A stretch of DNA of 64,000 bases from Arctopsyche grandis (Eukaryota; Arthropoda; Insecta; Trichoptera; Hydropsychidae). The position numbers and the translations under genes were made by a program. The stretch is taken from assembly GCF_051622035.1 (NCBI RefSeq), contig NC_135362.1, positions 27,215,001 to 27,279,000 on the forward strand, written 5' to 3'. This document shows positions 1-64,000 of this stretch, piece after piece. The notes below the pieces were generated by a model, which searched no databases, was not told the origin of the DNA, and saw nothing but the letters and a program-made list of their open reading frames with translations. Position 1 is the first letter of the stretch. Every line of letters starts with the position of its first letter.

Positions 1-189
1 GAAACTCAGTGGGAGACTTTGTTACGCGACCAGATGAAATTTATACAGTTGCATGGAGCATGCCCCACCAGGTTACTGGTTGCCCTAATCACAAAATCGC
101 CCGACCAGTGAGATCGGTTGCTGGCGTTGTCTGATCACGGTATTTTTATTACTTGAGCAACCGTTGCGAACTCTCAAAACGTACAGCGT

Positions 190-390
190 TGTATTGAAAG
201 TAAATTCAAATAATGGTGATAAATGAGGGTAAATAAGATCCGTTTCAACAATGAAATCAGATGAATTGATTGGAAACGACCGACCTGAAGTCACATATAT
301 ACATACATATGTCCAATGTCTGGCCAGCAACACGAGTATCAGGCCCGAACCCGTAACCTCTCAGTTGTTAGCATTGTGGTAATACGTCAT
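190..390 (-). repeat. tRNA-derived SINE copy, degraded
   Basis: Read on the minus strand, it has a tRNA B-box-like stretch (ACGGGTTCGGGCC), then the family body: GCTGGCCAGAC, a block ending in AGGTCGGTCGTTTCC, and TGATTTCATTGTTGAAACGG. The same body recurs about ten times in the window. The far (3') end is diverged and I cannot place its border. Confidence 0.6.
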
Positions 391-879
391 GCCCGTCGTT
401 GATGAAACTTTGTGTCCCTAAAAATTATGTGCGTGGTAGACATCATCATTTGATGGTTGTACTTCCTGCCCACAAAGTTCTTTGTCGGATGGTTCCTATT
501 TTGAGCTATCTGACTATCTGACTCTCAATTAATTTTTATTTTGAACTATCTGACTATCTGAATCAGCAATGAATTAATTGAGAGCTATCTGACTCGCAAT
601 TAATTCATTGCTGCTGTGCCTGAATGTGATATTTTCCACCTCAGTGACATTATTTTAACCTGTCTGTCTGGTAGCCTGCGCTCATCATTAATTTTAAAAT
701 TGTATGTGATGTATGAGTGGAATTTTGATCTTCTCTCTTCCATTTGGGCCTCGCAGGGATGTTTTGTATTTACAACTGGTTATTATGTATATTGGTACTG
801 GCTGTGGATGTAAGACATTCCCTACTATGTATTCTGTTATTTGATATATTTAGTATTGTTACTGCTATGAGTATGTATA

Positions 880-1000
880 AATGAATTTTTGTCTGTATTT
901 ATAAATATTTTTTCTCTCTATTATATGTTCGACCATTGTGTCGCATTAAGGATTCCTGTAATGTAACAATGGTCCAAACTTCAATAAATAAATAATTATT
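880..1000 (+). mobile_element. 3' end of a CR1/Jockey-like LINE, with terminal hairpin
   Basis: Only the 3' UTR of the element is recognisable. Positions 931-974 form a 44-nt hairpin with arms GACCATTGTGTC and GTAACAATGGTC (10 of 12 paired) around a 20-nt loop, followed by an AATAAATAAATA tail. It matches the 3' ends at 7437-7480 and 9605-9648; the last follows a reverse-transcriptase-type ORF, which identifies the family. Upstream to about 600 no convincing coding sequence is seen. Confidence 0.7.
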
Positions 1001-2779
1001 CGCTAGCCACTGAGCTATTATACGCTAACTGCTAATTTTATCTCGATGCTGAATTTCTACCATTTTATTCAGGAGTTATTTAAAACGAAATGGAACGAAA
1101 ATCTGACAGAGTGAGAACAATTAATAAACGTTAACCAATCAGTAGTGATTTATATTAAATGTAAATCAAATCAATGTCGGCGATTGCAGATCCCCGTTTT
1201 TCAGACAGAATTCCCTTATAACGGTGAGAAATGGAGATGAACTGGGTAGGGGGTGAAATTTGCTTGGAGAAAGACATTTATAGGTGAAGATGATTAATGT
1301 TCTAAAAGCAGCAAATGGACAAGAAGACAACAGCTGCCTGAAATTTCAACTGAATATATTATCATTACAGAAACTATTATTAATAAAATCACACGGATTA
1401 TGGCTTTATTGTTTATACCAGATCAAGAATGAACTACAATTCTAGAAAAATGTTAGCAAAAAAGGAATTCTAAACAGGAATATATGTATGTAAAGCATGA
1501 CGAAAATCTTCACACCTAGTATAAACTTTTCAGCACTGAAAAGTTTATCTGTATGTAGTAGCAAATTGACGATATAGAAGAGATAAAAAGCTCGCTTGCT
1601 TCGCTTCAGCTTTGGAGAAAAGTTGTAGTTCCAAATCCAAGGAGTTTCGCAATGGTACATGCATACATCTCATGTACCACTCTCCAGACATCCACCGACC
1701 AAATGTGCATATACCACAGGGAAATATCCAAATGTACAGCGTGCACAAATTGTTTCGAGGACCACATGCGGTGAAAGTGATGGGTTTTGATTGATTTTAA
1801 GTGTTTCGGCTGCCTACCCACAAGCATAACTGATTGGTTAATGCGCTCTGCAGAACAACGCGTGTGGAGCGCTGAAACTGCAATTACGGTACACTGATCA
1901 GGATTGATTTAAATGAACAGTACCTAACCCAAGTTGGACCAGACTGAGCAATTTTTTATATCCCACATACATGCATAACTACATATAATATAGTACAACA
2001 TGAACCCTTCGGTAATAAATCACTATATACGTACATATGTAGATAGTGAGGGTGAAGTATGATCGGAAACTCGTGTCGGAATGGGTTCGATGTGGGGTGA
2101 TAGGAGACTGGACGTACGGAAACATACCGAATTATATCTAACTATAGAGAAGAATAATGTTAAACATTGATTAAAAGTCACATGAAGAATTAGTTCAGTT
2201 TATAGACACTTGAGGTCTTCACAGATAATAAGAACCGGGGAAAATAGAAAAACAATCGACAGTTACATAAGTGTTGAATTTTTTCCAAATCACACTGGTA
2301 GGAGTTGACTGCATTTTCTCTACATTTTTTGGGAATTTGTTGATTTTATCTGATGTAGATAATTGTGGAGAATGTCCTATACTAACCAAAAGTCGCCAAA
2401 TATAGAACATCCAAACCACCGGATTTAATCTAACCTCTCCAAAAATAAATTTAAAAACATAGTGAAAATCAGATAAATTCAACAAATTCCCAAAAAATGT
2501 AGAGAAAATGCAATTAACTTCTACCAATGTGATTTAGAAAAAATTCAACACTTTTTTTTCTATTTTCCCCGGTTTCTTTCTATATAAAACGCTTACTTCG
2601 TCACACTGATGACTGTCAGACGTTACATCTACAATACACAGTTTTTAAAAGGTGATCACAATATTCCGTTAGTTACAGACATTACTAACAAACTAACCAG
2701 TAGATTCTATGACAGAATCACTAATAACCATACTAACACACTTGTGAAGAGTATCGGTGATTACAAAAAAATGTCTATA
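1001..2779. other. Intergenic, no gene seen
   Basis: AT-rich sequence. ORFs here are short and look like chance. A short local duplication is visible: about 2219-2345 and 2480-2575 are similar in inverted sense (CCGGGGAAAATAGAAAA against TTTTCTATTTTCCCCGG), so 2230-2575 is probably a fold-back repeat of unknown family. Confidence 0.5.
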
Positions 2780-2957
2780 CATTTCAGGTATAACACAGAA
2801 ATCGTTTCAATTAAAATCAGAAAAATTGGCAAACTCTGATAGGAAACGATCGACCTGGAGTCACAAAGGTCTGGCCAACAGCTATTATTGGGAATCTAAC
2901 CGTAAACACTCTGCTCGACAGTATATTATGCTAACCACTAGTACACTCTACTGGTAA
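2780..2957 (-). repeat. tRNA-derived SINE copy, 3'-truncated
   Basis: On the minus strand it starts at CCAGTAGAGTGTACTAGTGG (A-box region), followed by a B-box-like GGTTAGATTCCC and then the body (TGGCCAGACCTTTGTGACTC, TCGATCGTTTCCTATCAGAG). It lacks the 3' hairpin of full copies. Confidence 0.75.
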
Positions 2958-3780
2958 AATAAATATTTATAATGTATAAATAAATAAATATGTAAAATAC
3001 TTTTTGGTGCCAATGTGTTGAAAAACTATTGCATGTCTCTGTTTTTAATAAATAAACATAAATGACAGGTGGGTCACTTATTTTGAGCGAAACTGTGTAC
3101 CACTGAAGACTATATACATAAATATATATTATCTCAGTTACTTTAAATGTAAAAAGAAAAGGAACTTTATGTACGTCCCGAATCCTTAGAAACTGTCAAC
3201 TATCTATAAAACGCGTTCAATTTATCAAACACGCTTCTTTCCTAAAGTGGAATTTTCGTGCTTCGAATTTCAATAGCTTCCTCGAACGTTCGTTTTGTTC
3301 TTTCTCGTGTCCCGTCATGTTTGTGATACCTGTTGATACGAGTTGCCTAATTTATTATACGATAGCGTGCCTATGCACAGTGCATTAAAAATATTCTGAC
3401 GTGCAACGAAATGAATAAATAAATAAATAAATTCCGAAAAGTGCATTCAAATTTCGTACGAGTGAAGCGTCATCGACCTGTGCCACCAAAGTACCGAATA
3501 TTAATTATGACTTTGCCACTAATTAATGTTTAAGCTTCCCTTTTTAAAAATAGACACGCCACCGCGGAAAAAACACGTGCTCACGATTACTCGTCCGAAA
3601 CGTCCGTCCTCATTACAGTTAACACTTTGGAGAAGAGTAATTTGTGCATTAATTAAAACGGTCTCTTCTCACGCATTCAAAAGGTTAAAGCTCCTATGTA
3701 CATACATATGTAGGACTAGAGCGTGCGTGCGCTACTGAAAAATTAGATTGCCGAAATCTGTCATGTCTAAATTGTACTAG

Positions 3781-3862
<82 letters not shown>

Positions 3863-4199
3863 ACTCACAATCGTAAAGAAAGCATTTTGTGTTAGTGAGA
3901 CGTGCATTCAATTTTGTAGTTGGTTGTTTCAGTGTTCACTGAAGAGGATATCACAAATCTACTAATGGAAATTTGGTCGTCTCAATTGGTGCTTGAAAAA
4001 ATTAAGCTGGATTCAACATGATTAGGATGAATCATAAGTTGAAGGATATGTTCAGCTATGATACCATTGCAAAATGGTAACATCCAAATTTCCATAGAAA
4101 AAGAAGCCCGAAGGAAGACTCTGACCGATGAAAGCAAGTTGTGTGTCAAGTCAAAACCTGTTAGAAGTTAGAATAGCCGAAGGATAAATTGATGTTTGA
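2958..4199. other. Intergenic with a long (AT)n run
   Basis: No gene recognised. Positions 3782-3860 are an uninterrupted AT dinucleotide repeat of about 79 bases. The 70-codon ORF at 3526-3738 has no family signature and I do not call it. Confidence 0.6.
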
Positions 4200-4620
4200 A
4201 ATTGTCAAACAAACTTCTTCTTCTTCCTTGGTTTGCTCAATGATGAGCGTCATTTCTATCAACCGGGAACCAGGTGTACGATCTGCCTCTACTCCTCCCG
4301 GTCATGTGCCAAGATAAAAGCAGCATTTAGGGACTATCCAGTCGGTTCTATAGTTTGATCTGGGCATCTTATGGGACACCGTTCTCTTACCTTCCTTCTA
4401 GTGCTCCGGTGACTACCAGCTTCTTTAGACTATCAACATCCTTCCTAGAAATATGGCTAAAGTAGGAAGTAATCCTTTATACATGTTGTGGAGCTCATTG
4501 AGGATGGAGATGTTAGAATGCGCAGAATCCGCTTACAGCACCACATTTTGAAGGCAACTAAAAACGCAGATACACAGAACCTATATAAGCATTTTTTTAT
4601 ATAGTTTTGAAAATGTAAAA
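4200..4620 (-). mobile_element. RTE/BovB-type LINE, decayed 3' end
   Basis: On the minus strand this is the end of an RTE-clade LINE. It aligns by eye to the better-preserved copy at 49140-49740 (shared stretches such as TTGAGGATGGAGATGTT, and the block around GTGCTCCGGTGACTACCAGC). The element ends in a GAAGAAGAAG-like run. No open frame remains. Confidence 0.65.
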
Positions 4621-5039
4621 AAAGAACGCTAGCATACCTGATCTATTATTATTATTATTATTTATTATCAGTAATATTTATATACATATTTACTTATGTA
4701 TTTATTTATTTATTTTTTGTTTACTATTTTTCAATACTTTTTTTATTATCTATATATTATTTATATGGGCGTTGGGGATTGCACTATTCTCCTCATCGTC
4801 TGGAATAAAAGCTATTATTATTATGCTATGATACCCAGGCTGAAAATCCCACCCTAGAGTGTATTTTATGATATTTTATCTTTGTATTGACATACATACA
4901 TAGGTTTGGCAGAAATTGATACCAGTGGTTCCCATATTTGAAGAAATATATGAGAAACTTAAGATTGTAACGATTGTAATGACTTAAGATTGTAACGATT
5001 GTCGAAATAATAAGATTGTAACGACCTGAAAAAACGCCC
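4621..5039. other. AT-rich spacer, no gene seen
   Basis: Simple ATT/TAT-rich sequence plus a short local repeat (GATTGTAACGATTGT and variants, 4970-5020). Nothing coding recognised. Confidence 0.5.
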
Positions 5040-5308
5040 ATCCTAGCTGGAAACCACGAGCACATGGTGGAATTTGTAAATTTACAGCATTTTATACAAT
5101 TCAACGATATTCGAGATATCTGAAAACTCGGGATTTTGCGAGAAAATGCCAATTTGTTGGAACTGATTCAATGAAAATCAGATAAATTATCAACCTCTGA
5201 TAGGAAACGATCGACCTGGATCACAAATCCAAGGTCTAGCCAGCAGAAACCAGTGGGATTTTAACCCGTGAGTTTATATGTTAGCCACTAGTCAATTCTG
5301 CTGGTTAA
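5040..5308 (-). repeat. tRNA-derived SINE copy, 3'-truncated
   Basis: On the minus strand: AACCAGCAGAATTGACTAGTGG (A box within), B box CACGGGTTAAAATCCCACTG, then GCTGGCTAGACCTTGG and the TCGATCGTTTCCTATCAGAG body. It keeps the region ending near TTTGTAAATTTACAGC but not the terminal hairpin. Confidence 0.8.
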
Positions 5309-6604
5309 ATATGCTCATTCCTTGAAAAACAAAATATGTATATCACAATTTCATCTTTTATTTTAATTTATTAACTCACTGGAAGACTTTGAGCAGTAAA
5401 ATTCAAACATGCAACAGCTGCGTTTCATGAAAATTGATAGTTAAAATTCAACTGTTGCAATCAACCAACTTATGAATGAAAAAAATCACATAACCAAATA
5501 AATTTGACAAATTTAAATGCAAAATCATTTCAATTGCCTATAAGTAAACCACTCCAGTTCTAGAAATTTAGCACCATACATTGTAATCACCTGTGCAACC
5601 GTTCAAACTCCACAAAGCGCATTCCACACTATTAAATTGCACAATTAAAGCTCAAACACTCGAACAATGCCGAGTTTAAATAATCAAACAGCCCTCGAGT
5701 GAGTAAATTTTAATTAAACCCTCCGAATCATTGAGCCGAATTGCATTTGAAAGCCACCAGTGAATACTTTTAGTGTTCATGCATACAAACATACTGTGAA
5801 CATTATGTGTAAGCACTCGACGCGAAACCGGAAGGAAATGACCAATCGAGAGCATAAATATGTTCATTAGAACACACTATATAACATAATGCGTACTCGT
5901 GTGCTCGCATTGACACTGAAATTAAAATCCTAACACGAACTTTTAGTACAAATACGTCTGATTGGGTATTTATAAGCCTTGTAGATTTACCTGGAATAGG
6001 TCTCCTGTCACACACTCACTACTTTTACCTAATTGGTGTTTCGTGTCGTTTCACCAATTTCTTCCGCGACAGTTGTGTGATGTCCAAATTTAATTTTTTC
6101 GAGTGCTATTTGTTCGTAATGGATTTGTCTATAAAATTTTGATTGCCCATAATTTGTAATTAATGTTCACGCATAACGAAGCGGACATTCCAAATATGCA
6201 AATATACTCATTTGAATAAATTGCGGAAACGGGTTTTAATAGGCAGGTACTCAAAGTTCTCGGAAATGTGACTAATTTCATTGTGGAATTTTTTGGAGAT
6301 TTAAAACCCAAAACACATAATATCCACGTGTCATCGACACGAACACATATGTACATATACATATGTATGTACATATGTACATATGTAAGTAATGAATCAA
6401 GTACATATATTTCATTTCAATGGTCTTTGCAGTAGGAAAACTTTAAATCCCAATTCCTATTGGTCGATAAGCTTTTATTATTAGTCAGAACATCTTAGCA
6501 CACCAATAGGAATCACGTGTTGTCTTCCTTCTACGAAAATACATGAAATTAAAAGTGAACTTGTTCTTAAATGGGCTAATTATACTAGGCAAAAGCATTA
6601 TAGA
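5309..6604. other. Intergenic, no gene seen
   Basis: AT-rich, with short ACATATGTACATA-type simple sequence around 6345-6390. ORFs are short, overlap on both strands and carry no recognisable motif. Confidence 0.5.
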
Positions 6605-7075
6605 ATAGCATTAAATCAGCAAAATAGACTAGTGGTTAGTATATAATGCCTTAAAAAAAGTGATCACGGGTTCAAATCCCACTGGTTTCTGTTGGCCAGA
6701 CCTTGAATTTGTGACTTCAGGTCGATCGTTTCCAATTAGAGTTTGCCAATTTATCTGATTTCCATTGAAACGGTTCCAACAAATTGGCAACCTTACCCAT
6801 TTTCTCGCAAATCTCGAATTTCACTGAATTGTATAACATGCTACAATTTACTAATTTGACCATAGATGTCTCTGTGGATGTTTATTGATATGTATTCACT
6901 GAATTGCTTAAAAATGCTGCAAATTTATAAATTTGACCATAGATGTATCTGTGGGTGTTAATTGATATTGATATTTACTTTGTATAAATACTAATAATAC
7001 GTATATCAAATGTTCAATGTTTCTGGTCAGAAAGGTGCATTGGGGCTACCTGTTAGGCCTTCCTGGTATAAATTA
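6605..7075 (+). repeat. Full-length tRNA-derived SINE with 3' hairpin
   Basis: The most complete copy. Pol III A box TAGACTAGTGGTTAGTA at 6625-6641 and B box GGGTTCAAATCCC at 6668-6680, a normal tRNA spacing. The body follows (GGCCAGACCTTGAATTTGTG, GGTCGATCGTTTCC, TTTGCCAATTTATCTGATTT, then AAATTGGCAA pairing back to TTGCCAATTT). The segment holding CCATAGATGTCTCTGTG occurs twice in tandem (6860s and 6940s, about 80 bp apart). The 3' end is a 40-nt hairpin at 7027-7066. Transcription by RNA polymerase III is inferred from the boxes. Confidence 0.88.
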
Positions 7076-7175
7076 ATAATTTACAAAAAAACCGTTCGTG
7101 TCAATTTATGGCGCAGACACACAAAATTGTACGGCACGGCATGCCTAGGTAGAATGGACGTGTCTTCATGTCATT

Positions 7176-7330
7176 TCTCCTACACTACTTCAAATAAGTA
7201 TCGTTATCGATCACTATTAAACCTATGCCAATACAAGGAAAATATATTTGCAAAAACACTCCAGGGGTTGAGTTTTGGTCTGGCATAGATCAGGCGTGGT
7301 AGCGTTTTTTTTGCATGAGCAAAACTGTCG
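7176..7330 (+). repeat. Fragment of the element at 60691-61271
   Basis: TTTCTCCTAC..CTTCAAATA, CGTTATCGATCACT and AAAAACACTCCAGGGG occur in the same order as at about 61068-61165 in the LDL-receptor-related gene intron. The element there has AGGGCGAAAACACAC terminal inverted repeats; no clear termini remain here. Confidence 0.6.
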
Positions 7331-7379
7331 AAAAAAAAACAAACAAGGTATGCCTACGCTCTTAACCATGTTACCGTAA

Positions 7380-7510
7380 GCTTAATGTTTAATGTAATGT
7401 TTAATTGTTATTTTGTTTTTTTTGTGTTATGTTTTTGACCATTGTGGCGCTTTAGGAATTCCTGTTATGCCACAATGGTCTGTTTAGAATAAAATAAATA
7501 AATAAAATAA
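7380..7510 (+). mobile_element. 3' end of CR1/Jockey-like LINE with perfect hairpin
   Basis: Only 3' UTR. The hairpin at 7437-7480 has a perfect 12-bp stem (GACCATTGTGGC / GCCACAATGGTC) and a 20-nt loop containing the self-complementary AGGAATTCCT. The tail is AAAATAAATAAATAAA-like. Same family as 9605-9648. Confidence 0.8.
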
Positions 7511-8800
7511 ATAAATAACCCACAAACTCTCTAAACTTGCAGTGTATTAACTCAAACTGTCGTGATAAGTGATTATTAAACTGTCGTAATATGAATAACG
7601 CAATAAAGGTGCGTTTTAAATGCTGCGACCATGCGACACAAGATATGCCACATATTAATCAATATTGAAAAAAAAACGTTCATATATTCAAAACATGCCC
7701 CTAGAAACAGTTGTAAGTAGCATACAAGATCATATGTTCAATTAGTTAATCACGACATTAAAATTGCATTTAGGATTAGGCTTGGTATTGGGTATGAAGT
7801 TTTAATATATGTACATAGAACTTTAGTCAGAGGTAGAAAGGTTCGAGAAAACTGTTCAACTATTCTAAGCAGGGTATACTGTTGAATCTAGATACATACA
7901 TATCTCGTTTTCGATTGAGAAGGTCCAGGAGTTTATCAGCCAGATAATTGAGCGGTAGTTCAGATGCACTAGCGCGTGCAACGGATTGCATCCTGCTTAT
8001 CGGAAGCACTGGCTGCGGGTCGCCATTGACCCAAAGTGAATATACCCAGCGGTCATTATACCTCGTTTCCTGTCATATCTTGGCGCAGTGATCTCCTGAC
8101 GCCTATTCGGAAGTGCCTAATCTGTCTTCCCCTCTGGCGATCACGACCCAAAACAATGCACTCTACCGTGAACAGTCAAAATTACACTCGTCTCGGAATA
8201 AAACCGAACCGAACACGGGAATGCGCTTTCATAAAGTTGTAAGTAAGCTGTTAAGCTCCAGCATCAAGTTGGCAGTCCATCGAACAGAGCACTAAAAGTC
8301 TGAACCCACCCCCCAACTCCTCCTGTTCCAGAGCGCGGTAATAGTTTAAATAAAATGCATCGGTTTCGGGGGAGGGGGGGGGGGGTTGTGGGTGTTTGTG
8401 ATGGTGCAGGAACGAAAATAGAAGACGGATGTCGAAACAAAACAATTCACGTTTGATTCATTACGCTTCTTTTCTAGTTGTTATTCGGTGCGCGGACCGA
8501 AATCTGTTCGTTGAACACGTGTTCCCCGTAAATGTCAGCTCTTCCGGGAACGGTCGCACATGTTACCCCCCTGACTTTTGTGGCCTTTTCGACTTTTGTT
8601 CTCACCCGATGACGATAAATCGTGAAAAACATACGAAAAAAGTTTTGTCTCCCTCGTCGCCACCCCCACTGTGGGTGGCTTGTTTTGAATTGGAAAATCG
8701 TCCATAAAAAAACATTGAATTGATTCGAATTCTATTTGACGAATTCCATCTAGGTACATCGTACGAGTTGTATGCATTATTTTTTCATACAGACTTGACA
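7511..8800. other. Intergenic; G-rich run
   Basis: No gene supported. A G-rich run (GGGGGAGGGG followed by ten or more G) lies at about 8369-8387. The two opposing ORFs at 8429-8801 overlap on opposite strands and match nothing I know. Confidence 0.5.
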
Positions 8801-8809
8801 AATCACTAT

Positions 8810-9700
8810 AAAAGCAGAACTGGAAACAACTAGCAGGAGCTTTGCACTACATACCCTATTGAGTTCGCTTATAGTCTTCGGAACTATCAATTAACACGAA
8901 CTGACTCAACTGTTGATCTTGGTATACTGTTTAGGAGTGACTTTAAATTTTCGACTCATATTTCAGATATGTGCTGTAGGGCTACCAAAATGCTTGGATT
9001 TGTTCTGCGCAATTCTCACTACTTCCAAGATCTGAATATAATGGTATTACTTTATTGTTCGCTTGTCCGGAGCATATTGGAGTTTGGGTCTGTAATTTGG
9101 AGTCCTACTGAAATTAAATTATCTCTATTGATAGAAAGAGTCCAGAAGAAATTTCTACGATACCTATACTTGAAAAAGTATGGGTATTATCCGTATTTAT
9201 TTCCCACAGCGTTTCTGCAAGGTACCTTGGGCTTCAATTCTTTGGCTTCTAGAAGGATTGTTGCCATTTCCAAATACTTCTTTGGAGTTTTAAATGGAGT
9301 TGTTGACAATCCCTCGATTTTATCAGAGCTTAAGTTTTGGGCTCCTGAGACCGGTAGAGCGCTGCGTAATCGACGACTCTTTCAACCTATCTTTGCAAGA
9401 ACGTCTACTTTCAAGAACTCGTCACTGGTGGAAGCTATCCGGTTCCTTAATGTGATTGATGAGCATTTTGACCTGTTCAACTGTCATGTTGATGAGCTGG
9501 TTAGTTTCTTGAGATTCAATACGAGACTATTTGAATGAGATGAATGATTGGAATTTTTATTGCTTTTTCTTTGTTATTTTATTTATATATTTTTTTTTTT
9601 GTAAGACCGGTGTGACGCTTTGGGGCAACCTGTCATGTCACACTGGTCATTTTATTGTTGTTATTATTTTAAAATAATAAATTAAATAAATAAATAGTAT
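8810..9700 (+). mobile_element. 5'-truncated CR1/Jockey-like LINE, 3' half
   Basis: Contains the end of a non-LTR reverse transcriptase ORF (open at 8969-9538). Upstream in the same frame is STVDLGILFRSDFKFSTHIS, the usual DLGxxF..L.F..HI motif downstream of the RT catalytic region. Then come MLGFVLRN, LLYCSLVRSILEFGSVIWSP and LIERVQKKFLRYL, typical of the CR1/Jockey group thumb region, and the C-terminal conserved block (LKFWAP, IRFLN). Catalytic YxDD and endonuclease regions are missing because the copy is 5'-truncated. The hairpin at 9605-9648 has arms GACCGGTGTGAC / GTCACACTGGTC (one G-T pair), followed by AAATAAATAAATA. The SINE at 9707 abuts its tail. Confidence 0.88.
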
Positions 9701-9706
9701 TTTCTA

Positions 9707-10165
9707 ACCAGCAGCATTGGCTAGTTGCTAGAATATATTGCTATGGTCAGTGTTCTAGTCACACTGGTTGCTGCTGGCCAGACCTTGGTTTGTAACCAGG
9801 TCGGTCGTTTCTTATCAGACTTCGCCAATTTTACCGATTTGTATTGAGACGTTTCCTGCAAAATTGGATTTCCCTCTTCATGTCTCTCGCCAAATCTTGA
9901 GTTACTGTGTTATATCTCAGGATTGGCCGAGTTTCTCTCCATAGATGTATCTGTGTATGTTTATTGTATAAATTCGTATTGTTGTATAAAAATGTTTATT
10001 GATCGTATAATCGTCTTGTATACGATGTTTATTGATCGTATTGTATACGATGTTTGCAATGTATTACCATAGATGTCATAGTACACTCGTCGCATTGGAG
10101 TGATCTGTAATGACGAGTGTATATTGATTGATTGAATAAAATAAAAAACAAAATAAATAAAAATT
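9707..10165 (+). repeat. Full-length tRNA-derived SINE, second hairpin type
   Basis: Begins AACCAGCAGCATTGGCTAG and carries the family body (GCTGGCCAGACCTTGG, AGGTCGGTCGTTTC, CCATAGATGTATCTGTG). Its 3' hairpin at 10082-10121 has a perfect 10-bp stem TACACTCGTC / GACGAGTGTA around a 20-nt loop, then an A-rich AATAAA tail. The stem is unrelated to that of the SINE at 6605-7075, though the bodies are homologous. Confidence 0.88.
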
Positions 10166-10246
10166 TTATGTGAAGAAACAATATGTATATGTATGTACAT
10201 GGCTAGTGGATCAATCTTTCAATTTTTGAAAGATTTCAAGTTATAC

Positions 10247-10577
10247 TGTAACGTGGGAACTGTCTGTGCATTCGTGGGTGAACAACAAAGACCCCGGATT
10301 AGGCTAACGGGACTCGAACAGTAAGTGTCCGAACAAAAGATACGCTGAAATTCTCACAGACCTGGGCAAATGTGTGCGTAAACAATAGACTCACCAGGGT
10401 AGAACTTAACGTGCCTAGATAATAGACATATTAATGGATCATAGGATGAAGGAGGTAGATCAGATTATTCTGGAGTGAGCGGAGGTTCCGTGTGGACCTC
10501 TCGAATCGTTGAATAAATGCTGTGAAACGACTTTGGCCTTTCATTTAGATCCTGAACCCACCCATACGCAACATTGC
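10247..10577 (+). mobile_element. LTR-like solo repeat (fossil)
   Basis: Starts TGTAACGTGGGAAC and carries an AATAAA in its second half. A second copy lies on the minus strand at about 36486-36820. The start resembles that of the LTR-like repeat at 51932-52251. The direct repeat TATAC flanks 10247-10577. No internal coding region accompanies it. Family unassigned; it reads as an old solo copy. Confidence 0.45.
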
Positions 10578-10680
10578 TATACATGAGGCCACGACGTGGT
10601 TCTTATTAAATTAAAAACGTATGTTGACTCTCCCATTTTTGACTTGGAATTAGAAAATTTTCAATTCTTCCACTATTCTC

Positions 10681-11118
10681 CTAGCCAGCAGCATGGCTCG
10701 GTGGTTGCGTTTATGCTAAGCACCGAGGGGCACCGGGTTCGATCCCGTGAGCTAGCCTCGATTGAAAATAATTTATTCCCATAATCTTTAATACTGCTGG
10801 TCAGACTTGGATATTTGTGACTCCAAGTCGATATATGTCCTAACATAATTTGCCAATTTATCTGATTTCATTGATGAAACGGTTCCCCATCAAATTGGCA
10901 AAAACCATCCTACCAATTATGCCACCACTATTTAAATATGATTTATATACAAATCCATAGAATTAAATCCATAGATGTCTCTTTGATTTAGAGTTTTTCT
11001 CAACATCTCAAAATTCAGTGATTTATGTAATGAAAAAATGCTACAATTTTTGTAATTGGCTATGAAGGCACATTGGGGTTTACCTATTAGACCATCCTGG
11101 TATATATTTATATAATAA
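10681..11118 (+). repeat. tRNA-derived SINE, variant head
   Basis: A box TGGCTCGGTGGTTGCG at 10694-10709 and B box GGGTTCGATCCC at 10735-10746, both close to real tRNA boxes. Body shared with the family (CTGCTGGTCAGACTTGG, TGACTCCAAGTCGAT, AATTTGCCAATTTATCTGA). A decayed hairpin of the CCAGGAAGGC type lies at 11060-11100. The head sequence (AATAATTTATTCCCATAATC) is shared with the copy at 16140-16470, defining a subfamily. Confidence 0.85.
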
Positions 11119-11653
11119 AAAATGTCTGTCCTGTCCTGATAGATATTTAAATCAGACAATTCCATATATGTATTTTTGATGTTTTAATTGGATGCTAGTA
11201 TTCCTTGGTATTGAAAAACTTGAAATACAATATTCGTGTAACTTCAACACGACTAGCTTAACTAGAATTTTTAAACCCTTTACCAGTTCATATGAAAATA
11301 GTAGTGATTGCATTATATATAATATTTCATCTCATTCAAGATGGAATCTGTCGTCACACAAATATTTTATCAGACAATTTTACATACTTTTTGATATTTT
11401 GATTGGAACCAAGTATTCGTAGGTATTGAAAAACTTGAAATACATTATTTGTGCAACACGACTGGATTAGCTAGAATTTATTATCCCCTATCTACATATG
11501 TAGATAGTAGGGATTTCCTTACATATAGGTACCTACAGGCATGTTATTGTATTATAAAATCGATTCAAATGGCGTATTGTAGATTAGGTAGTCTTGAATT
11601 TGTTTATTTTCTGTATTTAATATCCAAAATGACAGCTTTGAGCGGACTAAATT

Positions 11654-11870
11654 TTGATTTTTAAATGCTTTTTATTATTACTAAATTATGTTCACAATAC
11701 ATCTTATATCTATTTTAATAGCTACTGATCTACTGATCATTTTCTATTTTACAATTTTAATTTAATTTTGTTAGTAATCGTAGTATTATATTATTATAAT
11801 GTTAATATGTACAGCGTAATAGGAAAAAGAGCTCAACAACCTATTTACAATTACGGAGGTATGCAAGACA
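11654..11870 (+). repeat. About 200-bp dispersed repeat, copy 1
   Basis: Runs from TTTTGATTTTTAAATG to about GAGCTCAACAACCTATTTAC. It recurs inverted at 13330-13545 and again at 39011-39192, where 14-bp target duplications bound it. No open frame and no known family. Confidence 0.75.
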
Positions 11871-13329
11871 GTAAACTGATCATATTTATCTTTTGTTATA
11901 GATCTTGAAGTTTTGTACAGTGGTAACATAGTAATAATATGTAACTAATTATAATAAGTTTTAGGGAGACGCATTCTTAACATTTTCATTCATTTATTTT
12001 TGAAATGTTGAAGAGTAATATTATTCGAATCCAATTATTCTATATTTGGACGTAGGAATTGAAATTTCCAAAAAGTCAAAATGATCGCTTTATTTGTCAC
12101 AATGATCCCGACATTCTTAGAATACCGTTCAACAACAATTTCAAAATATTTCAATGACATCAAAGTCTCTTTAAAGTTCTAGTTAATTGGTTGAACATGT
12201 TTGATAGTACAAAGCGAATCTTTTAAATCCAAGTATAAATATCAACTCAAAACAAAATTAAACAGATTTAACATAAATGTCGCACTCAAAGACCCTTATG
12301 AGATTCAAACGCTGAAATTTTCCGTCATCACTTAGGGGCGAAACGAAGTTTATAATTGAAAAAGTTTTCCCGAAAATTCTTATGAAAAACGATTTCGGTC
12401 AAGAAACGGTCGCCTTTTCATTTTTTTTTAGACTTTCAAGTCGCTCTTTAGGGGTACGGCCAAAAACGAATTCTTCCATCTTCCAAAGGCAAAAAAAGGT
12501 AAAAGCTTTTCACATAAACCATAATAAAAGTATAAGGAAATGAGAAAAACGCCCGTAAAAGGATTCCGCACATGAAATATTAACACATTTATATAGATTT
12601 GCGAGCCGGAACGCTAGAGTACGTTATTTAGACAACTCAATTGACAAGTCGGTTATCGAATATGCATATTGCAAGTTGACGTATGTGTGTAACCCAACTC
12701 TCATATCTACATATGTTTGTAATAATGTAGTACCTACAATAATCCTGTCTGAACTAGCCAATGCCAAGAGCTATCGTATTTCGCGTTCCCTTTCCTCTAG
12801 TTGCAGTGTCTTTGGTTAAAGATTTATCGCTTGGAACGGATACTCATTAATGTTCATTCCAATAAATCCAACAAGTAACAAAAAAAACCTCTCCAGGTCT
12901 TATCCCTGTTCCTACGTAGGTGGTCGAAATCAACAGACAGCTTTTTGTAGCCTTTCGTAGCTACATACATACATATATAGCTGGCTGGCCGTGATATATG
13001 TGCTCTGGAATATAATTGAAAATCTTCAAAGAAGGATATTTACTGCCCTATCAATGGAAAAAGTCTCCAGTGACCGTCGTCCTTTCCACAATATATTACA
13101 GTATATATCAAAAAAAAATCTACATCCATACAATACACTTACATACATATATGTATAAAAATATGTGCCCTAAATAGGGAGGAATTTATTTCATCGTTCA
13201 TAACTTTCAACCTTATAATGCAAAATTATAAATTATAATTCATATTTTTTATTTTATTTCGTAAAATTTGAACACTCGCCTTTACAGATCGATCCAATAT
13301 ATATGTACATAAGCATTTAATACAATGAG
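11871..13329. other. AT-rich spacer between inverted repeat copies
   Basis: No gene recognised. Whether 11654-13545 as a whole is one element with 215-bp terminal inverted repeats or just two independent insertions cannot be settled by eye. Confidence 0.4.
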
Positions 13330-13545
13330 AAAATTGTAAATAGGTTTTTGAGCTCTTTTTCCTATTATGCTGTACATTAACATTAGAATAATATAATACT
13401 ATGATTACTAACCAAATTAAATTTAAATTGTAAAATAGAAAATAATCAGTAGATCAGTAGCTATTAAAATAGATATAAGATGTAGTGTGAACATAATTTC
13501 GTAATAATAAAAACCATTTAAAAATCAAAATACAATGAAGTACAA
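13330..13545 (-). repeat. About 200-bp dispersed repeat, copy 2 (inverted)
   Basis: Reverse complement of 11654-11870, including the outer AAATC/GATTT edge and the GAGCTCTTTTTCCTATTATG block. Copies 1 and 2 are more alike than either is to copy 3 at 39011. Confidence 0.75.
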
Positions 13546-13559
13546 GCATCCACAGTGAT

Positions 13560-13836
13560 ATCTATAGAGAAATTTTTTCAGCATTTTATAATCAAATTGC
13601 CAAACCCCAAGACGCTGAATAACTTAAGATTAGCAAAAGAGATAGAAAAGGAGAATCCCATTTTACAGGAATCGTTTCAATTAAAACCAGAAAAATTGGC
13701 AAACTCTGATAAAAAGTGATCGACCTTGGAGTCACAAACCAAGGTCTGGCCTGCAGCGGAACTCTAGTGGGACTCGAACCCGTGACAATCTGCTCGAAAG
13801 CATAATATGCTAACTACTAGTCCACGCCGCTGATTA
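13560..13836 (-). repeat. tRNA-derived SINE copy, 3'-truncated
   Basis: On the minus strand the A box is TGGACTAGTAGTTAGCAT, and a canonical B box, GGGTTCGAGTCCCA, lies at 13768-13781. The body then reads CAGGCCAGACCTTGG, GGTCGATCACT, and on. This is the best-preserved B box in the window. Confidence 0.85.
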
Positions 13837-13860
13837 TTTGTATTTTGTGTATTATTCGTC

Positions 13861-14062
13861 GGGGTGATCGGATACAAACTTTCAAAGATGCTCAAGAGGA
13901 CCTAATGCAATAGAATTCCACGAAAAAGCGTCAAAGGGTATCTTTACATATGTTATCCCAACCTTTTTGCGGAAATCTATTGCGTAAGTTCTTCTTGAGC
14001 GTCTTTGAAAATTAGGATTTCTCGAAACTGCGTCACTATTGAGTGCAATTCACTGCATTATT
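13861..14062. repeat. Fold-back element, copy of 26318-26598
   Basis: Left and right arms are inverted copies of each other around a core (AATGCAATAGAATTCC to the left, its inverse TCTATTGCGTAAGTTCTTC to the right). The right arm ends in TGCATTATTCCGAGAACC. The arrangement and sequence match 26318-26598. Confidence 0.7.
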
Positions 14063-16139
14063 CCGAGAACCATTCATCGGATGTTCGAATAAAATCGAAC
14101 ACGAAAAAGGCGGACAAGAAAAATGTAGACATCGAAAAAACGAACACATAAAAACACGTGCAAAAATACGGATATAAAAAATTTTCTGCACACGGACAAA
14201 CCGCGTGCAGAAAAATCCTCATTCATTTTTTCATTAAAGTGCGAATAAATGCTTTTGTTTTAAACCTTTTCTTCAAAATTATGAATTGCATTGATTTCTA
14301 AACTATATATGTACAGTTTTAATATTGTCATTGTAGAAAGCCTCGGGTGAAATGTACTGGTCAACTTGTAATGTAAGGGATGTAAGGTATTTCACGCTCG
14401 AGGTTATTATCACTAGCGGATGATTAATACACACAAATCAGAATATTCTTAGTGAAAATTCCATAAATGCTTGAAGAGAAAAATTAAAGAGTGTTTTGCC
14501 TTCAACAAAACGCCTATACATAACAATTCGCCATTACTGCGAAGGGAACAATATTGAGACGGCGTGTCCGTGCAAGCGAACGACGCGGCGCACCATACCA
14601 TACATTCCACTACCACTACCTCAAGTAGGGCCGATTTCCGAACTTAATTCGCAAATCCGGGTGAACAATATCAATATGGACAACGATTTGAATTTATTGT
14701 AGTTGAATTTTTGATATTTATTGTATTAAAATTTTAGTATACTAGCCGAGTCGCGATAATACATCTTATATATAATTTCGAAAGAGACTTTATATTACAA
14801 ATACTGAGCGAAGCCGGGTAAAACAACTAGTATACAATATTATATTAACACAACAAGAATAAGATCGTAAGTGAAAGTAAGAAGAGGTTAGTAAAAAATA
14901 GGCCAGCTTTCAATTCGGTGCGAATTCATCAAAACAAAGGATGTGAAAGATATTAAGTTTCTCAAATGTGTGTACACATAAAATCGATATTCCAAACATA
15001 CATTCAAGTAAGAAAACATCTCCTTCCTTCATATATATTATATATATTATAGAATTACATTGTTGACTTTTATTTAGGTATTATATTTAAATTTCTATTA
15101 ACAAACCGCAAACTCAAACCACCGATCGTTAGTTAATTACTCAAAGTCTTCAAAATAATTACATACATACTGGAGATGAAATATTATATAATACATAAAC
15201 ACCAGCCTCCATTAAAGAGAGGGCACACGCGATGACGAAAATTGATTCCGACATCAATTTGTTTACACTCATCATAAAAACACACCCTCGACAACAATAA
15301 AACAAGAACGTTATCTAAAATTGAACCCCCCAACCTTTCAAAAAATCAAATGGAACCATTTTAAAGCTGTACGAAACACGAATAATAATAGGAAGAGTAC
15401 GTAGGTACATACATACATATTATACATATATCGGGGGAATGACTAAGTGCTATAACTTTTTTTTACATAGCAGTTATACAGAATAGGATGAGTCAGGACA
15501 TCGAATCTGTACGATCGTACCATATTCCAGCTCGTATCATAGACGTGTATCTCAAAATACCAAGAAAAATCAGCGACTTGCCAAACTATGCAAGTTTTAC
15601 TATCGAAAGTGTACAAGTCTTCAGTGAGTCATACGAAAAGTTGTTTTTATAGAAATGTATAATGCGGAATTTGTCATAGTATTCTCAAATAAACAACTAT
15701 TTATATATGGATATATGGAAACGGAAATTGTAAAATTCCTATTGAATTACAGAGTAATGCTTAACTTAATTTAAGAGTTACCCCTCGAGTTAGCACGTTT
15801 ACGGATTGAGTGCCACTACTATTTGTAAAAGAAGGGAGGGGAGAGGTTATTTTTTATCATTTTCATATTTTTTTCGTTTTACTATTTCGATTCACAGATG
15901 TTGGAGTGCGAGATCCGAATCGGTTTCGAGTGGCTCAAGAGATTCGAGACGAAACAAGAACCTTTACAGTAATGGCGAAATACACTTAAGACTGCACGAA
16001 AATTTCGATGGACCAAACGAATGAATGCTTTTAGTACGAAATTTTGGTACGATTTAAAAAAAAATACACATCAAATTTTAATTTAGTGTATGTATGTACA
16101 TATGTTTTATAATTTTGTTAACATATTATTTTGAATCAT
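14063..16139. other. Intergenic; one short dispersed repeat
   Basis: No gene supported. Positions 14741-14835 (CTAGCCGAGTCGCGATAATAC to GGTAAAACAACTAG) are a short repeat whose parts recur at about 33975-34350. The 68-72 aa ORFs at 14496 and 15806 have no motif. Confidence 0.5.
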
Positions 16140-16470
16140 TTATTTATTTACATATTAGAATACAGAATACTCTAACGCATCACTGTGACCAGACATATAA
16201 GCATAATACAAATACTATATATAAGAAAATCAGCGAGACATCTACATATATTATAGATAAGAAATCATATTCAAATAGTGGTGACATGGTGAGTAGGATG
16301 GTTTTTGCCAATTCGATGGAGGAACCGCTTCAACAATGAAATCAGATAAATCGGCAAACTCTGATATGAAATGACCGACTTTGAGTCACAAATATCTAAA
16401 TCTGATCAGCAGCATTAAAGATTATACTCAGAATAAATTATTTTCTCAGAATTTTCACTCCGATTTTTCT
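16140..16470 (-). repeat. tRNA-derived SINE copy, variant-head subfamily
   Basis: On the minus strand it shares with 10681-11118 the block AATAATTTATTCTGAGTATA / CTTTAATGCTGCTGATCAG and the common body (AGTCGGTCATTTCATATCAG). Its 3' end ends in AAATAAATAAATGA; a degraded hairpin loop (GCGTTAGAGTATTCTGTATT) is still visible just before it. Confidence 0.75.
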
Positions 16471-16596
16471 TCTGGGGTTCCATTAAAACTGAACGCATAA
16501 CAAAAGAGCACACGACTATTGAAGGCACGACAACTAAACACATGACTGTTGAACACAACGACATATGACATGTGAACTTATGTACATACATACATA

Positions 16597-17095
16597 CAGC
16601 CAGCAGTTTGGCTTAATGGTAGCGTATATATTTAGCACCACTGCGATCGATGGATCGACTCACCAAACTGCTGGTTAGATTTGGGGTTTTGTGACTCCAA
16701 ATCGATCGTTTCGCTATCAGAGTTTCCCAATTTTATCTGATCATTGTTGAAACGATTCCTGAAAATTGGTACTAGATCATTTCCTGTTGTCACAAATATC
16801 TATGTGTATAATTTGTAGAAATTATGCACAGAAATCTAAAATCTATAGATGTCTCTATAATTTCGTGTTTATTATGTGTATAAAAATTGTAATAATAATT
16901 GTGCACAAAATCTAAAAATAATCCATAGATGTCTCTATGATTATTATTTCTGTACTTGATTAATTATTGTATTCGATGTTTATTGAACGTACTGTATACG
17001 TTGTCTGACCGTTCTCGTACGCTCGTCGCATTGGAGCGATCTGTAATGACGAGTGTACATTGATTGTAATAAAAATAAAAATAAAAAAAATTATA
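16597..17095 (+). repeat. Full-length tRNA-derived SINE, second hairpin type
   Basis: A box TGGCTTAATGGTAGCG begins at 16609 and the B-box region is near 16649-16662. Body as elsewhere, with two copies of the ATAGATGTCTCTAT segment. The 3' hairpin at 17017-17058 has an 11-bp stem GTACGCTCGTC / GACGAGTGTAC (one G-T pair) and an A-rich AATAAA tail. The element at 17108 sits directly beside the tail. Confidence 0.85.
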
Positions 17096-17107
17096 TATAT
17101 ACCACAA

Positions 17108-17311
17108 GGTAATTGGACTATTCGTCACATTGGGGTGGTCACAAAGACAATTTTTGCCATGAAAATCGCGAATACACAATATTTGGCACTCAAGTTCTCG
17201 TTACTATGATAGTTATCGTTAGTATGATTGACTTTTCGGCTGCCAAATGTTCCGTTATAGAGATTTTAGTGACTTTGTGACGAGTAATTTGTGACCAGTA
17301 ATCACCGAACC
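17108..17311. mobile_element. Non-autonomous DNA element, 9-bp target duplication
   Basis: Starts GGTAATTGGACTATTC and ends CAGTAATCACCGAACC. It is bounded by a perfect 9-bp direct repeat ATACCACAA at 17099-17107 and 17312-17320. Related to 33661-33844. Nine-base duplications fit Mutator-like and fold-back elements. Confidence 0.85.
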
Positions 17312-17320
17312 ATACCACAA

Positions 17321-18146
17321 ATAAAGCCCGCAAAAAGTTCGAAATTGTACATTTAAATACTCACGTTCTTTTGACATGCGTTCAGTTTTCTGGTCACCAT
17401 TTTTTTTAAATTAATTAATTTAAGAAGCCTGCTATTAAATTTATCGTGTCCAAAAATAAAATAAAACCATTGTCAATTTAAAAAAAGTACTTTGAATTCG
17501 TTCTCTCTCTAAAACAATACATATTTATTAAACCAATAGCTATTATTTTCAAAATAAGCCAACATTGAAGTAGCAATCAAAGGACTCATAATAGGTAAAT
17601 GAGATAAAAAAACCCTAGAATATTTATTATGAAGGAAGCAATTCCGACCAAACCGCAACAAAAGCCAGCCAAAACTCTCAAAAGGGGAAAAAATCACAAA
17701 AAAAATAATTAAGCAGCTTCAATCGTAAAGCAGAATAGCCTTCTATTATTACATCTAACATCGACGATGTTTCCCTAAATGGAGGAGAGCAGTTTCGCGA
17801 AATAAACGAGCTTTCGTTCGCGTGCTTTGCTCTTCCGAGACCCAATAAGGACTCTCCCTCTTCCATTCCCACCACCACCCCCTATCCGTTCAGTATCCTT
17901 GCATCAATCTTCCCGACTCGGCTTTGTTTTGTCCCGGTTGGTTAAGGGAAATGCGTTTTCTCCCGTTTTATGTTTGTATGCTCTGGGTATTCTGGGTACA
18001 TTATCCCGTTATTTATCCAACGAATTGTAGCCATCGCGTGTTATCGATTTCAACACGTTCAAATTGCTCTCATTTATGATTTGACTTCTTATATTCCACC
18101 TGCCAGTTTCGTGAATCATTTGAAGAAACAAATCAAGGTCATGCTA
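17321..18146. other. No gene seen
   Basis: AT-rich sequence with a C-rich stretch at 17850-17885. ORFs on both strands overlap one another and have no recognisable domain. Confidence 0.5.
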
Positions 18147-18150
18147 TTAA

Positions 18151-18750
18151 ACCTTCGACTGCCAGCCAACGCCGATCGGCGTTTTGCCAACAAGTCCATG
18201 GGCCTGAAAAACGCCGATAGGCGTTGCATATTGAGCATGTACAAAGTAAACAAGAATACTACTTGCTAAGCCTTTAAAGGTAGCATTGAAAAAAAAAATG
18301 CATTGAACATGGGTCATATAATCCGTGTCATTCATTTTTCAACGTTTATAAAGACTCGTTTACACCGAAATTTCTGAATTTATAACCATAGCAGAATTAC
18401 CCGATGGAAATCCCTAACTGCCGAGTATTTTAGATTGTGGCTTGGCATTTAGATTGTGCACGTTACATTTTAACAAAAATGAACTAGTTTTGGAAAAATA
18501 CATTCATTAATAGACTTCTTTTGTTTATTTTATATTGTTGCAAGATATATTAGAGAGTCTAAACACACCTTTACAAAAGTCGAAATTCTCGGCGGTAGTT
18601 AGCCTAGGATAATGATATAGGGTTTGTTTGAATTAGCTACAGTTTTTATACCTGCTTTCTATTGGATTTCTAAATAATTCTAGTTGGAAATACTGGCGAA
18701 ATTTTCAGCATGGTGGGCTTTCAACGGAAAACACGTCAGCACTCAAAGGG
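18151..18750. mobile_element. piggyBac-like TTAA element, copy 1
   Basis: Bounded by TTAA at 18147-18150 and 18751-18754. Ends are inverted (ACCTTCGACTGCCAGCC against CCCTTTGAGTGCTGACG on the opposite strand). A 16-nt perfect palindrome AACGCCGATCGGCGTT lies just inside the left end (18169-18184). No transposase reading frame, so non-autonomous. TTAA targets and CCYT ends are the mark of the piggyBac superfamily. Confidence 0.8.
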
Positions 18751-19317
18751 TTAAGAAAAACTGAACTTTAACGTCTTATAAGATTCCGTTATGCTAATTG
18801 GAATGTCGGTTAATGTCACCAAACTTGCATATGTACATATGTACGAAGACTTTTGAAAACTAGATTGCAGCTTAAGTTCTAAATTTTTAAGTTACAATTT
18901 TTAAATTATTTTGCTGCATTCAAAAATTGACAATTTCCGGTAAATTTTCAATCCATTGTGGAAATTTAAAGTTTCTGGATGTGTTTGGATAGCCAAGTTT
19001 TATGATAGTCTTTCATCATTTAAAAACAGTAGGTGAAAATGGCGTTTTTTATATCCCAACATAAAAAATCCCATTAATTCGAAATATTGCACAATTTCAA
19101 AACGCCATAATCTGAAATCATAGCTACTAGTAAGTATTTACTTTTCAAAGTTTGAGCTTGCGGAAGGTCAAGAATTGAACAGTCATCCAAATTGAGTAAA
19201 AATCTTAGGAATTTTAGTTTTTATCTTCACATACTATACTCAAATTTTGGGTATTTCGTCATAGTCGAGTACCAATGAAACGTAAAGGAGGTATGTAAAA
19301 AAGAAGTCCATCCATAA

Positions 19318-20000
19318 CCCTTTGAATGCTCACCAGTGCTGATCGACGTTTTGCCAACAAGTAATACACCGACAGGCGTTGTATTTTGAGTATGCTAAGA
19401 CCCGCTACTTTCTACTTTCCAGGTAGATTAAAAAAAAAATGCATTGAACATGTAATCCGTGTCAATGTTTATAAAGACTGGTTTACACCAGAATTCATAA
19501 CTAGTCACCGGACCCAGAAGGTGCCGCGTATTGTTCAAAGGTTGTAAATGCATTGTTAAAGGTTTGCCGAACCTTTTTTACAAAGGATTTACAACAATGG
19601 AACAATGGATAGCACTGTGACTATCCTACCTATATTCATAACCATAGCAGAATTTCTCGATAGAAATCCCTAACTGCTGATAATTTTAGATTGTGGCTTG
19701 GAATTTAGATGTGAGCATTAAATTTTAACAACAATGAAGAAGATGGAACTAGTTTTGGAAAAATACATTCATTAATAGACTTCTTTTGTTTATTTTATAT
19801 TGTTGCAAGATATATAAGACAGTCTAAACACACCTTTACAAAACTCGAAATTCTCGGCGGTAGTGATATAGAGTTTGTTTGAATTAGCTACAATTTTTAT
19901 ACCTGCTTTCTATTGGATTTTTAAATAATTCTAGTTGGAATTGTTGGCGAAATTTTCAGCGTAGCGGGCTTTCAACAGAAAGACGTCAGCACTCAAAGGG
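19318..20000. mobile_element. piggyBac-like TTAA element, copy 2, with nested insert
   Basis: Ends CCCTTTGAATGCTCACC and GTCAGCACTCAAAGGG, with TTAA on the right (20001-20004) and ATAA on the left. Homologous to 18151-18750 throughout, apart from a 132-bp insert at 19502-19633. Confidence 0.8.
19502..19633. mobile_element. Short palindromic element nested in piggyBac-like copy
   Basis: A perfect 9-bp duplication ATTCATAAC bounds it (19493-19501, 19634-19642). The two other piggyBac-like copies carry the uninterrupted site. The centre is a palindrome (AAAGGTTTGCCGAACCTTT). A related copy is nested at 26961-27080. Confidence 0.85.
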
Positions 20001-20004
20001 TTAA

Positions 20005-20285
20005 AAATACTCTTAGGACAAAATAGATTTAAAAATATAACCAGGATTTAGAATGTTAATGGAATGTCACAATTATCTATATTATATATTACAATTAATA
20101 ATCGTTAATTGTCTAACATTCAAAGAGAATGCAAAATATTAATTGGAGTCGGCTTGCAGTAAGATATCGGCAGTAGCAAGGAAATAGTCACTCCAACTAA
20201 TTTGGTTCAAACGATTTCCCATACAATCACCTGTGTATATAATTTCTCTGAATTCTCCTATGGCATTTTTAAAACAAATCCAAAA
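20005..20285. repeat. Flank duplicated in inverted orientation at 62330-62606
   Basis: The sequence right of piggyBac copy 2 (CCAGGATTTAGAATGTTAAT, GGAGTCGGCTTGCAGTAAGA, CATACAATCACCTGTGTATA) reappears inverted beside copy 3. The shared unit is therefore larger than the TTAA element itself. Confidence 0.75.
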
Positions 20286-20389
20286 CTCAAAGAGTTAAAA
20301 TTCATTAGAAATCTCCTTCAATTTCTACATCAGCACTTCCTGATTCGAACGACCGTCCCCAAAACCAAAGAAATACAAGATAATCTTAC

Positions 20390-20616
20390 CATTGCGTGGG
20401 GAGTTCTTTAGTCTCGTCCAATCCAGAGGGGGTGGCCAGGGTATCCGTGTCTCCACCGTCAGCATTGGAGATATCCTGAAGCCTGGGCCTCTCGATAGTG
20501 GTGACTTCTTCTATATCGGAGTCGATGCCCTGAGCAAAGTCCATATAGAAGGAGTCCCTGGAGTCGCTGGAGCCGCGCCGCAGCTTCAGCGACAAGTCCG
20601 GCGAGCTGTCCTCCAT
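20390..20616 (-). CDS. 5' coding exon of an unrecognised acidic, Ser-rich protein
   Basis: Minus-strand exon starting at ATG 20616-20614; an in-frame TAA lies a few codons upstream, so this is the first usable ATG. It encodes about 75 residues beginning MEDSSPDLSLKLRRGSSDSR, then an acidic stretch (GIDSDIEEV) and a Thr/Asp-rich segment, and ends ELPTQ plus two bases of the next codon at the donor (TG|GTAAGA). Codons look genuinely coding: G/C-rich third positions amid AT-rich surroundings. No membrane segment, no known domain. I do not recognise the family. The following exons must lie further left or outside the window; I found none convincing in 1-20 kb. The charged, disordered character suits the N-terminal tail of a cytosolic or membrane-anchored regulatory protein, but that is a guess. 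Confidence 0.65.
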
Positions 20617-20649
20617 TCCGGACTCTTCTCTTATCACATATTATTTCAA

Positions 20650-21260
20650 TGAACACATAATAAACCTAAAACTAGTGGTGTTAGTGGTAGTGGTCGCGGC
20701 TTGAAAGAAACGACGGATCCACAAAGGCGGTTGACCCCCGAATCGTAGGAACCAGTTGTAGCCCGTAGTCGTAGTATCAGCAATAGTAAGCGCGCGAAAG
20801 AGACGGCGATACGTCCAGTCAATGGAGCGACACGTTGCCGTCCCTCTCTAGCGTACTAGTGTTTACATTTTCCGAGTGAGGTTAGGTTCGGGGGAGGGCG
20901 GCGGGGGTGGGGCTGCGCCACCGGGGCGGGGATGGGGGCGCCGCGCCGACATCCGGTTTCAGTTTCCGGTTCCCGAGCGGTTCCGGTTCGAAGTTATTAT
21001 TCGAATTGGTTCGACGCGCGACAACCCGTCCGCCCTCGTCGCGGTCTCACTCTCGTGTGAGACTGAGCTTAGCCGAAGAGCCTGCCGGCTGTCAGCGAGG
21101 GCGAGTCGCCAGGGGTGCCACACTAACCGGCCCACACCCAAACTCACCCCAACTCTCACCCTTACCCTCGTCCTCACCCTCGCCCTCACACCCACTCTCC
21201 CTTTTCTCTCCCCGCCCAGGGGTGAGCAACCGGTTGTTGCGTACAATGTGGACAGAGCTT
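20650..21260 (-). promoter_or_regulatory. GC-rich presumptive promoter / 5' UTR of the exon at 20390
   Basis: This is the main GC- and CpG-rich stretch of the window, placed just upstream of the minus-strand start exon. It contains (ACTCTCACCC)-like C-rich repeats at 21130-21200. Promoter role is inferred from composition and position; no TATA or initiator is asserted. Confidence 0.45.
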
Positions 21261-21413
21261 TCGCGTAAGCTCCGTGCAAGAATTGCGCTGCTAATTCAAT
21301 ACGGCTTGCTAAATTGCGAACTTCTTCTTTTGCTTTTCCCCTTTTCCCTATTTGGTAAATGCAAAACTTCACGTTTTCTAGTCGTGCAGAATTTCAGTAC
21401 CGGATCACGTTTT

Positions 21414-21625
21414 AAGGTCTGTTCATACCTATCCAGCACGACCCGAATCCTGCAAGTACGGACAGTATTCTTTAGTACATTCTATATGGACGCGCATGAA
21501 TGCGTAAATGCGCATGCGCGAACGAAATATGAATACGTCCATATAATGTACCAAATAATACTATCCGCACTTGCAGGACACCTGCAGGATACGGGTCGTG
21601 CTGGATAGGTATGAACAGACCTTAG
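21414..21625. mobile_element. Fold-back MITE
   Basis: Inverted arms of about 90 bp begin AAGGTCTGTTCATACC at both ends and share CTATCCAGCACGACCCG. They close on a GCGCATGCGCG-rich centre. Non-coding; the apparent ORF running through it is an accident of its GC content. Confidence 0.8.
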
Positions 21626-21664
21626 ATTCATATTCTATTCATAATTATTAGAATACTAATTATT

Positions 21665-22000
21665 TATCTACTAGCTGAATCCGGCTTGCGTTGCAATGCC
21701 ATAATAAGCGCTGGTACACACTCGGCCGAGTGTGTACGCGTTCGGGCGCTTTCATACGATATCCAGTATCTCGAAGCGCGCACTTTAAAAGCGCCGAGTG
21801 TGTACGGGGGGTAAGGCATGCAATTCCCGTTCCCGTTGCGTTCCAGTTCCCATTTACATATATGTATAGTCGATCGTATATAGCATGCTGTCGCATTCGT
21901 GCAATGCGATGTTACATTGTAAGGACGTAAAACAATTTCTTCATTTTTAATTTAGGTACTAGCTGAACCCGGCATGCGTTGCAATGCCAGAATAAGACAT
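21665..22000 (+). repeat. Two copies of a CTAGCTGAA.CCGGC dispersed repeat
   Basis: ACTAGCTGAATCCGGCTTGC (21671) and ACTAGCTGAACCCGGCATGC (21959) are each followed by GTTGCAATGCCA. A third copy lies inverted near 48998-49035 in the sorting nexin gene. Family not assigned; the CTAG edge is compatible with a Helitron-like end. Confidence 0.5.
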
Positions 22001-23239
22001 GGAATTCCCGTTCCTGTTCAAGTGATGGTTGGAGCTCAACTCATGTCTCTTCAAAGCCGTGTAGTCATCATAAACCAACTGGTAACATGGTTACCAACGA
22101 ACACATTTCCTTAACACAACTTCGGTTCGATCGATCACTCTTTTTCTTTTCAGATTTTTTCTATTTGAAGTTGCCGAGTAGATTGACTTGAAAAGTTTTG
22201 TAGTTAATAAGAAAGTGAGGTTTTAAAATCTTTCTTCTAAAATCGTATTTTGAATAAAAAATTCGTCAACAGGATCATTTTCTCGGAGATACCCTTGATT
22301 CTCTTTTTTACACCTTCTTAATGTGTCTTAAATTCAAGATAATATTAATTTAATTAAGTAGCCAGAATTGATAATAAATAATGACTTTTGGAATTTGGGT
22401 TTGAAAATAACAGATGTATGTAAATATGTAAATGTTTATTATTGCGTCTATCACTTGCGTAAAGTAATCTGGTACCTATACATTCGTTATCTGTTATGTT
22501 CACAATTTCTACATTGTTATCCACCATTAATTTAAAATAATACAAAAATTATTTTTTAAGAACATTGTAAAAAGAAAAAAAATACCAAATAATATTGCTC
22601 ATATTATATTTTACATTTTTACAAAATTATATATTTACATACGAATTTTTTTATCGAAATGATGAAGCAAACGAGATAAATTTAATAACATATGCGAAGC
22701 AATTGCGTTCCTCAATATCAATTGTAGTATAAAATGATCAAATGTAAGATTTAATACATATAATACGAATATATCAATACATACATATAAATTTAAATAG
22801 TGAGAGATTAATATAAAAATATGTATATAATGCAAATGTGAATGTCCATTAAATATCACTCAAAATTTTATCATACGCTGATATACATACGTATTATGAA
22901 TGAATATGTATAATTTTTAACCATACAATTTTTATATCATGATAACTTTAATACTCTTTCCTACTGCAAATAACGGTACAATATGTGAATCTTCATAGGA
23001 ATTAGCCTAATGTATCATATGTAACGTCTAATTTGGTGATTATAATGCCGTTTTATTAAAAATTAATAATTAATTAACCATCAATGCATGGATTTTTCAT
23101 ATAAACTTAAAGTTGAGATAAAATTAGAGGTAATACAAAATATTAAAAAGAAATCATCCCTACCAACTAAAAAACTTAGAGAATACATACAACTAAAATA
23201 AGTTTATCACTTCGTAAAGCTTTGAGTATATAAGGATTT
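22001..23239. other. AT-rich spacer / VAMP7 3' flank
   Basis: No further gene recognised. The stretch left of 23240 should contain the VAMP7 3' UTR; AT richness makes several poly(A)-signal-like words, none of which I single out. Confidence 0.4.
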
Positions 23240-25829
23240 TCAGACACACGATTTCCACGCTAACCCTCCACAAGCCATTGATACAATAAAATACATAATG
23301 ACAACAATAACCACTGCTAGAATTACATACAGCTTAATATTCTTCCAAAACATTGATCGGGCCAAATTCCTGGAGGTGCTTCGGAATGACACAGACTGAA
23401 AATTAAAAATATAAACAGTCAGAACAATACATACATCTTAATACAATATTTTCGAACTATAGGACTCACATTGTTGGCCAAATTTTCAGTTTTATTTACT
23501 AATAACTCAAGTCGTTCACCACGTAGAGAAACATTATCTGAAAAAGCAAACAAACAACGAACGATAACATTAAAATCATACAATCTATACCTTGCATGAA
23601 ACAATGAAATGTATATTTAACATGCCTTATGAATATGCAATTAACTTTTATGTTTGCATGTTTACTTTCAAGTGTGTATGTAATGAACAATTGCATGTTG
23701 ATCAAATATGTAATTAAATCTAAAATAATCCACACAAACAATCATACCTATATTCTTCACCATTATACTTTTTAGTTCGTCCAATTCTCCGTGTACCCTC
23801 GATATAGTGTCGATATCTCTAGATTCACTATAGTGTTTCATTTCGGCAGCGAGTACTCTTGAAAATTCACTATTCATCGCGTAAGCTATGGCCGTAGTGG
23901 CCGTCTCACCGAATGATGCATTGAATCTTCTTTTAATCTCGTACAAGAACAGAAACGCACGAGATCTTTCAAATTGCTGCAAATAATGTATGATCACAAT
24001 TAATTCAATTTTCCTTGTACGATATGAAACATATGATAATTAGATGGTTTACCCAGTCAATTCACTCTAATGAAAACAATCACATAGTATGAAATCTACA
24101 GTGTAATATCTGTTTGGCTTAATATTGTTTCACAAAGACTGTTTTTTTTTTTTTGCTTTATAAAATGCTATAATATATGTTCATATGATATATGTATGTA
24201 AATGCAAACCGATATATGTATTGATTTCAATTCATAATATTTGGTAACAAGATAATGTATGTACAACAAAAAGAAAAGAATTTCAAAGGTTAAATTGGTT
24301 ATCAAAATGAGACAAAAGTTGGCAGATATAAACTATTTAAACTAATACAATGTTATACATTTTTAAATACAATGAATTTATACAATTTATAATGAACAGG
24401 GCCGACTCAAAGGTGCAGCAGATTAGGCACGTGCTTAGGGCGCCATAGACAAGGGGCGCTGCGAGGCGCCCCCATTTTTCTTTTTTTGATTATTAAATTG
24501 AAAAAATAAAAATAAAATAATATGGCTTTCTTTGAACTTATAAAACATTATATATTCAACTTCATTTTTCTACTCGAAGTAACAAAACTGATTGCAAAAT
24601 ATTATAATTTACGAGGAACGCAGGAAGTTGACTGTCAAATGTCAACGACTCGCGAATAAAACTTGTAAAACAGCAAACTGTCGTCAGTACAATTGGTAAT
24701 TTGGAATTGTATTTTATATAAAATACCGATGAAACATATGTATATATACATATACATATATCAGGGATGGATTTGTTTCACAAAATTAAATATCTAAAAT
24801 ATTTAAAAAAAGAAATGTAACTACAAAATTCTTCAATTCATTGTTGAATATAAATTGATGTCTTAAATATACCGAATTTATTCATAGTTACCCGTATTTT
24901 ATTCATTTTTATACTAAAAATAAAAATTTTAAATACGATTATTTGTTTTTGTCTTAATATATTTTTCTTCGAAATAAAATTTTAAACACATCCATGAAAT
25001 TTATTGTTTATAAATTTAAGGGGGGGGGGGGCTGAAATCAATCTGCCTAGGGCTGCCATGTAGCCTCGGGCCAGGCCTGATCATGAATATGTATTATTAT
25101 TTAATCAACATAATCGTATATATAAATGTGTATTTACTAGCGTTTTGTCTGTTGATATTAAACGGGTAGTTTTAAAAAAATGATAACGTGTAATTTGAAA
25201 TACGAAATGAATTATTTTGTAAAATGAAACTTTTCGATTTAATTTTCTTATTATTATAATTATATATATTCGAAAATATTATGGTAAAAGCCACAAAGAA
25301 AATATTACCACATACATATGTACATATATACTGTTCTATAATAAGTTTAAACTTACATATAATCAAAACAGTTGAAAATGCTATTTTAAGGGAACATTTT
25401 TGTTTCCATAAAATTTATAAATAATTAAAAAAAAAAATTGATCATTCAGACATTAAAAAAAAATGTTCATACATATGTATATATAATAGTTAAGAGTTTG
25501 CATAATTCTCGATAATTTACGTCCTATTCTGTTTGTGGGCTTATCTGGACTCATTTAACAATGGCCCCTGATTGGCCAAACGTCACTGTTCATAATATTA
25601 TGAATCATTCAAGAACGGAACTCACATCGTCCGTAATGCAGAAGTAAATGATGCCATTCTCGCAGACGTAGTGGAAGAGATAGTTTCCATGGGAATATGT
25701 GAGCTTATCGTTGTGTGGCGCTATCTTCGATAAGATTTGCTCGGTGACCTCAGCGAAATTACCAGCGCACGACGCGTACTTGGCCAAGACGACCGTCCCT
25801 CGGGATATCACACTATAGAGGAGAGGCAT
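23240..25829 (-). CDS. Vamp7: VAMP7, longin-type R-SNARE
   Basis: Complete gene of 218 aa (human VAMP7 is 220). Coding exons on the minus strand: 25829-25626, 23976-23748, 23537-23470, 23395-23240, all with GT/AG borders and matching phases. Exon 1 is the start of the longin domain (MPLLYSVISRGTVVLAKYAS, HGNYLFHYVCENG). Exon 2 finishes it (FERSRAFLFLYEIKRRF, YAMNSEFSRVLAAEMKHYSE) and begins the SNARE motif. Exon 3 carries LRGERLELLVNKTENL with the zero-layer Arg of an R-SNARE. Exon 4 gives the rest of the motif (RSTSRNLARSMFWKNIKLY), one C-terminal membrane anchor of about 20 residues, and a short ACGGLAWKSCV tail. The start was chosen as the ATG giving MPLLYS; a splice acceptor (TTGCAG) lies six bases upstream, so a 5' non-coding exon precedes it. 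Known role: fusion of late endosomes and lysosomes, and lysosomal and other secretion; the longin domain autoinhibits. Intron 1 hosts a hAT-like element. Confidence 0.97.
24397..25079. mobile_element. hAT-like non-autonomous element in VAMP7 intron 1
   Basis: Ends CAGGGCCGACTC and its imperfect inverse (GGGCCAGGCCTG). Flanks ATAATGAA (24389-24396) and ATCATGAA (25080-25087) agree at 7 of 8 bases, as expected of an 8-bp hAT target duplication. No transposase frame inside. Confidence 0.7.
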
Positions 25830-25835
25830 TGTCAC

Positions 25836-26110
25836 CTGCAATTACAGAACAAAGGACTACTTGACATATACGCATTACAATGGTGTGCACGTTCAGCGAG
25901 CACTCCTACACGGAGATAATTGTTTTGATGAGTTTGATTCTCACGTTTGGGAGATCGAGGGTTGTGTTGTCAGTTGAATGGCGAGTGACGAGTGGCGAGT
26001 GGCGAGCGGTCGACGTTTGATGCGCGATTCGAAACGCGACTACGCCAATTCCAATGACAGCGACGACAGCTAGTAATGACAGCTGCTGCGCCTACACTTG
26101 TTGGCCATAA
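25836..26110 (-). promoter_or_regulatory. Presumptive 5' non-coding exon and promoter of VAMP7
   Basis: On the minus strand a GTGAGA donor at about 25945 could end a 5' untranslated exon splicing to the acceptor at 25836. The sequence to the right is locally GC-rich, with a (GGCGAGTG)-like repeat at 25980-26010. Inferred from position and composition only. Confidence 0.35.
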
Positions 26111-26317
26111 GGTCATTGGCCGCGACCAATGCTTTATTGTGATATTACTCATCAGTTCAATGGAATTTACGATTTACGTCCAGTTGCTAACAACACTAAA
26201 TCTAAATTATTTGTCAATTTATGTAATTATAAAATAAATTAATTGCTCTTTTTTTTCTCACATTCAATTTTAGCTTAAGCTTTGAAAATGATTTTTTTTT
26301 ATTTTTGGGTAGGGGCA

Positions 26318-26598
26318 GTGGCGCATTGGTGACCGGAAAAATGCACTCGAGATAGTGGCACTCTCAAGACATTCAAACTTTCAAATATGCTCAAGGAGAA
26401 CTAACGCAATAGAATTCCACAAAAAGCGTCAAGGGGTATTTGTATGTTTTCCGAGGGTGCTAATTTTTTTTTTTTTTTTTGAAGAATTCTATTGCGTAAG
26501 TTCTTTTTGAGCGCCTTCGAAAATTAGGACTTCTCGAAACTGCGCCACTATTCAATGCAATTTAGTGCATTTTTCCGGGAACCGGCGCATTATAGCAA
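26318..26598. mobile_element. Fold-back element, about 280 bp
   Basis: Arms of about 100 bp begin near GGCGCATTGGTGACCGG and its inverse and share GGAAAAATGCACT and ACGCAATAGAATTC. A T-rich centre separates them. Copy at 13861-14062. Confidence 0.75.
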
Positions 26599-26943
26599 AA
26601 TCGCATAGACGTTAGAAATGAAAGCCTATAGCCTCTAAGTACCCGAAGGGGCTCAAAATATATGCCTATTTTTGTTAAACGGATTATTCCGCAAAAAGCG
26701 ATCTCGCGCAAGTCACTAAAATCTCATTCACGGAATATCTGGCATTCGAGTTCTTGTTAGTACAATATTTCGCATCCGTTAATATGACGGGCGGGATGGT
26801 AGTAAAACAGCGGCAAAGATACATGGCCAAATCAGTCCCAACTTGCAGGATGGTGACCGAAACTCGACCATGTCGGATAGGATAGGAAAAGTGGAGAACT
26901 TGAGAATATTTTGTACTTTCAATGGTACACTACTAATTTATAG

Positions 26944-27398
26944 GGTTTGGTGATTACTAGAGGTAGGACCGGAAGCGCGTCTATTGTTCCATTATTGTAA
27001 ATGTTTTGTAAAAAAGGTTCGGCAAACCTTTAATAATGCATTTACAAAATGTCAACAATGAACTCTGGGTCCGCTCTTTAGTGACTACTGGTCAAATGTG
27101 AACCGGTCACAGGACAACGGTTCGCTCTAGATCGGTCACACGTGATTACCCGTCACACTAAAACTGGTAACGAGAAAATATTAAAAATTGGTCGAATTTT
27201 TGGGTGTGACCAGTTTTTTCGTGACCAATTTTCGGGTGTAACCAGTTTTAGGGTATGACCAGTTTTCTCGTGACCAGTTTTAGGATGTGACCAGTTTTCT
27301 CGTGACCAGTTTTAGTGTGACGGGTGATCACGTGTGACCGCTCTAGAGCAACCGGTTATCCTGTGACCGGTTCACATTTGACTAGTAATCACCGAACC
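26944..27398. mobile_element. Palindromic fold-back element with internal minisatellite and nested insert
   Basis: Ends GGTTTGGTGATTACTAG and CTAGTAATCACCGAACC. The body is built from repeated GTGACCAGTTTTCTC and GTGACCAGTTTTAGG units in both orientations. Same family as 34354-34642. A second element sits at 26961-27080. No matching 9-bp flanks are found here, unlike the other copies. Confidence 0.75.
26961..27080. mobile_element. Short palindromic element nested in fold-back copy
   Basis: Related in inverted sense to 19502-19633 (shared ATTGTAAATG, AAAGGTTCGGCAAACCTTT, CTGGGTCCG). It interrupts the GATTACTAG end of the host element; the flanks TGATTACTAG and TGACTACTGG look like a diverged target duplication. 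Confidence 0.65.
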
Positions 27399-27517
27399 GA
27401 AAAATTTGTATTAGGTGGCATATAGCTGTAAATTGTTTATAATCTAGACCAAATCTCAAGAAAACGAAGAAGCGTAATTTTGTCACTTGCGTAGTTTTTG
27501 CAATAGCATTTTGCACG

Positions 27518-28686
27518 ATGGAGTGCAGACTTTGCCTCTGTTCTTTTACAGTTGAGTCATTGGTCTCAATCTATGACAACTCTCATCCAATACTTCAACT
27601 TATTCGAACGTGCTGTCAACTACAAGTCGGTTACAGTTACTGTTTACTTATTGTATGAAATTTAAATCAATTCCCACTTCAACCTTTCTAATTTTCAGAT
27701 TAAAAATGATGACGGGTTGCCAAATACGATGTCTTTCGTGTGACAATAATCTGGAATTGTTTAACAATTTTCGAAACGTTTGTCATAAAAGTTACGAAAC
27801 ATCGAAACTGAGGTTAAACCAGTATTCGGATATCAAGCCAGAAGAAGTTTTACTGGAAGATTTAAAATGTGAACATGAGCAGACCGGTGGTTCGCCAATA
27901 AAAGTTTGTAATTACTCCGTTAACAACGAGATTCTACACAAAATGGCTATTTGATTAAACATATAAATTCATCAGTAAATTGGATTCTCGTCCCACTAAT
28001 AATATAACATCCATTTCAAGTTATATGACGTTCGTTTTAATTTACAGATCCATGGGAGAAAAGTTACTTCATGTAATTATAAAACTGGAACATTTGACCA
28101 TATTGAACCTCCATTACCGCAAACTGCCGATTTACAATTACATCAAAATAATCATGCACCACTCAAATGTGAATTTTGTTTCAAATCATTTGCTTCCAAA
28201 TCCAACCTTATGAGACATTTGAAAGTTCATTCAGAAGAAAATTCCTATAAATGTGATATTTGCCTAAAATCATTTGCTACAAAATATCACCTTGTAAAAC
28301 ACAAAATATCCGATACTGGGGAAAAGCCATACAAATGTGACATTTGTTTAAAATCATTTCCTACAAAGTATTATCATACAATACATGAAAGATCTCATGC
28401 CGGAGAAAAGGCGCACAAATGTGAAATTTGTCTAAAACCATTTACTACAAAACGTAACCTTATTCGACATTTGAAACTTCATTCTGGAGAAAAACCGTAC
28501 AGATGTGATATTTGTTTAAAATCATTTGCTGATAAATCCAACTTTGTGAGACATGAAAAATCTCACTCTGAAGAAAAGCCATACAAATGTGATATTTGTT
28601 TAAAATCATTTGTTACAAAATATCACCTCGGAATACACGAAAGGTCTCATACTAGGAAAAGCCATATAAATGTGATATTTACTTAA
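27518..28686 (+). CDS. ZAD and C2H2 zinc-finger protein, probably degraded
   Basis: Exon 1 (27518-27625) starts MECRLCLCSF, the CxxC start of a ZAD (zinc-finger-associated) dimerisation domain. Exon 2 (27699 to about 27890) continues with NDDGLPNT and then CLSCDNNLELFNNFRNVC, the second ZAD cysteine pair; these two pieces lie in different frames, a one-base frame discontinuity around 27729. Exon 3 starts about 28049 after a TTTACAG acceptor and holds six C2H2 fingers (first at 28163): KCEFC, YKCDIC, YKCDIC, HKCEIC, YRCDIC, YKCDIC, with TGEKPY-type linkers. Finger 2 ends HKISD instead of H-x3-H. A seventh finger is lost after 28650: TRKSH replaces TGEKP by a shift and the next Cys is Tyr. ZAD proteins are insect DNA-binding regulators. 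With several lesions this copy is likely a recent pseudogene, unless they are assembly errors. Confidence 0.8.
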
Positions 28687-28991
28687 AAGTATTATTATAC
28701 AATACATGAAGTTGTATTGTATAATAATACGTTGAACACTGACATTAACAATACCCTTTCATTGTTTTATGAAATTGTTTACTTGTCATTTGATATGTGT
28801 TTTCGTAGGAAACGGTTTTCTTTTAAATTAATTAATATACTGAGGGAAAAGCAGACTAGTCACAAGAGATGGAAAAAAATAAAAATCCTCTTGATTTTGA
28901 AGAGTACCGACGACTTTGTAGGGTCACAAAAAGTTTAATTACATCTTGTTATAATATATTGGTTGAAAGATATGAAAACTCACTGCCTAAA

Positions 28992-31780
28992 GCATTCTGG
29001 AATTATATTAAATCAAACAAAGTTTTTCTTCTTCTCAATGCCCCATCCGCAGCCGGACGTTGGCGACCACCTCATCGATTATTTGAAGATATCCGCATCG
29101 GTCTTCAGCGGCTCGGAACAGATCTTCGGCGCTCATATCGGTCTACATGCGCATGTTTCGAAGCCAAGACAACTTCTTATTGCCAATCCATTTTCTTCCT
29201 TCTATTTTTCCCATGGTTATCAAACGGAGAAATTCGTATTTTGGACCCCTGTATCATGTGTACTCCATCTTTCTCCGCTTGATGACAAGCAAGTTCCCTG
29301 CCTCTCCCTATCATGCCGAGGATAGCTTCATTCGATATTTTTTTGGTCCACAGGATCCTCAGCATACGCCTGTAGACCCACATCTCAAAAGCTTCGATGC
29401 GGCTAATCATCCTGGTCTCCAGAGTCCACGTTTCACATTCATATAGTAACACTGTCTAGACGTAGCTCTTCGCGAATCTCAAACACTTATGAAGATTGAG
29501 TTAAAGCTTGTTTGTAAGCGCTGCCTTCATTTTGCTGCTGCTGTTCTAGCCATCTCGATGCGGATTCTTAGATCTTCATCTGGGTCCATATCTTCATTTA
29601 GCCAGGTACCCAGGTATTTGATTCTTTTGACTTTTTCTAACACCTCTCCATCCAACGTTAGATCACCGGTGTCTGTTTGCATTCTATCTACTATCATAAA
29701 TTTTGTCTTTATATTTATGCGCAAACTTCTTCGATTGCTTTCTTGATGTACACGGTCTAGAGATCTTTGCAGGTCTGCTAAATCTTCAGCGACTAGTGCC
29801 GTGTCATCAGCATATCTTATATTGGTGATTGTCTCGCCACCTACCCTCTGCTTCTTGGAGAGCATCGTGGAAGATGGATTCGGTGTAGGTGTTAAAAAGA
29901 GTAGGTGATACGATGCATCCTTGCCTGACGCCCCGCTCTATAGGAATCTCATTAGTGAATTGATCATCGACGCGCATTACCGCAGTCTGAATCCAATAAA
30001 TATTTCGGAGCAATCTGACATCTCTTCCATCAGGCGAGCGTGTTGGACGGTCAAAATCCTTTATAAAATATCTATAAAGCAGATGTACACAGGTTTATGG
30101 ACTTCTCTGCGTGTTTGGAGTAGTGTTTTCATGCAGATAAGGGCCTCTCGGGTACCCAACAGCTCGTCTGAACCCAAACTGCTCTCTGCCAATCGCCTCT
30201 TCACACCGTGAGTAAATTCTGCCCTGTATTACCCTTAGTGGGATCTTCAATGTGTGACTCATTAGACTAATTATTCTGAAGTCGCTACACGTCCTCGCGT
30301 TACTCTTTTTTTGCAACGGGATAAATATGGATTGTAATCAATCGCTAGGTAGTTTGCCTGATAAGTTTATTTTATTGAAGAGTTCTGTGAGATCTTCTAT
30401 GTTGTCGTTGTCCAATAACTTGAGGAATTCGGCAGGAATCAGATCCAGTCCATTTGCTTTCTGACTCTTTGCTAATTTTATAGCATTTCTGGATCTTCAA
30501 TATGCCCTCCGGTCTCTCTATTGTCTTTAAAGAGCGATTTTGTGTACTCAGTCCATTCTCATTTTTTCTCATCCATATTAAAAATGATTTTTCCATTTTT
30601 ATTCCTAAGGAGTATGAAATCTTTTTTTCTGAATGATCCTGTTGCTTCTTTTATACACTTTTATTGAGATCTTTTGTAAATTGTTCGTGGATCCTAAGAT
30701 TTTTAAGCAACTCTAAATCCAATCTTGGTTTAGGTTTTGATGTTCTTAAAATCTTTTTCAATCTTGTTTTCAATTTTCCACAAAGTAGATTATGATCGGA
30801 AGCCACGTCCGCACCAGGGTAGGTTTTCACCGATTTTATACTATTTTTAAATCTGCTGTTTATCAAAATAAAGTCAATTTGATTTCGCACAATATTATCA
30901 GGACAGTTCATTGGGGATTTCCATGTGTATAATCTTCTTTTGGGTAGCTTAAAGAAAGTATTCAAGATAACATACTGCTCTTCCTGGCAAAACTGAACGA
31001 GTCTGTCTCCTCTCTCATTTCTTTTTATCAGTTATTTTCATTGTTTCTTCGTCTCCAATTTTGGCGTTGAAATTTCCCATTATAATGTTAACATCATGTT
31101 TTTTCGTATATGTCATCAATTCTTTGATTTGTTGAAAAATTTTTTCAATCTCATTTTCTTCTTTATCGAAAGTGGGGGCATACACTTGTATTATGTTAAC
31201 ATTTATCGGTTTTCCGGCTAATTATATCATCATGACACGTTCATATGACGGAATAAAGTTTCTCACACTTTTACTTATATCATCTTCCAGAATCACAGCA
31301 ACACCATTCTTATGAGTACCATCAAGAGATCCCGAGTAGTAAGTCGTGTATCCATTGCAATTCCTCGTTTTTCCTGCTCCAGGCCATCTAGCTTCGATTG
31401 TTCCGAGCATATGTATTTGATTTTTTTTCATTTCTAGTTGCAGAATTTGAATTTTACCTGCTTGATACATGATCCTAACGTTCCATGTACCAATTTTTCG
31501 TATGTTCACCACTTTGAGTCCGGGGGTTCTTAACATCCCTGCCACATTGAAGGAACGCCGGAGACTCGGGGTCACGGTTTTAGGTTTTCTCTTTATGGTG
31601 GTTATACTAGGGTTATGAGAGCTCAGTAGTTTTCCCCAAACCTTCTGCTCCGCAGAATTCAAACCGGTTGAGTGGCTGCCATGTCGCTTTGAATCTTCCA
31701 TCTTTTGCCGTTTTAGTATATTGCATATACTTCCACCGTGGATGGTACTGACAGAGCTGCTACTCACTGCTAGGGATTTA
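28992..31780 (-). mobile_element. RTE-type LINE, near full length but broken
   Basis: Minus strand. The 5' part (31767-31222) is an AP endonuclease like that of craniofacial development protein 2-like elements (IGTWNVRIMYQAGKI, GTIEARWPGAGKT, GVAVILEDDI). Positions 30965-30651 carry the end of the endonuclease (SDHNLL). RT pieces follow at about 30316-30095 (EQFGFRRAVG), 30013-29807 (GVRQGCIVSPTLFN) and 29865-29527 with the catalytic YADD (NIRYADDTALVAEDLADLQ). The C-terminal block is at 29452-29177 (CETWTLETRMISRIEAFEMW). Frames change several times, so it is inactive. A shorter 3' copy lies at 43625-43800. Confidence 0.9.
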
Positions 31781-31799
31781 TTATGTAGTTTCCCTCTCT

Positions 31800-32765
31800 G
31801 GGAAGGGTGGTACGGTACCTTTCAAAACCGTTACCAAAAAAAGTTACCCAATTCCAATTATCTGAAATGTATAATGAAATTAAGTCATTTAAAGGTAATG
31901 GTGAACTCGCATTTTGGTTTGCAGATCATTTCAGCTCTACATTTGATGATTTTTTCACTCAATCTTCAGTTAGCTGCACTTATGAATGCAATTCCTCAAC
32001 ATCCCCCTTGATTTCCACCTTGGAAATTCAAATCTGATGATAATCTTTTAATTCTTCTGGACCGAACCTCATACCAGATTTTGTTTTAACGAGCTGTAAA
32101 ATGAGTCTGCTATTTCATTTAGGTTTTATTTTTAATTTATCACTGAAATCGTCGTCGTTTCCTGATTTATGAAAATGCACGAAAGTGACTCCAGTCCACA
32201 AATAAAAAGGAGATAAAACATGTATTGGAAATTACAGAACAGTTGCTATTGTTTGAGCACCTGATAAATTAATGGAAATAATTTTACATAAATTTATTTA
32301 TAGACATTCTAGTCAAATTCTGATTGATCAGCAGCATGGCTTTCGTCCTGGTGGTCGTTCAACGAATACTAACCTATTAACATTTTCAAACTTCGTTACT
32401 AGATCTTTAGATTCGGGGCTTATCTTTCAGAAGAAATATCCAATTAATATCTCACTTCTATATACTATTAAGAGGTGAGATAAGCAATCTGACGGTGCTT
32501 GAAGAATTGAAACTATGGGCTCCCATACGCTGCCACGATTATGGCACACGTCCGTTGTTTCAGGTGACGAAGGCGACAACCAGTATCCTTGCTGATTCGC
32601 CTATTGCTCGAGCCATTCGTCTACTCAACTTACTTTCCGGTCACATAAATCTCTTTACCATTACACCAGATCATCTGTCCACTTTCTTGGGTTTTTTAAA
32701 TTCTAACTATTTAAATGCTATTTCTTTAATATATTGATGTGTATGTATATACTTATGCATGCATC
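31800..32765 (+). mobile_element. CR1/Jockey-like LINE, internally deleted
   Basis: Fragments in order: a pre-RT region (FQLSEMYNEIKSFKGNGELA..HFSSTFDDFF), an RT segment (QQHGFRPGGRSTNTNLLTF) at about 32330-32400, then directly the C-terminal block (LEELKLWAPIRCHDYGTRPL..AIRLLNLL) homologous to the LINE at 8810-9700. The catalytic core between is deleted and the terminal hairpin is missing. Confidence 0.8.
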
Positions 32766-33239
32766 TATATTTGATTGTGTGTATTTATATGCATTTATGT
32801 TTTTATTCTTTTTTTTAAACAACACCTTTTTTTGACATACATATAACAAGAAGCAAAATTTTTAACCAATTTTATTCATTGAAATATTAAAAATTAAAAT
32901 GTACAGTGAATTTTCCTGATTTATAATATGTATTTATATTAAACTATTGTAGGATATTAATAAAAAATGATTACAATTATGTATAATGATGTGGCTCATG
33001 CCGAACAGTTGGTCTTGTGCACTGTATGTATTAATGTTAAGGTTGGTACTACCGAACCGTGTGCGGTAGCGACAGTAGTAGGCGTCGCGCCTTGACGCGC
33101 CGGTTGCGTACGCGCATCGATTACCTATTGTTCTAAATAAACATAAGATTGAATTGAGATCGTCTTTACTTGTCTCTCTCTCCTGCAATCCTCCCTACTA
33201 CCCAGCGGACTTCCTATACTATTATATATTAATTATTGT
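32766..33239. other. Spacer with possible LTR-like fossil
   Basis: Positions about 33030-33200 (TGTTAAGGTTGGTACTACCG onward, AATAAA at about 33134) have the composition and signals of a solo LTR. I see no matching flanks and no coding part, so family and borders are open. Confidence 0.3.
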
Positions 33240-33600
33240 TTTTATTTTAAACTAATGTTGTGCCCGTTGAAATTTCAACAGGTGGTTTTGGAAACAAATT
33301 GATACTTGATTTAAAATAAAGTTACAATACATATAGTAATAACTAATCGGAATCGGAACTAAAACAGAAATCGGGAATCGGAATTGAAACAGGGATCGGT
33401 ATCCGGAACTGAAAATGGAGTCCGTATCTGAAACAAAAAGGAATCCAGAACCGGGAATGGAAAAGGAATCAGGATCCAGAACTGAAAAAAGAATCGGGAT
33501 CCAGAACTGAAACAGTAATCGGGATCCGGAACTGAAACACTACTCGGGATTCGGAACTGAAACACTGCTGGGGATCCGGAACTGAAACTGAACAAATGAA
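33240..33600 (-). mobile_element. Helitron-like 3' end with minisatellite
   Basis: On the minus strand the element ends with a hairpin (CCTGTTGAAATTTCAACGGG), then CACAACATTAG. Upstream of it (33340-33600 on plus) are some ten tandem imperfect repeats of about 30 bp of the type CGGGATCCGGAACTGAAAC. The same order occurs at 43075-43276. Confidence 0.6.
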
Positions 33601-33660
33601 AAAATTCATTTGGAAGAACAAGGAAAAATATGGGAATATATGTAGGTATAGTAAAATTCG

Positions 33661-33844
33661 GTAATTGGATTATTACGCACATTGCGATCGCCCAAAACAC
33701 AATTTTGCCATGAAAATCGCGAATACGGAATATTTAGCACTCGACTTCTCGTTAGTATGATGGACTCTTCGGCTGTCAGATGTTCCGTTATAGAGATTTT
33801 AGTGCCTTTTGGTCGAGCGCATTGTGAGCAATAATCACCGAACC
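33661..33844. mobile_element. Non-autonomous DNA element, 9-bp target duplication
   Basis: Starts GGTAATTGGATTATTACG, ends AATAATCACCGAACC, flanked on both sides by GTAAAATTC. Homologous to 17108-17311 (shared GCCATGAAAATCGCGAATAC, TTCCGTTATAGAGATTTTAG). Confidence 0.85.
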
Positions 33845-34353
33845 GTAAAATTCTTATGTGCATCAGTGAACGGTCAAAACGGGACAAATCAAGCAATTGT
33901 ACGAAAATTACCGGACAAACCTAAGAAACGGGACTGTCCCGGCCAAAACGGGACGCATAGTCACCTTATATGTACATATCTAATATATAATTTCGAAAGA
34001 GACTTTGTATGTACATATATATGTAACATTGGTTGGTTGGTTGGTTCGTTCCTAGACGACACGATCGATTTATTTTTTTTCGATTCATAGGCGCCAATTC
34101 GATTTTTTTCAATTCAAAGGATTCGAAGTCCCCGGGGGCGCAGGCGCCGGATTCTGGTATACATATAATTTCGAAAGAGACAGTATATATGTTTGTTTGA
34201 CAGAATATAGTAAAAAAACAAACAAATGAGTATTCAAATAAATTTATATAAAATAAAACTATTCAAATAGATTTAATAAAATGTTTACTATTAGATTTGT
34301 CATGTTTAAGCGGTTTATATTATAAATACCGAACGAAGCAGGATAAAACAACT

Positions 34354-34642
34354 GGTTCGGTGATTACTAGTCAAATGTGAACCGGTAACAGGACAACCGG
34401 TCGCTCTAGATCGGTCACACGTGATCACCCGTCACACTAAAACTGGTCACAAGAAAACTGGTCACACCCTAAAACTGGTTTACACACTCTAAAATCGGTC
34501 ACGAGAAAACTGGTTGACTGATTTTAGGGTGTGACCAGTTTTCTCGTGACCAGTTTTAGTGTGACGGGTGATTACGTGTGACCGATCTAGAGCGACCGGT
34601 TGTCCTGTGACTGGTTTACATATGACTAGTAGTCCGTTTACC
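34354..34642. mobile_element. Palindromic fold-back element, 9-bp target duplication
   Basis: Starts GGTTCGGTGATTACTAG, ends CTAGTAGTCCGTTTACC, flanked by perfect 9-bp repeats AAAACAACT (34345-34353, 34643-34651). Arms over 120 bp contain CCGGTCGCTCTAGATCGGTC and its inverse; the centre is made of GTGACCAGTTTTCTC-type repeats. Confidence 0.88.
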
Positions 34643-34651
34643 AAAACAACT

Positions 34652-36239
34652 AGTATTGTATAAATGAGAAAAAATGAAAAGAGGCCTTGACAAGTTGGAC
34701 TGATCAAATTTGATAATATACAAATTACTCGTGGAGCAGATTCTAGAGAACGTTCATCGGCTAGAATACACCGCAAAATACTTTACTATGATCACATTCC
34801 TTACGAGTAAGGTGACAAAGATAAGATAAAACTAGAGATATATATATTTTAGAATGGTCGTGAAAGTAGTTCTTATTAGCCAATTATTCGGGGATGTCTG
34901 CATACGAAATATAATCAATAGTATCGTCGTCACTCGGCGTTGTGGTTTGGTCGGCGTTGGTTTTGTCAAACTTTACTCCGAAAGTACGTATTTAGACAAC
35001 CTTTTTTTACTCTAATTATATCTTTCAATGGCTTTTTACTATAATATCATTAAATTTAACCTATTGAAAGTGAGAAGGAACACGCGTCAAGTGAGAATGA
35101 GTAATGATGTATGTATGTATGTAGGTATCGCCAATACCGTACCGGCTATCGCTCCCTACCATTGTATCAGATGTCTGTGAAATCGGAGTCGACTTCATTA
35201 GTGCAGTGAGAAGTTTTCTCATTTGGCTAATTCTACAAAATTTACATGTTTTAAACCTTATCGTTGCATTACCTCGTATTGTTATTTGCATTCTGCCAGG
35301 CCGGCCCTATAATATTCAGCCCTCCAGACCAAAACAAATAAAATTAAAACACCAATCAACTCATTAAAATTTTTTCCTAAGTAAATTCTACATCACATAT
35401 AATATTTCCTGTGAACGTGATAGCAAACATTTTAAGACATTCTACATTTTTTATATTATATCAGAGTCTCCTTGATTATCAGCTGTTATAAGCAGTCAAC
35501 AGAAAGGTATCGTCCTGTATATACAAGATGGAGACAATATTTACAAAATCAGCCGTATGTCTGTATATGAATATTAGCTAATTATAATAAACTAACGTGA
35601 ACGCATGTTTGTATTTACTCGGAATATTCGCTTACTCACACTTTCTATTTGGTAAATTATTCTTCAAAAGCTTTTTATCGATATTTAAACATTTGGCATG
35701 TTTTCAAATAGACGAAATTAATTTTAATTCAAGCTGCATGATTATTGAACCATTTATTGTTTCCTCAAAATGGGATATCTACCAATTTTAAGTTATGTAT
35801 GTACATGTGTGTATTCAAGAAAACCCACATATTTTGATAGTTTCTACTTATTAATGAAAAGAACAGGATTGAACACGTGAAAATAAATCATTTATGTGGT
35901 CTTATATTTTTCTGAAGAACAAATTTGCAAGTATTTTTGGTGTTGATTTCAAATAATGAAATTCTTTGAAGGATTTCTTAAAATTTACTTTGGTAATTAG
36001 CATTGCTTTAAGAACTGCACTTACAACTGTATTTCGCTTGTCTGCAACTTTTTCATAAGAGAAAAGACCCTTTCTATGGGTGCATTAGTGCCGGGCAGGC
36101 ATACAAATTGCTCTCTTTTTGAAAACGGGACATTTTGACGTCCCGAAGCTGTGCTTGGGGACAACAGGATATGCTACCTGAAAACGGGACGGTCCCATTC
36201 AAAAGGGGACGTATGATCACGTTACGCATGATAGACTGA
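34652..36239. other. Intergenic, no gene seen
   Basis: AT-rich. A hAT-end-like CCAGGCCGGCCCTATAAT occurs at about 35297-35315. Nothing coding is supported. Confidence 0.5.
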
Positions 36240-36480
36240 ATATTATTAAATTGATAATGTATTCTTCTTTCTCGTTTGCTCGATGGTACTGGAGCCAGAT
36301 CTCCATCCACAAAGAGCTGACAATTTCAGGAAGCCTCCACACATGTAGAAAAAGGATTTTTTCCTACTTTCTCCATAATGCCAAAAATGTGGAGTGTCTA
36401 GAGAAACTGGTAGTCTCCGGAACACTAGAGGGATGGCAAGTGAAAGGACGGTCTGCCATAAGGTGGTCAGATAGTTCCTA
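36240..36480 (+). mobile_element. RTE/BovB-type LINE, 3' end fragment
   Basis: Encodes remnants of the RTE C-terminus in sense orientation (CRKRIFSYFLHNAKN, EGWQVKGRSAIRWSD), parallel to the minus-strand copy at 49140-49740 (CRKRILSYFGHIAKK). It abuts an LTR-like repeat at 36486. Confidence 0.8.
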
Positions 36481-36485
36481 AACGC

Positions 36486-36820
36486 TAATTCGCTTCACAG
36501 AATTTATTCAACGATCCCAGAGGTCCACACGGAACCACCGCTCACTCCAGCATAATCTGATCTACCGTGTGTACCACCTTATAAAGGACAAGTTGCACAG
36601 CACTGCTTCTCTGATCCTTTAATGTGTCTATTGCCTAGGCACGTAAAGTACTACCCTGGCGAGTCTATTGTTTACGCATGCACTCACCCAGGTGTGTGAG
36701 AACTCCAGCGTATCCTTTGTTCGGGCACTTACTGAGTCCCGTTAGTCTAATCTGGGGTCTATATTGTTCATCTACGAATGCACTTGGACAGTGGATACTA
36801 TTTCATGTTCCCATGTTTCA
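36486..36820 (-). mobile_element. LTR-like solo repeat, second copy (fossil)
   Basis: Inverse of 10247-10577: shared GAACTCCAGCGTATCC, GACTCACCAGGGTAGNAC (opposite strand) and the GTCCACACGGAACC block. Truncated next to the LINE fragment. Old, non-coding. Confidence 0.5.
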
Positions 36821-37004
36821 GTACGTTTGGATAAAATAAAAAATATCGACGTGAAAAACCAAAACTTCTAAACATAGTAAGTGAAAAATTCGCGAAATTA
36901 GCTCTTAGTATTATGGAAAAAACAATATTTTCAACTTTTAAAATTCTCTAGATAATGTATTTTAAAGCAATGAAAAATCACACTCAATAGATAAAACATT
37001 TGAT

Positions 37005-37530
37005 TACACTGATCAACAAAAAATCACATTTTTGAGTTACCAGAGCGGAGACTAACCAATCTTTACTAACTTTGACCCACTGAATTCGAATATGATAATG
37101 ATTTTTGTTGGTCGGTGATCGTTTACGAGATATGAGCGTTTAAAAAAATGCGCGATTTTTTCAGTTTTTTGGCTTCATTATCATTATCAATTATTAAAAA
37201 AGATCATCAAGAAACAAAAGTCATTATCATATTCGATTTCAGTGGGTCAAAGTTAGTAAAGATTGGTTAGTCTCCGCTCTGGTAATTTTTTTTGTTGCTC
37301 AGTGTTACTGATTCCAATACTCACTTCATGGCACAGCAATACTAGATTTCGAATTAAATCTAGTAAAATCGGTCATTTTTTAAAAAGCTTATATCTCTTA
37401 AACGAGAGCAAGCCAACAAAAATTATTGTTATATTCGAGTTCAGTGGGTTAATAATAAACCTAGTAAAAATTGATTAAACTCCGCTCCAGTGAGTAAAAA
37501 ATGTGATTTTTTGTTGCTCAGTGTTATTAG
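37005..37530. repeat. Palindromic MITE plus an extra half copy
   Basis: Positions 37005-37306 are a fold-back with arms CACTGATCAACAAAAAATCA and its inverse, sharing CCAGAGCGGAGACTAACCAA and the GTCAAAGTTAGTAAAG block. A second right half follows to 37530, again ending at AAAAATGTGATTTTTTGTTG. It ends about 60 bp before the kelch-gene exon and so may lie in its 5' intron. Confidence 0.75.
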
Positions 37531-37599
37531 CTCTTCATTGTTGGCCCGTATAATCAAGAGCATTGATGAATTTTAAATGTTTATATTTAGGCTTTAACC

Positions 37600-40500
37600 A
37601 TGGTAAAACCACCAGAAATTGCATCGCCATGTGAAGAGGCAGTTATCAACTCAAAACATGCCCTGCGTATTCTGAAAAAGATGAACGAAGATCAGTCGGT
37701 GTATGATGTAATCCTCTGCATTAAAGGAGAAGAGTATGTAACCCAACTATGAATTTGAATCCGCTATCAAAACCATTTCTAAAATGTTTTAAAACTACTT
37801 TCAGATTACCAGCCCATAAAATTGTGCTAGCCGCAGCAAGTCAATACTTTTATACCATGTTTACCTGTGGCATGAAAGAGTCGCAAGAAAGATTTGTAGA
37901 ATTTGACGACACAAGCATGGAGACAATGAAAAAAATTGTAAATTACATATATAATGGCACTCTAGGTGAATATAAGTTATTCCCAGGTTGAAATGATCGA
38001 TTTTGATATTGAAAATAATTTTTTACTTCTTGTTGTTTTCAGATGTGACCGATGACACGGTGGAATCACTACTGCAAGCGGCATATCTTTTTCAATTAGA
38101 AGATGTAATTGACAAATGCTGTGAGCGTCTCAAAGAAAACTTGGCGCTCAACAATTGCATAGGAATTATGGTCATGGCTGATCTACACAATTTGGTAGAT
38201 CTCAAGATAACAGCTCTCGATTTTGTGAATGAGAACTTCCTGAATGTATGTACTGTATTCTTTGCTTATTTATATTAAAATCAAACAGCCAATGTGATTT
38301 TAATTTTTTTACGCAGGTTTTTCAACAAGAAGAATTCATGAAGCTCACTATTGAACAGCTTTCGACAATATTAAATTCACAAAATATTGCCGTTGAAGCG
38401 GAAGAACAAATCTTTATATGCATAACGACTTGGATAGATTTTAAAAAGTCTGAAAGAGAAAAACATTTATTACGTTTATTAAAATTGGTGAAAATTCCTC
38501 TGATCACTCCCAAGGTTTGTTTGTTTTCAACTATTATTAAAACATAGTTCTGCAAAGTGAATCTAAGAGCTGGGTCACACCGTGCGTCTTGCGAGCGACT
38601 TGGTTGAGGGCGACCAGACCAATGTATGCAGTTAGATGGGGCATGCCACACCCATCAACTTGTTTGTAGTTCACATTTCCATACGTTTTTTCTGGTCGCG
38701 CAACTAGTCGGTCGACAATGTTGCACGGTGTGGTTCGGGTCTAACTCATACCAAGTAACATTGAGCATTATTTTTCTCACAATTGGGTCAGATCCTCGTA
38801 ATGAACCTGCATTCTGCTGTTTTAAGCATGTATTCTCATTAAAGTGGCAACTTTTCACAGCTTGAGTTCATATTTTAATTTATATCAGGAAGACCTAACA
38901 GGAAACCCCAATACGCCTTCTTGGCCAGAAAAATTGTACATTTGATACAAGTATTATTATTATTAAACAAAAGTAAATAAATATCAATTAACACCCACAG
39001 AGACATCTATTGATTTAAAAAAAAAATTATTATTACTAAATTATGTTCAAAATGCATCTTATTTTAATAGCCTAATAGATCTGATCATTTTCTATTTTAT
39101 CATTTTATTTTTGTTAATAATAATAGTATTATATTATTCAAATGTTAATGTAACAATAGGAAAAAGAGCTCAAAAACCTATTTAAAATTCTAACAGAGAC
39201 ATCTATGGTCAAATTTGTAAATTTGCAGTATTTTATACAATTCAGCGAAATTTGAGATTGCTGAAAACTCGAAATTTGCGAGATAATTGGTAAGGTTACT
39301 AATTTGTTGGGATAGTTTCAACGAAAATCAGATAAATTGGCAAACTATGATAGGAAACGATCGACCTGGAGTCACAAATCCAAGGTCTGGCCAGCAGAAG
39401 TCAGTGGGATTTGAAGCCGTGACCACTGTGCTCAAAGCATTATTTGCTAACCTCTCGTCTATTCTGCTTGCTAGATTTTTTGATTTTTTGTAATCATTCT
39501 GGGTTGATCTGTATCCGACATTCTTTTAATATCCAAAATTCTTAGGGTTTTAGTTCTGAGTGGACTCTTTCATTAGAACACAGCTGTAAAGAATTTATAT
39601 TATAGATTGTGAAGTTTACAAAGTTGCATTTGTCAACATGTTACTCATATGAGCTTGATAATTTTTGCAGAAATATATCTGTTTAATTTATACATATATG
39701 CAGAAAGTTTAATTGTAACCTGCAATGGGTAAATTTTTGTTTTAGTTTATCTCTAATCAGATAAAAGGTTACTGTCGATCGTCCCCCGAATGTATGGACG
39801 TCATTATGGAATCGTACGAATCCCGTTTAATACCAGATAATTCACAGTTGATGCCGAGTCCGAGACCACTTCCAAAATATTCTCTCGAAAAAGTTGTCAT
39901 TGTTTGTGATTTTGGCCGTGAGGTAATATTTACATGCCATTCAACCGTCTTTATTATGATCGTGACAATCTCAAATTATGATCGAGTGCTTTGTTTACAG
40001 AAATTGGATATTAAGAGGCTTGATCCGATCGCCAATTCCTGGTCGTATTGCGCGTCATTAGATTACCGTAAAAGTGAATTCGGGGTGGCTGCCATTGAAG
40101 ATGGTAAAATTATCGTTCTCGGTGGATTGATTAGCGGTGCTCCGACTGATACTGTATGTATTATATTATTGTCATTTCTAATTCTATTGTTGCCAATTTT
40201 TTATTTGTTTCGTTGGTTTTTAGGTTGAATGTATCGATTTGAAAACGACTTGTACCTTTGAGCTTTCGCCTATGCCGAAAAGTTGTCATAATTTTGAAGC
40301 CATTTCTATCGGCGAAGGTAGTTCATTGGCTGTGTATGCCGTTGGCGGGCAAAATGGAAACGAAACATTAAATACTGTTCAGAAGTAAGTATATGAGTAT
40401 TCCTACTCTCAGTTAGTTATTAAATATTTATTGTTCAAATAAACTGCTCATATAATAATCGTGTAATAATTTATTTTGGGTGCAATTTAGATTTAGAGCT

Positions 40501-41848
40501 ACTTAGAAAATGGGTACGATTTAACTGTACATTGAGAAAAATACTTTGTCTTAAAAAAAATGTTTGTGCATTAAAAATTTGCATTATTTTCGGTGCATTA
40601 AACAATCTCGTATTGTGCATCGAATAAAATATGTTGGCATTATAAAATGACCATTAAAAAATATGAAACTATCATTCAAAAAAATAGATTTTAGCATTAG
40701 AATGGATACAAAAAGTGGCAACGTTGCAGTCTTCCGCTATTGACATCTGTCAACTGTCAAAAGTGTTTACTTTTGTTTTCGTATGAATATGAATGATGCC
40801 TCAACTCGGGAATTGACAACTGATTGCATAATGATGGTCATGATGCCTCAACTCGGGAATTGACAACTGATTGCATAATGATGGTCAACTGATGGTCGTA
40901 TTGCATGTTAATGTCTGGTTGGTTCGTATTTTGGTATTCGCGACGTTGCTGATACAGTTCATCTGTCATTTTAATACACATTTCATCCGGTTTTAAAGTA
41001 GCAAATACTTTTTTCAATAATCAAAGCATAGTTTCTAATGCAATAATTTAGAAATGTACACAATTTTTTTGTAATGTACAGAAACTTTTTTTAAATGCAC
41101 ATTTATAAAATGGATGTTTAAATTGTTCCCATTTCTTTCACCCACCTCGCTAGTATATTCTTCTGAACTTGATTTAATTTATTTTGTTGCTTTGTAGATG
41201 GAGTTCTTCAATTCAAGTGTGGTCTTTAGTGGCTTCAATGAATCATAAACGCCAAAGATTTGGATTGGCAGTTCTCAATGATAAATTGTACGCTGCTGGA
41301 GGATGGAGTGACTCCAACACATTACAGAACGTTGAAGCATACAATCAAAAGACAGATAAATGGTCAGATTGTCCTCCCATGAATGAGAAAAGACGTTCGT
41401 TTGGAGTTAGTGGTTTTTTTTTTCTTCGTTTGTATTGTAATATTTTCACAAATACAAAATAACACTTATTTAATATTTAGATGACGGCTGTCGGGGGATG
41501 TATATATGCCGTTGGCGGCCTGAACGATGATGGGAAAACACTTTCGACAGTTGAAAAGTTCGATCCTAAGACTGGTCTGTGGAGTTTTGTTAAAGATATG
41601 CCGAGTGGACGTCAAGGGGCACGTGCAGTGGGACTCACAAATGGAAATTTGATTGTTTTTGGTGAGTTAAACGATTGAATGATCAATTATTTTCAATTTA
41701 TTTTTCTTAATGGTTTTTTTTTATTTTATTAGATGGATCTGATAGCTCTCTTGAAATCTTGCGATATTTACCAGAGTTGGATGAATGGAAACAGATTGCA
41801 CCCATAAACGAAGCTTATCACAGTATCGGAGCTGTGCTTGTGATTTAA
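37600..41848 (+). CDS. BTB-BACK-Kelch protein (KLHL family), likely CUL3 adaptor
   Basis: Complete, 563 aa. Coding exons: 37600-37733, 37805-37965, 38043-38245, 38317-38514, 39746-39922, 40001-40153, 40224-40384, 41198-41405, 41481-41661, 41733-41848; phases agree at every junction. A TTTAG acceptor nine bases before the ATG implies a 5' non-coding exon. BTB about residues 20-125 (YDVILCIKGEE, LPAHKIVLAAASQYFYTMFT); BACK about 130-235 (GIMVMADLHNLVDLKITALD, EEQIFICITTWIDF); then about six kelch blades with double-Gly and Trp marks (VLGGL, VYAVGGQ, YAAGGWS, IYAVGGLNDDG, LWSFVKDMP). The last blade is short and ends in ...GAVLVI. Known role of the family: bringing substrates, often cytoskeletal or signalling proteins, to Cullin-3 ubiquitin ligase. 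Which member this is cannot be said by eye. Intron 4 hosts a SINE, intron 7 a palindromic repeat. Confidence 0.95.
38573..38745. repeat. MITE in kelch-gene intron 4
   Basis: Inverted ends GGGTCACACCGTGC and GCACGGTGTGGTTC; the ends of the body (TTGCGAGCGACTTGG, GGTCGCGCAACTAG) are also partly complementary. No frame. Family unknown. Confidence 0.6.
38870..39475 (-). repeat. Full-length tRNA-derived SINE with nested insert, in kelch intron 4
   Basis: On the minus strand: head with ATAGACGAGAGGTTAGCA, B-box region CACGGCTTCAAATCCCAC, body GCTGGCCAGACCTTGG, GGTCGATCGTTTCCTATC, and 3' hairpin at 38885-38924 (arms CCAAGAAGGC / GTCTTCCTGA). It is split by the 182-bp insert at 39011-39192. Confidence 0.88.
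39011..39192. mobile_element. 182-bp retroposon-like insert with 14-bp target duplications
   Basis: Flanked by perfect 14-bp repeats ACAGAGACATCTAT (38997-39010 and 39193-39206), which are single-copy in every other SINE copy. Homologous to the repeats at 11654 and 13330. The long duplication points to LINE-driven insertion, but neither end shows a clear poly(A), promoter box or ORF. Confidence 0.8.
40506..41141. repeat. Palindromic element in kelch intron 7, with 47-bp tandem duplication
   Basis: Ends are inverted (GAAAATGGGTACGATTTAA against GAAATGGGAACAATTTAAAC). Within it a 47-bp unit beginning ATGATGCCTCAACTCGG is exactly doubled (40793-40839, 40840-40886). Confidence 0.65.
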
Positions 41849-43074
41849 TAAACTTTATAAAATATATACATACATATAGATATAGATATCAATATGAGAT
41901 TTGTGTCTTTATCAGATAATAATATAAAATTTTTCTTGCTATCATTATTATGTATGTTTCGAAAATTATTATGTATGTTTCGAAAATGTACCTTAATTTT
42001 TAAAATCCAAAGCTATTTTTTATTTGTATTTCTTGTTTAAGTCTTATAAAAACCTGAAATGCTAAATAAAATATGTAAAGACAAATAAAGGAGAAATCTA
42101 ATTTACCATGTAAGCCATCACCCACTATCCAAAATATATATATACGTGCATATGTAGTAGTATGATCATACGTGCCATTTATTTTCATACAATACGCGTT
42201 GAAAGCCTGCAAACTAATGAATATGATGCTGCATAAAATACTATGTCTCCAATGAATAAAACGCGCCATATTGGTTTAGTTAATAAATTACATCTTATGT
42301 ACATAAATATTATGTTTTTGCTTGTCATTTTATTTGCAATGGTAAGCGTCTCGCATGCAAGCAGACTTTTAGTTAGCCATTTGACAGAAGAGAATTTGGC
42401 CACTATTTATAATTCCAGCAAATATTTATCACTCAAATAATATTCATATCGTAATTGCTATTTCAGTGAGGTGGTGAAAAGTTGATAAACACAAAGTACG
42501 TGTCGCGATTTTTACGCTGCCCCTTTTCGCATCGGTTCTTAAGAGGCTTAAAAAATAAAAACCCGTAAAATTAAGATGCTATTGATATTTTACCCTTTGA
42601 CGAATGATAAAACATTAATTAAGTAAAAACAAAGCTTCAAAATTCATTGATCAGTGGAAAAACGAAGCACTATAAGGCAGGTGGTTACATTTCGACCGTT
42701 TCCCGATTTGTGGAAACTCGGTTGAGTTTTTAGGAAGATCTTTATTTATGTTCAGTTGATACATATGTTATTGTATGTACGGTGAAATACATATATAGTT
42801 GCTCGACTTCGGAGGAGCAGGCAGGCTGAACTCCAGAAGCTCACCCATGTCTGTTGCTGGTGCGTTGGTTTAAATCCTGGTTGGTTGTGCAATGCCTAGC
42901 TTCCTGCTGAGATCGTGTTCTCGAAGATTCCTACGGGCTCGAGGTTATTCTTTGTTTGGCTGTGCCTCAAGTTTTGGTTGGTGCGTAGCTGTATGATGAG
43001 ATTATGCTCTCGGGGTTTATCTGGAGTGAGTTGGTGATGTTTTTGCCGGAGCGCCGGGGGACCGCCGCCGCGGG
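41849..43074. other. Kelch-gene 3' flank and spacer
   Basis: AATAAA words occur just after the stop (41844-41849) and at about 42065. No further gene. The stretch 42790-43070 is GC-richer and belongs to, or abuts, the Helitron-like element at 43075. Confidence 0.4.
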
Positions 43075-43276
43075 GGTACCGGATTCTGAATTCCTTTTTG
43101 TTTCGGATACGGACTCCATTTTTAGTTCCGGATACCGATCCATGTTTCAGTTCCGATTCCCGATTTCTGTTTTAGTTCCGATTCCAATTAATTATTACTA
43201 TACGTATTGTAATTTTATTTTAAATCATGTATCAATTTGTTTCCGAAACCACCCGTTGAAATTTCAACGGGCACAA
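43075..43276 (+). mobile_element. Helitron-like 3' end
   Basis: Ends with the perfect 20-nt palindrome CCCGTTGAAATTTCAACGGG (43252-43271), then CACAACACTAG followed by T. A hairpin shortly before a CTAG end next to T is the diagnostic Helitron 3' structure. It carries the same CGGAACTGAAAC-type 30-bp repeats (inverse strand) as 33340-33600, fewer of them. Confidence 0.7.
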
Positions 43277-43284
43277 CACTAGTT

Positions 43285-43620
43285 GGTACTAAAAACCAAT
43301 CAAGCAGAACGACGACACGCAGACGCTGAGAACATTCCACGTACATGAGCAAACGGGAAACGATCCGGAACGCGAACGACATTATTTGCACACGACCTTT
43401 AAGTGCAGCTGCACCACGTAACCTCTGGACAAGGACATTTGCTCACAGCCGCGTACAGCGTATCGTATATAAGCCACCGCACCAGCTCCAGACGCCAGAG
43501 TGAACATTTGGAGTTCAGCCAGCTCACTTCTCTGAAATGAGCAACTAGCTCCTTCGTACATACAATAACTTTTTTATAAACTGAACATAAATAAAGATCC
43601 TCTTCAACAAACACAACCGT
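43285..43620 (+). mobile_element. LTR-like solo repeat (fossil)
   Basis: A TATA-like CGTATATAAGCC near 43467, an AATAAA near 43590, and an A/C-rich end (CTTCAACAAACACAACC) give the order expected of U3-R-U5. No internal region or sure target duplication. Family not assigned. Confidence 0.4.
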
Positions 43621-43624
43621 GTTT

Positions 43625-43800
43625 TAATATCTTCTTCTTCCAATGCCGCATCCGTATTCGAACGTAGGCGAATTCTTCCCTATCATGGGCAAGCCGAAAT
43701 AGCTTTTTGAGACCAAGTCCCATCCATGACCTGATGTTCCGGAGCCAAGAGAACTTCTTTCACCCAAGCCACCGTTTTTCTTCTATTTTCCCTATTGATT
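43625..43800 (-). mobile_element. RTE LINE 3' fragment
   Basis: Parallels 29025-29215 in order and orientation: CTTCTTC..CCAATGCC, GAGCCAAGAGAACTTC, TTTTTCTTCTATTTTCCC. Only the untranslated or extreme 3' part is left. Confidence 0.7.
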
Positions 43801-45068
43801 TAATATACCGGGATACAATGAATACACTTTCCCTGCCCTATATCCGTATTCGTGATTTTCGTGGCAAAGATTGTCGTTTGCGCGATCGCAATGTGCAAAA
43901 TACTCCATTTACCAATTTTACGCGGCTTTTTACTCACGAAGATAAATATGTAGAAAGCTTAAGTAATATAAAAATGCTGTTGTCAGATATTTAAATGAAT
44001 ATTTACGTGGATATTTATATTTTAGATTTTGAAATATGTAATACATAATTTTTAAGAAAATCATAATTTCGGCATTGGCTGTCTTGTGTGGGGTTATAGT
44101 CGAATGGAAATTTTGAAAAAGCGTTAAACGTCAAAGTCCCGTGCCGTAGTTTGTGTTGAAGAGCGGGCAGGGGCTTCGGGGGCGCCGGGGGGCGCAGCCC
44201 CACCCTACCCACACCTCTACCCCCCCCATACACAAACCGCACACCGCAAGAGTGAGCTAAACCCTTATCTGACACTACTTACTATGAATCATGGGTTTCA
44301 CCCCTAATACGCCAGAATTATATTGGTGCTTTCAAACAAATTACATTTCTATGTCGTTAACGTATTAGCAGTGTCGTTTCATATTACAAGTATGAAATGA
44401 ATTTCCCGTACTATTGACGGTTACTGTATATTTCATTTATAATTATTATTCTTCAAATCGATTGCATTAGTATTATTTGCATTTATTGTAATGTAAAATT
44501 TTCAATACACATTCGTTTCTGTCATATGCTATCTCCCAATATGAAATTAATCTCTGATTAAATTGTATTATTTAAACATATGTTATCAAGATTGTTTGCA
44601 ATGCATATCTATACTGAAATAAGTTAACTGATTGTATGTATTATAGATATCGTTTTAAATTATTTGACTCACACTTTAAATGAATTTACAAATAAAATAC
44701 ACATCAAGTCTCATCAAAAATTTAAAAACATAAAAATATCTTTTGCAGTATAGTTTTAAACTACGTATAATTTTATATAATATACCTATCTTGTATAATA
44801 TCTTTCTTAAAAGCAAACCCAAAAGTTTATTAACAACAGCATATCGCTTTTTAATTTCAAAATTATACATATTGTACATATGTACAATCACTTAAATAGC
44901 GAATGTTAAGGTTAGATCTGTTATGTAAAATGTTCATACATACATACATACAAAAGAAAATGATAATTTTCTAATATGAATATTTAAATAGAGCAAAACT
45001 ATTTATGAATATATTACTATGTAGGTCTGTGTATGATGTATAATATATTATTCTTTTATTTATTTCAG
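43801..45068. other. Spacer upstream of the sorting nexin gene
   Basis: Contains a fragment of the 17108/33661 element family (about 43845-43925, GATTTTCGTGGCAAAGATTG, inverted) and a GC-rich block (44160-44230, GGGGGCGCCGGGGGGCG). The sequence just before 45069 ends in a TTTCAG acceptor, so a 5' non-coding exon of the sorting nexin gene lies somewhere in this stretch; I cannot place it. Confidence 0.45.
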
Positions 45069-45069
45069 A

Positions 45070-48000
45070 ATGGAATTTTTGGCAACCAGTATTGGGATTG
45101 CTGTATTCGCTCTTGCATTCTTATTTCCATGGTTTTTCACGTTGCTGAATCTTTTCTTTGTGACTATCCTTTCTATATTTCTTGGCGTGGCATCAGCCAT
45201 ATGGGCTCATATATATCTCTCTTCGCAGCACCAAACTCCTGCCGGTTTGGTGGAAAAAGTTGAAAAAAATCTACAGGAATTGAGGGATGACATCAATGTA
45301 TGTAATTTATACACATGTACTGTCATAAAATTTACATTATCGATAACCGTATGTTGTTATGTTGCTTTTATCTTTATAGGGTGGAACGGTGAAGCTTCTA
45401 AAACCGCCGAATCCACAATCTCATCTGCCGGTTGTGTTCGGTCGGACTGTTGACAGTCTACTGCAACAACTCATAGAATTGATACTTAGAGATTTTCTAT
45501 TCGTTTGGCTTAAAGATTTTGCATACAAACCGGAAGTCGTTATTGAAATTTTTAAAGAAAATTTATGGGAAGCAGTTCAAGACCTGTACGAGAGGATTTC
45601 TAGAATCGATGCAGATAAATTAATCGCTGGCGATATGATTACCAGAATTACGATGCATTTTGAAAAAATAAGAATTGCACAAACCACTGCGTTAGTTTTT
45701 TTTTTTATACAATATAACTATTAATTATTACGATGATTTTAGTATTTGATATTTGGATATACATACATACGTACATATGTATATATGTATGCTGAAACTT
45801 AATTTGCACAAGCTATTGATTAAATTTCGAATTATTTAATATTCTATCTGCGTATAAATGCATATAAAATTTAAAATCTATTATACCTAATTTTGATCTC
45901 AACATGTTTGTATAATATTTATGTATTTAGAAAATATGTTTCAAATGTACATATTATCAGTGATGGATTTAATTCGCAAGGGGCCCAAGGCGTTACAAAT
46001 TTTTGGGGGCCGAGTTCTAAACCTACCATTATAAATAAAATATTTTCCGATTAGCACGTATATTTTTTATGTTATATGTCGTGCATAAAATATGATAAAT
46101 CTCTTCTTTGTCAAAAAGGTTAATAAAAAAAAAGATCTCTATGAAGATCGTGAGAAGCTAGAATGTCCAATTTAGATTGATTTAAATTAACGATTTTCAA
46201 TCGTCGTTCATGGACCAAAAATTTTCTGTTGTAAAAATACCAAATAAAGACAAAAGTCGTGCACTTGCCGCACTGTGATGGATAGCGAGTAACCAGGACT
46301 TATATTTTATTTTATTTCTCCAAATATAATGAATGCAGGATCTTCTTACTTTATGTATTCCTCGTCAAAACCTCTATGATTAGAATTATATCATTACGAA
46401 ATAAAAACAATTCTATTCGCGGGAAGCCCCTTATACACGTGCCTCACAGATGTGAGAGAGAGAGGGGGAATTCAGTACGCGTCGCGCTCAACGGTCAGTG
46501 TGAGAATGATATCCGCCTTGAAATGATGATTGATTTGTTTCAGCCATTATTTTATATTATTCGACATTTAATACACGATAAAATGATTTTTATAGCTGAT
46601 TATAATAATTGGCCTCGATGATGTATTATTTTAACTTAAAACAAACATTTTTCATTGGGACGCTTCGCGTCCAGCACAGTGGCTAGTGGATTTTTTTAGC
46701 ATATTAAGGCAAGTGTTAATGCATTTTCGGAAATGCGTACGTGCACGCATACACGCCCCTTTGACTTTAATTATCGTCTGCGATATTTTGAAAAAACAAA
46801 AGTAAAACGTAATTTATTCACCAAAGTTTAAGGTGAAGATGCTTTTATTTATGAAAATTCCTTTTATAAATAAGCTCTGACCTATGAGTGCAAATATGGA
46901 GCTTGTGATGCACTTAATAATACAACGAACGCTTTTTTTTCTTCAGAAAGTGATGCAACTTTCATGATAACATGGATTAGTAGAGAAAAACTATATATAA
47001 TAATTCATCAAAAATATTTTTCCAATGCGTAAATTCGCCATTGTTTTATATTAGGAATATATTCAGACTTTCTAGTAAGGCAACATATTTGAATACATTT
47101 GAACGTAATTTGATTATATTTTTTCAGATTTGAAACGAACAAATCTCCAGAATTCGTAGTGTCTCCATATTTAATATCAAGCGATGCCGAAATCTTTTAC
47201 ATACGTCATTTAAGCGAACTATTCATCATGTTCCTACTTCCTAGATGCTATTCTCTTGCACCAGCTACACATTTATTAAGAGAAGTTCTAGCGTGCAAAA
47301 GTAAATATAAACAATTAAAATTTTCACTCATGCAATTGTATTGAATGTTTTTAATATAAAATTAAAATTTTCAGTATTATATCCGGCCGTACAAATGATA
47401 ACCGAACCCGATTATTTAAACCAAAAAATATTGAATTACTTAGAAGCGCAGAGGGCGGCGGCCGCCGTCCACAATCGCACTCACGAATACGCCAAAAGCT
47501 TCGAAGACTTCATCAAACTCATACAGAATTGCAAAGACATCGACGATCTCAAGAGGATCAGGTGGACATTTCACAAAATATGACCGTTGGCAAATGTTTC
47601 AGCGGTTTTTTTTTGACACTTTGATGCGCTTGCAGGTCTAATATAGTCAACGAAATAATGCAAGCCACCACTTTGCAAAACATAAGTCGCGCTAGAGGGA
47701 TAGAAGCCGATGTCGGAAGCGACGGAGGAGGATCGACGATCCGTCCCAGCGGAAATGTGGTGAATCGTCGACAGATCGTTGCAGCTAGAAAACTCAAACG
47801 GTACATATCGCAGCTGTCGTACGCGAAGAGTCAATGCGAGGCCAAATTAACAGATCTGGGCTGGGACGGGCCGTTTCCGGCTCACGATTCTGAAAATGCC
47901 AAGGTTTTATATTAGATTTGTTGTGTTATTTTGTTACGTTGAAAGAAACTGGATGTAATGTGTTGGTTTTGTAGGTGTTACCGTTGAACGCTATCCTCGA

Positions 48001-51000
48001 GAGTATTTTAGGAAGACGCTATCTGTCGTTGTTCCTTGAAAATTTGTGCTCTCAAGGGCTGGTCGGTTATTGGATGGCTGTAGAAGAGTTGAGGTCGAGT
48101 CGTAGAAGCAATTGGCATCAGTTGGGTGCTGAGATTTTCTATACGTATATAAGATCTCCCAGTGCCGAGATTAAAGTTGATAAGGTATGTTTTTTGTTAG
48201 AGAGAAATTGGAAAATATGTTTTATATTAAAATAATTCAAGTATTATTACATTTAATAGGAAACGCGTAAACGCATGGAAGCGTTTTTGCTCGGCGATAA
48301 AGGTCCCGAAGTGTTTTATGAAGTTCAACAGATGGTTATTAACACGTTGTACGATAAATATTATCAATCGTTTCTTACTAGCGAACAATACCGATCGTTG
48401 ATCAAGGCTTTGGCAACTGATGAAGATAAACCTGGTTTGTTATACATATGTGTACTACTTTTTTGTAATTGTGAATATTTTGATTTAACACTTTCAACCC
48501 GGCGTGTACCACCGGTGGCCACGCGGATAGTGCTATAGCAGACTATAATTTTACGGTTCCACTTCATTGAGCACCCCAACACTAAAATTCCTATAAAATT
48601 CTAAAGATTTAGGGACAACTCATTATATAAAGTGATTTAATGCCGTCACGCGTAATTAGGTGCCGATACGCGTGACAGTGCCGCCACATGGGCAAATGTA
48701 TGAAATCACGCGCCGGGCTGAATGTGTTAAGTCATTGTATGACATTTTTATAACGTTTTATATCATATTTTAGCCTATATATGTATATATATATATATAT
48801 AGATCAATGTTTGTCTGTCTGTCATGTATGCGTTCCTATACAATTCAACCGATTGCGATGAAACTTACATGAGTTATTGATGGTGTCTGTAAAGAAAATC
48901 ACCAAAGAATGGGAACGGGAAAACAGGGATGAGTGGCATTGCAATGCAATAATTTCAAATGTGTTCGCCGCCTGCGTTTTTTCGACAAATGGGAACGGGA
49001 ATTGCATATGTTATTGTGCATTGCAACGCATGCCGGGTTCAGCTACATAGTTAGTTATAAAACTTGTATGTATAAAATATATGAAAATTTGATACTGCTA
49101 TAAGGAAAATAATACATCCTTATAAATAGAAAATTTTCTCTTCCTCTTCGTTTGCTCAATGCTCGTGGTCATTGATGACGGTCAATGAGCGTCGTGGTCA
49201 TTGATGTCGGCTGGAATTTGATAGACGATCTGTCTCTACTTTTCCCAGTTCTGTATCATGTTAGGGACGATCCCGTCAGTACTTTGATTTGGTCTGACCA
49301 TTTCTTGAGAGACTGTCCTCTTGCTCATCTTCCCTCCACAGTGTTCCGATGACTGCCAGCCTCTCCAAATATTCTTCTTGGCAATATGACCAAAGTAGGA
49401 AAGAATCCTTTTCCTACATTTTGTGGAAAGTTTCTCTGAAAATTCACACTCTTTGAGGATGGAGATGTTCTTTCGTCTTGCAGTCCATGGGATGCGCAGC
49501 CTCCGTCTCCAACACCACACTTCGAATGCATTTAGCATGTCCTTTTCTCTCTTTTTCAGGGTCCATGTCTCGACTCCATATAATAAAATGCGAAACACCA
49601 GAAATTGTACCAGATGGATTTTCGTTCTTCTCATAATAGAGTGCTTCTTTCATATCTTTATCAGACTGATCATTGCTATTTTCGCCATTTCTACTCTTCT
49701 GCGGATTTCAAATTGGCATCCTCCTTGAGATTAAAGCATGTGTGTAGATAAAGTAGTCGACTTCCTCATAGTCTTTCAAAGCATTGCACTTTATGAGAAA
49801 CTGAAATCTATCAACGAATAGGATTTTTGTTTATCTCTAGACTCAGACGTCTACTCTCCATCTCTATTCTACGAAGTAGTTAAGTCATTTCATTCTCATT
49901 GCTAGTTGTGATGTTATGTCGTCCGCTAATCTTATGTTTTTTCCACTGCCTGTTATTATGCCACCTTTCCATCTGTCCAGTACTTTTTTTTAATTATGTA
50001 TTCCTCATATATGTACATATATTAAAAAGATCAAGAGAGAGTAAAGAAGATAGACATATGCAAACACAGACTTAAAAAATCAGAATTAGTCGATACTTAA
50101 CCGTTGATTTGCCGTTATGTAGATCAACAAATCGTGGAAAACTCTCCAATGGAAGAAAGGCAGCTCTCTGGTGACTCGGTATCCTCGAACGAAAGTGCAG
50201 TAGGTGCCTTAAACGTCGGAGAACACTCTAGCTATGCACGTAAAAAATTGGATCAACTTCAAGAAAGACTCGAAAACAAAACTCAGGTTCGATAAAATAA
50301 CTCTTCAATAGTCTTATTAAAATGCTTTCTTATTGTATGTAATACATTTGCTATCATAAAACGTTTAGGCATTGCAAGCGTTACAAGCATCGCTCAAACC
50401 GGAGTCAAAGGTATTGCAACTGCTACGAAAGGAAGTGACAGTTTTAACCGAGGAAAGACATCGTGTGGAAGCCCATTTAGCCAGAGCTCACGCGTGGGCT
50501 CAACACCTCGGCAAATGGAGAGCTACAGTTCATAATGCCGAGGTATTTTCTTCTTAATTAGGTCTCGTTGAATGTTTTTGTGGAATTGTTCTAATCTTTT
50601 TGATGCTTCAGTTCGATGTAGACTCTCAAATTCCTCAATTTGTACTCGTCGTTCATATGGATGAGTCGTGCGGTGAAGGAGAGGCCAGCGAAAAAGAAGG
50701 CATTTCAACTGGTTGGGTCCTGCTTAGAACTTTGGCACATTTTCAGGTGTGTTTTATCATCGTTATAAGAATAAATGAAATTAACAATTGTCTTGGGATG
50801 TATTTTATTTTTGTTTTGTTTTTTAGGAATTGCATAGAAAACTTCGCCCACTGTGTTCTGGAATTAAAAATTTGGAATTGCCTTCGAATACGTTTAAATT
50901 TTTATTTAGTAAAAACGATAAAAGCTCATTAGATAAAGCCAAAATGCAAATTCAAAAATATTTACAAGTAATTTTTACAATTCTTACGTATATTATTCAA

Positions 51001-53869
51001 TCAAATTTTATTATTAAAAATGTTATTAATTCATATGTGTTCAGTTCATATTAGAAGACGAGCATTTGAATCAAAGTGAGGCCATTTATGCGTTTATGAG
51101 TCCCAGTTCGGAGCATCTCAAACACAATACACCATCACCGAAGAAATCCCGTTTTTCATTCTCTACGCTATTCAAAAGGTCTTGTTTTAATATTCAAAAA
51201 TATATATTAATAATATTCCATGTATGTATTTTAAATAATGTCAAATACTGATTGCAGCGGAAGTAACGAAAGCGGTCCTCGCAATTCGTACGAAAAGAAC
51301 GATCTCATCATAAGAGAGTCGGGTGAAGACGATGACATATCGTTGTATCTCGACGGAGAAAGCGGCGAAGTAGGCAATAAGAACGTAGCTGGCAGTGGAA
51401 GGAATATCTTAGGCGTACAAACGAGCAATAACGAAGATGGTAAAGACGGCATAGCTGAACCTCTCTATACGCTGATGGGAGAAGTATTCGACATGCGAGG
51501 AGTCTTCAAATGGTTGAGGAAGACTTTGATATCATTCGTTCAAATAACATACGGCAGGACAATAAATCGGTATGTTGATCTATGCATGTTTACACCGAAT
51601 CCGCGACAGTGCCTATTGTCTGAAATCGGCAAAAAAATGACCGAATTCATGAAAAGTGCAAGCCCGTTGCTTTATTCATCGAATAGGCAAGTTAGGTGTC
51701 GAATGCGTGCATTAAGTAGTGTATAGAATTCTTAAATTGTCATTTTGACAGTCGAAGAAATAATTTTGAAATTTAGCCCCTATCAGTTAAATTACAATTA
51801 TCTAACCCTTAAATAAATAAGTGTTGGCTGTTAAGATTTGATGGGCGAACACCGAATCTGTCGTGACAGCTATTTTAGAGAGGTTCATTCTTTTATTTGC
51901 AGTTTAAGAAATGAGCATTCGCATATAATATTGTAGCGTGGACTTGAAGAGGGGTTTCCAGGATTGGAGAGAAAGACGCAGTAGTGATGTGGAAGTAGTT
52001 TATTCGTCTGCACCCATCGGCTCTCCAGCTCGGAATGCTTTCCAGTTAGATAGCGCCCAATATGTATACTCATTGGGCGCAATACACATACAGACATAAG
52101 CCTATTGGTCGATGAGTCGCGCGATCATATTGGCCGTAACATACGGCTCCCCTATACGTCGAGGCCATTTTGGCGCGAACGAGAGATCAGGTGATTAGCG
52201 CTGGTAAACCATCGGTCCACGAGCGCCAACTAACCTAATCTCTACGTTACAATATGTTTAGATTTGACAGATCCAGACAACACTGCACTGAGACGAGTGA
52301 GGCGCCCACGTGACCAATCGACGGTGTCGCCATCGAACGGCGCACACGTACAATGGATTTTGCCTTTACTTAGTGGAAAACGTACTTTGCTCAATGCATG
52401 AAAAAGGCAAGAACATTTATGCCCAATGCACGCATTCGGCAGCTAACTTGCCCATTTGATGAATTTAAGCAACGAGCTTACACTGTTCATGAATTCGGCA
52501 ATTTTTTGCCGATTTCACGAAATAGGCAATTTCACGGATTCGGTGTAACACATATAATGATGAAAGATTTTGGCTTATTTATGTACTATAGGCGAAAAAT
52601 CCACCGGATGAATCTTCGCCGAGTGTTTTTTTGAACATTTTTTTTATTATTTTAGACAAATACGTGATACTATAACTTGGGTATTTTCTGAACCCATGCT
52701 TCACTATTATATCAATATTCTTATCAAATCGTGGTGGCCCGGTGGTGTTCTAGCAAAGTCGGCCGAACATCGCACTCAAGCTATGAAAGGTATGCTCTTT
52801 TTTTTATTATAACATGAACTTTTCTTTCAAACTGTTATAAAAATGATTCATTTACGTTTTGCGCAGATGAAACGCGAAAAATAGCTCGGCAACAATTCAT
52901 CAACAACATACCAGAAGTTCTCACCAGTCTCGTCGGAACGCAATCGGCTCAAAGAGGAGCGCAAAAAATATTTGATACATTACAAAATCATGTACAAAAT
53001 AAACAGTTGTTTTACGTGAGTCGTTTTCGTACTGTACATATATTTCAAATGCAATGATGTAATATTATACGGTGCTACTTTAGTATGCGGTCTACCTTTG
53101 AACGCAGTCGACTATTTTTTTTTTATTTGTATCGTAGCAACGAAGTGTTTATTACAATTTGTGTTTTTTCCTGCCGCCCCATAATGTTGTCGAAGCATTT
53201 CTATCAAAATATCGTCAGCAGATACATATCTCTTAACCAAATCTTAAATTAATAGAGCCAACCTTAACTTAACCTAACCTATCCTGACCCTTAGATAAAT
53301 AGGTGTTGACGTTAAGATATTTATTTATTTATTTTTAACATATATGTATACCAGGAAGGCCTTACAGGTAAACCCCAATGCGCCTTCCTGGCCAATTACA
53401 ATGCAGCATTTTTATATAAGTCACTGAATTACGAGACACCGAAAAACTCGCAAATCAATGAGACATCTATCAAATTGTACACAAACATATTTATTGCACA
53501 TTAATCAATCACAAATTATAGGTGACATATTGTATAGGAAGGATTTTAGCCAATTTTTTCCGGGAACCGTTTCAACAATGAAATCAGAGAAAATTGGCAA
53601 ACTCTGATAGGAAACGATCAGAGTTTGTTTTTAAACGATCATTTAAGATTAGGTTGTTAGTGTCGGTATTATTTAGTCTCAGTGTCAGTGAGACCGCATA
53701 TTAAAGTAAAAACGTGAAGGTAGATCGCATACTAAAGTAGATATGTGAAGGTAGACCGCATACTAAAGTAGCATCTATTATATACTTAAACGTGTGTATT
53801 TTTTATTTGCAGGATCTCTTTGAATTATTTCTGATGGAAGTGTTTCCGGAATTGAAGCAACATCTATAA
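45070..53869 (+). CDS. snz: Sorting nexin 25 / snazarus (TM-PXA-RGS-PX-nexin C)
   Basis: Complete, 983 aa. Coding exons: 45070-45297, 45380-45690, 47128-47300, 47375-47561, 47636-47903, 47975-48184, 48260-48434, 50123-50286, 50369-50542, 50612-50746, 50827-50967, 51045-51178, 51258-51569, 52656-52789, 52867-53015, 53813-53869; all phases fit. Order: two N-terminal hydrophobic segments (residues 1-50); PXA about 95-290 (TVDSLLQQLIELILRDFLFV, YFIRH-like FYIRHLSELF, LLREVLACK); RGS about 395-525 (SLFLENLCSQGLVGYWMAVE, YYQSFLTSEQYRSL); coiled coil about 555-625; PX about 630-745 (GWVLLRTLAHFQELHRKL, lacking the usual RRYxxF arginine pair); nexin C about 845-983 (MLHYYINILIKSWWPGG..ARQQFINNIPEVLTSL). 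Known role: snazarus/SNX25 proteins sit in the ER and tether it to other membranes, in the fly to the plasma membrane near peripheral lipid droplets. Introns 7 and 13 are swollen by mobile elements. Confidence 0.95.
48486..48731. mobile_element. TTAA-type MITE in sorting nexin intron 7
   Basis: Ends TTAACACTTTCAACCCGGCG and CGCCGGGCTGAATGTGTTAA are inverted, each including TTAA. The inside has CACGCG-type repeats. Sequence differs from the 18151 family, so a second piggyBac-like group. Confidence 0.75.
48800..49045 (-). repeat. CTAGCTGAA.CCGGC repeat, third copy
   Basis: On the minus strand GTAGCTGAACCCGGCATGCG, then GTTGCAATGCACAATAACAT and GGGAACGGGAATTG; shared with 21671 and 21959. The other end has TTCAACCGATTGCGATGAAA. 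Confidence 0.5.
49140..49740 (-). mobile_element. RTE/BovB-type LINE 3' end in sorting nexin intron 7
   Basis: Minus-strand frame with the BovB/RTE C-terminal signature: VETWTLKKREKDMLNAFEVW, RRRLRIPWTARRKN, CRKRILSYFGHIAKK. 5'-truncated, opposite to the host gene. Confidence 0.88.
51593..52545. mobile_element. Fold-back DNA element in sorting nexin intron 13
   Basis: Terminal inverted repeats of about 140 bp: left arm 51593-51730 starts CACCGAATCCG, right arm 52400-52545 ends CGGATTCGGTG. Arms share GCCTATT, CGAATTCATGAA, GGGCAAGTTAG-like blocks and GAATGCGTGCATT. The dinucleotide TA flanks both ends. It starts only 22 bp after the exon 13 donor and lies wholly within the intron. Confidence 0.82.
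51932..52251 (+). mobile_element. LTR-like solo repeat (fossil) nested in the fold-back element
   Basis: Begins TGTAGCGTGGACTTG, ends TCTACGTTACA; the ends are inverted (TGTARCGTRGA) and 4-bp repeats ATAT bound it. That fits a solo LTR of the Ty3/gypsy kind. No coding region. Confidence 0.6.
53325..53645 (-). repeat. tRNA-derived SINE, 5'-truncated, in sorting nexin intron 15
   Basis: On the minus strand: TCGTTTCCTATCAGAG, TTTGCCAATTTTCTCTGATT, TTGTTGAAACGGTTCC, ATAGATGTCTCATTG, then the hairpin at 53351-53391 with a perfect 10-bp stem (CCAGGAAGGC / GCCTTCCTGG) and an AAATAAATAAATA tail. The tRNA head is missing. Confidence 0.88.
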
Positions 53870-55977
53870 TGAATTATTGAAAAAATATATATGATTATTA
53901 TATTTGTGATTTATTTTTATAGATGCATATTGCCAAATACGAATTGAAATTATTGTGTTTAACACACGCCAGTATAATTGTGTGATTTGAATACGTATAT
54001 ATATACTTATGTAATAAGAAAGATTATAAATGTATATTATAGTAATGTGGTGTACGTTTGAAAGGCAAAAGAAATGGTTATGATTTTATTTCACCGATTG
54101 GCAAATGAATGGCGAATGAAACGAGGCGAATGCACGTTAGCGTATGCGCAGCTAATTGTTATCCGAGTACCTGTGAATTATTGAGACTTAAATAATTTAT
54201 GAAATATTTATATTGTTTATCGTACCTTATACATTGAATTTTCATATCTCTCTAATCGGAGCGAATGTTATTTTACCATTTTTAATGTGTGTACATATAT
54301 TTTTCCTTTTCTACGTTCAAAAATGATCAAAAATGAAAGTGTTTAGACCAAATATTACTACCTATGTATGTATATGTACTTGTATTGAAATTTTTATGAC
54401 AATATTTTGTACCGAAATGTGATTTAATCATTATCGTTATTTTTCACTTTAATAAATTGTGATTCGGTTTATTAATGTTATTGAAATGGACTACATTCCA
54501 TATATATATAATACAGTGTAATATGTCAAATTATAAAATATATATATGTATATATGTATGTATATGTATAAATTTAAACTGAAATTGTTCTGCAAATTAT
54601 AAATCGTAATTATATCAGCTTTAATTGTGTAGCTATAAAATTTAAGCAAAAAAATATATACATATTCAAAAATGCTTTTAATATTTAGAAACATTCCTGT
54701 TTTGTTTTGTTTTTTTTTTTAAATTCATCCTTTTTTAGTAGTGTTAATTATAAAGATACTTCTTATTAAAATATAAAGAATAAATAGATAAAATATAAAG
54801 AATCGTAAGATATAAAGAGTTAAGCATGGTTAGTATTGTTTTCAATTATCCAATCTGGATTCGCTTTAATATTTTTAATGAATTTTTTCATATCGTTTGA
54901 ATTATTGAATGCAGAGAAATGTTATAATAATAGAAGCGCCTTTACGAATAAATAAATTGTTTCAATATTACGCAGTACGTCTGCATAACTACGCTAAAAC
55001 GCACGGAATACAATCAGGGTCATCACATATATTTACTACAGAAATTAAAGTTTTATTTTGATATAGATTTATTTAACAAAATTGAGTATATGGTGGTGTT
55101 GGGCGTTGGTGGCCAATCCGTTTCTTTTCTCAGTTGGCGGATTATTTTTATCCACTTTTTTCGTATTTGGAACTCAAAATTAACGTGTAATAACAAAAAT
55201 ATATATAATATAAAATGAACGATGTTTATATTAATTAAACTTAAATAATTGGTCATTAATATAATTGAGTATTCGGCGCCACCGAGAGAAATGTTTTTAC
55301 ATTTATTGAAAAATAATTTTTACGTTTCTCTGGTGCCACCCCTGAAATTTTATGTAGAATGCGGGCGATCGCCATGACACTTTTAAAAACTGTCAAACTA
55401 CGATGTTAATCGAATAATATGTTACTTAAATGATAAATTTACTTATAAAAATGTATCCCACGTTGTTTATTGTGTGTTTTTGAATGCATTGTGCAATTTT
55501 TAACGATGCACTTGCCCAGAGAAGTTTTTATCGGACATACGTCGAGAACCAAGCATCAAATACGACTGATGCGAAAATTATTTAGGAATGTCTGTGGACA
55601 CTCGTCACTTGACAACAATATAACGCCTAAAGCCACTTCTATTATCATAACATTTCTCTGGTTGAATGTATTTATTTGTCGTATTGAATTCAATTCAATT
55701 AAAAAATCTTCTCGCTGTACATAAATAGTGTTAAAATTGGTTGGAATTGATGGACTGAAATAAAATCAAACGTCAAACATTTAAAATAAATTTTATTTAT
55801 ATTCAGTAAAAATCTTTCATACACTTCATGGAGGCAATTAAAAGTGTTGAACGATTTGTGTTGCATTATACATGTCAAGTGATAGGCAAACGAATACATT
55901 TATTTATTTATATAAATATTTAAAATATTCATCTGCATATCAAGTGACTTATTTTTTTTATACATACATACATACAC

Positions 55978-56014
<37 letters not shown>

Positions 56015-56866
56015 CGTATATATATATATTTGTTACATATATATATTTATCAAATTAAAATATGAAATACATATAATATAATATCGTAGATATGCAGTTT
56101 CAATAATTAAAAAATATAATTGATGATTTTTAATATTCATATTTAGTGGCATTACATATCAAAATTATACATTTTATATATATAGTACATAATATCTATG
56201 AGATTGTTACTCTGTTCAAAACCAAAGATTGAATCTTAATATTATTTATTTGTGTATATCTGATTTTGATTGATGTGATCCAAAACGTAAATTTGTTTTA
56301 AAGCATTACTTAGATTCGTTTTACAGTCAATATTAATAACATCATTATTTTTAATTATTGTGCATAAAATAATTTAGAATAAATTATTTATTGACATGAT
56401 TATGTTTATGTATAGTGTTGATTTTTTTGTTTTTGTATGAAAATACAATGCTCGGAGACGAAATTTAAATCCCGCTAAATCAAATAAAAAATGCGATGTT
56501 TGTTTGAATTAGGTTAATGATTTTGTCAAATATTCCATTTTTAATTGTATCGATGTTTTATGGAATAAATTGTGTTTATTTAATATACATATGTATGCAA
56601 TGTACGGGCTTTGATTATTTTTTTTCTTCGTTTGAATCACACGTTCAATTTTGAGAATGTTTCCTTAAAAAATACAATTGAACTATATTTGTTAATGCAA
56701 TTTAAAGGTTTTTAATGCAATCATTTCTTCCGCCCAAAACACAATCCCTGTTTCCGACAATTATTCAAAGTGATCAATTGCTATGCATGATTATGATTCA
56801 AACTGTTCTACGACAGTCAAAGAATCGATCAGTTTTCATAATGTTCTTATTTTTTTTTTCTTCCAG
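53870..56866. other. Sorting nexin 3' flank and AT-rich spacer
   Basis: Strongly AT-rich, with an interrupted TA/CATA repeat around 55985-56035. The 84-aa ORF at 55470-55724 starts plausibly but has no family features. No gene called. Confidence 0.5.
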
Positions 56867-56944
56867 GGGTCATATTTAGACGAACGCCAGTTCCCTGAGC
56901 AAGAACCGATCCGTCGAAACGATTGCCTAGAACCTTATCGTTAA
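56867..56944 (+). CDS. Possible terminal coding exon of 25 codons
   Basis: A polypyrimidine tract and CAG acceptor end at 56866, then GSYLDERQFPEQEPIRRNDC followed by LEPYR and a stop. The codons look protein-like amid AT-rich sequence. The exon starts in phase 0, the same phase as the end of sorting nexin exon 15 (53015), so it could be an alternative last exon of that gene, or the end of an unknown gene. I do not recognise the peptide. Confidence 0.3.
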   Translation, partial: GSYLDERQFPEQEPIRRNDCLEPYR

Positions 56945-57570
56945 AATTTACAAGTAATGGACTCAAAGATCTCACTTATTCGGAACGAAACGTTTAAAAT
57001 GATTCAACGAGAAAAATGTAAAAATTGTACAAGAGCTGCCGTAATTAAATAACCTTTAGCTTAACTAATTGTTTTTTAATACTTAAAATACATATATAAA
57101 TTTTGTAATACATAATTATGTGTGAACTAACTATTTAAATACAATCACGGCGTTTACCACTTTCACAATCAATTGAATTGATTGAAAATTAATTATTACT
57201 CTATTAACTTGAAGAGCGACTCGTAATAAGAAACGATAAATGATTTCAATCAAACCTTTTTGCACAACCGTTTCAAATATTTGTAATCGACATTAAAACA
57301 TATTTTTTAAATAAATCCAAACGTATGCGTTAAATAATAATAATCATATATTTATATATATATAAATGTTTACTTAAATTCGATAAAATTACAAATTGTC
57401 GTTTAATTGAGTTTTGCGAACTGCCGCATTTCCAAGCTTTCAGTCTTACCGTATCATAATGCGTTTAACATTCTCGGTGTATTTTATTTTATTTTTTTAA
57501 ATTATTACTGAAAATACACCAAATATTTTGTAACTGTTTCATTATATATATATATGAATATAAAAAAAAA

Positions 57571-57945
57571 GGTTGTGGCTATTTGCAGGTACTATATCTG
57601 CGACAGGCGCAAAGCCTTCTGCGCATGCGCGTGAACTGTCACTGTCAGCGTGTTTATTGATAAAATTTTGTTTTAAACCTTTTAAAATTTAATTGGAACT
57701 CGTAAAGTGACGTAGTATGAACGATTGATTAAACATATAACATTAAAATAATGAACGATTGATTAAGCAAGTCTAGCATACATTAAATGTAAGAAATTAT
57801 AATCGGATTATAAGTTCACGCGCATGCGCAGAAGGCTTTGCGCCTGTCGCAGATATAGTACCTGCAAATAGCCAATAATTCGCAGATATAGTACCTGCAA
57901 ATAGTCAATAATTCGCAGATATAGTACCTGCAAATAGCCACAACC
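57571..57945. mobile_element. Fold-back element with tandem units in one arm
   Basis: Ends GGTTGTGGCTATTTGCAGG and the exact inverse. The right arm carries extra tandem copies of a 34-bp unit (AATAATTCGCAGATATAGTA plus CCTGCAAATAG..). Arms share CGACAGGCGCAAAGCC and CTGCGCATGCGCGTGAAC. GGTT ends resemble the 9-bp-duplication group. Confidence 0.8.
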
Positions 57946-58088
57946 ATAAAAAAATGGTAAAAAATCGTCAATCAATAAGTTACTAAATGAAATAAATATA
58001 ACACAAGACGCAAGTACGATGATTATCGTGCGAATGTCTCAACAGTGCGATCAGTCAAAATGAAAACTTCATGTTTGTCATTCAAAGT

Positions 58089-58128
<40 letters not shown>

Positions 58129-59008
58129 AATTAATGATATTTATGTTCCGTCACTTTTCAAGCCGTCTCTCGGCCAATTTACGCAAAATAAGTAATACAG
58201 ATAACAATTATCTAGTTTACTTGTGTTTATTGCTGCTTCGTAAATTGCTTTCAATGAAAAAAAAAACGTTAATTTTTAATCTTTGTCATAACGCAGAGGT
58301 ATATATGTACAGGCTTTTGTTTCCATTTGTGCGTTTGGATGCCTAAGTAATAACACGAAAGTTCACAGGGGTTGAATTTGGTGATTTAACCCCCCCTTAA
58401 ATTAGCTAAACGAATGTCGAGGTCGGCTTGTAAGAGTAATTTCATCAAAAAGATAAAATTGAGAAGTACAATATATACACATAAACATATTACATGCTCG
58501 ATTAATAGTATAGATACAGTTCTACTTTTTTTTTGCAATTACATTTATCTCTCACAGTTAACATTTTACACTGATCGCCCGTTATGATGAAAATGTGCAG
58601 ATGATGATGTCAATGTTTGTCCGTAATCAAATAGGAATTGTTTTTTCACTCACATTAAAAATATACACTCATCAAGTTTAACGTTACGGTTTTTTTGTTT
58701 TTATTAAATTTAAATCTTAACATGTTTCTGTTCAAAATGAAGAAACACTCAAGATGTCCACATTATAGCTATCACACTTTAATATTTTAAAAAACTATCT
58801 CCAACTATTTAGCGTACAAAGTCGCAGTCGTGTGGTTCGGAAGTGTCAAATAAATTCAATTGGTATATAAAATCACAGATTTTTTTTGGTGAATATACAC
58901 AATACATATTATTTGGGTTCAAATTAATACATTAATCGCGTGCTGTTGTTAGTCTCGGTCACTACGACTTTGTACGTCGCTTCGGTGAATACCCGTGTGT
59001 GCACATAC

Positions 59009-59068
<60 letters not shown>

Positions 59069-59352
59069 ATATTTACACTTCTGTTGATATATCTACATAT
59101 ATGTGCAGAAATGTATATATCTGTATATAAATAGTATGTGGATATTATAATATTTTTAATAAAAAAATATTTTACTTTTATCCAGCTTCCACCTCTACTT
59201 GGTTCACCGATTGTGTATTTATTATTAGTTATATACTTGTATTTCATTTATGTATGTATTATTGAAAACTTAAATTTTTCTCTTGATGTCTTTATATACA
59301 AATGGATTCAATGTTCATTATCATCATAACTGGAAGAATTTTTTTTTTCATT

Positions 59353-59424
<72 letters not shown>

Positions 59425-59573
59425 AATTGTCAAATTTATGTGTCTAGGGAGAAAACATTTATGTCCAATCACTCGTTCACAAGCGAAAGCACTATCGTGT
59501 CACAATCACAGCCTCATTTACTCCAAAACCTATTTTTTATTATGTGTAAGTGTGTATGTGTTTGTGTTATAAA
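57946..59573. other. AT-rich spacer with TA microsatellites
   Basis: (TA)n runs at about 58088-58124, 59011-59066 and 59358-59420. ORFs reading as alternating Tyr/Ile are microsatellite artefacts. No gene seen. Confidence 0.7.
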
Positions 59574-59643
59574 CAGGGCCGGCCCTAAAATGAATAATTC
59601 AATATCATAAACCCGTAAAATCCCGTTCAACCGGCCGGCCCTG
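59574..59643. repeat. 70-bp MITE with hAT-like ends
   Basis: CAGGGCCGGCCC at one end and GGCCGGCCCTG at the other, about 45 bp between. No matching 8-bp flanks. Confidence 0.6.
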
Positions 59644-60450
59644 ATTTTATTATTAAATATATAAAGTGTCACTATTAATATCACTATGTTTATTACTCTT
59701 CATCATCATAATAATAATAATACACATTTTTAAAATCCAACAAATATTTTTGTAAAATATATATTTTCGTGTACATATATATATATGTATATATGTAGTA
59801 TTCTGTATTAAATCGAAAAATAAAATAAATCAATACTCTCAGGCTTCTTGACGCATAATTGCATCGTCCCATTGCATATTTTGTCATATATAGAAAATAA
59901 TCGTCAATTTATTTGTATCAATTAATTATATATTCAAAACAAAATATGGATTCATTTATACTTGATGAAACAATACTGTGCATTTTTATATATTTTATTA
60001 GAAATATCTAAACCCTGTATCTAATTATAGCAGAAATTCACAAAATATATTAATATTTTATTGATAATCCCCACGAATGAACGTTTCTTTTCAAAATGTC
60101 TACTTTTTAAATAGAAAAAGAAACGCTAAACAAATGAAACATTTTATTCAATGAATCGTCGTTCAAAATTTTTGTTCTTCATGCATGATTATTATATTAA
60201 ATAATATATTGTATATATATATAGTGAGTCTTGTCTTACAAATTTGCGTACTTATTTGGTTTTTTCCTTATTTTTTCAGCTGTAAACCTAATTTTACCCC
60301 GTCGTATGGCACACCTTCCACGCACGCTTCTAAACACTATGTGTGGGTATTCAAATTTTCGGTAATGTGCTGTGTTTCTAGGAGGTAGGTTAATACATTT
60401 ATTTTTCTTTCATTGTAGTTTGATTGGCCGGGCTTAAATTAATTATTTGC

Positions 60451-63400
60451 TCATCCTATCGGATTCAACGCAATCGAGTCGAAGCCGTCGTGCTGTGGCG
60501 ACGGGTGCGAATCTGGAGTCACCGTGCAGTGCGACGAACTTGGAGTGTGAGTGCCGTTAGACGGTGTCGGTATGAGGCTGGTGCCCTCGGCTGAATATAC
60601 GTTTGTTACTCTTTCCTGAAACCAAATCGTATATTTGTACATAATAGACAATTACAAAATCAAAGCTACCGACAATTCCTAATAACATCAAGGGCGAAAA
60701 CACACAGTGGTATGGGACGTCACGTGTCCTTGGCTTAACATTGGGTGTACTTGCACGTGCAGAATGCGGGTCCACCTTACAGCACAAACTATGAATTGAT
60801 GAAGACTCAAAAAATGAACTCGCACCAAAGCATTATGATTAGGATTGGAAGTAGACGGTTTACGGGAAGAGTACGCGTGTATGCGTGAGATTCATGAGAG
60901 AAGCCTACGAAACCGTCTACACCCACTCCTAATCTTAATGCTTTGGTACGAGTTCATTTTTCGAGTCTTCATCAAATCTAAGTATATGCCGTAAGTAAAG
61001 GCCACCGACAGAATGCAAATGTTTGGTAGGTCGCACGTGTATGCATATCCATATGCCACCGACAAGTTTCTCCTACATTTCTTCAAATATGGGATTCACC
61101 GTTATCGATCACTGTCAAGCAAGGATAAAATATCACCAAAAACACTCCAGGGGGTGATTTTTGGGACTGTGTACCATGTATATGGAAGAGGGATCCTGCG
61201 TTTTTTCACATGTTTAAAAGTACCTAAAAAATAAAGCACGTACCACGTACCACTCAGTGTGTTTTCGCCCTAATAAATCATTAAATCTATGGGGGGGGGG
61301 AAGAAATGAAGTGACGGTGTGGTTTGATGCACGACCTTATAATGTCTCTTCATACTGGCACACAGTCAGGCAATTGCATATAAAATTATTTGCTACATTG
61401 TATATGGACACATTCATATGATCCGTGATGTGTACGTGTACAGCAGTGGCCGACAAAATCTATTCATACTTTACAACAGTACATGTCACCGTAACGTATC
61501 AAGCAAAATCGGTTTTCTATGGCCACTTTGGAAATATTCACGCGTACTAACGAAAGCGCGCATGCGCATATGAATATTTTCTGAAACGTCATATTGTAAC
61601 ATTATTGATTCGACGATACGTTGCAAGCAATATTGCGCCGTATCGTCGCGCACTCGGCCAAAACGAGTCTGAATGTGCGCTGCCGTATAGTATGAATAGA
61701 AGTACTCTTTTTCGTGCATTGCTGTACTGAGCTGTTGTCTTACAGTGCTGGATAGTATTAATAGACCTGTAATGCCAGGAAGTCAAGTGGTAGCCACCAA
61801 CTTGGTCAGATCGGTCCCTATCACGCTGGGTTCACTAGATATGGAGGCGAAAGGAATGAAATGATGATGAGGTTTAAACCACAACTATTTAATATAACGA
61901 GGAGAGATAGGAAACGGAATACGTGGGTGAGAAGTATGACATTTTTAGTTGATATAGTAGAGGGAGTGAAGAGACAACAAACGAAAGGACGACAGCTGGA
62001 CAAAATAAGTGCTAGAATGATACCCGATAGATTGTAAAAGAGTGAAAGTGATGGACGAAATTAGAAAAAAATGTGTGGGGAGAAGTAGATGAAAGTTGCC
62101 CAAAATAGAGACGAATGGAAGGGTGTTGAGAGGGGGGGCTTCATCCAGCAGTGAATGGTGAATGGCTGTAAATGATGATGATGATGATGCTCACATGTGA
62201 TTAGTCGTAATATGATTGTATTAGAGAATTTCCTTAATATTTATTTTTAAAAATACCATCTTTTTATTTTCTGCATCGTATTTCAAATCGAAAATAACTT
62301 TTGATAGTAGAAATGTTTCTAAGGAGAAGGTTTGATTTCAACTGGTTTTGTTTGAAAAATGCCATAAGAGAATTCAGAGAAATTATATATACAGGTGATT
62401 GTATGGGAAATCGTTTGAACCAAATTAGTTGGAGTGACTATTTCCTTGCTACTGCCGATATCTTACTGCAAGCCGACTCCAATTAATATTTTGCATTCTC
62501 TTTGAATGTTAGACAATTAACAATTATTAATTGTAATATATAATATAGATAATTGTGACATTCCATTAACATTCTAAATCCTGGTTATATTGTCCTAAGA
62601 GTATTTTTAACCCTTTGAGTGCTGATGTCTTTTCTGTTGAAAGCCCGCAACGTTGAAAATTTCGCAAACATTTCCAACTAGAATTATTTAGAAATCCAAT
62701 AGAAAGCTGGTATAAAAATTCTAGCCAATCCAAACAAACCCTAGATAACTACTGCCAAGGATTTCGAGTTTGTAAAGGTGTGTTTAGACTGTCTTATATA
62801 TCTTGCAACAATATAAAATAAATAAAAGAAGTCTATTAATGAATGTATTTTACAAAAACTAGTTCCATATTCATTGTTATTAAAATGTAATGGTCACAAT
62901 CTAAATGCCAAGCCACAATCTAAAATACTCGGCAGTTAGGGATTCCCATTGAAAAATTCTGCTATGGTTATGAATTCAGAAATTCTGGTGTAAACCAGTC
63001 TTTATAAACACTGACACGGATTACACGACCCCTGTTCAATGCATTTTTTTTCAATGCTACCTGGAAAGGCTTATTTGGTAGTTTTTCATCGGCGTTTTTC
63101 AGGTCCATGCACTTGTTGGCAAAGCGCCGATCGGCGTTGGTCAGCATTCAAAGGGTTTAGGATATACCTGAACTTGAGTCAAGCCTATTTTTTTTATACC
63201 CAATTTTGAAATGAATTTGAAAATCAATAAGATATATTTTGCATTACCTGAGAACGGTCGTATTTGAATATCTGGAAACGATTGTTCCGACGTCTATCAG
63301 TGTTTCCTATAGGTATACCAGTTCCATCATTATTGCAGCTGTAATTCGGATTCGGGAAAGAAATTACACGCTTCCCCCTACCATTATACTCCTTCACTGA

Positions 63401-64000
63401 CTGTTGTTTCTTGTGGAACAAAACTAGAGTAAACATTCAAAAAGTGATTTAGACACAAGTTGACCATCAATGCGATGCGTATGAAATGCAAATTATACAT
63501 TATACTTACTGAAAAATCCGATAATAATGACTATCAAAAGCAACACAGTCGCCACCATCGTGATTATGACAATTGACATTGGTATTCCAGACTCTTTCCT
63601 TTGCGTCGGCTTGTTGGGTTTGGTTTGATTGTAGATTTCGGCCACCGTGAAGCGATCGTCGTACTCCTTCTCCTGGTCGTACTCGTCCGGAGCAATGTCG
63701 GAACCAGGCCTCGTCATCGGTACCCATTTTACAGGTACTGTTAAAAATAAAAATCATTCACAGAACAATATACATACATAGGATCATAATTTGACTAAAA
63801 ATATATTACCTGAGAGGCACAACTTTCCATCTGGAATATCAGGACATGCACAAGTATAATTTTCACCGCCGAATAAACACAAATGACTGCAACCTCCGTT
63901 GTTTTCCTTGCATGGATTCCAGCCTTTCTGCCTCGACTCGGACACAGCTTTTATTTCCATCACTAGCTCTAGATCCGTCTTTATGGCTGTTACATTTTTG
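60451..64000 (-). CDS. LDL-receptor-related protein, C-terminal part (LRP4-like?)
   Basis: Minus strand, 5' end outside the window. Exons: beyond 64000 to 63810, 63737-63510, 63423-63248, 60615-60451; phases agree. The first visible exon ends a beta-propeller segment and gives an EGF-like module ([34 protein letters not shown]) with its six cysteines. The next holds a juxtamembrane Asp/Glu/Thr-rich stalk and one membrane segment ([20 protein letters not shown]). The third is cytoplasmic, with the endocytosis motif NPNY (ISFPNPNYS) and [11 protein letters not shown]. The last gives [20 protein letters not shown], a Ser/Thr/Pro/His tail ending ALNPIG. Known for the family: EGF next to YWTD propellers binds ligands; NPxY recruits PTB adaptors for clathrin uptake. 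The LRP4 assignment is a guess; arrow-type PPPSP motifs are absent. The last intron (2.6 kb) is packed with repeats. Confidence 0.8.
60691..61271. mobile_element. DNA element with inverted ends and large internal hairpin
   Basis: Ends AGGGCGAAAACACAC and GTGTGTTTTCGCCCT. Inside, 60796-60862 and 60909-60975 are inverted arms of about 67 bp (TTGATGAAGACTCAAAAAAT and inverse) with a 46-nt loop. Fragment related at 7176-7330. No frame. Confidence 0.75.
61815..62190 (+). mobile_element. RTE-like LINE 3' end fragment
   Basis: Sense strand keeps remnants such as [17 protein letters not shown] and [12 protein letters not shown], then TGATGATGATGATG. That is the usual end of a group of RTE elements with TGA-repeat tails. 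Lies opposite to the host gene. Confidence 0.6.
62330..62606. repeat. Inverted duplicate of 20005-20285
   Basis: TATACAGGTGATTGTATGGG, GCAAGCCGACTCCAATTAAT and ATTAACATTCTAAATCCTGG are the reverse complement of the 20005-20285 flank. Confidence 0.78.
62611..63154. mobile_element. piggyBac-like TTAA element, copy 3 (inverted)
   Basis: Starts after TTAA (62607-62610) with CCCTTTGAGTGCTGATG and ends CAGCATTCAAAGGG before TTTA. Inverse of copies 1 and 2, including GCGCCGATCGGCGTT. It keeps the unbroken ATTCATAAC site that is interrupted in copy 2. Confidence 0.8.

Follow-up and report, generated by a model that had tools for sequence, protein, structure and literature searches.

A 3' hairpin with a conserved loop and compensated stem changes is common to LINEs and SINEs of Arctopsyche grandis

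Results

The window holds nine 3' hairpins of LINEs and SINEs

The window, a 64,000-nt stretch of Arctopsyche grandis DNA, carries copies of LINE-A and LINE-B and of the SINEs S1, S1b and S2 (Table 1). An earlier note had placed nine 3' hairpins of one architecture here, and we found all nine at the same coordinates and on the same strands. Its three LINE hairpins are indeed LINE ends, but they come from two families, LINE-B (931 and 7437) and LINE-A (9605). Its SINE type 1 does have one common tail but comprises at least two SINEs, S1 and S1b, with different tRNA-like heads; the head just upstream of the S1b stretch at 6689..7076, read by eye, is unlike that of S1.

Table 1. Elements and 3' hairpins in the window
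Feature	Position	Strand	Details
Decayed LINE-B 3' part, ending in hairpin 931-974	376..998	+	blastn vs L086, 78.8%/70.7%
LINE-B 3' hairpin	931..974	+	stem GACCATTGTG; covariance-model match; LINE-B DNA similarity at 376-515 and 581-998
S1b (SINE type 1b)	6689..7076	+	core 6689-6777 shared with S1; S1-type tail 7024-7076
S1-type hairpin of S1b	7027..7066	+	covariance-model match; z -0.77
Hairpin of 5'-truncated LINE-B copy	7437..7480	+	stem GACCATTGTGGC, loop GCTTTAGGAATTCCTGTTAT; z -7.5
LINE-A reverse transcriptase ORF, C-terminal part, 5'-truncated copy	8834..9538	+	open frame
LINE-A 3' hairpin	9605..9648	+	stem GACCGGTGTGAC, loop GCTTTGGGGCAACCTGTCAT, GCAA apex
S2 (SINE type 2) copy, core domain and tail	9769..10164	+	core 9769-9867
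S2 hairpin	10082..10121	+	TACACTCGTC / GACGAGTGTA, GTGA apex; z -4.1
S1 (SINE type 1): tRNA-like head, core domain, tail	10683..11119	+	79.1% to S1 consensus, 445 columns
S1 3' hairpin, decayed	11060..11100	+	covariance-model match; z +0.33
S2 copy, core domain and tail	16668..17100	+	core 16668-16769
S2 hairpin	17017..17058	+	GCGA apex; z -3.9
S1b copy	38871..39397	-	core 39397-39315, tail 38927-38871
S1-type hairpin of S1b copy	38885..38924	-	covariance-model match; z -2.5
S1 copy	53347..53619	-	matched only from consensus position 149; 87% identical
S1 hairpin, best preserved	53351..53391	-	CCAGGAAGGC / GCCTTCCTGG; z -3.95

A search of the two strands for loop motifs flanked by complementary sequence returned 35 motif clusters in the window, with stem scores of 5 to 12 in the nine hairpins versus 0 to 5 in the other 26 clusters. 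A covariance model made from the nine hairpins was run unfiltered over the window. The nine matched by construction, at 45-60 bits; we observed no tenth site below E 0.001 in the whole window, and the next matches were the reverse complements of two of the nine (E 0.0011 and 0.33). When each sequence was folded singly, seven of the nine hairpins were better than their own shuffles (z -2.5 to -7.5). The hairpins at 7027 and 11060 folded no better than shuffles; these are decayed copies. The AATAAA-like repeat tail, which had been ascribed to every copy, is clear in 6/9, weak at 11060 and absent at 7027 and 38885. Genome-wide, the loop motif occurred 11,227 times versus 10 for a reversed control, both counts coming from a pattern search that favours intact loops.

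The hairpin lies downstream of LINE coding sequences

The decayed LINE-B part at 376..998 gave tblastn matches to L083 (63.6% and 61.1%). Around the second LINE-B hairpin, positions 7401-7508 are 89.1% identical to the L086 3' end, and the first 35 bases of this hairpin (7437..7480) have exact matches at 1304 genome sites. The open frame at 8834..9538 has no Pfam match of its own; over 227 aa it shares 97.8% identity with the L078 ORF, which holds RVT_1, and 66 nt separate its stop codon from the LINE-A hairpin. No coding copy of LINE-E was found within the window.

Elsewhere in the genome, the hairpin lies downstream of the LINE-A ORF in 29/30 loci, the window copy included. Two diverged LINE-A relatives have a degraded hairpin (L076, E 0.27) and no match (L077), respectively. 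LINE-C, whose protein is about 52% identical to that of LINE-A, carries the hairpin in 7/7 loci; its stem has a two-by-two mismatch, and the 3' arm is two letters shorter in one of the seven copies. The 960-aa LINE-C ORF encodes an endonuclease (PF03372, residues 28-168) and a reverse transcriptase (PF00078, residues 517-740) in one protein, with a P-W-x18-W motif at residue 321 between the two. The hairpin was preceded by coding sequence of its LINE family in two of six LINE-B loci (those fetched with the upstream side) and in three of four LINE-E loci, one of which was the source of the query; none was found in the fourth, L092. LINE-F is known from one decayed copy.

SINEs share the LINE tail

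The earlier note had proposed that LINEs and SINEs have a 3' tail in common, and this was borne out: the S1 hairpin is 89% identical to that of LINE-E. LINE-E carries the SINE type 1 stem, so S1 matches its partner LINE in both stem and loop. The LINEs that were to be sought for each stem type thus came to light for type 1; none of eight loci yielded a LINE carrying the S2 stem.

The SINE core was present in 7/8 S2 loci, the exception being L097, where the fetched stretch contained no core and no LINE coding sequence, and in 4/5 S3/LINE-F loci, the exception (L105) again lacking both core and coding sequence. Among the four SINE-D loci, blastn found the core in L081 and L082; it was seen in L080 by eye only and was absent from L079. 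The SINE heads contain GGTTCGATCCC, a candidate tRNA box, in a tRNA-like context seen by eye (A and B boxes). ARAGORN reported no tRNA in 17 SINE heads, so the tRNA origin of the heads rests on boxes read by eye. A crude search for SINE target-site duplications gave three weak candidates in 15 copies, and such duplications are not established. We rejected the idea that the SINE families are LINE 3' UTRs for S1, S1b, S2 and S3, which have a tRNA-like head or core upstream; the same idea led to LINE-E.

The position of the hairpin just before the terminal repeat would also fit a role in RNA 3'-end formation, stability or transport rather than in recognition by the reverse transcriptase. However, the hairpin is common to LINEs and to SINEs with tRNA-like heads, two kinds of element for which different polymerases would be expected. 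Moreover, no Rfam family matched in the window at the gathering threshold, and the hairpin was missing from 8/8 fetched loci of another LINE family. We therefore consider such a role improbable.

Stem pairing is kept through compensated changes

The predicted architecture, which an unaided fold also returned, consists of an outer stem (about 10-12 bp), an internal loop that is symmetrical, with 3 or 4 nt on either side, and a short inner stem that starts with a U.G wobble pair, usually followed by G.U. The apical loop is a GNRA loop in LINE-A, LINE-C, SINE-D and S2, and not in LINE-B, LINE-E/S1 or LINE-F/S3. We observed this architecture at the 3' ends of LINE-A, B, C and E and of SINEs S1, S1b, S2, S3 and D; the LINE-F 3' end, seen in one decayed fragment, probably has it as well. 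The loop, described earlier as constant, is conserved but varies in places: the apex reads AATT in LINE-B and TTTA in LINE-E, and the 5' side reads GACCT in LINE-F/S3.

In a stem alignment of seven families, 75 of 77 pair-cells were paired, versus a mean of 50.3 with the 3' letters re-dealt, and none of 10,000 re-dealt sets reached 75. The alignment was anchored on the loop; otherwise, the SINE-D and S2 stems fall out of register. Cells changed on both sides numbered 37, compared to 10.9 in shuffles. The earlier note's claim that stem pairing is kept was thus upheld.

Between families, the differences were double and paired in 52/63 cells, whereas changes within families were mostly single, with 4/109 changed cells double and paired and 39/109 unpaired (among the matches listed on contig C1, where family shares are not a genome-wide census). 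Double compensated changes between families and single changes within them argue that RNA structure has been selected. If the hairpins were neutral leftovers of one ancestral tail, related by descent without constraint, LINE stem arms more identical than shuffles would be expected, as we observed; the counts above speak against this idea, as does the identity of the LINE-A and LINE-C loops at 19/20 letters despite the divergence of the two proteins, and we regard it as highly implausible.

The earlier note had called the stems unrelated and their sequence free. Unrelatedness holds for S2, whose stem has 2/12 letters in common with LINE-A and likewise 2/12 with LINE-B, but not for LINE-A and LINE-B (9/12), for LINE arms, which are more alike than chance, or for SINE type 1, which has the LINE-E stem. 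Nor is the sequence wholly free, given these relationships and a pair three from the loop (-3) that is G-C in 7/7 families; the loop-closing pair is C-G in 6/7. Could loop and shape alone be recognized, with a free stem and one LINE serving SINEs with unrelated stems? LINE-A and LINE-C set nearly the same loop on different stems (6/12 letters the same), S2 had no LINE match in eight loci, and two zebrafish L2 LINEs tolerate stem swaps in assays, ZfL2-1 at about half the rate (PMC4176376). In the same paper, changes of stem sequence sharply lower the retrotransposition of UnaL2, suggesting that pairing alone need not suffice. The invariant -3 pair, the relatedness of LINE stems by descent, the possession by S1 of its own partner LINE and the resemblance of S3 to LINE-F also argue against recognition of loop and shape alone, which we find doubtful.

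Discussion

We think it highly likely that related LINEs inherited this hairpin as the recognition element of their 3' ends and that it was copied into the tails of several tRNA-headed SINEs; it is very probably the handle gripped by the elements' copying enzyme. The source LINEs are best read as non-LTR retrotransposons of the "stringent type," encoding an endonuclease of the apurinic type together with a reverse transcriptase. We propose that the LINE protein would bind the loop region and the stem shape, that target-primed reverse transcription would start at the hairpin, and that SINE RNAs with the same tail would be copied too by this protein. Pairing would matter more than the sequence itself, so that the stem might drift as long as changes are compensated, with both of its ends held back through binding or common descent. 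SINEs of one common core domain may have gained different tails from different LINEs. A more tentative extension, which we hold to be unlikely as it stands, is that several LINE families (A and C at least) share one loop code and cross-mobilize RNAs and SINEs that have their own stems. S2, for whose stem no LINE counterpart has yet turned up, would be one such SINE; the five or six base pairs in the middle of the stem would then be a spacer that is not read, and G-N-C, the internal loop, U.G-G.U and the apical loop would be the whole signal.

The earlier note had considered a variable stem with a kept loop unusual, which is not so: tails of this kind have already been described in elements of zebrafish and of monocots. 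According to PMC4176376, the L2-clade elements ZfL2-1, ZfL2-2 and UnaL2 likewise have a hairpin at the LINE 3' end, of a class shared with SINEs, and a tail-binding region between endonuclease and reverse transcriptase; in the zebrafish LINEs, the loop is specific, the stem is replaceable, and pairing is required. The tail-binding region of ZfL2-2 has the conserved residues P324, W325 and W344, and the P-W-x18-W of LINE-C, compared by spacing only, has the same spacing. Unlike in these elements, the Arctopsyche loop, as predicted from sequence, is larger and combines an internal loop with an inner stem and an apical loop that is often GNRA. Monocot L1 LINEs and SINEs (ZmSINE2/3 and sorghum SINEs) have a hairpin of about 45-50 nt (PMC3747384) common to LINEs and SINEs, with a variable stem, compensatory mutations and a conserved loop; it differs in its LINE clade, in the loop letters UCU and in a conserved CGAG 3' of the stem. 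HaSE1 and HaSE2 of Helicoverpa armigera, likened by description only, also combine a tRNA-related head and a shared central domain with different 3' regions, but there the similarity of the 3' parts is to an RTE LINE and to a mariner-like element (PMC3272025). A literature search, with most subscription journals outside its scope, recognized no paper on the Arctopsyche hairpin.

One genome thus offers a natural stem-swap series, with four LINE families (a fifth is probable) and five SINE families sharing one loop architecture on differing, compensated stems. With such a series one could ask, outside fish and plants, which parts of a LINE tail are read by the reverse transcriptase and how SINEs switch from one partner to another. 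A weak match with a further stem was seen at L018:2584-2629 (E 0.54).

Nine hairpins and the abundance of their loop

Direct reading placed the nine hairpins where the earlier note had put them. A motif scan and an unfiltered search with a model built from the nine recovered them, and folded singly seven of the nine beat their shuffles; the internal loop had 3 or 4 nt a side, varying between single folds. We searched 475.7 Mb in 189 contigs. The loop GCATTGGGGNNNACCTGTAA, with ≤2 mismatches, had 5663 + 5564 matches in the genome versus 7 + 3 for the reversed pattern, and a looser 20-nt loop pattern had 2944 + 3062 versus 3 + 6 for its control. Chance is excluded as the source of the loop motif.

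Positions of features in the window (hairpins by lowest coordinate; family letters are our own)
Feature	Position	Strand	Remark
Hairpin, LINE-B	931		
Hairpin, LINE-B	7437		
Hairpin, LINE-A	9605		
Hairpin, SINE S1	11060		
Hairpin, SINE S1	53351		
Hairpin, SINE S1b	7027		
Hairpin, SINE S1b	38885		
Hairpin, SINE S2	10082		
Hairpin, SINE S2	17017		
LINE-A ORF	8834-9538		
Further SINE copy, same core	237-303	-	
Further SINE copy, same core	2800-2887	-	
Further SINE copy, same core	5169-5246	-	
Further SINE copy, same core	13668-13757	-	decayed S2-like tail at end
Further SINE copy, same core	16263-16445	-	
GACCATAGATGTCTCTGTGG variants	6820-6968		also at loci L098-L104
Other LINE fragment	28741-29024	+	
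Other LINE fragment	29527-29937	-	RT piece just below Pfam cut-off
Other LINE fragment	31837-32695	+	
84-bp array	28164-28688		
25-bp tandem array	33345-33588		9.9 copies

Stem changes are compensated between families

Among nine representatives, 93.1% of stem cells were paired versus 67.9% after shuffling, and both sides had changed in 37 cells versus 10.9; sliding the partners by ≤3 columns lowered pairing to 29-52%. RNAalifold without a given structure recovered the fold except for the outermost pair. We then anchored seven families, which are not independent draws in any of these pairing comparisons, on the loop and counted inner pair-cells only: 75 of 77 were paired (10,000 shuffles: mean 50.3, maximum 63), and 102 of 146 differing cells were double and paired.

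The comparison that counts is that within and between families. For the former we took the first 100 matches listed for the looser loop pattern, picked by loop only. Within families, among these matches, 66 of 109 changed cells were single with the pair kept (many of which look like subfamily variants), 38 were single and broken, four double and paired, and one double and broken, whereas, when the consensuses of six families were compared, double and paired changes made up 52 of the 63 cells that differed, all ten broken pairs coming from a LINE-C mismatch.

The earlier note had also held the stem sequence to be free. The third pair from the loop is G-C in 7/7 families, and the first is C-G in six of the seven and U.G in the other. 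The LINE stems are diverged relatives, because outside these two columns identity among the arms of LINE-A, B, C and E is 0.433 versus 0.238 when shuffled (P about 0.001); with SINE families S2 and D added it is 0.293 versus 0.243 (P 0.09), and any kinship of these two to the LINE stems is putative. At the apex, A, C and D have the loop GCAA and S2 has GTGA or GCGA (GNRA); B has AATT and E has TTTA.

The hairpin at LINE 3' ends

The LINE-A hairpin of the window begins 66 nt past the stop codon of an ORF; across 227 aa this ORF has 97.8% identity to one at another locus that contains an RT. In 30 loci from a protein search, the window's own copy included, the hairpin lay downstream of the ORF in 29, once at a distance of ~500 nt with an S1 hairpin in between (L060); it was absent downstream of the ORF at L058, the sole exception. 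The same search returned LINE-C (50-51% identity), with a 960-aa open frame in many copies, domains PF03372 and PF00078, and LINE-1 ORF2 as best sequence match among solved structures. The fetched LINE-C 3' ends carried AATCACATTGAC / GCTTTGGGGCAACCTGTCAA / GTCTCTGTGGTA in 7/7, the 3' arm being two letters shorter in one (L073). Pieces of the LINE-B protein show 33-44% identity to those of A, C and E, and the genome contains 636 + 668 exact matches to the first 35 letters of the LINE-B hairpin. A different LINE had the hairpin in 0/8 loci (L001-L008), though the longest ORF ends inside each locus.

Upstream of one LINE-C ORF we observed ~72-nt tandem repeats (L069:1-467, 6.5 copies), possibly a repeated promoter. 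Many copies of the different LINE, among the matches listed, have a 906-aa open frame. The other LINE fragments of the window include stretches 38-46% identical to LINE-A/C protein.

SINE families and their partner LINEs

S1 consists of a tRNA-like head, a core domain and a tail; GGTTCGATCCC in the head reads as a putative B box. The core is common to S1, S1b, S2 and S3, whose heads or tails differ, and blastn found it in 2/4 loci of SINE-D, whose hairpin is ACCATAGGTGTC / GCCTTGGGGCAACCTGTCAT / GGCACCTATGGT. The S2 pattern had 344 + 292 genome matches (control 0). A model search found no hairpin in the five further core-bearing copies of the window.

LINEs carrying each stem type had been called for, and one was found for S1. 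We fetched four copies that combine the S1-type stem with a 20-nt loop (LINE-E); in three, the end of a LINE ORF leads into a 3' UTR with many short repeats, after which comes the hairpin. LINE-E protein is 60-62% identical to that of LINE-C. The LINE-E hairpin shows 89% identity to that of S1, versus 57-61% to those of A, B or C; therefore, S1 has stem and loop in common with a LINE. For S2, the hairpin had LINE coding sequence of its own in 0/8 loci; at L098 a SINE core lies between a LINE fragment and the S2 hairpin. That fragment ends in AGCGACCGTGAC / GCGCTGGAGCTCTCGGTAAT / GTCACTGTGGCT, resembling the S3 tail, AGCCATAGTGAC / GACCTGGAGCTAATCTGTAAT / GTCGCTATGGCG, which had 399 + 392 genome matches at ≤3 mismatches (control 0).

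Variants of GACCATAGATGTCTCTGTGG, sometimes repeated, occur within S1b and S2 bodies. They look like the SINE-D hairpin's 5' arm, and a further small hairpin, CCATAGA / TCTGTGG, could arise from them.

Likeness to other LINE tails

The position of the hairpin, its sharing by LINEs and SINEs, and the compensation are established. We propose that the LINE protein would bind the hairpin and that binding would lead to priming of reverse transcription. The closest experimental systems are ZfL2-1 and ZfL2-2. As described in PMC4176376, each of the two stems can be replaced by the other's (ZfL2-1 then moving at about half rate), disrupted pairing abolishes ZfL2-2 movement, and the loop is specific. 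The tail is bound by a region between endonuclease and RT, whose conserved part is proposed to recognise the stem and whose variable part the loop (PMC4176376). Changes in stem sequence harm UnaL2 (PMC4176376); this argues against complete freedom of the stem. Between these domains LINE-C has P-W-x18-W, the spacing of P324-W325-W344 in ZfL2-2, a likeness of spacing only. HKLWKK is found again in one LINE-A copy.

We recognised no published description of these families and loop in the literature searched; they may nonetheless be published. The families here have a variable, compensated stem with a conserved loop in common with elements reported from monocots, L1s as well as SINEs (PMC3747384, section 16), and that review calls such stem-loops common in stringent-type elements.

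The window also holds two arrays of other repeats; a frame of the 84-bp array reads, by eye, like C2H2 zinc fingers.
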